NCBI GenBank assembly: GCA_963920665.1
Contig: OY987268.1
Span: 746,501 to 810,500, forward strand
Direction of reading: 5' to 3'
Source of the DNA: Straminergon stramineum
Lineage: Eukaryota > Streptophyta > Bryopsida > Hypnales > Calliergonaceae
DNA: 64,000 nt
Part shown: positions 1 through 64,000 of the stretch, one piece after another
How the letters are laid out: each line of letters opens with the position of its first letter
How positions within the stretch are numbered: the stretch's first letter is position 1
The notes under the pieces: generated by a model
What the model was told of the DNA's origin: nothing
Seen by the model: only the letters and a program-made list of their open reading frames with translations
Database searches by the model: none
Translations under genes and position numbers: made by a program

Positions 1-3000
1 TTTAGAACCTGGCTAGGGACAGTCTTTAGAAGATGAGTGGATTTAAAGCAGACTATCATATGTAGTCTTGGTGTCACTCAGATCTAACCTTTTGGAATTG
101 ACATAGCACCCAAGCTGAACTGAAACACTCTTAACTTACGCCCGCTTTAGCAATAACTTAGGTTGGAGTTCTTTCTCTTTCTCACAATGCTAACTTACAG
201 AAGCTGTCTCTCCCTCCCTGGCTGTTCCCCGCTGTTGTTGTTGTTGTCCCTGTTTTGCTTTTTTTGGTCTGGGTCAAGGAAGGCATGATGAAAGGTGGGT
301 GGGAGGGAGGGACCCAGGGATGAGAGGATTCTGGGCAAGCAGAAAACTGCACGAAGAAAAGACACGCTCAAGGAAAAGTCAGCCCAATAAAGAAGTGAAG
401 ACGGAGAATGACATTGATGCACCACCAAATTGGTAGTCCATTATGGTAGAACCTCCTATGACCAGCCAAGACCCATGGTCAATATGTAGGTAATGGGAAA
501 TTCAACAGAGAGATGACAAATATCTAACCATTAGTTTTCTGGTTTCCAATCATCTTGTAGCCATCACTGTTATGACACATGTGCTTTGTTTTGAGAGCCA
601 AATTAATTTTTAGATGAGCAGTGATGGAAGAACCTATATATTGGGGATGGGAGCAGGCCAACTTTTGGCTTCTAAAATTCATAACAATTTGAATTTAAGA
701 AAAAAAATTATGAAAATTTAACAACACTCATCATTTCTATTTCTCTACACGTCAAAAATTTAACAATGCCTTCTACTAATCCAGATCATGCACAAAATGC
801 TTAAGTGGCTAGTAATAGGTGGTTCTACTATACATTATGTCACAAGTTGCTACTGGAGGGAGTCCCCGTCTGCCCTAACGGTAAATATAATAATAAGCTT
901 ACAGGAACTGAAGTATGTGGGGAGCTTGGAATATTACAGCATCCTGAGCTTCAGATTGGGTGGCAACACTATTCAAGCTTCTGTAGGTTAAGTTAGGTTA
1001 CCTTACCTTACCTTTTTCATGCCTGCCAGCCAGCCAGCCAGCCAGTCATTGAACTAGGAAAAGACAAGCAAAGTCAGCCCAATAAAGAACTGAAGAAGGA
1101 GAATGACACTGGGAGACTAGTTCTGTATTTCAGCCACATGGCAACAGTGAGGCACCAAGTTAGTAAGGGACACCATCTGTACGTTACAAGGTACTCCGTA
1201 TAACTTATATGGTGTCCAAAATCAACTGTGTCCAAAATACAGCACATACATAAATTAGGACTGGTTCATACTTGGGGCCAGATTGAAGGCCGGTCAAAAC
1301 TCTCCAAGTTTGAGCTAATAGGGTCCCTAAATTTCTTCAAATCCAGTCCAAGAGCTTTATACTTGGGGCCGATTGGAACTACAACTCATCCTATGTGTCG
1401 CCTTAAGTGGCATGGTTTTGGCGCCAAACCAACCGGCCCCAAGGGAGCAATCGAGACGAGGTTTTTGGTGGCCCAAACTCCCATCTAGGGCCGCATTGGG
1501 GCCAGATTGGTCTCCACCGTCTACCAATGCAAAGTTTTTTATTTACTTTTTTAGTATATGCTTATTACATGTGAGCTCAAGAAACTTCCTCCCATCCATT
1601 TGTGCAACTGAGTTTTGGGGATCAGTGTGTTGCTGAATTCTTGGGACCATGGGGGCTTAGTTGAAGAAGCTTGCCTGTGATTAGCTTAATGTTTATTTTA
1701 ATATAAGATTAATGTTATGTTCAATTGCTATGTTGACATGAGATGTTTATTTGGTATAATTTAACTAACTTGTTTCTTTTCTGTGATTAACATGCAATGT
1801 TTTAATTTATATTATTAAATTTTATAAAATAAAAATAAAAATAAAGATAATGATCATAAATTATAAATACTTTTTTTAGAAATGAATATTATTAATAAAA
1901 CCTAATACAAATAACCTAGTAGTTCTACCATATATATTTTTATTGGTATACTACCCCCTAAAGCATTAGCATGTGTTTTTTGGCAAGATAGACATTTTGG
2001 ACAAGTATGTGTGAATGGAGATTTGCATATTTTAGGCTGAAATTTTAATAGAAGATGGGGACAAGGAATATCTTTTATATACACTAAATTTCATGACATT
2101 TGAAAATATGAGTCAAAAGTTACAGCCTAATATGTTACTTTTTTTCATAAATGGGCAATCTAGGTAGATAAAAAAAATCACTTAATTTTTTTTTACATCT
2201 TTTTTTCACACCTACACTAACAATTTTTTCCTACATAATTTTTCATACTTTTTTTGGCACATTCTTTAATACACTTCTTGATATTTTTTCAACATTTTTT
2301 TCGACACTCTTTTTGACACTCATTCCAAAAATATGATTTTTGGCATATATTTTTACTCTTAAATGTTTAATAAAAATGCATTTTCTAGAGCACTCTAATG
2401 CCAAAATTTGATGCTAAAAAGAGTGCCAAAATGTTTGTGCATTTCATGATGCCTCATTTTTTGGTACTTTAGTGTTGAGGTCGATTTCACAAAAATAGTG
2501 TTTAAAATAAAACTTCATATTTTGAAGTCCAAAGTTCATATTTCAATAAAATATTTAATTTTCAAAATTCTTAATTGTCACTTATCTTAGAATGTAGACT
2601 TGATCAACTTTATTTATGAAGGTGCATTCTCCTAGACACCAAAATTTTTCTTAAGGTAAAGTAAGACATTCATATCTTAACTAAGAATGTTATGTATAAA
2701 GGAAGTAAAATGATCCCAAAATTCTTTGGGGATGTTGTAAAAGTAACATTTACTATTGGATTTTGAGAAATGACATGTACATATTTTGAATGTTTTGTAC
2801 AATTCATTCGGTTTAATTTTGACTATTTTACACTCTCACATTTGAAGATGTATAGTACTTTTAGAAAGAATCTCTCTACATATTTTTGAGTCTAAATGCA
2901 TTTGATCTAGATTCTATTCCAATTTTTGGTTCTAAAAAACAAAATCTTCATATCTTTCTTAATCTTCTTTCTAAAAAGATCTAATCTCATCTTTTTAATA

Positions 3001-3379
3001 AGAAAAATATCATCATGCAAAGTTATTATAATCTTTTGATTCATATAGAAGTACTTTTTCACAATTAATTCCACACACATTGGATACACAAATCTTACTA
3101 TCATATAGTTTTTGAAATTCCAAACATGTATTATACCAAAAAAAATCAAAGAAGGTTGACTCATCTATAACCAACATTCTTGAGGAGTAAATGATAAAAT
3201 CTTTTTTTGAAAAGTCTGCATGTTTTTATTATATCTTCTTACAAATATTTTATTGACCTCAATTTCATCAAATTGGTCATAGAGGGAAATTTCCTTCATG
3301 AAATTCAAGTATGATTTGAAAAATAATTTGGATGAAACATTGCCCCAAAGTCCTCTGTCCATGTCTCTGTCCCATTTGG
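1..3379. other. AT-rich intergenic DNA, no gene recognised
   Basis: I see no convincing exon here. A stretch of about 40 bp beginning aagtcagcccaataaagaa occurs twice (376-415 and 1071-1111, same strand, a few mismatches), which points to an old local duplication. The phrase acttggggcc recurs at 1271 and 1361. From 1650 onward the DNA is AT-rich with T-runs (notably 2160-2310). Open frames are short and biased in composition. Confidence 0.6.
1025..1046. repeat. (CCAG)n microsatellite
   Basis: About five to six perfect CCAG units lie just upstream of the second copy of the local duplication at 1071-1111. Confidence 0.9.
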
Positions 3380-3655
3380 AATGATCCTTTTTTTTGGCAC
3401 CATGGGGTCAAAGTGCATCGTTTCAAAATTAATCTCTATTTTTTTCTGAATAAAATGAGTCCTTTTTTCTACCAATTTCTTTCATTTCAATTCAAAATGT
3501 GGATGAAGTGGCAATATTTGAATGAAGAAATGCACAAATGTATTTGAAAAGTGTTTTTTTTGTCCCCAAAATGGATGCATGAAGAAATACGGTGCTTCAC
3601 CCAATTTGAAGTGATTGTCATCCCGGCACTCTCTCAAAAAGTGAAGAAAAAGCCT
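3380..3655 (+). repeat. Dispersed repeat, copy 1 (partner at 37305-37555)
   Basis: Shared landmarks in the same order and spacing are a T-run followed by caccatggggtca (cacggggtca in the partner), then aaaatgtggatgaag, then ttgaaaagt, then tcaaaaagt. The partner lies about 34 kb away on the same strand. Both copies are diverged and non-coding, so this is an old dispersed element of unknown class. Confidence 0.7.
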
Positions 3656-3924
3656 TAGTATCATATGGACATCTTAGGAGAGCTCTATGGAGTATGGACT
3701 TGGGAGAGCTCTATCTTTAGGCCGGTTATAACTTACTATTGTTCTCATCAGTCTTGGAAGTTATTCCCCTCCAGTTCCGTCCCTTCCCTCTCAGTTCAGT
3801 TGGCTTGCCGGCCGTGACTGACTGAGTTCGTGAAGCGGAATCAGTCAAGCGAGCCGAAGGTAGTTATTCTGGGACCTACGTTACGGGAAGTAGCAGAATC
3901 AAAACAGATGCAATGACGAACGGA

Positions 3925-4020
3925 AGGACGGACGGACGGATGGAGTCTGCCGGTGGGCGCACGACGGAAAAGCCACTCACCTGAGCAGCCAGCCAGGGAG
4001 AGACGGACGGACGGACGGAG
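3925..4020. repeat. (GGAC)n microsatellite clusters
   Basis: Two short runs of ggac/gacg units (about 3922-3938 and 4002-4020) lie inside a GC-richer patch (3770-4080). That patch also repeats the phrase gcggaatcagtc twice. No open frame with recognisable content spans it. Confidence 0.75.
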
Positions 4021-4274
4021 TGGCGGAATCAGTCGGGGTCACAGGCACACTGACGGACAAGCTGACACTACATGGTAATTATCAGGATCAGTTTAACTTA
4101 TTACTGGAACCCCGAAATGATCATGGCCAAGCCCAAGTTAGGCTTAACTTATATAAGCTTACTGCCTTCTTGGAATCAGAGCTCAAAAAACGAAACAAAA
4201 AGCCCAAGTTTTCATCATTTTTTTTCAATCGGGAAAAAAATTTGGAACAAGCTAAGGTAGGCTTGTTAATATAT

Positions 4275-4812
4275 TATGGATGAATGATAAGGAAAAGAAA
4301 ACACAACAATATCAATCATGATGGATTGGAAGATTCCAACAAAGGTGATAAATTTTGAAAGTGGTGACGTGGAGTCAGTCTTTCAATCCTCATGAATTTT
4401 GAAGTTACATGGCAAATCTAAGATTGAGGTCATGAGAAAAATATGAGTTTAAAGGACATTAGGTGCATAACTATAATTCATTTACTACTTTTCAAAATCT
4501 ACTCTATAGTTTTTTTAGATGCATTTTTAGTGTGATTTTTTTTCTACGATCAACTGTATTTGAGGCTCATCTCCAAGAACCTCTGGCACTAAAAAAATCA
4601 AAGATTTGCAATAGAATTTATTTTACAAAATCTTCAATTTAGTAATATGAAATATATATTTTTTGAAATTGGATTATTGATTGTTGAAAATAGACTCTAA
4701 AGGAAATTCATCAAAAATTGAAAGAAAATACCAGAAACAGTGCTTCAGAAAGATTTTATTTAATTTAAAAGTTTAGTTGACACCAAAATTTGGTGCCTTG
4801 GGCATTTAGGGC
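4275..4812 (-). mobile_element. Truncated TTAA-flanked element (related to 31790-32290)
   Basis: Read on the minus strand, this block matches the first 500 bases of the element at 31790. Shared landmarks in order are aaggcaccaaattttggtgtcaac, attaaataaaa, gagatgagcctcaa, aaaaaaatcaca and tgatattgttgtgttttctttt. Its outer end reads gggcatttaggg followed by c and TTAA (4813-4816), corresponding to the gggcattttgggg/TTAA end of the other copy. Homology stops near 4275, so only one end is present. No coding capacity remains. Confidence 0.7.
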
Positions 4813-5026
4813 TTAAGCTCATAGGAGTCTAGGACTTTGGGAAAACCAACCTACATTCTCAAAACCTATGATAAAAATGCCAAAATATTTGATTTATCAT
4901 GGATGAAAATTTTGAGCTCATATTTGGTGAGACCCAATTAATTAGGAGAAGCTAGGAGATATAAAACATGAGAAACAATTGTACTTACATAAAACCTTTG
5001 TGGTTCTATTAGGCTGAGTTCATGGG

Positions 5027-5182
5027 TTGGTTTGCGTGTATAGAAGAAGGCTCTTATTGCAACCATCTTATTTAAAGCGTCCCTTCAAGAAGCTATGTTA
5101 GTTAATGGACAATTGGTTTGCATGCATAGAAGTGGGCTCTTATTCCAACTTTCTTCTTCAAAGCGTCCCTTCAAGAAGCTTT
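5027..5182. repeat. 86-bp tandem duplication
   Basis: Two adjacent copies begin ttggtttgc and end gcgtcccttcaagaagct (starts at 5027 and 5113). Divergence is moderate. Confidence 0.85.
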
Positions 5183-8100
5183 ATCATGGATAGTAAGCAG
5201 TTGTGAAATGGATATGTGATGGCCACAAAATGAACTATGGATAATGTGAGAGCATAATAAGAATTGTTAGATATTGGTTCATACTTTGCCAATGGATGGA
5301 ATAAGAGCCAAGGTGGGTCCATTTCAAACTAAGTGGATACTAGACTCATTTCCATTGAATTTTTCAAAATGAGAATTAATAACCTAATTACTTTCTTATG
5401 AATGCTAATAAATTAATCTAAAGTTAGTTTTAGTTTAGTAATGGTTGCATTTTGGAACCTTGTGTATTACTATCTACATGCATGAGTGCTTGTTTTTGGT
5501 AAAACCATATCTTTTTTTAGACTACATGTTTGTGGGTTTTGCAAGGCCTACGATCAAGAATAGGTGCCTACTATAGAACTCTTTATAAATTCATAAGTAA
5601 CTCATAAATGCTCTAACAAATATGAAACTTTTTGTGTTAGATTCCACATTAGTTTCTCTTCAACTAGAAAATAAGAGAAAATACTTTTGTGCATATGAAA
5701 TCCATCAAAAAGGTCAACCAACCCTTAAAGGATTGCTTCATGAGGACACTACCTTAATTTCAAATATTGAGTGCATTGCGGACAAAGTTCCAATTATAGG
5801 GAAAATGACACTAAATTTCAACAAATATTATGATCTAGCAATAAGCCTATAAAATAGACAAGGAAGAAATATGATTATTTAGCCAAATTTTATAGTCTTC
5901 GATCAAAGTGCCATATATAGTAGTTTTCCTATGAGCATTATTCTCCGAACTTCAATTAGGTAGAAGCTTTTTCTAAGTGGTAATCCACATATTAATACCC
6001 TTTATAAGTTGAAAAAGGCTTGTTGCCATTACTTAAAAATTGTTAGAAATTATATTGTAGTTATGAAAATAATTGACACTTTCAAGTAAATCTTAAGAGA
6101 TTCCATGGCAAAAAACAAAATATGAACAAGACAAATTGGCATCTACTTATGCATGGCTTTATTGTAGTCATACATTCCTCCTAAAACCAACACTTGTCAA
6201 TAAATGATATTGAGGCTACAATGGGGTGATGTAGTGGTCACACTAGGAATTGCCAAAGAGCTTTATGAAGAGACTAGATTCTAAAAGCATTATGAAGAGA
6301 CTAGATTCTAAAAGCATTATGTAATACAAAGGTCCATATTGTTTTCTTCAATGTACCAAAAATGAGCATATAAGGGTTTGGGTGCTTTTAGAGCTTATGT
6401 GATTCCAAATTCATACTTCTTAACTCATTCCTCAAAGGTCCCAAAAATTTGAAAATATTTGGTTGAATTTGAATTCCATTTTTTTCCAATGAAAATTTAC
6501 TAAAAAATAATTCAAAAAGTGAAACTCTCCAAAATTACCAATTCAATCTTAAATGGTCACTTTATGAACCTCCTAGCTTACCTTTTAAATGTAAAATTAA
6601 TCCATAAGTTTAAGGACCTTGAGATAGTTTAAATATCCAAAACTATAAAGATTTGTAATAAAGTGATTGTGAGAATAATAATTAGTGAAGGCTTCTCAAT
6701 AGTTGCAGACAACAATAATACTTATAGATCACATCTATATAGTTGAATCTATTATTCATTTGGTCTCAACAATCTTTAAGGATTAAAATTAAGAAGGCAA
6801 AAATTCAAAAATTCTATGTAGATTATATTTTGAATTGAATACTAGAAATTTTCACAAGAATCTTCTGCTAAGTAAATTTTAATAAGTAAAATTTCAACTA
6901 TAGAGACTTCTAGTTCTCTAAGACTTCTTATTTTATTGAAGCTAGTTTTGAGGTGAGTAGTATATTTTTCCTTTTAGATATATGGAATATTTGCAAAGAA
7001 GAGTTTTTGAAATTTGTTCTATACACATATCTTGTCACCAACTCAAGAATCTTAAAAAAATTCAAAATTGATAAAACTAGATGTGACTATTTCTTGGACA
7101 TACTAATACTTACAAAAATGAGACAGTCCAATATAGGTATTTGGACAATCCAATTTCAAAACCAACAAAAAATATCTTCATTTTTTGATTGAGACATTTT
7201 CAATGCATGTCTTTGATATTTTAGAGATGGACAAATTGCCTTGAATCTTTGATATTTATAATTTTCACTCTTTTGTACAAATACATAAATTAAAGAAGGT
7301 CAAGGAAATATATACATTTACTTTAGATTCCTTGCATATCACAAGATTTACACTAATTTTGATGGCTTGATGGTCACTTATATACTTTAGGATAAATATG
7401 CTATCAAGGAAGATGGAAAGAGTTAGCTTTACAAGATTAAAAGGCTTTGAAGAGTGTAGGATTAAATTCAACACTTTTTTGGAGATTGAAAATCAAATAA
7501 TCTATTTATTATTTCATTTTTTAGATTCTCAACTTAATCATTCACATAAGATCATTTAATTTAAAACCTAAATTGCAAAAATTGTAAGTTTAGAGGATTT
7601 CAAATCATATATGTCAAGGAACAAAAAGAAGAGATAATTTTTATTTAAAAAAACTAATATCTTGAAATCTATGCGGTCAGAGTTTCCAATTTTTATTCTA
7701 CATTTTCATACTAGCCCAATGCAAGATTCTCTATTTGGACATGCAACAAAAACATTTTTTTTCATTTTTATTTGCTCTTTGTACTAGAATGACAATTTTG
7801 GAATGGTTTCCCATAAAACATTGTTGTAGAATTTTATGGGTTAGGGACCAAATGAATCCTTTGAGACATACTCAAATATCATTTTCTGGTACAATTTGAA
7901 TTAAATATTATATAGAAGTTTCAATTTTATATTTTTAACACATGAAATATGTATTGTCTACCATTGTGAAAAATCTCAATTAGTTATGTGCTAGATATGA
8001 TTCATTTGTTATAATTTAATCGAAAAGACAAATGCAATTTTTTTTTATATAACCAAAATCACCAAATAATTTGAAATTTTTCTTTATGGTAAAAATAGCA

Positions 8101-8888
8101 CTAAAAATAGTGTGATTCTTTTAAAATAAATATGTTCTTTTTAACACCCTTGGGTGGCTCAAAAGGCCAATGGTCAGCTTCGGGTATTCAAAAAGGTTGT
8201 CTTCACTACAATGTTAGTTTACTCCCTTGTGTCCAACGACCTCATCTTTTAAATATAATAAAGAATGATTTCACGGAATGTGATTTTAACTACCTAGATT
8301 GATAATGTATCAAGAAAAAAATTCATCACAATCAAAGAATTATAAGAACTTTTAATGAATTTTTAGTTGAAAAAATAAGTTTTGTCCAACATACATAAAA
8401 TCCTCAATAACAAGCACTTGGAATATCAAATAATTTTATTTTTATATGATTTTTGGATATGACTTATATTTAGTGGTCCAATGCTAAAAATAATTAATTT
8501 TATCAATAAAAATTTAATAAATTGTGCATTATGATGCTTGCAAATCCCCAAATTTTAGCATTTTTTCTCACGTCTATGAATAGATCCAAAAATTTCAAAT
8601 TTAGAAAAAACAACTCATTAGGAATATACATTTTGATCCCATTGAGGTGCAAGATATTTTTTTCATTTTAGGGTCTTCTTAATTGATCAAAATAAACAAA
8701 TTAGACAAACTTTGGAGGTTTTAAACCAAAATCACCTAATTAGTGTGTCCAAAAAGTGATACCCCAGGTTGACCATTGCCCAAAGTTGAGTTTACCAAAA
8801 TACAAGTTGAAAAATTCTCTAATCCCCCCCATTGTGAATCCGATTATGCTAAACATGTGCAATGAGCAAATGGGTTAGCCTACCTTAA
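5183..8888. other. AT-rich intergenic DNA, no gene recognised
   Basis: This is featureless AT-rich sequence apart from the 27-bp duplication at 6263. Short open frames are Lys/Phe/Ile/Leu-rich, without motifs or splice-linked partners. I regard it as decayed transposon DNA. Confidence 0.55.
6263..6316. repeat. Perfect 27-bp tandem duplication
   Basis: The unit ttatgaagagactagattct plus seven bases is present twice head to tail (6263-6289, 6290-6316) without mismatches, so the duplication is recent. Confidence 0.95.
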
Positions 8889-8892
8889 TTAA

Positions 8893-9171
8893 CCCTTAAA
8901 CTTCGACATGGATGTTTTGTGTCCGATGGATGACTTTAGTATTGACTACAAAAAAACAGAAGTGCACCATTGGTCTAACAATTGGAGCAATTTTGCTAAC
9001 TACGTTGGTCATGGGGGCTACGTCCTTTAACCCTTAAACGTCGAAGTGGATGTTTTGTGTCCGATGGATGACTCTAGTGTTGACTATAGAAAAACAAAAT
9101 GCACCTATTGGTTTAATAATCAGAGCAGTTTTACTAACTACCTTGGTCATGGGGGCTTTGTCCTTTGAGGG
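8893..9171. mobile_element. Head-to-tail pair of piggyBac-type MITEs with TTAA flanks
   Basis: The segment begins CCCTTAAAC and ends GTCCTTTGAGGG, with TTAA immediately outside both ends (8889-8892 and 9172-9175). Inside are two copies of a unit of about 140 bp (8893-9030 and 9031-9171). Both contain gatgttttgtgtccgatgga and ggtcatgggggct. The junction reads gtcctttaaccctt, as if one right end and one left end had been fused over a shared TTAA. TTAA targets and CCC-starting ends are typical of piggyBac elements. No coding content. Confidence 0.8.
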
Positions 9172-9548
9172 TTAATTCCTAAACAATGGATTGGTAACGA
9201 CGGGGGAGAGGCGGGATGTGCACTGTTCAACATCCATTATTTAATCGTGAGTGCCCAATGTTGTAGAAGCCTGCATTTCTAGTTGCCCTCATCAAAATTG
9301 CAAGAAGGGCAACCTATGGGCTAACACCATGCACTTGTATTTATGTGCCAATTTCTTTGTGTCCATGCACTCTAAAAATATGAATGCATCCACATGATGC
9401 TACTTCTGGCCTTCTATGATGCAACACATCTCTATGATTGTGTTAAAAAAATGGATGAAAAAATGCATTCCTACATCCACAGATTACTTTCTTGTTATTC
9501 ATTGGACAAAAAATGCCCGCATTGGTGTTTATGGGTTAAGGGAGGTAA

Positions 9549-10008
9549 GAGCATCTGCAATGCAACCGAGAACATGCCAAGTATTGGCACTGTAGAGGGT
9601 GCTTTGGCATTTCTAATTAAAACCCAGCTCCAATGCAACCGTTACAGGGCCCTCCACTTCCACGGCCTCAGTATGCAACCACTCGGGATTGGCAAGTTTG
9701 CAAAATGTGAAGGGCCTGTGAGTTGTCCCCCTTGTAGGAATAGTTATTATTGTCAATGCTTCTCAAGCATTGGTATGTGTGCTAATCAATTCTACCTTCC
9801 CTTGTTTCCATGAAAAGTCTCCTTTCACTGTAGATTCTTTTTTTTTCTTTCTTTTTACAATATGGAAAAGTCCATTTGACATTTGGATTACCAGCTTTGC
9901 ATTGGGTCAGTTTTTCCAAAGAAAAATCCAGCACTGTGCGGGCCTCGTGGAATGGCTCGCCATTTGTCTTTCCAGGGCTTGTATGCCGAGTATGCATTGC
10001 AGATGCTC
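9549..10008. mobile_element. Tourist-like (PIF/Harbinger) MITE, 460 bp
   Basis: There are perfect 16-bp terminal inverted repeats (GAGCATCTGCAATGCA at 9549; its complement ends at 10008), flanked by a 3-bp TAA target duplication (9546-9548 and 10009-10011). The TIR sequence and the TAA/TTA target are the hallmark of Tourist-like elements of the PIF/Harbinger superfamily. A 139-codon open frame (9394-9813) runs across the left boundary of the element and is therefore not a gene. Confidence 0.9.
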
Positions 10009-10011
10009 TAA

Positions 10012-12627
10012 GAAGGATGCAATTGTGCCTCCATGGCCAACGAAGGAAGGAACCGGGAACCACTGTGCTGACTTGCTGTGCCCAGGCTTTCGCAATGGGA
10101 AGTACTGCTCTGCTCTGCACTGTACAGGATGTGTAACTTTTACTTGTATACCGTCGCAGGACCCCAGCGGCAGCAGCTGGGCAGGGCGGGGGCCGGGAAG
10201 GGGTTTCCTTTAGTGGCCGGGGCCCGCCCGGGGGTGAGATGAGTCAGGCAGAGGCGACCCCCGGACTTGGGACTTCTTTTCATTTAAAATAAGAAATCAA
10301 TATCATGGACAATCCCTGCAGAAGATCAGCAGCTGCATGTGCACCCTGGGATAACAACAAGAAGCTGCTGCTGCTGCTGTTGCTGCTGGCAGCAGGATTG
10401 AAGGGAAACGCGCAACTCCAGCCAAGGTACTAGAGGATAGAGATCATTAATTTCCACCGCTGTAGAGAACCCTTAAGCGCTCCGAAGATCATAGTTGTAG
10501 ATGACGAAGTGAAGGAATGCGAAGGGTTCTTCCAAACTACCTCTCAGTCTTTCCTCGAATCTTGAAAGATAGCTTTCCTTTAGAACCCATTTGATGAAAT
10601 GGAGAGTAGAACAAGAATATACTCATTCAAACCAAGACATGAGCAGAAATGTGCAAAAGTTCAAATTTTTTTTACCGGGAGAGTCCTTTTTGGATACAAG
10701 TGAAGAGCCGATTCTGGTGAAACGAAATGAATCTTTTGTCACAGACTATAGCTATGTACACATGAGTTTGAACCAATGCGAAGAGGGACCGAGGTTGTAG
10801 ATCACTATTGAGGGAGGCTGCAATATACTGTATATACGGTAGTTGATTGGATTAGGAAGAAAGGATACTTAGACAGTGAAGATTGGCATCAATCGTACTG
10901 CCAACAGCCATGGCCGTAAGAGTGGGACCCAAATGCAATTCATGATTGGCATGTCACCAAAAGAGAGCAGCAGCTGCACAGCAGCAGCAGCAGCAACAAC
11001 AACAACGTCATGAGGAATATGGAATCATCTTTCGTGATTTGCATCATCTCATGCTCACGAGTTTCGGCTCCACCCAGCCATCTCATGCATGTTCACACTT
11101 GCATGGCATGGGAGCTGAGCTTAATTAGCTAGCAAGGTCCTGCTGCATGGATCGGAAGAGTAAGAGAGCGGGGATGTCCATGTCTGTTTGCTTGCTTGCT
11201 CGTTTGTTGAAAGCTTGCTGCAAGTTTGAAAGCGGGAAGTATGAAAGATGATAAGGTGCAAGTGTTCCACTGCACAATTGGGCTTTCATTGCGAAGTTAG
11301 GGTTGTTGCAGCAGCAGGAGGAGGGCCTGGACTTCTGGATGATGTCTGGTCTGAGGTGCTCTGAGCTTGCACGTGTGGAGCTTAGTGTGGCGTGTCAGGC
11401 AGCTTCGTTGCCCCTGTCCTTACGTCATTCCAACTTGCAGCAGCTCCTGGAGGGAGCTCCATGCTTTCCTGCTTCATCGTCTCTTTCCTCAGAGGGTACT
11501 GGACTTATCGCTGCTTGCTTGCACTCCTCCCGAGGTCGGCCTGGACTCTAGCTTGACCTGCTTCCCAGGGAGGCTGCCTGCCGGGTTTCTGCTCCTGGAT
11601 GGACGAGACGGGACCGGAGAGCCTGGAGACCGCCGGACAGACATAAAAACAACAACAACAGCACCAGCACCATTATGTATGTAGGCAGCTTACTCTCCCT
11701 TAGTTCTGCTTCCGCTTCATTGGTCTTTACTTGGGGTTGGAAACTTGGAACTCACTCGGTGCAGTTTACCTTTCCGGTGGTAGCTCCTATCAGTAAGTGC
11801 ATGCCACCCAGTCTGTTGCATGAGACGCAGACAGGCTAAGCGTTAGAGAGAAAGACAAAGAGTACGTGTGTTTGTTTGTGAGAGAGCAAGCTGGAATATA
11901 GATGCATGTCATATCTTGCAAATGGGCGGAGAATATATTAGTGATGGGCTATTGCGGAGCATGTTTTGTTGCCAAATCAACAGCTAGCATGATTTTTGGA
12001 ACAGATAGTGTACAGAAAACATTCAGTCCAGTAAGTTGCTGTAGCTGTACTTTAGTTGGATTAGCACATCTGAGAGTAGCTTGAGAGACGTGTGGTGGAG
12101 AGATAGCCTCATCAATCCGGCCTTTGTGGGTTACGAGATTGGTCGGAGAAGGAATAAGAGTATTTGATTTTAGAGGGTCTGTCAAGCACGGAGAGGTGCT
12201 CTTAAGGGCGAAAAGGAATTCTCAGCAACTGGTTCAAGGGGAGCTTTCCAAAACATCTATTATTGCCAGTTGCTGGATGCACTAACTTCCACTCTTCCCA
12301 GGAGTGTTGCCCGCTGTTTTTTAAGGTTGCATTGAGGTCACTTTGCTTATTCAAGAAGTTACATATATGTACTAGGTCATCTCATCGTTTTCTGTGACTG
12401 TGTGTGTTTTACATATCCTTTGTTCTCTTTGGTGGTGTTGGTACTCCTAAGTGATCAGCTGGAGCTGGAAGAGAGCAAGGTGATGGCGTTATTGTACCCA
12501 TGAGGTGGGGGTTAGCTGGCTTAGCTTCTGTGAGTTGATCAGGTTCAAATATTCAAGGGGTTAGCTAACCAGAGGGTGATAGTGTTGGCAAAGCTGGCTG
12601 AAGCACTGGCGGGGGTAAAGGGATAGA
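10012..12627 (+). other. Upstream region and probable leader of the BSK gene
   Basis: Base composition changes here from AT-rich to balanced. A very GC-rich patch at 10150-10260 looks like a promoter or transcription-start area. (CTG)n at 10362-10390 and (CAG)n/(CAA)n at 10964-11006 are of the kind common in plant 5' leaders. I could not place a transcription start or leader introns, and no other protein-coding exon is recognised. Confidence 0.4.
10946..11128 (+). other. Possible upstream ORF with poly-Gln tract
   Basis: A 60-codon frame carries four Ala followed by nine Gln, encoded by the CAG/CAA run. If transcribed as part of the BSK leader it would be a uORF. It is just as likely to be a by-product of the trinucleotide repeat. 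Confidence 0.2.
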
Positions 12628-16842
<4,215 letters not shown>

Positions 16843-17634
16843 ATGAAGGCACTGCTTGATTTTCCTCTCATGCAAACGTACACTGGATTCCTGGCTTCCG
16901 TTGCTGCTGGCGTGTATCCCTTCCGAGCAGAATTAATCAGCAGTTTCCTAGAGCTAGCTAGGATGAGGCTGTGAGCATGCTCCATTACGTACTTCACACA
17001 ATCGAGCATTGGAATCATACTTAGATGGCATTGAGATAGTTCTCCTGCTTTCAAACAGGAACGTACAATTCGTGAACAATTAATTGCCAGGAATTGAAAT
17101 GAAATTGAAAAAAGGCCGGCGGAGGGGCTTCTGGCCTCGGCAGCTAGCTAGAATCGATCAGGCAGGGCACTGATCAAGAGTAGTACGTAGCTGTCTGCCT
17201 CTCGCTCATTCGGTGGAGAGGCTAGATCGACGAGATTCGCTGCATGCATGTACACTCTTTCATTTGTGCTTCATTTTAGTTTAATTTTGTTTCGAATTCT
17301 GTTCAATAGGTCAAGTGGGAGCTAGTTTTATTGTGACGATTGCGAGCTCTGTTGAACAGTAGTAATCTCTCGGACCATACTTGTAAGTTGAATCAATCTG
17401 CAGAAGTCCGTTTTCAGTAGATCTCCTTCATATTGAAGGCTAAGTACGTCCAGTTGACCTTGCCCGTTCTCCTGAGACTCACTACAGTCGTAACTACCAG
17501 ACAAGAATTCCGAGGGATTGCCCAACAGCGTGCACTACAGAAATACATGCTAACGGAAGCACCTCCTGATTTGGAGCTTTTGTAGCAGTATGAGGAATCA
17601 AGACCTTCACTGGAACATGAACATCTGTTTAACC
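16843..17634 (+). other. 3' flank of BSK, no further gene recognised
   Basis: Base composition stays gene-like to about 17600, consistent with a 3' UTR and terminator region. I see no additional exon. The minus-strand frame at 17328-17525 has no recognised content. Confidence 0.5.
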
Positions 17635-17638
17635 TTAA

Positions 17639-18918
17639 CCCTTAAAGTAAGTAGGTTTTTAAAACCATGATGATTTTTTTAATGAATCGTTAGTGCAATC
17701 TAATCAAGAAATGACTGAGGGTGTGATTTTTGGTGAATTGTTTGAGTATTGAAAAGGTGCCTTGGGGCATCACTTCACATCTTCATATCTTTTTTTCAGG
17801 TCCTCCTAATGATCCGAAAAAAAATACATATCATGATGATATATATATTTGTGGGGAAAAAAAATCAGAGCTTTTGGAGCACTTTTGGGTATTCCTATTT
17901 CGACACTTTGATTTTAGCAAGGTACCGCCTAATTGAACATCTTTCAAGAATCTTGTTAACGGTGGCATTTTCTCACAAATTGTGCAATTTTGTTGATCAT
18001 TTTTTCATAGGAAAGCTACATAAGTATTCTTTCTCTTAAATGGTGGTGATCATCAAAAATATTCCACATGAATAAGGAATTATGCTTGTTACAAGAGCTA
18101 GTCAAAAAAATAAACATTATGTTCAAACACCCCCGGTCATTTAGAGGTTATTCTAAACTCCCATAGAGCTATTTGAAAGCTTTAGTTTGGGTAGGTTTAT
18201 ATGAAGTCAGTTTTTAGTGGATGAAAGTGAAATTCACATTTCAGAAAGAGATGCACATTTATATGAAGCTTTTGCCAAATGAGATTTTTTTTCCAATTAG
18301 GTGCCTAAGCCAAAGTCATAGGGCTCAAAAGTCTTCGGTGTAGTTTGGGTGGCATGCTAGGAGTGAAGGGCATGTAATTAGGCAATTTGTGAATTTTTTG
18401 CCATTAATTCGTAAAGTACTACAAGGCTATGAGGTGGCGTTTGCAACAACATTCATAGAAAATTTGAAATGTGAACCTCACTAAATAATCCAAGAATAAC
18501 AAAAAGATCGACATGATTTTTTTCATTGAATCCATTGATGCAATTCGATCAAAAAATGATTGACTATGCAATATTTGGTGAATTTTTGTAGAATGGAGGA
18601 GGTGCTTTGGGCCATCACTTTTCTAATATCTTTTCTTCTACACCTCAAAATGATCTTGAAAAAATTATGCATCACGATCATGATGGTACTTATCTATGGG
18701 GAAAAAAATCAGAGTTTTCGGAGCACTTTTGAGCATTCCAATTGAGCATTTTGATTTCAACATTCTAATTTCAATATATGTACAAAATATGGCCTAATCG
18801 AGTATCTTTCATCAATCTTGTCAACTATGGCATTCTCTCAAAAATTATGTAATTTCACCAATTTTTTTTCTTAGGAGAGCTACATAAGTCTTCTTTCACT
18901 TTGGTGGTCCTTTAGGGG
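17639..18918. mobile_element. TTAA-flanked piggyBac-like non-autonomous element, 1280 bp
   Basis: The left end CCCTTAAAG follows TTAA (17635-17638). The right end GGTCCTTTAGGGG is followed by TTAA (18919-18922). Two internal segments about 842 bp apart are homologous (17669-18040 and 18511-18918); both contain atgattttttt, ttttggagcacttttg or a variant, and agctacataagt. Near 18130 a degenerate internal right end reads ggtcatttagagg followed by TTAT. This suggests two related elements joined or inserted in tandem. No intact open frame. Confidence 0.7.
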
Positions 18919-18922
18919 TTAA

Positions 18923-21589
18923 CTGTGAATGCTTATATCTTACAATCTATGTAGTTGAATAGGCTGAATTTGTTTCCATACACTCTCACGGTAGTATAGA
19001 GAAATTATGTGTGGTTAGAGGTGATAAGAAACTTTTTTTTCTTCAATTTTCACTCAATGCATTGGAAATGGCAATTCTAAAACAATTTTAGAACCATTAG
19101 CACAAATTCTAATGTAAATTCATGATATTTTACATTATATATTTTTCTTGAACTTGATTAAGAGAGGGAAAAATTTGTATTGACCACGAGGATTTTACTT
19201 CTTCTAGAAACATGAGTTCCCCCCCAAATCGAAACCTTACTCATGTTGTAGTTTTTTTGGACATCCTCACTGTGCGAGATGGTTTGGGGTATGTTAGACA
19301 CCTCCATTATTTTTAAAAATTGGCAAACAAGTAACTAACATATCTACATACCTAATGGTCCAAGTTCCTAAAGTTGTATAGTTCTTCCTTCTCCACAAAG
19401 TTGAGTCAAACTATGCCGACCATGTTGGATAGGTCTCCAAATTTCTAATTAAAGCAAAAATTCAATTTCCTCTAGAGAAAGACACATACATTGATTACCA
19501 AAATATATAAGAAAATTTGCTTGAGCTAGCTAGGAAGCATAAAAAGAAAAATCAATGTATTGATAATGCTCATGCTCTTAAAAAAATACCCCAATCCTTT
19601 AGAAGTTAATGCCCCATAGTCTTTTAGAGGTTAACCCCTTAAGGACCAAGGAGTCCAATTTTTTGAAATTGTAAAGATTTATTGTACAATACAAATTAGA
19701 ATAATAAGTTAATGATGATTCTTGAACAATAGTTGTAAAATGTGATCCATAGATCATATTCTTAGTGTTAGATCAACTTGTACACAAACCAATTTTTTTC
19801 AATAAAATTTGAAGTCAAAAATTGAAAATCCCCTCAAAAATTGATTAAAAATTGAATACTGTGATTTTCACAATTATGTTTTCCTTTCAATTAAAAATGT
19901 GAAGTTTTAATCATAGTGATTTTTGAACATATTATATACTTTTTATTCAAGTCATTTTTGAAGGGTCAATTTTTTAACTCAAAATATTTCTTTTTGAGGC
20001 AAGACCTACTAGTACCTTTTGAGTTATAGAATATTTGCAAAGAATGAACACACAAATCTTTATAAAATTGATGGGTGGAAGAAAATATTTTTGTGCATTT
20101 GGGACTTGTTTGTATTCATTTGTTGTTTGAAATTTGAACATCTAACTTGTCCTAAAGGAATCAATGAGAACGAGTCTATTGTGGACAAAAGTGTATTGGT
20201 GTATATTTTAGAACTTGAAATGTACACCACCTATACAATTGTTCCTAAAATAGATGCACATACTTAGTAGAAACTTGACTGATCAAATCCTACCCACTTG
20301 CTTTACTTATGAAATTTTTTTTATGGAATGACCATCTATTAGCTAGGTTTCCTTCTCAAGGCAAGCCACCATGTAAATTCTTTGAAGTGTTTTGAGTTTA
20401 ATCAATCACCTATACATAAATCTTTGTCCACTTCATGAGTTCTTTTTGTTATTGATAAAATAGATACACCCAAATCCACCATATTTTTGTCCCTACTACA
20501 TGGGTGGTCCAAACAATGTTTTTTGTAAATAAGAATGTAAGCCTCCTCAAGAAAAAACAATCAAAGTTGTTATGTAATTTTCCAAAACTCACATGATATT
20601 ATCTGAATTTTCAAAGTTGAAAGCTTGGGATAGCTACTAATGCACAAAACTTTCCTCAACTCCCAAAGGGCAAAGACCTTTTTTTTGTCAAAAAAACATT
20701 CCAAATTTCCATTTCTATTGCAAGATGATTTTTTCCATATCTAGAAATGGGATCTTGCACTAGATTAGTATAAAAAAGTGTGGAAAAAATTTCAGAAACT
20801 TTGACCTCACAGATTGCAAGATATCTACATTTAAAGTGAAGAAAAGGTGGGCCGTTTCACACCTTCTGTGTCCAGATTTTTTGACTTTGAATCTTTTTTA
20901 CTTAAAATTTTTGCACTATAGATTTGAATTAAAAAAAAAATTGTGTTGAAGAATTGAGTTGAGAGTTTGAGAAAAAAATTCAAAAAAAGAACTTCATTTT
21001 AATTCTTCAAAAAATTGTTATGTACAAGATTGAAAGAAAACTAAATTATTAATAGTCCTAAAATGGAATTGAAACACACTAATTGCAACAAAGAGTTTGC
21101 TCTAGAGAGCAATCTAAGCCAATGTAGAACTTTGCTTTTTGAAAAATTGTGAAATTGAATTCAAAAATGAAGAAAATGCCTCCAAAACAAAACTCTCTAT
21201 AACTTTCTAATCACTAGTGCAAATGGAATGAATCAAATCTTTCCATGTAGAAAAAAATATTTTCTATAAAAAAAAACTTGAATTTTGAGTTATTACATTT
21301 CTTTTCGTTTGGCTAGGAAATTGCTTTTTGTGCTTAGGATGGCATAACTATTGTTCCCAAGTATTGATTGGAACTATACACCCACTGTTGCTTCAACTCC
21401 CATTGCTTGCCTCATAGAACTTTTCAACTCCCATTGGTTGCCTCTTGAAGCCTTGTTTTATTTCAGGGGTCAATAGGAGCACAATACACGCTTCTCCCAA
21501 TTTGCATTCCATTTTTAAAAAAGAGACGACAGAGTTAGAAAAATGGCGCTTCTAGGTTTAAGTACCTTACACCCCTAACGAACTCCATG
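18923..21589. other. Transposon-derived AT-rich DNA between BSK and the Tm-1-like gene
   Basis: No gene is recognised. At 19595-19650 three piggyBac-like end motifs crowd together: TCCTTTAGAAG+TTAA, then GTCTTTTAGAGG+TTAA, directly followed by CCCCTTAAGGACC. Segment 20700-21310 is related to the element at 47231-48156. Both contain a stretch like tttgacctcacagattgcaag, and later aaatggaatga followed by tcaaa and ctttccatgt or ctttccacgt. The element starting at 19635 may therefore extend to about 21330 with an eroded right end. Confidence 0.5.
19595..19650. mobile_element. Cluster of piggyBac-like end motifs around shared TTAA
   Basis: Two rightward ends (19595-19605 and 19619-19630) and one leftward start (19635 onward) surround TTAA tetramers at 19606-19609 and 19631-19634. 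Back-to-back ends on one TTAA are expected when elements repeatedly insert at the TTAA flanks of earlier copies. Confidence 0.55.

Positions 21590-21620
<31 letters not shown>
21590..21620 (+). repeat. (A)31 homopolymer
   Basis: There are 31 consecutive A residues after a GC-richer stretch of about 90 bp (21500-21589). This could be the tail of a small retroposed transcript, but no flanking duplication is visible. It lies about 500 bp downstream of the Tm-1-like stop codon. Confidence 0.9.
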
Positions 21621-21622
<2 letters not shown>

Positions 21623-22127
21623 CAGGGTCTGGACAATCCGTCTCAAAAGGGGCAGCGACAACAAAAAGATCGCTCGGTTGTTTGGGCATTTCGGGGTTCC
21701 GCCACGTGTGATGTGAAACATACCCACATAATTCCACTCGCTCCACTCGGGAATCAAGAGGAGGCCAGTCCACACTCCACAGAACTACCAAACAACTACA
21801 GAATCAGATTCTGGAAATAGGACTAGGACTATCGTACTCTTGAAGAAATAGGAGTTCAGACTGGACTGGATTTGAAAAAAGTACTCCGAAATAATTATGC
21901 ATTTGTTCTACGAAAGCATTCATTAGGGGTCCAGAGAAAGTGAGGATAGAGACCAGATGCGAGACACGTATATGTGAAGAGATCATGAAGTATAGCCGTA
22001 TTTCACAAATACTTGAACATCTATTGGAATGAATGATCGTTTATCACTCAACTCTGCACTCCTTAGAAAGGAATGGTAATTATCCATCACATCACATGCA
22101 TGTGAAAGCTTTTCAAGTCTAAGAAGC

Positions 22128-25100
22128 TCATCCTGAAATTTGGATTGCCTTGTATTGTTGCATCGTGCCGGCAATTGCTTCTTCAACTGGCAAACGCTCC
22201 ATGCTTGATGCTCCATAAAATCCGTGAACATTCTTTGTTCTCTGCAGCACGTACTCTGCTTCCTTTGGTCCTGAGATGGGGCCTGCAACAGTCTCTTCAT
22301 GGTCATTATATTGTCCGAAAAAGAGCTGAGAAATGTCTCTAGTGAAGTCAGGAAACCTCTAGTGGAAGATGCATGAGAAAGTGGTGCTTCTGCAGATCTC
22401 AATGTAATGCTTTAAACTTAGCTCACAAAAAATTTCATTGTGAAATGGAACTCTCACCGCCGTGGCAGAGTACAATGACCTCCGGATTCACTTCAGACGC
22501 TGCATCAGCAATAGACTGCACGCGCCGCACACTGTCTTCTAACGAAACTGACGTCTTTGCCCCAATAGAGCCAGCTGTTGTCAGACCCATATGTGCGACT
22601 ACAATATCAGCTCCAGCCATTGCCATGGCATGCGCTTCTTGTGCATTGAAAGCGTACGGTGTAGTCAAAAAACCCATCTCATGCGCTTGCCGGATCAATG
22701 TGACTTCCACACTGCAACACCCATCATCCAATCAACTAGATGACGAATAATATTTGCACTCTCAGCAGATGCAGTTACAACCTCATGGAGATGCAACAAA
22801 ATTATTTCTTCAAATCTATGTACAGAACGTGGGTTTGTAAATACGGGCAGAGAATCATTCAAAACTTAATCAAAGTGAGACAACATCCTCGTAACATATC
22901 AGGGCAAGCCTTGACAAGTCAGAGCTCACGATCTCAGTGCATTTGAGAGCATTTTATATTATTTCTAGAATGACCACTGGTCTGAGCTACACACCCGTAG
23001 CCCATGCCTGTTTCTTCCAGATTTTGCCGGAAGTTCCCGTCAATAAGGCCGACCGTTGGAAAGTTTTGAATACCATCGAAACCCAGTCGCTCAAGCTCAA
23101 GCAAAAAACGATCCATGCGGCGGAAGGGGTCTGATGCACAAACTCCTGCCAGCACTGGAACTCTTTTCACCACCTTTAAACCAAACACTCATTTTAGCAT
23201 TAGTATTAATTTCCAGAGACCACGCTTTCCACGTGAAAACCAGTCACCCCCCATCCCCCACCCTCAAAAAAACTATCTCAAATAGATCACTGAATTTGCT
23301 CACTAAAATGATGACGTGAGTACAGACGTACAGGTAAAACCTCCGATGCCATATCAAGCACAACGGCATTTGCATCTTTGTAGGGCATGAGGCCAGCCAG
23401 AGATCCACGACCAGCCATCCGAAACCGTCCAGAGTTGTAGATGACTATAATATCTGCACCCCCTTCTTCTTCAAACTTCGCAGAGATTCCAGTTCCAGCT
23501 CCAGCACCTATGATGGGTATTCCTCGAGCAATTTGATTCTTCAGCTTTTGCAGTACGGTAGCCCGATTCTTTAAAGTCTCTGAGGGAAAAACGCAACAAA
23601 ATAAGCACATCAATGCAACACACCAAAAATAAGGTCACCTTAATATCAACGTGACGAAAATCCTCCTCCATCGGAACCTCCAAGTATATACATACAGAAC
23701 TTGAGTTCTAAAAATAACTTCAAAGCTTGACTGTGCCTTCAAAATGATAACAGAGTAACCTCACAACTTCCTAAAGAACGGGCTTCATCTAGACAACTGT
23801 GAAGCCCAACTAGAGCAACCGCATCATTTCATTGGGCAGCATTCAGGTACTGTGCAATGATATGTCAACGAAGAGTAGACCTGGTTTGGCTCGGGAATAA
23901 TCTGTTGGGCTTCTGACAAGTTTTGGCTTTATAGTCGGGATATGCAAAGTTTGAGAGGCAGGAACGTCCCTTTGCTGGGATGTACCACTGGCATGGTGCA
24001 GCTCCAGAAAGGCAGCTACGAGTGCGTCAGCAAACTCGTGATCGTTGATATTATATGGCAGCCTTTTCACCTGATATTGACAATGCAAGTGAATGTGATT
24101 GTCAGCAGAATGATCTTGGAAACAGATTTGGGGTATGGGCATGTCCTTTCAGCCTCGCAGCTGGAAAACCGTCTGTTAAAAGATTCTTCTCCACGGCAAG
24201 TACAGGTAGGCATCAAGGCCCTGTTAGAGAACTGAAGGTTTCAGCAACGCCAGAATCACCGGCAACCAGGATATTGGAAATCTTTCTACCCCTGATCATC
24301 TGTCAACCCCCGAACAAGCTTCATATTTACAGAATTCCACCGAATTTTTGAGGTCTAAAATGACTTACTTTTCGTTCTGGAGTCTGCTGAATAGACTTCT
24401 CTAGTTCCTCCAACAAAGCCCCTGTTGCTTCAGGGTTGTAAAAAGCTTGGCCCTCAGAGTCTAGACCGGACACACCCTTCTCCGGCAATAATACACGTAG
24501 AGGCGCGACAGAGTGATTCAGTTTATCTGCTATGAATTTCGCAGCTTCACGATTCTCTTCAGGGGTTGTCCGCATCAAGGTAATCTAAAAACATAGCATT
24601 GATATCAATGATTTGGTAAGCTCTTCAACTGAGAAAATCGTCGAAACCAATGCCTCGTCCGCAACCAACAAATGTGCTCTGCGGAACTTCTCTCACCACA
24701 TCACACCGCTCACCAAACACTAACGCAAGCCCATTGAAGTTAAGATAGCCTGTGAATAAAAGCGTCTTCCATTCTTTTCTACGGAGCTATCATCACCCAA
24801 AATGCAGGAAGTTCAAGATTTTGCTCACCTGGTCGTTGTGGATGTGAAACTGGCGCTTGGCAAATTGCACGGGCACGGTAGATTTGTTACCGAAATTGAC
24901 CATGTCCAAGGCGCCAACAGATAACACTAGTGGAATCCGTTGCTGTAAGATGGCTTGAAATCGGTTTGGACCACAAGCCATGACACCCCCCACCACGTAA
25001 TCCGCTACCTCTGTAGTTGTCACATCAATCACACCCTGTACAACGAAGGCAGGAACTACTATGTCACGGTTGGCAAGTCTTGGGCAAATGTAGTGCTGAA

Positions 25101-26949
25101 TGGTCCATCTTCAAGATGAAAGTGAAAAAGAACAAACAAATTAACATACCTAAGAGTTCTTACGAAAAAAGACTAATACCTGTACAAGGCCCTGGGCAAC
25201 CAAATTTTCCATTGCCCGTCCCCCTGTCCCAGTAGCATGAAACACCAGCGTTTCATAACCATGCTGTTCAAGTTTCGCCCTGACAGCATCAACACATGGC
25301 GTTGTCACCCCGAACATAGTAAGAGCAACAGTTGGTTTTGTTGAAACGGTTCCTTTCTGGCCAATTGCATGCTCACAAGTAGCAACCATACCCGCTGCTG
25401 CACCCGCAGCATTAGCTAACACTAGGCGGCTCAATGTGTTGAGACCTGTATTCACAAGAATCCCACAAACAGCAAAGAACATCAAGATACTTGTATTTTA
25501 CAAATAAGGATATAGCCACATATCCAGGGCTACGAAAAGCACACACCAGGATAAACTACATAGTACTCTTCTAGGGTATTGATCTCGGACTGAGGAATCT
25601 AGCCAGCCGTAGATAAATTTCCATTTTATAACCTCTCTATACTTTTAGAAGCAGACTAATACAAAGTGATGCGAGGATACGAATGAACACTACCTGCGAT
25701 ATCCACAACTGAAGGAAAAAGGACAAGGTCGGAAGCTTTCACATAAGCAGCCGTGTTTCCACTAGCCACTGTGGACATCAAGAGTTTCGGAACCCCCAAA
25801 GGAAGGGCCCGGAAAGCAGGCGCGATCAGGGCAGTGCCACCAGAGCCCCCCACGCCAATAGCTCCAGCTAGCTTCCCATGTGAGTGAGACTTTTTCAGAA
25901 GGTGAACAAGGGCTAAGCTCAAAGTGGCAAGCGCTTCATTCCGCTCCCGTCCAAGCGATGAGATCGTCAATTCGTGGCCATCTGGATGGTTCGAAAGCAC
26001 TTCCTCGTTACTTATGTTGGTATGATCGGTGCTGCTAGGGGTTTTCTGCGTAGTTGAAACATCCACGACTACCACTTGCACCTGTATTGACACAAACATT
26101 AGTTCACGCATTCACCAAGACATACCCCAAAATCTATAAAAGTTGATTACTGAGTCTCTAGTCTACCGGGTACCTAATCGTCTATCAATGAACGGACTTC
26201 ATTCAATTCACTACAGAATGAATCCGTAAGTAACTACAAATTCAAAAAAACGAAAATAAATCAGAACAAGAATAAGCTGGTTCTACTCAATCTTTTGTCG
26301 TGCTCTACAAAATTCCTCCTGATGCTTCTCAAACAAATGGTAGAGTCCGACTCTTGAAATAAGGATCACTCCAAGGCCCTAACCAATGCCACCAAATTCT
26401 CAGTCACTTGACGAAGAACCTAAACCAGAGAAACTTGCATTATCAAGCACCTGAACTGATAAAATTATAAGACGTAGGACGCCTCCACCAGTACAAACCT
26501 AAAGGGCGTAAACAGTGGAGTGGATTGTCACTACATCCAAGCCTCTGTTCTCCCGGCGAGAACCTAATCATCTACCAATTCACTCCATTCGATACAAATA
26601 CCCATGCGAAATGGTCCACAGGTAACAAAAGAACTCAAAAATTACAAACAAAATCAAGAAAGCTCATTGCATACAATCCTCATCGAACTAACGCAATTGT
26701 CCCCGGCGCTAATCTAACAAACAATAGAATCCGCGTCTTGAAAGAAGGATCCAATCCAAGGCGCTCCTCAATGCCACCAAATTCTCGAAGAACCTAAATG
26801 AAGCAGAGGAGAAGCTGCCTCACATTGTCAAGCTGGAAGCGCGCGAGAGCGGACGAGAGACATTCCGCCAGAAAGTGAATCTCCGGACCCTTGGTATCTA
26901 AGGTGCCGATGCAATACAAATTCTTGGCAGTGCCGCCGCGTTCTGGCAT
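22128..26949 (-). CDS. Tm-1-like protein: UPF0261 domain plus TIM-barrel domain, 10 exons, 742 aa
   Basis: Exons on the minus strand: 26949-26824, 26081-25694, 25445-25180, 25035-24829, 24584-24369, 24070-23881, 23579-23332, 23173-22995, 22711-22458, 22282-22128. All introns are GT-AG and the phases are consistent. The N-terminal UPF0261 part (about residues 8-400) starts CIGTLDTKG and contains [43 protein letters not shown] and [11 protein letters not shown] variable linker (about 402-465) precedes the TIM-barrel part, which contains [70 protein letters not shown] and [14 protein letters not shown]. Order and length match tomato Tm-1 (about 750 aa), which binds tobamovirus replication proteins. 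The general cellular role of the family is unknown, so a resistance role here is not implied. Intron 1 holds a large internal duplication. Confidence 0.95.
26171..26809 (-). repeat. Tandem duplication (about 380 bp unit) inside intron 1 of the Tm-1-like gene
   Basis: Block A (about 26171-26433) and block B (about 26561-26809) share, in order, acctaatc.tctacc/tatcaa, tcttgaaa.aaggatc, ccaaggc, caatgccaccaaattctc and gaagaacctaaa. Divergence is moderate. Block B ends about 15 bases from the exon 1 donor. Confidence 0.8.
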
Positions 26950-27592
26950 GGTGATCGATCAAAGCCGCGGGTTCCGCTCAATCAGTATGTTACGCACGAT
27001 GATTCCTCGGCGCCAGAATGGAAACTCCAATAATTTGCACAATTGAGCACCTGGAAGCTGATCGGTCGTAGTGTGGACAATCGTGAATGCGCAAACCCTT
27101 GCAGCGTCTGCGCGAGAAGAGTATGGGAAGCTACTACTAATAAGGGAAGGGAAGCTAAGACTGAGATCTGGATTGCAGAGTAGAAAGCGACGGCAGGAAG
27201 GACGGAACGAAGAGCGAGGGCCGAGTCACCCGTGCCGACGTCGTGTCGTTGCTTCTGCCAGCACAGCCTTCCTTTGCTCGAGGATTTCTGCTCCTGAAAC
27301 TTGGTTCTGTAGTTACCCCTACAGGACCCAAGTTAGTTCCTGTACTACCTTACTGAAGGTACATTTTTTGGTGACCCAATAACCTTTGAGCGTTTGTCAG
27401 AAGCATCCCTAGGGACTTTTTTCAACTTTCCAGGGTACCATACTGAGGGGAATTTGCGGATCTTGGCTGTAGTGATGCAGCTATTTGCATCCATTACCAT
27501 GGAGAGTATGGATGAAACATTGTTTATTCATCCAAATTTAAGTACAGTCATCCAAATGTGATGACCTTACCCTTCCTTGAAATGGTCGTGGG
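26950..27592 (-). other. Upstream region of the Tm-1-like gene
   Basis: A GC-richer stretch to about 27270 probably holds the promoter and 5' leader of the minus-strand gene. Beyond it composition returns to AT-rich. No exon is recognised. Confidence 0.4.
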
Positions 27593-27599
27593 TGATTTC

Positions 27600-27792
27600 T
27601 ACACTGAATAGGGGTATTAAGGGGACCAAAAAATTAAAGGGACTAATTCTAGAAAACTGTAGATATTTGAAACATGATGTACATCACCTAGATACTCCAA
27701 TAATTACTGATGTACAATAAAGGTAGATATTTATTTAGTGTGGAATGTCGATTAATTAGTATGGGTCCCCATAATACTCCTATTCAGTGTAC
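27600..27792. mobile_element. 193-bp MITE with ~28-bp TIRs and TGATTTC target duplication
   Basis: The left end TACACTGAATAGGGGTATTA pairs with the complement of the right end (27764-27791) over about 28 bp with two to three mismatches. TGATTTC stands outside both ends (27593-27599 and 27793-27799). A 7-8 bp target duplication suggests the hAT superfamily. No coding capacity. Confidence 0.8.
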
Positions 27793-27873
27793 TGATTTCA
27801 TCAAGTCAATATTGAGAAATATCTTACAAAATGTTTCATTATTTTCTACGAAATTGCCACTCTTGCAATTAGA

Positions 27874-28015
27874 CACTAGTAGAAAGGTGGTCTTTATATG
27901 CATCTAAGAGTAGTATCTAAGGCCCACTTTGGCACCAATTAGTGATAATATGGACCTTGGGCACCATGCTCTAGTACTATCCATTGGAGACCAAAGACCA
28001 ACTTTTCTACTAGTG
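27874..28015. mobile_element. 142-bp MITE with CACTAGTAGAAA termini
   Basis: The termini CACTAGTAGAAAGG.TGGTCTTT (27874) and the complement of AAAGACCAACTTTTCTACTAGTG (ending 28015) form an inverted repeat of about 22 bp. Ends beginning CACTA are typical of CACTA elements. The flanks (aga / aaa) show no clean 3-bp duplication, so the superfamily is provisional. Confidence 0.65.
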
Positions 28016-29008
28016 AAATGTTCCTCACATGTAATCCCATTTGAATCTCAAAAATTCATTAACAATGGATTTTAATAAACTCTCATGTAAAAACCATGAA
28101 ATATATCTAAATTTTTGATTTCCAAAATTGAAATTTGGTATGCTTGATTACAATTGTACGAGAATGTAATGTTAATGCACATGACATAAAATGCCCATTG
28201 TATTTCACATTAAGAGAAATTCTTTCAAGGACACAAGAAGACTACCTGGTTGAGGACCTAAAAATAGATCCCTAGAGAAGTTAGCCCACCTCATCCTTTG
28301 AGAGAGCATTCTCTCCTAATCCTTGGTCTAAGTTATCTTCAATATAAAAGGAACCCCTCTACGACACAACTGGTGAAGAATGTTTCTTAAAAAATAAAGC
28401 TGACATTGTGGAAGGTTCAAAAAATGGACTGCCTCCGAACTAAAACCAAGTCCACCAGATTCAACAATTTCACATGGCAGTACGATAACATTGTCGAACC
28501 AGCAGCTCTTTCGCGCTCTAACTCTCTCTTGATGCAAATTTAACGTCTGCTTCCAACCTAGAACTACATTAGCCTGACACTCATAACAAAACAGATTCAA
28601 TCCACAAATGGATTCCGATCAGCAGCACCATCAGAAATGGTTGGTAGTGGATACTGAACGGTAATTTACACAAGACAGCACATGCAGGGCTACCGACACA
28701 ACGATTTTCTATCAACAATACACAAAACTTGCCCCTGTTTTCAACAAACACTGTTGTCTGGGTAGAATGTAAACAATCCTTGAAGGGTTGTTTGCACGAG
28801 ATGGCGCCAGCAAGGGCAACCGTCGTAAGGACTCTATCAACAACATACACCAATTGCATGTGTTTTCAGCACATTGCAGTGGCAAGCTCTCCAAGATGCA
28901 ATTCTTCGCCTTCAAATCCAAACGGGCACCGTCGGGGTACGCTGAGTAAACGACTAGAATCAAACCAGTGTAAGTATGGGAGGGGTAATCCCTCTTGAAA
29001 ATAAGAAT
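28016..29008 (-). other. 3' flank of chlorophyllase, no gene recognised
   Basis: 28330-29008 keeps gene-like composition and probably contains the chlorophyllase 3' UTR. Several open frames of 83-92 codons overlap one another here and none has recognisable content. 28016-28330 is AT-rich and empty. Confidence 0.45.
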
Positions 29009-30308
29009 TCATTTTAAAAGTGCCGGAGCAGCAGCAACCATAGCCGGTCTCTTAAATGCCTCGACGAGGTTTCCTTTACACTCTGGTCGTTCCAACGGAA
29101 TAGGCGCAAGCTCAGGAGCTTCGATCGCACGCTCAAGCGCCTCCGTCTTCCCATAGAAAGCTGCAAGCAGAAACGCCACCACAATCCCGCCCGCAAATCT
29201 TCGCATGGGTTGGCGCTCCTTTCCATTCTTACACAAACAGTACGAGAGTTTCCCCGTCGCCCCATTGCATTCGTCGTTGAGAAAATCCATATGGCCTTGT
29301 TTGGACGCCACGAAGTGCACAGCAGGGGCGGCGCTGTCGAAGAAGAAGGCGCCATGGCTGACCCCGTCGGGAGCACAGGGCGGGAATAGCACGTTGCGCT
29401 TGATGGGACTAAGCCCAGTTCCCACGATAAGCGTGGGCACCCCGAGATTGAGGCTGCTTTCAGAGAATTTCAAAATGGGAGGCTTCGTTTGCGAGTCGAT
29501 GCCCATGCCGTCCACGGGGTCCAGCCCCACGATGGCCGCATACTGATGCATGCTCTTGCGCACGCCGAGAGCCAGGCCAAAGACCACTTTCCCTCCTCGG
29601 CTGTGGCCCACGAGCGCAACGTGCTTGAAATTCGGTCGGTGCTTGGCTAGCGTTTCCGGCATCGCGGCTGCCAGGCCTGTGGGCATCCAATTCAGAATGG
29701 CCACCGCATCCTCAATCTCATTGGTCGCGTCCGAGCCTGCAACGGTGTACATCTAATTCAACACATCCACCGAGTCAGACTCACAGAAAAAACCCTCAGT
29801 GCTTTACAATGACCAACTTGATTGATCGCAATGTAAACTTCGGATGGCGTCAGACTGTGAGGATTATGATGCGGATGAAACCAAATTACACAAAAGAAGT
29901 GAACAGAGTGTCCGTATGACCTACTCAAAACAACCCTACAGAAACATGAATGCCAATTTGGGATTAGGTCATTTGGAAGCTCTGATTCCTCACCTGAGGT
30001 GCGACGACGATGAATCCGTAAGAAGCGATGTGCGAGATGAGTTGAGTGTAGAACATGCTCTGCAGGGTGTAGCCATGATGGAACTGCACCACTGGGTACT
30101 CCCCTTCCTCAATTGGCAAGGCGACGATCAGCGGCTTGGGTGCCGGGATTTCGTTGTCTGCAGCTACTCGCCTCTTGCTGTGGGGAAGACAACATGTGGA
30201 CCCACTGGCGTCGCTCACATTCACGAGTTCCACCTCGTATGGGCCGTCCTCGTAGATGCCTCCGTGTACACTGGGGTCGAATTCCCTGTTGTTTCTGATG
30301 CCAGCCAT
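29009..30308 (-). CDS. CLH: Chlorophyllase, 2 exons, 352 aa
   Basis: Chlorophyllase hydrolyses the phytol ester of chlorophyll to give chlorophyllide. It is an alpha/beta-hydrolase. Exons on the minus strand: 30308-29994 and 29752-29009, joined in phase 0 (VAPQ then MYTVAG). An in-frame TGA lies three codons upstream of the ATG, which supports the start. Visible signatures are YPVVQFHHGY, SYGFIVVAPQ, the lipase motif GHSRGG with nucleophile Ser156, VGLDPVDG (Asp183), VGTGL, PPCAPDGVSH, GHMDFL (His259) and a C-terminal RRFAGGIVVAFLLAAF like that of known chlorophyllases. Ser, Asp and His of the triad are all present. Length is close to the family norm (about 320-350 aa). I see no obvious plastid transit peptide, but this was judged by eye. 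Confidence 0.94.
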
Positions 30309-31785
30309 CTGCCATCACCGCCACCTCGAACAGTGAAATCCAATGCCCCTACTTATTCTCATTAGGTCAGAGGTTTGTTCGCAGTTTGCTTCATTAATGC
30401 AGGCCTTTGCGTAGGTAAGCAACTAGGGCACGGTGCGAGGGAATGAGCACTCGCACGCAAGGGTGGTAGCCCAGTTGTGGTTGCTTGTTCCTCTGATGCA
30501 CTGGATCGAAGTTGATCATCTTGCGTTCCGAGCTTTGATACATTATACAACATGCTCCACTATACACAAGAGATGGGGTTCACTCAAGTAAGCCTATTCA
30601 TATTACAAACGCAAAGCTTGTAGAGTTCTTAATGAGCACTTGTAAGTCCTAAAAATCCAAAAACATAAAAGTGATTCAGGGCAATCTCACTGTTAAATTG
30701 CTAATATACCTGGACTCTCCCCTAGAGAATTCTCTAATCCTCTATCATCCACCGTTTTAGAAACATCGTTGGAAGAAGCTCTAGAGAAGACCATCCTCGG
30801 CAGGGGCAAGATGGTTCATGGGAATAAGCACTCCTGATGAGGACGATAGCGTAATTTGTAGGTTCTTGTTTCCACGATGCATGTGCCCAATTTGCTTACC
30901 TCACTTAAAATTTCCAAGCAGCTTATAGAAAAATAAATCTATCGTTACAGTGTGGTTCATGAAGCTTTCCCCAATACAAATTCATTTCGTAAAGTTCTTT
31001 ACGGTTTACTAACATCACAGCTGATGGAAGAGAAAATAGTCTGAACGACTCAATTCTCATCACTCTCAGCAACCCCAATTGGGCAAGAATCGAGCTCACA
31101 AAACCACCCTTGACACCCAAAATATGCGCACCGCCAGGCTGTAATCCACCATCCAAACAAACTCTAGAGTAAATAGCAAACATTCTTTTCTCTTGCTTGA
31201 ATCAGTTGGACCAGAGAAATACACCAACCTAGTTTCTTCCACTGCCGAACTCCACCAGTCGTGAAGTCCACCAGCACCAACTTGCAATTCCACAGCCACA
31301 GCTTGCAATTCGACAGAAACAGCTTGGAATTCCACGGCAACCGCCCTACCTCCACTCGCAGCTCATCAAAACTTCGAGCAGCAAATCTGTACAGACGCAA
31401 TGGGGAGAATTTTGCTTGAGCTTCGAAGACGGAGACGTGTGCAAAGCCCGGTAAAGCACCGACCTAACTGGTCCGTGGATCCGTGATTTCATCGGGTGGT
31501 GGATAGTTCTCTCCCTTTGCTGGTGTCACAATTCTGCCCTCTCAATTTCTCAAACCTGGTTTGCAGCAGACGCAACACATTTATCCAGACCCACAAATTA
31601 GAGGGTCGCAGCTCGCTTTCCGAAGAAGGCCATCGCCGAATTGATTTTCGCTATGCCGGACGAGATTGCACAGACCTCTCACTTTCGTTTCGGCGCAAAA
31701 TTTGAGTCCCTGCGAAATTAGTATCATTTGTATAAAAAAAAAATGTGAAATAAGAAAGTATACTAATATTTCAATTGACACTAAT
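30309..31785. other. Upstream region of chlorophyllase, no gene recognised
   Basis: The composition is mixed to balanced and could hold the promoter and a non-coding first exon. Open frames on both strands (to 86 codons) overlap and show no family signature. A 21-bp triple repeat lies at 31278. Confidence 0.45.
31278..31340. repeat. 21-bp unit repeated three times
   Basis: The units start at 31278, 31299 and 31320, each of the form ca(a/g)cttg(c/g)aattc(c/g)ac. The minus strand would read as repeated ELQAV, but no gene context supports translation. Confidence 0.85.
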
Positions 31786-31789
31786 TTAA

Positions 31790-34492
31790 CCCCAAAATGC
31801 CCGAGGCACCAAATTCTGGTGTCAACAAAACTTTGAAGTTAAATAAAACTTTATCAAGCTCCTATTTCTGTAGTAGTTTGTATTTTTTTTAAATTCTTTT
31901 TGAAGTCTAGTTTTATCATCTGAAGTCCAATTTTGCAAATGAATGATTATGATTTTTCTATTCAAGATTTTGTGCTAGGGTGTCCATTGCAAATCTTGAT
32001 TTTCTAGTATTGAGGGCTCTTGGAAATGAGCCTCAAGCATACACTAGAACTTGGAGAAAAAATCACATTGGAAATTCATTTAAAAAATTATAGAACAGAT
32101 TTTGAAGGGGTCATGCATGTTTTGCCCTTTGACCTCATATTTTTTTGGTGACCAACTTTTTAGTTTTGATAGGTGAAAAGAGGATTGAAAGACTTCAAAT
32201 CACTTTCGCAGTTTTAACACCCTCATGATTAAACATTATAATCTTTTAATCCATAAGTGATATTGTTGTATTTTCTTTTTTCATGTGATCTCTAACATAT
32301 CTAGTTTAAATTTGTATGGTTACAATTCAAAAAAATTGATAAATCTGATCAAAATGTTGACTTTGTGTTCAATTTAGAGCAAATTCTAATAAGCTCAAAA
32401 GAGGCCTTGGACATTTAGGGTAGGGTTGAAGTAGTGTGACTTTAGTATATTTGTATCATATGCACTATTAGGATAGATAGAGGTAGTGTTTTGAAAAAAG
32501 AATAATTAAGTGTACTTGTTTTTAGTAAGGGCAAACTAGGAAGCCTGAGATTGGTTGAAAGGCAAATTAATGTTTTGCATGGGACCATGGGTGGGATGAA
32601 TAAGGATTAAATTATGAAAAAGCATCCCCAAGATTTGTTAAATTGAAATTCCATAGAATTGTTGTCCATGCTTAAATTAAGGATGGACTTTCACATAGAG
32701 TTAGAATAAAATAAAAAATTATTTTCTAGAATCATTTGCTTTAATTTTGCCAATCCCCATCATATTTATACTTCTACATGAGTAGAAGAAAACTACATTT
32801 TAGACATAGCTTTTTCTTCTTGTCAATTTAAAAGCAATAAAAAAAATTCAAGTCCAATATAAAAATTAGTTTTTTAGAAGTTGAAAAGTTGCCTCCCCCT
32901 ACTTTACATGGGTTTCTTTCTATAAATTTGCCAATCAAGAGTTCCAATTTCCTTCTTGCTAACATTGCACACTTCTATAGAGAATTCTAGAAATCCTTTG
33001 ACCTTCCTATAAAGTTTAGTTGATTTTGGCACATGGAAATCTACCCTAATCTAATGAATTTCAAATTTGGGTTAAATCACATTTCTCAAACCATGTCCAA
33101 GTTTAGGCTTTAGAGTATAGAATTCTAATGAATCTAATCCCTATTTATTATACTAATAATAACAAAGATAGAGATTTATAACCCATGATGACCATGAAGC
33201 CAAAAATTAACCATTGGATGAGATTTCAAGAAATGAAGAATGTACCTTTTTGTCCAAAAACAAAATCATTTTTGATAAAGTACCTTAAGTTGGTGATACA
33301 TCTAAACTGCTAAAGAACACATTATGTATCCTTTGGATGATTTCAAAGAGGCATTAAGGATGGAAAGAAACAATTTTCATCTAATTTTTTTATGAGAGTT
33401 GCTTGAATCCAATTGGAATGAACGATGTTGAATATACTCTCTCCCTATAACATTTTTTGACTTTCTTGCAACAAAAACGGCAAATCCATGAATGACCATG
33501 TAATGTATTTTGGCAATTTATATTCCTATCTATAAATTTTTGAAGACTTAAAAAGAACATGCAGTTGCGTCTTTGAAAATAAAATATAAAAATGTCATTT
33601 ATACATTGTTGTAGAATGAATGTGAGTATAGAAAGGAACTCCAAAGTTTGTCATAGACCAATCCTTTAGGGTTGAGGAATTGCACTTAACTAGAAGATGA
33701 GTGTAGCTTAGTAACTTATTTCTTTTTATAGGCTAACATGAATACATGGTTAACCCTAGACTACCACCAACACCATTCTATGGCGTCTGGATGACAGTCT
33801 AGGGTCTTCAGAAGAGATTAGAAACAATTTTTTCATCCTTTTTGTTTTTGGTTGACTTTTCATCTTGAGTTACCAAGAGTATCCAATTGAATTTTTAGTT
33901 TAACTAGTATTTGCTTTCATGTAGTTGAGAAGTAAGTAAAATAAACGGATGGTCAAATTTGTTATTTTAGTGTATTTTGAGAAGTTGTTGCTCCTTGCTC
34001 TGAATCTAAAATTTCTCCAAAACAATGACATTTTTTGAGTTTGAGACCAACCAATAAAACAAAGTTCATCTAATCTAGTTTATATTCCAATTGGAATTTT
34101 GAAAAAATTCGTAATATTGAATATTTTATTGTAATTTGAACTTTGGATATATTTTCATTGTCCACTATATTCTAATTATAGAATGACATGGAAATTGAGT
34201 TTTCACCATGATGTTTGTCACTGTAATGTACACACATGGTGAAATTTTTAGATTTTTTGAAATAATTTTCTATTTAATGTGATTTTTTCTTTACTTTTTT
34301 TTCGAAAATTCTCATAAAAATCAATTTTCCTCAAAAAAATATAATTTTTTTGTGAAGTAGAGAAGACATGTAATATCATCTCTGAAAAATAAACATAAAA
34401 TTTTTCATACAAATCTATTACCAAAATGGCAACAAATTGAGTAATGAACAACAAGGCTCTGAATCAATGGTTATAGGTCCGTCCTTTAGGGG
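31790..34492. mobile_element. Probable TTAA-flanked piggyBac-like element, 2.7 kb
   Basis: The left end CCCCAAAATGCCC follows TTAA (31786-31789). The right end GGTCCGTCCTTTAGGGG precedes TTAA (34493-34496). The first 500 bases are shared with the reversed copy at 4275-4812. A degenerate internal right-end motif (tcctttaggg followed by ttga) occurs at 33662, and a short TTAA-preceded hairpin (CCCTAGACT...AGTCTAGGG) at 33749-33806, so nested insertions are likely. No coding remnant is recognised. Confidence 0.5.
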
Positions 34493-34496
34493 TTAA

Positions 34497-35852
34497 GGTA
34501 AAAACACTCAAAAACGTCTTATTCCCATTCATGTATAGTAGAGTTCCCTTGAAGCTTCTATTAAAGTGTCCATCTACAGTTACAATATATTGTCTCCTTA
34601 CTTACTACTTAGTTGTTGACTTCTAATTCTATCAGATTTTAATTTCGGGTCTACCTATGTCTAGAAAAAGGGCTGTGAAAAATTGCTTACATTGACGGTT
34701 TTGGGTGCTTCCACCGTATTGAAGCCTGCTCACGAAGGAACCAAAACTTCATCCAATTAGGCCACGTGGTGGAGTGTCATGAACGCCATGAAGACTGATG
34801 TGGCTTCCCAATCCTTGAAAATTCGCGACAGGTGGCAGCTGGTAAAGAGCCTTCGAATCTTATCTGTACCCATATCCTGGAAAGACTGGAATACGCTACA
34901 GTAGGATGGTTAAAAATTGGGTCTTATGAGTTGACCTTCACAAATTCGCAAGTGCCCTGTCTGCCGCAAAGCCATGCTTTCTGGTATGGTAATCACGGCT
35001 TTTTCTTTTTAATGCAACCACAATTTGGTGTGATCCAATCTTTTTGCACAAGTCCTTGCTGATTTTTTTGTACTTTACCAGTTTGACAAAAAAAAATTGC
35101 ACGTTTTCCAAAAAATACTATATATTAATTTTTTACTTAAATATTTTTGTCACGGTTTATTGCTCAATTGTTTTTCAGCTATGTTTGCCGTGGGAAAGTT
35201 ACTCTCAAGATGGCGATTTCTCTCAATGACAAGCTTGGAGCCAGAACTTGCCCTGGATGCATTTTTCACAGCCACAATTTCAGTAGGCATCTCCTGCAAT
35301 GTATCAAGCATCTTCTAGGCTTCTGACCAACTTGGTACTAAGTAGCAGTCGATTTTTTTTGACACATTTAGAGGAATTTGGAGAGATAGTTTATTCATGC
35401 GGTATCCTAAAAATGCATTCTAAGAGAATCTAGAATCCTGCTCTACTTTTGAATACAGCACGATCCAACAAAAACTTCTGCAGTTCAATGATAATATGAA
35501 CCACGCTCAAACCCTTATTTGGATGCTTGTTTTAGGTGCTGTCCCTTGCCAGTACAGAACTTATACCTGCTCCCAAAATGAAATCTGATCATGGCAAGCA
35601 AGCAGACAATTCATTTGTCGGTAAAAGCAACTTGCAGTCTGCCGACTTCACTAAGTAAATCCAGTTGTCATCATCTGCAAATTGAGGCCCACACGTCACA
35701 AATTGTAAACACCAAGCAGATTCAATTGCAAATACTGTCTGGGCAAGATGTCCAATACAACAAATCACAAACCTCTAATTGAGCACCGATCCATCCTGGG
35801 TAACAAAAAGTGAAAAAGATTACTTGGAGGTACTCCACCTCATCGGTTTGCC
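34497..35852. other. 3' side of NDUFA2, no certain gene
   Basis: 34700-35000 and 35160-35800 are less AT-rich than the transposon DNA to the left. They could be 3' UTR of the minus-strand NDUFA2 gene or eroded exons. I recognise no family signature. Confidence 0.4.
35150..35311 (-). other. Unassigned 53-codon open frame
   Basis: The frame starts MLDTLQEMPTEIVAV and has a balanced, protein-like composition unusual for this AT-rich neighbourhood. It lies about 540 bp downstream of the NDUFA2 stop codon on the same strand. No homology is recognised. It could be an exon fragment or chance. Confidence 0.2.
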
Positions 35853-37029
35853 CTAATTGCCTTGCTTGACTATCTTCTCCAGCATCGCATCAATTTGATG
35901 TTCAGTCAAGCCATCCAGCTCTACACTTCTCTCCACGCCATTATCTGTGATCATAATCCCAATGCAGAAAACTTGAAGATGATATGACAGAAGAGGACGA
36001 TTGTGTAATCCATAACGCTAGCCCCTCTTAAAGGAACTTACAACCCACTAAAGAATTCTAAATTACAAAATATGCACATGCACAAACTTATCCTCAAGAT
36101 CAAAATGCAGTGATGAATTTTTTGAGGTCTAAAACTTCGAATTCATCATAGAATCAGTAACTAAAAAGTCGGCGACGGGATGAACACAACATGATCATCA
36201 AGAACCTACAACTCAATTTTTCAAATTAGACAACAAAGCTAAAATTGAAGGACCGACTTTTTTTTATAAGTTAAAAATGCCATTCACATTGGCAACTGTC
36301 GAGTAATGGCAACAGATAGAGATCAAGTTCACAATTATAAAAAAATTATATGCAAAGCAATAACCCAAGGCTCTACTATGCGGCTTATTTTTAATTACCA
36401 AGTCCTTAATTCCCATTACCTAGGACCACACTAGTCGGCACCCATACCAACCAGAGGTGAGAAAACTCACATATTCGAAACCCTAATCCCAAACAGAAAC
36501 CCTAATCTTGAATCCCAAATGTGAAACAGGCTCAATTTACACCAGATATTGAAAACAGGATTGGCATTGTTCTCACCATAGCGGGCCCAAATCCGGGGCC
36601 GCAGCCCACTGCACTCGCGGATCAGGATCGGCAGCGATGGATTCAGCGCTTTCAAGTCCGCATAATTCCTCTGAACATAATTCCTGCCACATAAACGACA
36701 ACAATAACAATCGTCACATCCTCAATTCACACAATCTCCCAAAACTTAAACAAAAAGAAAAATTGGGAAAAATCCGTAGCAGTCTAGAAACCTCTCTCAG
36801 CACAAAGATATTGCTCCCAGTACAAAAACCCTACGTCTGAATTGCACATGGCTCTCCACTACCCAAGCCACAGGCGATGCAGAGTGCGGATCTCTAAATG
36901 TGTTGGCAAATCGAATGCGCGCCAGGACTGGAAGTCTTCGTACCTGGTGACAGTGGAAGCAGGCGAGTACTGGCAGCAATGGATCCGAAGCTCCTGCACC
37001 ACCTGCGAAAGCTTCCCTCGCCACGACAT
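35853..37029 (-). CDS. NDUFA2: NADH dehydrogenase (complex I) 1 alpha subcomplex subunit 2 (B8), 3 exons, 89 aa
   Basis: This is a small nuclear-encoded accessory subunit of mitochondrial complex I with a thioredoxin-like fold. Exons on the minus strand: 37029-36944, 36668-36577 and 35944-35853, with phases 2 and 1 closing correctly. The start MSWRGKLSQVVQELR, then RNYADLKALNPSLPILIREC and SGLRPRIWARY, then DNGVERSVELDGLTEHQID, follow the family in order. Length (89 aa) is slightly below the usual 95-99, mainly at the ends. The exon 2 acceptor is the second of two adjacent AGs (ttcagag), the only one that keeps the frame. Intron 2 contains two AAACCCTAA telo-box motifs (36478 and 36497). Confidence 0.93.
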
Positions 37030-38001
37030 GATGGCAGCCTCTTCACTCTCACCTCCGTCAGCAGAAGGCGAAAGAAGTAAACCTAAACCCAACAACACTT
37101 CCAACACTTCTCCAGACGATTCAGACTTGGGGCTTGCGCACACACAATCCGAATTCTCTCTTCTGATACTCTGAGAGCTTCAGCTTCAGTTTGCACGACA
37201 AGCCAAAGTCGGGGGGCCCGGAGTAGGAACTGCCTAAGAGCATCACCACCGTCACACGGAAATCTGACTCGCCAAATGTCTCATGACGGGCTCAACATAC
37301 CAGCCAGGTTTTTTTCACCACGGGGTCAGACATTTCAAAATAAATTTCTACTTTTCGCCAAAAAAAAGTAATCTTTTTTGTCAGAAATTTTCCATTTCTG
37401 TTAAAAATGTGGATGAAGTTGCCAAATTTGGATGAAAAAGTGTATGAATGTGATTGAAAAGTATTTTTTGCTCCAAAAGATGGAAATACAATACTTCACC
37501 AAATTTTAAGTGATCCCCATCTTGTCACTTTCTCAAAAAGTAAAAAAAAGGCTACCACATACATGCCAAGGCCCACTAGGTGAAGTGGAATATATAAGAC
37601 ATGCGGGCTTCTATTCATGAATTCAAGGCTACTAATTATGCCACCATTATTGCTTGTCCAATGAGTTGTTGAAATAGTGAGATTCCAACATTGAATCCCA
37701 AATTGAAGGGGAAGGAAATGGTGAACAATATGGGAGGATTCCATGCCAAGCTCATACTTTGGCAAGCCTAGGCTATTCTATTTGGTTGGCGAACAAACAA
37801 TGTGGTAGAAAACTGAAAAAGTAGTCTGGCCTTGGCAACTTGCCTTTCATCCATCTTTTCTATGCTATTGTGGATGTTCTTATGCTCCAAACTTCAAAAT
37901 GATTAGAAAGCTTTTTCTTAGGTAAACAGGTTAATAATATCTCAATGAGGCAATTTCCAACAACATCTAGTACAAACACATTGAAGGAACTCCATTTCAA
38001 A
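37030..38001. other. Upstream flank of NDUFA2 grading into repeats
   Basis: 37030-37300 is gene-like and probably promoter. 37305-37555 is copy 2 of the repeat seen at 3380. The remainder is AT-rich with no recognised gene. Confidence 0.45.
37305..37555 (+). repeat. Dispersed repeat, copy 2 (partner at 3380-3655)
   Basis: See the partner entry. This copy has cacggggtca, aaaatgtggatgaag, ttgaaaagt and tcaaaaagt in the same order. Confidence 0.7.
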
Positions 38002-38763
38002 TAATAGGGGTTGCTACACCTTTTTTTTTTCCCAATTCTCAATCTTCAAAGAATAGGGATGTGGCACTAGGAGAATTCCACCTTCTCCAAAAATAAAATT
38101 TTTATGAAGAATGAGAATTTATGGAGAGAAAAGAAGAATCAATTAAGAGCTAAAAACCATAAAGAAGGTGCGACACCCCTTTTGTTGGTGTGGAGAATGA
38201 GACCATAGAATTAGAGAATGGCACCAATCCTGAAGCTCTTGAATGTGTAGTACTTGAGATGCACATCTTGGGATGCTCAAGTGGCAATGGGTGTTAAAAA
38301 GATTTTCCATTCTCAAAAAGGGTGTCACACATTTATGGAGAAAGGCTCCTATTGTCTCTTCTTTTCACTCCTTATCTTTTCATTCTTCATAGGAGTGCAT
38401 TCTTAGAGAAGGTGTCACAATCCCTATTGTTCTAGTAGTTACTCATTCTTCACATACATAACATCATAGGGATTGTCATACCTTCTATGAGAATGAAACT
38501 TCCATGAAGAATGAGAAGGTATGGAGTGAAAAGAAGAGACAATAGTATCCCTTGTCCACGAAGAAGGTGTGACACCCCTTTTGAGAATGAAGAATGGAGA
38601 TTATGGAAAAACTTCTTCTCACCTATTCTTCACCTTGAGAGGAGAAGGAAAAACTTCTCAATTTTCATAGAATGGGCCATCCACAATTCATAGAAAGAGT
38701 GCCAAGTCCTCATTCTTTAAAGATTGGGAATAGGGAGAAAAAAGTGTAACAATCCCTATTGTA
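38002..38763. mobile_element. Foldback element with long terminal and internal inverted repeats
   Basis: The outer arms of about 62 bp (38002-38066 and 38700-38763) are inverted: AATAGGGGTTGCTACACC...CCCAATTCTCAATCTT against the complement of the right side. A second inverted pair of about 115 bp (about 38322-38436 and 38464-38576) contains ctattgtctcttcttttcac on the left and its complement on the right. Phrases such as ggtgtgacacccctttt recur. The end sequences TAATAGGGG / CCCTATTGTA may indicate a TA target. Non-coding. Confidence 0.75.
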
Positions 38764-40212
38764 TAACCAAACAATAGTCCTCCCTATATTAGGAAGGTAT
38801 TATGCTTTGCTAGATGTCTGGAGGGACTTATCAATTAATTCAAATTAATTCAAGGATTTGGATTGATTGAGGAGCCATATGAGACAATTTCATTCTATAT
38901 ATACATTGTAGAGGTTCCCTATTTAAGCATGCAAAATGGAACCATGCCTCATTGTTAAGCAATATTATGTATTACTTATTTGAAATCATCTAAGTATAAC
39001 TTTGTAACAGTGTAGTTTTTTCAAGTTGAAAGGAAGTTGAACTTTGGACTACCTTATAACTATGGTGGAAATCATGTTTTTCTACTTTTGTATTTATAAA
39101 ATGACATTGAATTTTAGTTTACACCAATTTTCATAATTTTGCATTTAGTCCCCAAATAATTCTTTAGTGAATTGGATGATTTGCCAACAACAAAATGTAA
39201 AAATGTAAACATTTTGATAATAGAAAAATGTTCAATGTTCAAAATTAAAGTATTGCAATTGGATGTGATTACCTTAAAATTTGTCCATCAATGATAACTA
39301 TCTATTAAAGTTTCAAAATAAACATTTGAACATGGTTCTCATTATTATATTTTATATTTTTTTCATTGGATTATAATATTTTAACAAATTTCAATTTCTT
39401 TTAAATTAAATTTTAAAATAGTATGTGAATAAACTATAAAATTTTATTATATTGATTATAGTTATAATCAAAATTACTCTAGACTCTTATAGATTCTCAT
39501 ATGCAAAAGTTTTGAAACATGATTTGCAACATGATGACAATTAGGTGCAATTACCTTATCCTCTAATGACTTGCGCAATCATCTTGACTACTAAAGAAAA
39601 GATGAAGAGCAAAATCTCATATATAATAGAACAATATCATACATCTAAAGTTCTTTTTCTTAGGATATTATCTTGTATACCAATATATGATAGAACTAAA
39701 TATATTCCAAGTTTGTCCCACCTATTACATTTGTAAAGATATGACTTTATCCTAGTACATTTGATTGTGTAGTCAAAGGCTTGCAATACATATTCAAATT
39801 AGGAAATTTGTTCAATTAATTATATTTCACAAATGAGATTCTTGATAAAATTCTTATCAAATATAGAGAGAGAGAGAAAGGAGAGAGAGGTTTGAAAAAG
39901 AGATGTTGAATTTTCTTTGTTTTGGTTTACCTTTTCTAAGAGTGAGGGAGCTATTGAAATGTTAAATATAATTAATTTTCATCAATTGTGTTGAGAGATG
40001 GAAATTTTAGTATATCCTTGAATAAAGATTACAAAATGAGGCTGATTTTCTTCTATTACACTTTCATTAGCATAATATTGTTATATTGCCTTTGATGTAT
40101 GCAATGGTCTATTTACATCTAAGCTACTTTAAATAAAATATAATCATGCCACAAAGAAAAATAAATATAGGGTGTCAAACCTCGTGATTCTTTCTCAACA
40201 ATATATATTATG
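38764..40212. other. AT-rich DNA, no gene recognised
   Basis: Nothing is recognisable except a short (AG)-rich run at 39865-39890. Confidence 0.5.
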
Positions 40213-40216
40213 TTAA

Positions 40217-42262
40217 CCCCTAAAATTCTTTGCAATCACATTGTGGTTTTTGAGGTTTTGGTCATTCAACTATGTTGTAGTCATAATTTTTGACTTATTC
40301 GAGTGTAAAATATTTATTTTTGGATACATAATTTTGATACTAATTCAAAAATGCAGCATGCACACATATGCAAGTTCAAATGCATTTTCTTAGTAATTTG
40401 GCCTCAAAAATTCAATTTCTGCAATTATTGAAGGCCTTGTAAGGAATTGTGACTTGTAGAATTTTTTTTTAAACTTGAGGATATTCTTTCCTGAGGGTTA
40501 TGATATGAAAAATCATCTTTTAGACCATAAAAATTGTATTTCAATTTTTTTTTCAATTATTTTTACCCTCACACTTTAAATTGTTCCAATGCAATACTCT
40601 ACCATTTGGATTGTTAAAAAAAGAGATGTTTTGATGATACAATTTTGATGTTTTATGAAAGGAATCATAGTAATACAAGCTTATAAGTTTTTCACAATGT
40701 GGATGGGTTCTGGCAAGAAATGCCTAATGTTTTTGGCTAAAAATAGCCTATTTTAGTGGATATTGTGACTTTTGAAAGATTTATTTTTAAATGAAAGAAA
40801 ATACGGATAATTTATAAATCACTAAAACAATTGTGTCCCTAAAACAATTTAGACCTAGAAAAATTATCTTTAAAAGTTATGCACAAAAAACACACAATGG
40901 AAAATACCAAGAAAATGCACACTATGATGTTTGATTTTTAGAAAATAGTAAGAAAATTAAAAAATTAAAAATTAAGAAAAATTCTAACTTGAAGGTGATC
41001 CTTCTCAACCATTTTCATCTTTGGAAAAATAGAATTGTGTTCTCTTCACTTGCGCAAAGGTAGTGCACTTTGAGCACATTCGGAAGGTGGAAAATTTACT
41101 ATTTTTAGAAAATATTTTGTAATATTTTGTAACTTTAGTAGAAGTCCTTGAATCCCATTTTGAGCTTCAAATTCATATTTTTGGATTAAATAGTACTATA
41201 ACCCTCCAAAATGACTAAGGTAGAGACCCAATTAGGAGTTGTTTAAAAATAATAAATAATTTCTTACAATTCCAAAAAATACTCAATGTCTAAAACTATT
41301 ACATGAACCTTCCTTTCAAATTTCATGCAAAATTGACCTATAGCACAAGAGTTATGAGCAAAAACCTCTTGTCTTTGGCAAAGGGGACCAAAAATAGGAC
41401 AAGTATTTTTGCAATCACCATGATTCATGTTCTAAATTTTTGTATGCTATTTTACAACATGAGAATTTATATCATACTAAAAGATGCAAATTATATTCAA
41501 CATCCTCTAATTCTCATTGAATTTTGCTGTTGATATACCCCTTGGTCATATAGTAGAAAAAAAAATTATTTTGAGCTAGTAGATCTCACAAATGATAAGG
41601 TTATTTGAATTTGAATTTTTTTGAAAGTATTCTACATGAATTTGCCATGAAAATCCTATATTTAGAATTGTAATTATTAAAAAAATTAATTGAAAAAACT
41701 TGACTCAAAGTGATCATTTTCTACAATATTAATACTCAAAATACAAAGAAATTTTAGGTGTTGAGTTGGTTAACAAAGTAGACATGAAGAAATTTTTTTG
41801 TTCCCAAAGTATTGCAATTTAATATTCACTATGGATATCACAATATGATTTTACCTTGAAATTTTTGTTTTTTTGAAACCAAAATTTCGTCATTAATTTA
41901 CTTAAGTAATACGAGGGCAAAAATCAAAATTTTGTGAACACCTAATTATTGTAGAAAGAAAGCTTGGTAAGGATTATAACATCAATGAGCATCTCAAATT
42001 TTAAAACATATTTAAAAAGACTTTGAATGCTTGTAGAATATGATGAATAGATGTATAATTAACCCATTGTGAAAGTTTTTGCATAAGTACTTCATATTGT
42101 GTATTGCATTTTACTATAGGCTACAAGAATACAAAGGGGCCCAAATTGTACGTAAACAATTCTGTAGTGCAAAGTGATTTCTTTTGAAGACATAGTGAAG
42201 TTTACTTGAATAGTTTATTCTACTAGCCACTAGAATGAACCACTTTTTACGACAACTTCAAG
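40217..42262. mobile_element. Partial piggyBac-like element (left end visible)
   Basis: The left end CCCCTAAAATTC follows TTAA (40213-40216). No clear matching right end precedes the next element, which starts after TTAA at 42263. The block 41145-41405 is related to 59150-59410, next to the piggyBac transposase relic. Both carry gcaaaggggacc or gcaaggggac, aaaaataggacaagt, and upstream ccaaaatg.c.aaggtaga. The segment is probably an internally deleted relative of a coding element. Confidence 0.45.
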
Positions 42263-42266
42263 TTAA

Positions 42267-44266
42267 CCCCTAAAGGACCAAGCTATGTTTTGGGGCAACA
42301 TAGCGATTTTGCGTAGCTCACTATGAACAAAAAAATTCACTATATTTTTTGGAATTTTTTCTGGATGTGGGGATGAAGAGTACCTTGTCACTCTACCAAA
42401 AAAATTACAATCAGATGTGCTTATAAATAGTTATGGGGCAAAATGTCATTTTTCATAGATGGGGGGCAGCATGGGCATGATAATTAACACTACAAGGAAA
42501 TTTGCTTGGGAATGCCCACAAGAGCTTGGACAGAGTCTAGGGTAGCCTCTCGCCTAAGTTCAGATTGGGGTACTTCTTTGACATTCTCTGAATTAATAAA
42601 TTTCACCCAATGTAGAAGAAGGTGGTGATAGGGAGGTAGATTCTTTATAGCTTCCTTTAGCCTAATAGAGAGGTTACTCCTAATTATAGACTGAAATAAA
42701 AACAAAAATGTCCACATGACCAATTGAATCAAAAACAAATGTCATTTGACGAACAACCATCCAAAAAAAATTGATTGTTAGTAGAATCAATTAGTTATTT
42801 GAAATGTTGTAGGATAGAGAGTGGAGAGGTTGCTCATACAATCAAATCAATTGCTCCTTATCAATTCTCAAAGGGTATGGGACAATTTGAAGATGAGAGT
42901 TTGACTGCTCATTGTCAAAACATAAGAATTATGTTCAAAGTAGAATTTTAGACCTCCATTTTGCTATAGTAGAATAACTTATTTCAAAAAAATTTAAACT
43001 AAAAAAAGTTGGTAAATAAAGCTAAGTTCATTTTCAAAAAACCGTTTGTGATTTTGAGCCTCCAAAAAAAAGTTATGGACAAAATTCAAAGAAGATGTTT
43101 CAAAATGTTCATGAAAATGTCCTTTCCAACCCTTCTCTAAAATTTGTCCATAACTTTAGATTGGAGACTCTAAATCCCAAACGGTTTTTTGGACATGAAA
43201 CTTAGCTTGATTTACTAACTTTTTTTAGTTAAAAGTTTTTTTAAATAAATTATTCTACTATGCCAAAATGAGGTATGAAATTCTACTTTGAACATAATTC
43301 CTACTTTTTACTTAACTTTGACATGAGTTGATTTCTTAGTAATTATAATTTACATATCCCACATAGTTTGTTTGACCTCTTACTATCCCACTTGTATAAA
43401 GATATTCTCTACTCTTCACATTTATGGGCAAGCACGTTGATCTTTAAGTTATAGGAGATTAAGTCTCAACATTTCTATATTATCAACATTTATTGTAGAA
43501 TACATAAAATTCTACTCGATTGAGCAAATTACATCTTCAGAATTTAGGGAAAGAGTAAAATCTTTGAAATAAAGGGAACATAATGTAATGTCAGTATATA
43601 GTGTTAGTGAGTTCTGATGATGAATTGGGTTTCGCTAACCCTGACCCAGCCTCCTCCCTTCCCAAGTCCAATATGCCCAACTATCCCTTCACTTCAGCCT
43701 GGATACAAATTGATCAAGCTTGTGGAAGTTTGATATTTTGTGCAATTTTTATTTTTATTTTTTCCTCCTCTAGAGTTAGTTGAAATCTAGAACTCCTCCG
43801 TTCAAATTTTGAATAAATCATTGTATGTGCAAGCCATAAATTGTTGAAAAAAGGGATTTGTATGAGATGTTTTTTGAAGCTAGTTCCATGTCAGAATTTT
43901 TTGGTACATGTTCCCCAATTTAAAATATTATAATTTTTTTGAACATGTGACCAACTTTATTGCAAAAATCAAGAAAAAAAGTTTAAGCAAAAAAGTGAAA
44001 TTAACTTGTCCAAAAGCCTCCCCGAATCAGCCTGGAATTTGGATGCCCCCCTAAAACATTTTTTTCAACTTTAAACACTATATTCTCACAATCTATCTAG
44101 TCAAAACCTCCCATTTTTTTACTAAAATATATAATGAAGTACTCTAACACAAGATCTTACAGTTAGATGCAACAATTTTTCATTTTTCATTTTTAGGGAG
44201 CCTTTGCCATCAAAACAACCCATTTTGAGTGTTTTTTGGTGAAACACAATCAAAGAACTTTAGGGG
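42267..44266. mobile_element. TTAA-flanked piggyBac-like non-autonomous element, 2.0 kb
   Basis: The left end CCCCTAAAGGACC follows TTAA (42263-42266). The right end ACTTTAGGGG precedes TTAA (44267-44270). Ends and flanks match the other copies in the window. The interior holds a hairpin of about 375 bp. The open frames are short and unrelated to transposase, so movement would need a transposase supplied in trans. Confidence 0.75.
42926..43300. repeat. Large imperfect inverted repeat (arms ~180 bp)
   Basis: The left arm (about 42926-43105) and the complement of the right arm (about 43113-43300) match along their length: gaattatgttcaaagtagaa, atagtagaataa, actaaaaaaagttggtaaat, aaaaaaccgtttg and gttatggacaaa. 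They differ by scattered substitutions. Almost no spacer separates the arms, so a transcript would fold into a long double-stranded stem. Confidence 0.9.
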
Positions 44267-44270
44267 TTAA

Positions 44271-47226
44271 ATGATTCATTTTTTGAGATCTTAATGGTCC
44301 TTTGTCTATTAAATTCCTACCCTTTTGTGAATGGTTTTAGTCCATGTCTATGGGTACCAGTAGAAAGCTACTTCCTTTCATTTCAAAAAAAATTCCCGAA
44401 CTATAATTTTAGATTAAAAAAAATTCTATTAAATTTTTTTTCAAAAGTCTCACCTCTCTAAATTAAAATAATATTCTTTGGTTCCTCAATTTTCAAAGCT
44501 CTTCTAGGCTAGAAAGTTTACTCTTTACACCCTTTTGTCTCTATTATAAAGAGGGCTTAAGGGCTTTAGTATCCCCAATATTTATAATGTTTAGTAACTA
44601 AAGTAAGAAACAACATTTTTTTGGGTATAATGATTGTCAAGTGGTATCAGTGGTATCATTGCATTGGCTTGAATTTGGAGGAACCTACTTGTACTAGCCC
44701 CAATCTATTACATAGAGCAATATGTTGCTCAAAATGGAAATATTTGTAGGAGGTCCATTAAGTGACTATGTTCTAAATGCATCCTGTATCTAGGAAAGGG
44801 TGATATGTTCCTTGAAATATCTATTATTATCATTAATGAGTTTGGTAGGCTTAAAGGGATGGTTTAAGGACCTACTACCCTTGCTAGATGATTCTACATT
44901 CATGTTCTTAAACAATATTGTCTAAATAGTTTAGGATTGATTGTCATTTCAGAAATAAGATATAGTAGATTTGACAAGTAAGTCTTTCAAGCTAAATACT
45001 TTACCAAGTGCATTCCACCTAGTAACAAGACCTCCTATTATTAGTTGGCTTTGTTAACTTCTACATGCTTAGGGCCTTTCGGGGTTTAAAAATGTTATTG
45101 CTTTTGAAGTGTTATAGGTTTAAATGTCACTAAGATATAAAGATCTCAACTGTACAATCCTGTAGTGTATATGTTATTGATGACATGAATCACATTTGGA
45201 GTCATTTGGCCACATAGATTGCAAGATTATAATCTTTAGATTTTTTTCAAGCCTTTAGAAGACCACAAATCCCCAAACTATAGGGAGTGTGGAAACTTGC
45301 TATATCAGCTAACTAACATGGTTAGGATGAAAACTTTGCTACATCAATTATTTGAAAGGGTTAGGAGATGGCCATGTCTGATAATATTTTTTCATTAATT
45401 TTCAAAATATTTTTTCAAAAATCCTATTAAAAAATGATTATTATTATTTTTTATTCTATACATCAATAGTTGGTTCATAGAATGGGGAATAGACTTGAAG
45501 CAATCTTCTAGAGGCTTGAAAAACATCTAATGCATTTTAGTGTTGTAAAAGGAAGTTGAGATTTTCCTAACAATAGATTTGGAGGTGAAATTCAATTTCT
45601 AAACCTACTCAAATGAAAAAACTTTAAAGTATAAATTACTTCAGAATTAGCATACAAACACATTAGTGAAACAAAATATCATTCAATTGACTCATTGTGT
45701 TTGTAAAGTGGCTTTCAAATGTCAAAAAATAGTAGGAAAAGTTCCAAAAAGCACATCTAAGGTTGAACCTCCTTCTACTAAAATGCATGTCAGTCACTCG
45801 TAACTTTTTGTATTGATATGAAACTTTAAATACATAAGCTAGACTAGTATGTGCAACTTTACCAAAAAGTATTATTAGAAATGGACATTGTATGAAGAAG
45901 AAACAAGCCACCAAAGTCCATTGTAATTAAAAAATATTTGGATTTTGAACTTTGAATTACTATACATTGGGGTCAGATTTGTTAGACTCCATACAAAATC
46001 ATTTCTTTTTTGGAATATCCTTTCATTAATTGGATTTTGAATTTTAAAAATCTCATTTCATAAGGTTTAGAATATATTGTGACTTTTAGGAATAAGGTCC
46101 TTGTAGTTTTGCCATGGTACTTAGGGCTTTATCAAATCATTTGCGACCTTTAACAACAAGGTCCTTGCAGCTTTACCACATTTTTTCAAGGCTTTACTAG
46201 TACATGTATTCATTGTTTATTGGTTTTGTTGCTCATGGCTGTGATGCTCTTCATCAAACACTTAGAGCCTTTAATTCTTGAAAAATTTTATGATTTTTTA
46301 ATTTTTTTTAATTTTAAAAAAAAATTATATTCTTTTTTGTTTTTCATTAGGGTATTTTTTAGGATTCAAATTACTTTCATTAATATTTCTTATGCTATTC
46401 AAGTATGCCATACTATAATTTTTGAAAATTTCATTACATATCATATTTAATTATTTTTGAATTAATTCTTAACAAATCTTGCCCAAACATAGGGTACTTC
46501 CAAATATTCAAAACACCTTGGATTGACATGAAAATTTTACTATAGTATCTAAACTTCAAAGGGAACATAACTCCAAATTTTTTATGTTGAAACTAACATT
46601 GGATAGAGATACAAGCCCCAAAGTTGTAGCGATCAAAATACAATTTAGTGAATTCAAATTGAATCCATGAATTGTAATGGTTTCCAAAAAATTAGTACAT
46701 CTTTCATGGATTTGAAAATTCCCCTACACAAACAAAAGAAAAAGTACAAATTTCCCAACAAATTTTATTGAATTCAAGCATTGGATGCAAAAGTTCTAGT
46801 ACTTTGAATTGGACTTCTAGACTATGTGAGGTCACTTTTGATCCCCATGCCATGGGTCACTAAGGGATTAGAGGTAGTAATTAAATCTTTTTACAATTAT
46901 TCACTTGATTATGGAACAACCAACCAACATTGGGCATCACAAACATAAAGCATGCTATGTATGGTAGCACTCATATTACAATAAATCAAATGAATTAACA
47001 ACAATTGGATTCAACAAAAAACACCAATAATATCAACTCCAAATAATTCATAATTCTAAATGCCTCATCTAAGTGCTTGGCTCATAGTATAAACCTTTAA
47101 AACAATCAAATTAGATAATTAAACTTATAACCACCTAGACTTGTAATTTGGGTATATTATGCAATAGTGTTATTGTACCAACAAGAAAGAAGTAGTTGAG
47201 TGGATTCAAATACAAGAATAATCATA
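44271..47226. other. AT-rich DNA, no gene recognised
   Basis: This region holds a 63-bp-spaced duplication (46091-46132 and 46154-46196, both with aaggtccttg.ag.ttt.cca). Otherwise I see nothing I can support. Confidence 0.5.
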
Positions 47227-47230
47227 TTAA

Positions 47231-48156
47231 CCTCTAAAGATTTTTGATTATATTTTCCCCCAAAACACTCCCAAACTACCATTTCTAGTACAAGTACCAA
47301 ATTTTAGAAAAAAATATATTTTTGGATATTTGTAACCATAAGATTTTGTAATACAATGGTTTGAAAAGATGTGAAAATTCAGAAATTTTGACCTTGCGGA
47401 TTTCAAGATATTAGCATTTGATTTGACAAAAAAAAAATTTTGACCTTGCAAAAACCATAGTTGTACTTCACAAGGTCACATTTATATGAAAAAATATCCA
47501 AAATGGTGATGCTTCTTTAAATTCATTCTTAAAGGCAAGTTGGTTGCATGCTTAAAAAATTTAAAACTATTTGGAATAATATAACATACAAAGAAAAATT
47601 AATAAATAGAAAATAGAGAATGATTCAAAATACGAAATTATTAAGAATTTAAGTATGAAATTGAAAAATTCCAATCCCAATAGTTGAAATGCTTTAATAA
47701 ACAATCTACATCCTATGAATTTTTTTTTCAAAAATATTAAAAATTGAGTTGAAAAAAGAACTTTCAAATTAATTTTAGACAATAAAAAATCTATAATTTC
47801 CCACAAACTAAAACTCCTCATAAATTTCATCTCATTAATAAAAATGGAATGATTCAAAGCTTTCCACGTCTATATAAAAATCTAAAATACTAATTTCAAA
47901 TTTTCATTTCTAAAGAAAGTGATTCTTAAAGAATTTTTTTTAACTACCCACACTTCCCATTGAACTATGAAAATTACATATCATATAGTAAATTTTTAAC
48001 TATGTAGTCAAAGTTATGAAAATTTTTAGGCCTTAAAGCTACTCTTTAAGCACAAATTGTGAAAAAATCTCAAAGAAAAAAAAGAAAACTTTTTGTTCAA
48101 ATAGAGTTGCCCAAAATCATTATGTTGTCAACAAAACGTTGATTGGTCCTCAAAGG
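47231..48156. mobile_element. TTAA-flanked piggyBac-like non-autonomous element, 926 bp
   Basis: The left end CCTCTAAAGA follows TTAA (47227-47230). The right end GGTCCTCAAAGG precedes TTAA (48157-48160). Interior segments are related to 20700-21310. No transposase is recognised. Confidence 0.7.
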
Positions 48157-48551
48157 TTAATCTAATAAGAACTAAAATTGATATGAATTTTCAAACATGT
48201 TTGGTGCAAAAATATAAAACTATTAATATATGGGGTCATGACCATTTTAAAAGGTTCAACCGCCACCCTAATCATGAGTGTTTTGAAAACACAAGTGGAA
48301 CATTCTAAAAGCACCTTTTTTATTTCTTGAAGCTACAACTTGTTTTGACAAATATTTGTTCATAGCTCAACCCAACTTGAATCAACATTTAAATGAACCA
48401 AATCTAAATCAGAGACCTTAAACCATCCATAGATATGAACTTCATGTCATTCTTTGACAATAGCACCCAATTGCTTGCCCAAAGAAAATTAGTTACACAC
48501 TCTGCAGAAATGGGTGACGTCTGTTGGGCAAATGGGAGGGGGCTGACAATA

Positions 48552-51500
48552 TTAGTCTGATCTACCTTCCAGTATGCATCTTCGGAGTTGAAAAAAAAAT
48601 TGAAGCTTTACATGAGCAAGAGTGAGTATTGCTCCAAATATTGAAAATAAGTTGAAGACTCAATCTGTACGTGTAATGACAATAACAAAGTTTACGCAGT
48701 AGAAGATATATACCTAAATTCAGCTTCCAGGTTCTGTGGCTTGACATCTTCGTGAATCCCAACAAAGGCATCGCTTGACAATTCTACTGCCCTTTCGTGC
48801 TCGGCAAAAAGCTTCCGAAGTTGTTCTTGAATTAAGCCCCTTAGGCTTGAAGCTTCAACGGGAGAAAACCATTGAAGACCAAACTGACAAGAAACGACGG
48901 AACAATAAGTAGAATCAATGTGACTCTTAAATTGCAGTACAGTATCCAAGAGATATTGTTCAGATCACAGATACTCTAGATGAACAGCTCAGAAAGCATA
49001 CAAATCTTTCTCACCTCGCGGATGGGACAAGAACATAAGTACGTACAATGCCGATAATTGCAGATCAAGTGGATACTTACCACATCTAAATCTTCTAATC
49101 TATCCTCCACGTCGGAAATCTTCATTGTTCTTGGAGCATTTTCTACAAATTTTCGTATGTAATGAAGAAGGAAAAGCCCGCAATCTGATTCATTTTCCTG
49201 CAGCGGAACCTGAATCAGGCATTTTCAGATCATCGCACAAAAGAATGTCAGAAAGACAGGTTACAAACAACAGATCAACTGTATCGCAGTCGCTCCCCAT
49301 GAACAGAGGCAGAGAGCTCGCTGATAGAAAATTATGCAGTAACCTCTTGCGGGAATCCACTATTAGTCCCTCCAAGTTACTGAAGACTTTCAGGAAGTCG
49401 GGAACTATGAGCATAATAGTTAAGAAATGAAGTCCAACTGCACCTTTTCAGTGTGAAAAATCACATACCGGAACTCTCGTGGCTGGTATGATATTATATG
49501 TTGATGTGAGGATGCAGTCTTCACCTTCCATCTTACTTCCCCCATAAGTAGCTTTCCATTTTGCCACAAGATACCTGCCAGCAACAACAGCATATCATCG
49601 CACCCCAAGAATAACGTCAAGCACGATCGCAATTGTTAAACAATTTGGATTCAGTTTGCACCATCTTGTGCAGACACTAAAAGTATCCATGAATATGGAC
49701 GCACATGATCAGAACCCCCTCGCAATATCTACGTGAAGTTGGAGAACTGATGAGCTCCAATTAGTGAACCCGTGACTAACGAGAGGTTGCAGAGAGACTA
49801 GGTCATTTACTTGAAGAAGCAGCAAAAATTCCAAATGTGGCTCCTGATGGCATTGCAGGATGCTCCATTCTTACATGCTCAACTCAGTACCACGAAAATT
49901 CAAGCGCTGCACTTGCTCGAGAAAATTTGATATGGATCTAACCTGCGAAGTAAACGAAATACTGTGCGACTCTCATGTCCATATGTCATAGAATCAAGAT
50001 GCAAGATGCATCGCTCACAGTGACTAGCACTTCCAGGTCCGTACTTAGGAAAGCAAATGATTGCCAAGCTCCAATGCAACCTGCGCTTCAAGAGCATTTT
50101 ATTCAAGGAATTGCCAAAGAATGTACAGAGATCATGTCATAGCCGCGAAACCTTTTCAATGAACAGCAAGCCTCACCAATAAAACCATGTAACAAATAAA
50201 CAATAAAAATCGAATATTATATTAAACTTTGCTAAGTTTCAAAACTGTTTCTCTGGACACAGCACCAGACATTGACAAACCAAACTCACTTGCCATGGAC
50301 CGGGACAATGAGGTAATCTTTCTCAAAAATGTTTATGCCTCTTGTCCAGTTCAGTATCTTGGAAAAGTCTGGAGATATTTTCTTCGTCTGACCAGGCAGA
50401 ACCAAATGTCAAAAGTAAACATGAGATATAAACAAGTGCAAAAAATCTGTCTAACAAATTTTGCAATAGTATTCGAATTTTTGTAAGCCTGTGATATAGA
50501 ACCAAGAACGCATGGAGAAACGCATATCGTCTCATGTGATTTAATCTCTGCATATTCTCTTGCATGTTCTCTTGCATATTTTCTTGCATACCTTCTTGCC
50601 AGCTACGGAACTTAATTTTTTATAAAAGAAGCTATTGAAGAAATGGAAACGTCTGCCACCCTCCAAATTTAGTAACTCCCTCTGAATGTATCTGCACAAA
50701 ACACGGAGAAAAAGCAAATTGTGTTTTCAACCTCTAAATAATCAAAAGGTCTCCCAGCAATTACTAGAAGATACTTATCGCACAAGTATGATACTTATCG
50801 AACTAGTTACAGTAGCTACCTCGAGAGAGGTACTCTTATTCGATGCATTCATTGCGAGATCTAACTCTGCTTCTTAACTGGCACGAAGGATTATGCAAAA
50901 AAAATCGAACTGATTGTCACATCCAAATTCAAATTGACATTGCCGCACAGGATGAAAAAGTCGATAATCGTATCGTTCAGAAACTCCGATGGCTCCAATC
51001 GTAGAATATCCGAAGCCAAAATATCTATTGCCTCTGGATCCGCCCTGCATCACACAGTTAGTATAATTACCATATCCACCAGCAATTTTGCAAAGCTTGC
51101 AGAAAAATAAAAGCATGTAGGTTCCGTGCTTAGAGAAGTGAGCGTAAATTCAGAGAATCAATGTCAGCTAATGTACCTCGATGGATACGTGACCCTGCAA
51201 AAATCAAACTCAATATATTCAATACAATTGGTGCATTGCGACAGAATGGTTTTTTTTCTGCAAGAACAACTTGTCAATGTTGCATAACTACATTTCATTC
51301 CATGATTCTTGAAGTACAAAACTAGAATTAAACCCGCTCCTATTGGATAAACAAAAAGTTACAGGAATATCTGAACAATCCTGATAATGCATGTTCAATC
51401 ACTGGCATTGGACACTCCCAATCTACATGATTTGAAGGCTGAAAGACAGAAAATAACAGAGTTCAATAGAATATACAAGAGAAGTGCATCTTTGTGTAGA

Positions 51501-53413
51501 AATCTGAGGTACCTTTCTACTGCAAATTGCAAGCCAGATGGAAATTGCCGATCAAGAGAGTTCACTGCAGATTCGATATCATTTGTTGCATCCTCCCCTT
51601 CACTTGAAGAATCAATCTTTACAGGAGTATCCTGTAATAAACAAACAATAGTTTATATTAACCATATGTAAGAAAATTCATCAGTATATATCTGAAAACG
51701 TAGAGTGTCTACATCAAACAACACATAAAATAGAAACGTAGGACATGTCAACAGCAAAACATTCCATACTCAAAATACAACACAAGGATGTAACAAAACA
51801 TTCAAGGACAATCCTCAAAACCCTTCAGAGACAAAAGATTATCTTACAGGCGTTCTTCCAATAAGATCTCTTTCCAATTCATAGATTCGTCGCATTGGAC
51901 CACTGCCATGTGATTGTGCAGTGTGATTCTGCAAGAATACACACCATTTATAGCAAGATAAATATGTGGGAAAGAGTTGCGCTTAGGAACACTTACTAAA
52001 GTCTTAAATTAGCATAAGAGACTGAAAATCACAGAGTGCTCCAATGTTATGAATCCATCAGAATAAACCTAAATATAAGACTTGCAAGCGTTCATGAATC
52101 TGCACGACCCACACTGCCAAGTAGTCCTACTTGACTAGAAGGGACAGTCAGTAAACAAATTTCACTCACTAATCCCGACAAAAATCCAACCAACCTGAAA
52201 GTCGATATTCAAGGAAGGAGAATCCACAGCTTTTAAGTTTCTCCTGCATTCATAAAATCAAGTCAAATACTACTGCACCGATTCACCAAATAGAAATACA
52301 TCTGCTAGCACATAATGCCACTTGATGTTTGCAGACTAGCTATTGTGTTCTCCATGCAGCAAATTCCAAACCTAAATGTAACTAAATGGTAAGAATTTCA
52401 AGCCAAAGTGTTCAGGCTACGTTAACATTTTGTGACTCCGTGTAGGTGCATGAACAAGTTGTGTGTCTTGACACAATAATTGTAAAGCACTTTCATTGCA
52501 GAACACGAGAAGTAGTTCTTCTGGATAATGCAGCGCTCACCGACAAAGAGAACACGAAAAAATATTGCTTCCAGGAGCACTGGACAAGTTGAGAAAATTC
52601 TTGTTACAAAGAATGCAAAGCCTCAGATGCGCAGCTCGAATTTCCTTAGAGCTCCCGGTTGAAAGAGTTCTTGATAACGACAAACTTGATTCGCTAATCT
52701 CTGTAATAGTCTCAATGGACAAATTATCCTGATTGGAATTCAACTCATCATTTGCAACCATTGCGGTGTCCAACGATTGTTTCTTAGATATACGATCGGC
52801 CTGGTCAATCAAATTCACAGCGATGAGATGACCGAATACTTCTCATTTCCATCATCCTAAGTACTTCAAATGGCTCTTATCCACGCCAAACTAACACCTG
52901 CGAATACGGATGAACTGCCATGATGACTTTCAAAAACAATAGTGAACGAGCAGTCTGTTTACAACAGTACAACTGCTGATAGCTCTTGTTAGGATATGAC
53001 ATTTGAATGAATTCTAATTTGAAGAAAATTAGGGAACTTACCACCTGACGGGGATGGTTACCGTTCACTAGCTCCTCTTCCGCAAGGTTGCGTACACATT
53101 CCTTGCCACTAACTCCGAAATTCATCATATTTGAAATCTCCTCAAGCTTCTGAAAATACTCTTTACCTCTCTCTCCTCCGACTCTGAGACTCATCAACTT
53201 TGATTCATTCTTCGACTTACTTACCTTGCCCTCGACAAAATCTAGAAATTTACTGCGTTTACGCTCCTTGGCAGACGCTTCATCATTCTGAAACTTTCTG
53301 CGACTACTCTCCATGGCAGACTCTACAACTTTCTGAAATTTTCTGCGTCTACGCTTCTTGGCGGACCTCTTAGGACAGGCCATACTTTTCAATCGAGCTA
53401 TAAAAGAACGCAT
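48552..53413 (-). CDS. ULP2-like SUMO protease (peptidase family C48), 14 exons, ~587 aa
   Basis: It removes SUMO from nuclear proteins and belongs with the plant ULP2/SPF-type proteases. Exons on the minus strand: 53413-53042, 52800-52541, 52243-52195, 51928-51848, 51631-51513, 51194-51177 (18 nt), 51044-50949, 50691-50592, 50387-50290, 50080-49943, 49574-49469, 49209-49081, 48883-48714, 48579-48552. Phases close throughout. The catalytic core reads EFLNDTIIDFF, RRFHFFNSFFYKKL, NWTRGINIFEKDYLIVPV, LHWSLAIICFP, CILHLDS, YLVAKWKA and VPLQENESDCGLFLLHYI. The triad His400/Asp427/Cys489 and oxyanion Gln483 are all present. Residues 1-120 are Lys/Arg-rich with repeated RRKFQ-like units. Cys186, 189, 207 and 210 form CxxC-x17-CxxC. 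The last exon is uncertain: an alternative acceptor gives a stop at 48562. Confidence 0.9.
51177..51194 (-). other. 18-nt micro-exon of the ULP2-like gene
   Basis: This exon encodes the VTYPS at the start of the protease domain. It is bounded by ...ttgcag and gtacat. It must be included to join exon 5 (ends in phase 2) to exon 7 (starts ADPEAIDILASDI) with the family's conserved order V.YP...D.I. Gene finders often miss exons of this size. Confidence 0.75.
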
Positions 53414-53959
53414 TTTCGAGTATGCCGATTGGCAACAAGCTGTACTGAGGCAGAGCGGTTCCGAGCCTCAGTGTACTCAACCGATAACGAAGATGCGACA
53501 AAATGTTGCCTCAGAGAGCAAGTGCAATGCAAATCCCGGTCAGGACCGCAGAGAATACTCTTCCAGAGTCAGTAGCTGCTCCATGGCACACTCCTAGTCT
53601 TGAAATTAGAGCAGCTCACAAAGGTCGAGATAGCTAGATGACGAAGAATCGGTGCATAGCGCCTTTCTGGGCGGCAATGAGTAATCAAGGCAAGTGAAGA
53701 GCAACTGAAAATGACAACCGAGACACTGTGGTCAAACGAGCACATCTCTGCCCTCGTCCAATTCTAACTTAGTGCAGCAATCATGGCTCCCAGTTGTGCA
53801 TCCTTACGAGTTACGAGTGCTCCTGCTCACCGTCGCTGCAACGCGAATACACGGCGTGCGGAATCTTCGGAAGTCAGTAGAGGCTGTTAGCAGCGAAGGC
53901 CGCAATTAGGGTTTGGGGCTTTGGACGCTCACCTGATGCGACTCTACCTCAAGAAATTC
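53414..53959 (-). promoter_or_regulatory. Upstream region of the ULP2-like gene with a telo-box
   Basis: Gene-like composition continues to about 53960. At 53906-53914 ttagggttt gives AAACCCTAA on the gene strand. This telo-box is common near plant transcription starts. It lies about 490 bp upstream of the ATG. No TATA box can be assigned with confidence. Confidence 0.4.
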
Positions 53960-54716
53960 AAAGGCACCCACACTCTGATACAACAGGCTAATTTGTTTTA
54001 GTCAATACTTGTAAACAAACCTTTTCGGTGATAACATTTTAGCGCTAGTATCTTGGCTCTGCAGCAAAGTGCAGGTACAAGTGCACATTTTAGTATGAAT
54101 AAATACATTTTTATCTACACTTTGGACGGGTCATGGACAAGGTTAGCTTCAACACTCCTCAAAATAAAATGAATAAAAAAACTTTGCCATATATTTCCTC
54201 AATTTCAAAATAAATCTAGGATTTCCTGGAAATGGCTAGATTAATGCATGAGCTCCTCCTATTTTTAGGAGATTGTATAAATCCTATAAGTTCTATGAAA
54301 TCCCACTAGGTATGAAGGGATGGAAGTCAACTACGAAGCAATGCATGTTGAAAATAGGCAATGAAATTGATAAATTTCTGCCTTTTAAGAAATTGTTCTA
54401 GTGGTATTAATTTTGATCATTCTTGCAACATTAGTGTAGTGACATCTATAGATGTCTTCTATATTCAACTCCAACAATGTCTTGTGATTCAACTCTAGGA
54501 AATTTTCAACAAGAGATTTGTTAGTAGTAGCTTTTCTACAATTGTAGGTTGAATTCTTTGCCTTTGGTTGGTTAGAGTTTGCATTTTGATTCCCTTTGCA
54601 AGGATTGAATTGTTATATAGTCTTTGGAGCATGGGTATTAGTGGATGCTTTTGCTTTAGAATGTTTGAACTAGCTTCAATTATTGTCCATCAAGTTGCAG
54701 AGAGCCAATTTCGAAC
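53960..54716. other. AT-rich DNA, no gene recognised
   Basis: Nothing recognisable. Confidence 0.5.
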
Positions 54717-54720
54717 TTAA

Positions 54721-54981
54721 CCCTTGAGCATCATTGAGTGAACAATATAAGTGAAGAACTTTTTTTTGGTGGATCTCAAAAATCCAAAATAATTTGAGAA
54801 CTACTCAATTACTAAAGTTTTTATGTTTGAGATTTGAAGCCAACTTACTGATGAGTATGAATCTGCAACTTATAAGAGAATCCACCATGTAGATTTCAAG
54901 ATTGTAATATTTGATGAACTTGGTATTCTACAATTCCTATTATCTCATTGTCCAAAAAATGTCCACTTTGACATACAAGGG
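54721..54981. mobile_element. 261-bp TTAA-flanked MITE
   Basis: It begins CCCTTGAGC after TTAA (54717-54720) and ends ACAAGGG before TTAA (54982-54985). The ends form a short inverted repeat (CCCTTG/CAAGGG). The interior is non-coding. Confidence 0.65.
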
Positions 54982-54985
54982 TTAA

Positions 54986-57381
54986 TTTGAGACAAGTATA
55001 TTTCGAAATCCTAGATTTATTTCAAAGCAAAGGGAGTACATTATAGTGTGTACACTTTTTCCTTCTGTTTTGTGGATTTTGGTGTGGATTTTTGATCAAA
55101 TGATCCCTTCACTCACGTTGTCTCTAGAAGGATCGGAATTCTTCTTTTTAAAATCTTACTCAAAAGGGAGTTAGAGTTCTACAACCAACTCTTACAGCAA
55201 AATTAAATGAAGGATTGTACTATCTTAATAGAATGTAGGGACAACATGTATCAAAATCATACAAGCAAAATAGAAGGCCACACTTCTTGTAGGAAAAACA
55301 ACTTATCCTCCTACTAAAGTTTGTGAAGCTACAACAAATTAAAAAAATAATTGGGGAGCAATTGGAAGGTTTGTATAAATATAGTGAAATAAAAAAAATA
55401 ATTAAAAATATATAATGGCCAACCCGATGGGGTACACAAGCTGATACAAAATGGCAATATTCTTTTGTGACAAGATTTGGCTTGATTTTTTCTCCATTTG
55501 CACATTTGCATACAATCAAATGGCCTTCCAGAAGGTTGAAATTTTCTCTAATGATTCCATCAACTTTAGCACATGCATGAGACATGATTTGGAAGAGGTT
55601 GATCCATAATACCTAAGAAGAAGTGAGTTAAAAGATCCACATGTCTTGAAATGGATCTTTTCTTTCCTTTTGTTTTTTACATCTAATTTATTTTTGGTTT
55701 AAAAGTTGTAAATGAAGTTGGAGAATTCACTCACTTAGTTCAACTCCCACATTCTAAAATCCACATTGTTAGTCAAATAGTGAGAGGCCCATCTTTTGAG
55801 TGGATAATGAAGCATAGGTCATTTTCTGAGAAATCTACACAATAATTATATAAGGGCTACATGTGTCATGTTTCCATTGGTTGTAAAGCTTATTCACAAA
55901 TTCTAAAAGGGGTACACATATTCTGTTTCCATTGTTTGTAAAGCTTTTTTACAAATTCTAAAAAGGATACACATGTCATTTTTCCATTGAATGTAGAACG
56001 TTTACTTTAAAACATTCTTAGTGGGGTATAGATTTAGTCTTTTCTTTAAAAGAACTTCAAAAATTTTATACCAAGAAAAACACTACAAGTTTTTCAACAC
56101 TTAATCTCTAGGCACAAAGATCTTGAACAACCCTAAAACCTTTGCAGCTTCCCTAAATCCCAAACCCTAATTTCTTGAACAACCTCATTTTTAATGTCAT
56201 CATCTTCTTCTCCTTCTTTGACCCCTTTTGAATCATGAAATTACACATAGATGAAGAGAAAAGCATTCAAAAATACAAATACGAAAATTCAAAACAAGAA
56301 TGCATTCATGAGAATTATGGTTTCATACGTGACATTCTTGACAATAACTATGCTCCCATCAACAACTCCAAGGTGATGCAACTTCACCTCCTCTAGAATA
56401 CCATCTTTCAAAGCTCATAGTTCAACTAGAAAGTAAAGCTCTTGAATGCTAAATGTATTAGTCTAATCAAAAAGCTATTGACCTCTATTCATTTGCCATT
56501 TACCTTCATGACAAAGTTTAAGAGACGCTATCAAAACTAAACAAATGTAACTTTTCCACAAGTCAACGATTCCATTGGGATTTACAATAACAAAACAATA
56601 TTGAAATCCTCAACAATCACGTACAATTTACAATTTACGTACACCTATAACAGATATTTCGTTAAAACAACAGTATTCTACAAATTTTGCACTTTGAGGT
56701 TCAGACCGCGCGGTTTGAAATGTACACTTGTCTTAGAAAATGAATGGAAAAATGGCTTAAGAATACTACCATTTTAACAAAATATCTATTCTATACAAAT
56801 TCACATGACTTGCATTCAAATTGCAACAGAAATTGTTCCAAAGTCATTGACCTCCATTCAATCTACAATTTTCTCGCCTAAATTCACACATCCACAATCA
56901 ATACTCAATGCAATGCCAAAACCTAAAATTACAATTACAAAAAAAACTAAAATCTAGGATTCATGAATATCTCTTCAAAGGCTCTAGAAGCAAGAGGTCA
57001 AAATTATCTATCCATCTCTAATCTAGTAGGAATCAGATGTCATCCACTTGCAACAAGTAGCATAGTGGTGCCTCTAAAATTTCTTGTTTTAAAAAAATAT
57101 CAACTTTCATTTAAATGTATTAAATAAGAAATCTATGCAAAGGTTGAAAGTTAAATAAATAATGAATTTGGGTTACTTCAAAAAATGCATGTTAGCAAAA
57201 AATAATGGATGCCAAGTTTTTTGGAAATTAGTTTTGAAATAAAATTAATGATTGTATGGACAATAAAAATATTAGAAAATTTGGCAAAATATTATTTATT
57301 TCATGAGAATGATGAGATTGAATAATTATTTGGCAAAGAATGTTGAACTTGGTTTTTTGGGTGTGGTAATAAAAGTCTTTC
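54986..57381. other. AT-rich DNA, no gene recognised
   Basis: This region contains the 55-bp tandem repeat at 55858. Minus-strand frames at 55220-55585 (121 codons, Cys/Phe/Ile-rich) have no recognised signature. Confidence 0.5.
55858..55998. repeat. 55-bp tandem repeat, about 2.6 copies
   Basis: The units start at 55858, 55913 and 55968 and contain tttccattg, gtaaagctt and acaaattctaaaa. Confidence 0.85.
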
Positions 57382-58429
57382 TTAACCCTAGACCACCTAG
57401 CCCTCGTTTGCATCAGCAACATGTTGTCCGTAGCGGAGTGGAAAAAATCAATCTCTGAAAACAATCTAAGTGGAATCAAAGACATCCACCATTTGATACC
57501 ACACTTAAGTCAAATCCAATGCTACATGACAAGGAAGAGGCGGAATCGGATGGTCAAATGTGGAGTTCATAGAAGTTGATGAACGACAAAGTGCTAGCTT
57601 AGACAAGGGTTTTGGGGATGTTGTAGCACAATTCTGAACACAAGCACAACACACGAAATTGCAAACAGAAAAAGCTTCCAAGGGATTCACGGAGACCCCA
57701 CCTATGATGCGATAGTACAAAAAGTTTGGATTTTTGTTTGAAAACTAGCAAATGGGAATCAGTGAAAGCCAAGTAGCTTGTACAAGTAGAGGCGGGGGTG
57801 ATTGGAACAATCCAAAACGAGCTTAGAATGTCTGGGGGTAACTATCGATGGCACCTTGAAAGAGCAACAACATAAAAATGGCCCTATGAAGCCCAAAAGA
57901 AACTCTACACATGACCAATTGCATGAGGAGAATGTACGAGCACGCAAAATTTTTTGAACAATCCCAAGGAATATTGACAACAATATCAGAGTAGCACACA
58001 CTTTTCTTCCAAAAAACTTGTCATTTCAATTGAAGTCATGCAAGGAAAAAAATAAGTGTGGCTCATAGTAGTGATAGTTTAAAATGCCAAAAAATGCATC
58101 TCCAAAAGCTAAATGTCTCTATCCAAATTCCTACAAATTCCTATGACAATCGAATAATAGCATGGCACAGTAGAACTTGACGGAGGCGCTTTTAGTTTGC
58201 AATTGGGCTCTAGGGTGGTGACCCGGCCCAGAAATTTGAATCATACCACAACTCAAAGTGTGGGGTCTTCATGTGTGATCAACAGCCGTTGAGGTTGAGG
58301 GATTGAGGCTCCATTATGGGATTGCTTGCTACCATCCAAACTGGTAGGCAACGACAAAAACAAAAGGCTATTAGTTTCGGTGGTAACATGCACCAAAATC
58401 CTAAGCATGTAGCGCCCATATTTTGGACA
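57382..58429. other. TTAACCCTAGACC end motif and decayed coding-like DNA
   Basis: TTAA at 57382-57385 is followed by CCCTAGACCACC. This resembles the TTAACCCTAGACTACC motif at 33749 and could be the left boundary of the element that carried the piggyBac transposase. Minus-strand frames at 57505-58001 are Cys-rich but unrecognised. Confidence 0.3.
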
Positions 58430-60680
58430 AGTGCACCTTCAGGAAGCATGGATCTTTGTACATGAAGACAAAGCCACATCTTCATAATAGTCTACTTGCT
58501 TTTGCTTGCAAATGCAGCACCTGCGCCGAATTTCAGCATGAGTTTGCAAAAAGGGTAGGGCCGATGGTTGGTTGTTCAATGTTGTGCAAGTGCGAGGCCG
58601 CCCTATTTTGGGGAGTATGAAGCCAAACGTGACATCATACATGAAATTCGCACGCTGCATTTTCCTCTCACCCCTTAGGATGATTGCAAGAAACACTTCA
58701 CATTTTTGGCTCAAAAATCCGATTTTTGGTCGTAGGACTGGTAGTACTACGGACTATTATCAATTTCATGTGTCAGACTATGCTTGCAAATCTCAACTGT
58801 TGATTTCAAGCGCCTGCTAATCTTAACCATTGATTTAGTACTATACAATACTATATAGTACTATAGATTACTATGGAGTACTATAGAAGCCACTAGGAGT
58901 AAAAAAAATAGCAAAAAAGGGGTCTATGGACCTTTTCATTTTTAATTATTAAAAAAAACTCAAAAAATTCTTAGAAAAAAACCAATTTTATTAGACAAGC
59001 TTGCTCTCACATTGCACCAAAAAAATTTTCAAAGAAAATTTTCTCCTATTCGAAAAATGTGCACAAACAATAGTCACTTTAGCCCCATGTAGACACCTCA
59101 TGCAAAGTGTTTTTGGAAAAAACTCTTCGTCTTTCATTGGAATGCAAGTACACCTCCAGCTTCTCTAATTTGTGACTTCCAATTCGCATTTTTTGGTACA
59201 ACTTCGGACCAAAACCCCCCAAAATGGCCAAGGTAGACATCCAATCGGGGGCACCTTAAAAATAGTAAAGTAATTTTTAAAAAAAGATACAAAATGTGTG
59301 AAACTTTTATGTGTATCTTCATTCCAATTTTCAAAGACAAATGGACTTATGATGAAAAAGTTATGACCAAAAAACCACATGTCTGAGGGCAAGGGGACAA
59401 AAAATAGGACAAGTGTTTCTTGTAATCGCCCCTTACACATTTGTCATGGCAGTAACAAACCCAAACATTGTGGAGGATTGAGTCAACAAAAAACATGAAA
59501 TATTTGTGCCACCATTTGTTGCTATGAAATTGAGTCGTATAACTCTTCCACATTTGGTCAACAAGATCAACGCCACACATATAGGTTTAATATTCAACTT
59601 GTTGTAGTGTGGTTGGAATCTCCTCACGCACTCCTTTCAACCAAAGCTAAGTAATTGCGGGCCCTATAGGATTGGCTAAAGTGTTCAAGAACACCACTGG
59701 CTTGCTATCATACCACACAGAGGCTACCATTCTTCCACTTGAATATGTTGCCCAAAAGACAGTAGACCAAGGGTGTTCACCTCTTCTAAAACCAGTGAGC
59801 ATGGAAAGAAAGCTAATGCAGTATCCCTTCATTGTTCCTGTTGCAAAGATACCATAGCGTAAGAGACCATTGAAAAGTGAATGATGGCCATGTGAAGAAA
59901 TTGTCCACACATACATTGTGCCTCCAATGTTATAGATTGGCTATGAATTGGTGGACCACTTGTTCACCCAAGCCAACTTCTGTCTCACCATGCCACCACC
60001 TTTACCTAGGTAAGGTATATTATGTTCCAGATGAAGCTAGAATCCACACACACTGGTACACTGCTACCTAAAACTTGAACCAGTATTGAGTGGGCTTCGC
60101 TAGTATATATTGATGGCAAGGATTGCGGAAGTCCAAATAGGCAACCATGATTTCATCACATATCAACCACTTCTCCAGGATGTATACACTTTGTGAGACC
60201 GCTACAAAATGCTAAAGTAACCAATAGGTCTTGAACAACTTATCACATGCAGGGTCTGACTTATTACGACAATTTGTGGCATTATCAATGCAATAAATGC
60301 AACACAGCAATGACTCGAAGCAATCTCTTGAAAAACCCAGAGGAATAAGACCACAATGCCAAAAGACATCCTCTCGCCAATAGCCATGTATGGAAGGTGA
60401 AGTCTTTAATCCTATAAGAATGGTAACACCTAAAAAAGCTCACATTTCTAATCTAGTCGTTGGAGTCCAACGGCTTCCACCATTTGTCCCTAGTGGTCTA
60501 CCCCTTCGTCTTGGATTGATAGCATTAGTGGCTATCTATGTTGCATAGACATTTCTCTAAGACACAATGCGGTCTATCATCGCATCATCAAACCAACAGT
60601 CAAAGAAGGAGCGAGCAGTGGGCTTGTTGCAAGTGAAGTGCCTAGTTGGTCTTGGAAACGGCCTTGTGAAACTAGCTCAG
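58430..60680 (-). pseudogene. Decayed piggyBac-superfamily transposase
   Basis: Read on the minus strand, from high to low coordinates, the order of DDE_Tnp_1_7 signatures is preserved. First SFFDCWFDDAMIDRIV (about 60610), then AFLGVTILIGLK...YWRE (about 60400), then ICDEIMVAYLDFRN with the first catalytic Asp (about 60155). Next are LGEQVV and VCVDNFFTWP with the second Asp (about 59905), LLRYGIFATGTMKG, RRGEHPW, MCGVDLVDQMWKSYTTQ with the third Asp (about 59570), and WWHKYFMFFVDSILHN. A possible C-terminal cysteine motif RRRCCICK lies at about 58520, after a long interruption. At least seven in-frame stops (mostly TAG/TGA where CAG/CGA-like codons are expected) and frameshifts near 59860 and 59600 make it non-functional. 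Confidence 0.85.
59150..59410 (+). repeat. Repeat block shared with 41145-41405
   Basis: The same order of phrases occurs at both sites on the same strand (ccaaaatg.c.aaggtaga; gttatga; gcaa.gggac; aaaaataggacaagt). Here it directly follows, on the minus strand, the last recognisable transposase domain. It may be the element's own 3' region or an insertion between that domain and the cysteine motif. Confidence 0.6.
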
Positions 60681-62872
60681 TTGCCAATCAACAATGGGTG
60701 TGTATTGTCCCACTCCAAATCCCTATACAAATGGCGAATTATCTCTACTACATTGCCTTGGACAAGATCTATGTACGTGTATTCTCGATATTGTTCAATA
60801 TCGAACAATGTGTCGTCTACCTCTGCTTCATCTTCATCGTCAAGTAACAAGCCAACAACTAGTCAAAATTATTGTCATTGGAGGAATTGTTACCTATGAA
60901 ATCAGCAAAGTTAAGCGCCCACTCTGTGTCTCGAGAATTTGTCATCCAACCACCTTCTTCATCGAGCTTTTGCACCCCAAATGCAGCCAGGCCATATCAA
61001 GGCGGTGTCATGTAGCCATCTCCGCTTGCTTCGATTGAAAGACTATCACCAAAATTGCCTTCAACTGCCCCGCCTTGGTTTTGGAGACGACTAATGCTGC
61101 TTCCTCCGTCATTGTCATTAGGGGTCCCACCCCCTCCATCCCACTGATTGGGAATGAAATTGCAGTTGGAAGCACAAGTTGCAGACACCAATCCAAGTGT
61201 AGACCCTCCCACACAATTGGGCATGGTGGTGGGTCCAAAGTCACTAAGTCAATCACCGATTGCACCCACTCTCCTATTCTCGCAACACTGTCAAAAGCAG
61301 CTTGCAGATTCACCACGCGCCTAGGTGAAGTTATAGCTGCCAGCTCGTATTGCATTGATGCTTGCATTGGCCTCAATGGTGACAATTGAGTCTAGCTCCG
61401 TAGTGAATTGGTGATCATCAAGTTGCTATGGCTAATTGTAGTAGAAGGTCCGTGCCTTGCACAATTAGCCTTATGACTGCCACCAAACGAATGCGATGGC
61501 GATCTAGAATAGTACTACTCCGATTCCTTTCTCCATCACAATGTTGTTGATCTAAGCATAGAAGGCGATTTGCTACCTATCCAAATTGGAGGCAATACCC
61601 ACCTTCTTAGCTTCCTAGGATTAGCATTGTACTTGCTTCAATCTTGAACTTGATTCCCTCCCTCATACATACCCACATCCAACCCTATTGGCACACTACC
61701 TTCCCCTGTTTCACTAATTTGTAACCCTAAATGCAGATTTCTAACCCCCAATCTACGAATTGTATGCCACCTCCTACATTGACTTCTTGCACCCTAGCAT
61801 TGCAATTTTATCGAGCACTCTCCACTTCCCCAACATTACTTCCACCTCTTGTGCAATCACCACCCACCTTTCCCCCACCACCCTTTTTACTCCCATCTTG
61901 CCTTACCAATGTTGATTGTACCCCAACATTGTCAAAACCGCCTGGGGTGGAGGCTCCGATTGCCAAATTGGTTTTCTTCGTCTTCAAGGCGTTGCTTCCC
62001 TATAGTGAAATTGTCTACACTGCTACCATTGCTCTTTGAATCATCCTCGTTGTTGAGGAGGTCTTGCTTCCAAATTCGCTGCAGCTTTTGACCTCACAAA
62101 ACACTTCATCATCCAATGAAGTTGGCCACTACTTTGTGCGTAAAAAGAGGTTGAGGAATCAAGAATCCCCCAGTGATCTCCTTTAGGATATTGTTCAGAC
62201 TAGTCCAACAATCTCCTGATCTGACGACGGTACAAGTAGCGCCAATTTCATGTTCCTAGATTGCAACCCCATTGATGGTAACGTTGTGGATGTGGCAGCG
62301 ACAACAAGAAATCTTCTTAGAGACAATTCACTACTTTTTGCGCAATTGCCTTGCTTGCACCTCTGTCTAGTGCCCAAAGAAACAATTTATTATGTACCTC
62401 AAACACTTCTTGCTTAGTAGCACGCCTTGCCCACAATGTCCTAGTCATCTTCCCCCAAGTCCACAAGGAATCCAAACTTTCGCTGTTTGGGGGTCACAAG
62501 TGAAAGTAGTACACATGCAAGAAGGCTACTACTCGCCAATCCTCCTCCAAAGCTGCCTTCTTCCAACAATCGTAGAAATGATGCATTCTTCCTACTACAA
62601 TAAAATGGGTGTTTTATGACTGCAAAAAATGATTGCAGTGAGTTGTAAAATCTCAAGATATGATTCATGCAGAAAATACTGTAGATGATGCACGAATGCG
62701 CGATATGATTGGGTCTAGTCATTACCGACTAGTCAAATATTTTCATGAGTCATATTTACAGTCATTTGTATTGGAGGTACAATTAAGCATATATTGCCTA
62801 TATGGTGTATACATTGACTATCCTTAGAGGCTTGACTTTTTCTTAAGCTACCCGGGCAAATAAATAAAAAGC
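60681..62872. other. Decayed DNA upstream of the transposase relic
   Basis: Composition is more balanced than the surroundings. Minus-strand open frames (to 125 codons, 61008-61385) are rich in Gly, Asp, Asn and Ser. piggyBac proteins often start with a low-complexity acidic region, so part of this may be the original N-terminus. No specific motif is recognised. Confidence 0.35.
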
Positions 62873-62873
62873 C

Positions 62874-63214
62874 TACGTAGCACATGATTCCATGTAGTCA
62901 TATTTTAGGTTGACATGGAATATGACTATTGTGAGTCATATTTTGGCTGATGTAGCACATGACTTTTTGTAATCTTATTTTGGACTGATGTAGGATATGA
63001 CTTTTGTAAGTCATATTTTTTGTTAAGTGAAAAATGATTTGTGAGTCATTTTTTTTGTCAATGTGAAAAATGACTCTTATAAGTCATATTCTTTGCATAT
63101 TGGTGTAGAAAATGACATTAGTTGGCCATATTTTTTGTTAATGCGGAATATGACCTTCATGAGTCATATTTTTTATTGATGTGAAATATGACTAATATAA
63201 GTCATATTTTTGGC
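62874..63214. repeat. 38-bp minisatellite of palindromic units, ~9 copies
   Basis: Successive units of 35-43 bp share the form gatgtag.a.atgac t...gt.agtcatatttttgg.t. Starts are near 62874, 62912, 62949 and 62987, then onward to 63214. Most units contain a self-complementary pair (aatatgact / agtcatatt), so each can fold into a small hairpin. Degenerate units continue to about 63370. Confidence 0.85.
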
Positions 63215-63370
63215 TTATGTAGTAGTTCGTAGAGAATATTATTAGTAATTTTATGATCGAATGTAGTCATATTTTTAAAAGTATAGAGTCATAATATTGT
63301 GAGCATTATATAACTACAACAAGTCATATTTTGGCTAAGATATATTATAAAATATGACTCAAGCAAGTGA

Positions 63371-64000
63371 TATTTGTAATTGAGGTGACTTGAAGTTTAT
63401 AGTAGCTTCTATCTTAAAGTACAATCACATTTTTCATACATTCTAAATTGACATGTGACATTGCAATCATGCATCAACATGGTTAAGCACCTAAATAAAT
63501 GACTCCATCCAATAAAAAAATGAATACATATGATTTTTGAGATGCACAAAAGACAATCATATTGAAGAGAAAAAATGCTAGAAAAAATGTGACTCTTTTC
63601 AATGACATTTATTAGTTACTAATACAAAACATATCACAATGACACTTTGTAAAGGTATATTCCTATATGTTCTAGGACCTATATTCCTTACTAAAATGTG
63701 AAGAAGTTGTCTTTTTAGTGTTGTAAGTAGCTTCCAATAACTTCATTTCAACTTTAAGTAACTACATGTACAATAAAGAAGATTAAGTTTTAGTGAATGA
63801 ACAATATAGCTCAACCTTCAAAGATTTAAGGCAACAAAAACTATGAAGTACAAATTTAAAGTAAGAGGAATCGATAACCACTATATATCTAGAAATCGCA
63901 AATAAATAAGAAGAAAGAACAACAATAGTGATAAACGGAACAAGAACTAGGAGACCAAAAGTGCTAAGGGGTCATAACAAGTAAGAAATAAGATGTAACA
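63371..64000. other. AT-rich DNA, no gene recognised
   Basis: Nothing recognisable to the end of the window. Confidence 0.5.

Follow-up and report, generated by a model that had tools for sequence, protein, structure and literature searches.

Six segments within a 64,000-bp stretch of DNA from the moss Straminergon stramineum carry similar motifs at their two ends and have TTAA on the outside. What kind of elements are these, and by which enzyme could they have been moved? The stretch, called the window here, is C6:746501-810500 of a genome of 326,016,511 bases in 59 contigs. By its gene content the window is moss nuclear DNA. It holds a chlorophyllase gene at 29.0-30.3 kb, whose best named match, from the moss Ceratodon purpureus, is 75% identical (four closer matches are unlabelled), a Tm-1-like gene with UPF0261 and PEP hydrolase domains at 23.3-26.1 kb, and a BSK1-type TPR part at 16.5-16.8 kb. 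Scanning the 64-kb window for Rfam families and tRNAs found nothing.

Elements and ends in the window

The first-pass annotation had reported matching end motifs with TTAA outside, and this was borne out. TTAA lies directly outside both ends in all six of its segments, which had been picked for TTAA. All 12 segment ends start with 5'-CCY; 47227-48160 has CCT at either end, and the other five segments have CCC. The end pairs of 8889-9175, 17635-18922, 31786-34496, 42263-44270 and 47227-48160 are good, and that of 54717-54985 is weaker (CCCTTGAGC / CCCTTGTAT). Single ends are present as well, at 4816(-), which begins with G (TTAAGCCCTAAAT), 19631(+), 19634(-) and 40213(+). The intergenic DNA had been described as filled by such elements, which was too generous, the six segments totalling only 7,497 of 64,000 bp.

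The ends were sorted by eye, with anchored alignments, into four types. A ends (CCCCTAAAGGACCAA-like) are found at 42263, 48160, 18922, 19631, 34496 and 9175, B ends at 44270, 47227 and 40213, C-type ends at 8889, 9027, 9539 and 54985, and D-type ends at 31786 and 4816. All five better pairs combine one A-type end with an end of another type, and in every A-type end of these pairs GGAC comes after seven or eight initial bases.

Two of the segments belong to family B of non-autonomous piggyBac elements. The element at 42263-44270 (plus strand) has an A end at 42263 and a B end at 44270, both exact, with TTAA on both sides and a palindrome of about 400 bp inside (42917-43309). The element at 47227-48160 (minus strand), of a class of about 930 bp, has a B end at 47227 and an A end at 48160, again with TTAA on both sides. 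The segments had been said to share almost nothing internally; these two are homologous at both ends (63.7% over 262 columns and 57.6% over 399 columns). A MITE profile was built from twelve genomic copies of about 930 bp, one of them incomplete. Seven matches were found in the window, of which four fall outside the six segments, and none in the reversed window. The match to 47227-48160 spans 11-933 (E 7.6e-181). The profile also matched a decayed copy of the element at 20658-21370 (minus strand, E 8.1e-65), a decayed A end that has lost its TTAA at 1953-2202 (plus strand, E 6.1e-44), a decayed B end with CTAA instead of TTAA at 7616-7843 (plus strand, E 8.1e-19), and a fragment at 18920-19091 (plus strand, E 2.5e-13) that matches the inside of the element and adjoins 17635-18922. 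A single B-type end with TTAA, recognised by its end sequence, lies at 40213-40300 (plus strand); no partner for it was found in the window.

Family D is represented by a TTAA-bounded element of 2,711 bp at 31786-34496 (plus strand), whose ends are of D type at 31786 and of A type at 34496. Its 31787-32395 part repeats at 4815-4164(-) with E 4e-39. This second end copy (4164-4816, minus strand) has its TTAA at 4813-4816, and the homology begins at TTAA in both copies. Homology between window copies halts at TTAA in this pair and also between 42263-44270 and 47227-48160. No partner end was found in the window for the second family D copy; a candidate A end at 4449 was rejected on a local match of p 0.066 and on homology that continues to 4164.

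The other elements are simpler or weaker. The 1,288-bp TTAA-bounded element at 17635-18922 (plus strand) has its A-type end at 18922 and two direct repeats of about 400 bp inside (17670-18047 and 18513-18908). In the short TTAA-bounded element at 8889-9175 (plus strand) the C-type end is tandemly duplicated (8889 and 9027) by a 138-bp repeat present twice, and the A-type end is at 9175. A possible further element at 9172-9539 (minus strand) abuts it, with a TTAA common to both; it has a C-type end at 9539 and a weak other end (TTCCTAAAC). Window alignments in AT-rich sequence with weaker E-values were used as evidence only if separately confirmed, with one exception, the weak resemblance of the 9539 end to the 54985 end (52 bp, 73%, E 0.006). 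The latter is the C-type end of the weaker TTAA-bounded element at 54717-54985 (minus strand). Three clustered ends (19609-, 19634- and 19631+) occupy 19597-19650, and two of these share a single TTAA in back-to-back orientation. The stretch 54189-55041 presumably resembles a Stowaway-type MITE.

Six-frame Pfam scans of 31786-34496, 42263-44270, 17635-18922 and the stretch 40213-42262 gave no transposase match; in 31786-34496 and 17635-18922 there was no Pfam match of any kind, and no coding remnant was found in this way in 31786-34496. Outside the segments, 52880-53467 matches DDE_Tnp_1_6 weakly (E 0.017; 15.9 bits against a cut-off of 25.1). Three matches of a degenerate A end in viral contigs were discarded as chance: none continues like an A end, two are identical, and all enter ATG.

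The end motif, transposase genes and autonomous copies in the genome

The 4-mers preceding sequences that match CCCCTAAAG at 7/9 positions or better were counted. TTAA is the commonest in the window, with 17 matches at 752 oriented sites compared to 159 at 127,224 for all other 4-mers pooled; CAAT comes next with 5. The pattern TTAACCC[CT][TC][TA]AA occurs 10 times in the window, whereas 300 block-wise dinucleotide shuffles gave it 0.15 times on average and at most 2 times. TTAAGGG, the opposite orientation, is present 10 times without excess over the shuffle mean of 9.3. These window tests were not blind, the motif having come from the first-pass annotation.

That annotation had proposed a genome-wide count of the motif and a pairing of its ends, and both came out in its favour. 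Exact TTAACCCCTAAAG is found 12,296 times in 326 Mb (6,166 forward and 6,130 reverse), compared with 37 for the reversed pattern (12 forward and 25 reverse). Pairing was assessed on contig C1, in the first 75 of 100 listed places, covering the first 2.07 Mb; the last 25, of which 22 were on one strand as if the list had been truncated, were dropped. Among 29 pairs of neighbouring ends not more than 7 kb apart, 18 are convergent, 5 divergent and 6 on the same strand, whereas shuffling of strands gave a mean of 7.4 convergent pairs and a maximum of 14 in 10,000. The length is 913-958 bp in 11 of the 18 convergent pairs.

The whole genome was searched with PF13843 (DDE_Tnp_1_7, piggyBac transposase). 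At least 118 matches were obtained, all over the curated cut-off, with a best E of 7.8e-79; they correspond to about 116 loci, two of them split, and are a lower bound, 116 of the 473 candidates seen having been scored. None of the 14 control genomes gave a match. There is no stop inside the match in 14 of the 118, and the rest have one or more. When 20 transposase loci were taken with 1.5-kb flanks, an end matching at 7/9 or better was seen in 5, and the ends of the other 15 may lie outside. Five of the 14 stop-free loci were fetched with longer flanks, and three of these were extended.

TTAA is present on both sides in four of the five long-flank loci (L054, L055, L057 and L058), and the nested element of the fifth, L056, also lies between two TTAA. 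L055 is a 6,292-bp element with a frame of 906 residues between stops, enclosed by a B end and an A end that both adjoin TTAA. L054 (6,431 bp), on another contig, is closed by TTAA ends and is 97.9-98.8% identical to L055, with different flanks. The 4,665-bp element L058 has TTAA, matching ends and a 700-residue frame between stops. L057 (6,413 bp), closed by TTAA ends, has a 620-residue frame and CCCCTAAGCGCCCC at both ends. The ends of these four elements are CCCC, and those of the inner L056 element are CCC and TCC. In L054, L055 and L058 the A end (CCCCTAAAGGACCA-like) is the one 5' of the transposase, and in L054 and L055 the B end (CCCCTAAAGTTCCTT...) is the one 3' of it; the two ends of the elements are clearly unlike each other. 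PF13843 is located between the ends in L055, L057 and L058, and by near-identity in L054. The piggyBac identity put forward in the first-pass annotation is thus upheld by autonomous copies that have the same ends and a PF13843 transposase in the same genome.

The L055 frame matches the solved structures of piggyBat (9c0f, E 1.9e-24) and piggyBac (6x67, E 1.1e-20). The catalytic residues D268, D346 and D447 of piggyBac (numbering as given in the available part of PMC7351741) align to D in L055 and, by eye, also in L057 and L058. L056 is probably dead, because it has asparagine (N) at the second catalytic position and its frame ends early. The L055, L056, L057 and L058 lineages are 35-58% identical to each other, and L039, L054 and L055 are 98.5-99.1% identical. 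The end variants differ among L055, L057 and L058. The suggestion that one transposase mobilised the whole set is therefore unsupported, as four transposase lineages are seen, three of them with end variants of their own.

One transposase relic lies in the window itself. At 59323-60808 (minus strand) a decayed piggyBac transposase gene is present in two frames with several stops. It is nearest to the L057 lineage, with tblastn matches to the L057 protein of E 9e-43 and 3e-35 (36-37% identity) and a DNA match to the L057 element of E 1.4e-56. Its possible 5' part is at 62120-62412 (minus strand), matching 5429-5716 of the L057 element (E 2.6e-7 / 1.9e-7). A repeat common to 40705-41420 and 58678-59431 extends into the 3' end of the decayed gene.

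The C-termini of L055, L057 and L058 are cysteine-rich by eye, with no Pfam match to a zinc-binding domain. The ends were examined for a palindromic subterminal repeat like that bound by the piggyBac cysteine-rich domain. Window ends gave a non-significant p 0.10 for stem score, p 0.035 for folding energy and p 0.013 against shuffled ends. In 23 A ends, which are related and not independent, the mean stem score was 11.2 compared to 9.55 in TTAA controls (p 0.0016); 11 non-A ends gave p 0.78. The presence of such a repeat in A ends is suggestive.

Derivation and movement of the gene-less elements

The element at 42263-44270 matches both termini of L055 (61.2%, E 3e-32; 60.2%, E 3e-22), as does 47227-48160 (E 7e-29 and 8e-12). 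Because both match both L055 termini, they are, on sequence grounds, internally deleted, non-autonomous copies of one autonomous piggyBac family. The first-pass annotation had argued that the shared ends do not reflect simple copy descent, and for at least these two elements that view does not hold. Its proposal of a large non-autonomous fraction of TTAA-specific piggyBac transposons agrees well with them. The same relation is seen elsewhere. Seven elements of about 900-950 bp on C1 were compared with the autonomous copies; five match both L055 termini, L023 both L058 termini, and L020 one terminus. In the ~930-bp copies L006, L008, L016, L027 and 47227-48160 of the window, the part that aligns to L055 is about 440-525 bp long towards the B end and 190-250 bp long towards the A end. 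Divergence from L055 is strong in the window copies (about 60% identity). Other copies of the L055 family appear to have moved recently, judged by the identity of L054 and L055 at their two sites. The elements beginning at 8889, 17635, 31786 and 54717 matched neither L055 nor L058 at both ends and are assigned to the superfamily by their TTAA and end sequence.

A search for empty sites had also been proposed, and it was partly successful: of two cases, the evidence reads as clear for L058 and partial for L056. L058 sits in a degenerate repeat array, and its joined flanks align, through the junction, to a neighbouring unit with a single TTAA (81%, 121 bp). At L056 a 6,553-bp piggyBac is nested in an element of about 930 bp, and the outer element minus the inner one plus one TTAA amounts to 929 bp. 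This rejoined element aligns end to end with L011 (86%), L025 (81%), L016 (80%) and 48160-47227 of the window (71%). Against this, a 13-bp gap lies next to the junction, and among the relatives shown TTAA is present at the junction spot only in the window copy (TTTAAAG), the others having CTAAAG or CCAAAG. Joined-flank matches of L008, L016 and window position 9027 were not counted, their flanks matching each other or a tandem end.

In piggyBac a transposase dimer synapses the unlike ends, TTAA hairpins are formed, reinsertion occurs at TTAA, and removal restores one TTAA, as set out in the available part of PMC7351741. From this chemistry and the anatomy of the copies, the moss transposase would pair the two unlike ends of an element. 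The element would then be cut out through TTAA hairpins and inserted at another TTAA with duplication of the target. Gene-less elements could move too, if both ends are kept.

We consider it almost certain that the segments are piggyBac-superfamily DNA transposons, mostly non-autonomous, MITE-like internal-deletion derivatives, in the moss nuclear genome. TTAA on both sides of the segments would equally suit Kolobok-superfamily elements, which duplicate TTAA, are TTAA-specific and, in the available part of PMC9587614, are known from a green alga and red algae. Kolobok ends start with 5'-RR in the same source, whereas the moss ends start with 5'-CC, and elements with the moss ends carry PF13843. 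A Kolobok origin is very improbable, and for family B it is refuted by the PF13843 in elements with these ends. Chance juxtaposition of TTAA with interstitial plant telomere repeats (CCCTAAA) or promoter teloboxes was considered too, since the motif contains CCCTAAA and the window has 18 CCCTAAA. Against it, TTAA is by far the commonest preceding 4-mer, homology continues inward for hundreds of bases and stops at TTAA, and the ends pair convergently. The end pairing and the transposase between the ends refute this explanation, whose probability is close to nil.

It is unlikely that several unrelated TTAA-targeting families have arrived at the same terminal motif by convergence and that family B alone is piggyBac. 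Families C and D and the 17635 element share little with L055 and L058 beyond the ends, as such convergence would have it. The five better pairs, however, each carry one A-type end, and other piggyBac lineages in this genome have end variants (CCCCTAAGCGCCCC in L057 and CCCCTCAACGCCCC in L034) that resemble the D end by eye. PIF/Harbinger MITEs make a 3-bp TWA duplication; they were rejected on the four-base TTAA on both sides and the PF13843 in autonomous copies. Sola3 elements duplicate TTAA and have their own transposase, and are unnecessary for family B because PF13843 lies between the ends.

With the segments taken as piggyBac transposons, a wider proposal can be made. The moss would have a piggyBac system of its own, diverse and recently active, with several deeply separated transposase lineages and non-autonomous copies in the many thousands, bounded by the same terminal code. 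An animal-like or protist source might have founded it through horizontal transfer. We regard this as possible and offer it tentatively. A horizontal founding is suggested because the named relatives are animal and oomycete proteins, with no named plant protein among them.

Relatives and comparison with known systems

Protein searches gave 38 matches for L055 and 69 for L057, all of them PF13843 proteins. The closest are unlabelled environmental proteins. Those named by organism are from animals, with one oomycete among the L055 matches. No named plant protein is among the 107; this absence is weak evidence, because only proteins of similar length with short words in common come within reach of the search. 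A tree, drawn with no support values, places the moss sequences together with unlabelled environmental proteins in one large group; four of the 107 matches (P0222, P0224, P0226 and P0227) were left out of it, and two more sequences were lost to a coverage filter.

In the available part of PMC12732532, piggyBac is an animal, fungal and protist superfamily, only occasional in plants, for example in red algae. In a broad survey (PMC4438587) it is listed for every group, land plants among them, and the repeat table of a fern has 1,230 piggyBac (PMC6890710). Among the open-access matches listed, no description of a native piggyBac in moss was found. In the available passages, a Physcomitrella paper mentions cabbage-looper piggyBac as a tool not yet tested there (PMC5505980), one moss paper has the word 'piggybacking' only (PMC10619864), and another has piggyBac only in a reference (PMC5253467). 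The moss elements are a new and very abundant member of the known piggyBac superfamily in an unexpected host, and the finding stands out because there are hardly any reports of piggyBac from land plants. The near-identical copies of 6.3-6.4 kb at separate sites allow recent activity to be tested in the genome of a plant. A piggyBac resident in plants would also be a candidate for excising DNA from plant genomes without a trace.

The likeness to piggyBac of Trichoplusia ni (IFP2, 6x67/6x68) extends to the TTAA target and flanks, the 5'-CCC ends, the catalytic aspartates and the unlike left and right ends (the last as described in the available part of PMC7351741). The moss elements differ in length (4.7-6.4 kb compared to 2,472 bp in the portion at hand of PMC10140906), in their frames of 620-948 aa between stops, in the terminal repeat CCCCTAAAG and in the moss host. 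CCCT is given as the commonest end motif in beetles in the part seen of PMC12732532. CCC is common and not obligatory, because some bee piggyBacs begin with CAC (available part of PMC10140906). Kolobok and the T2-MITEs of Xenopus resemble the moss elements in TTAA target and in having a non-autonomous family (PMC6004289, in part), but differ in their 5'-RR (AG) ends and in having another transposase. By sequence, piggyBat (9c0f) is the closest solved structure to L055, and the nearest named relatives are sea-urchin PGBD4-like proteins (32-35%). From piggyBat and the animal PGBD4-like proteins the moss elements differ in host and in end sequences. Bats also have piggyBac-type MITEs. Insect piggyBac-type MITEs are short, keep their ends and TTAA and have no gene, as stated in the available text of PMC5199201; the moss elements are like them in this, whereas the common moss class is about 930 bp long and keeps about 190-525 bp of the ends.

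Decayed piggyBac transposases and other repeats

A decayed piggyBac transposase, overlooked in the first-pass annotation, lies on the minus strand of the window at 59323-60808, perhaps together with 62120-62412, and its nearest relative is the lineage of the L057 transposase locus. A second decayed L057-like transposase (L060; G000:C6:735148-736257, minus strand; 39% to L057) is located about 10 kb ahead of the window start. Imperfect tandem repeats with units of about 38 bp form an array at 62866-63218. The minus-strand open frame at 52880-53467, in which 45-bp tandem repeats are seen, gave a below-threshold match to DDE_Tnp_1_6 (E 0.017).

Internal repeats of the TTAA-bounded elements

At the middle of the 42263-44270 element, a palindrome of about 400 bp (42917-43309; 82% complementary) falls in the section absent from the 47227-48160 copy. 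The 17635-18922 element holds two direct repeats of about 400 bp (17670-18047 and 18513-18908; 71%), perhaps representing an old dimer.

Nesting of elements

Elsewhere in the genome, a 6.55-kb piggyBac of another lineage, bounded by two TTAA, was found inside an element of about 930 bp (L056:1079 to L061, 8556 in joined coordinates of these genomic sequences). Nesting is also possible for the 54717-54985 element, which lies inside 54189-55041, a stretch with terminal repeats resembling a Stowaway MITE.
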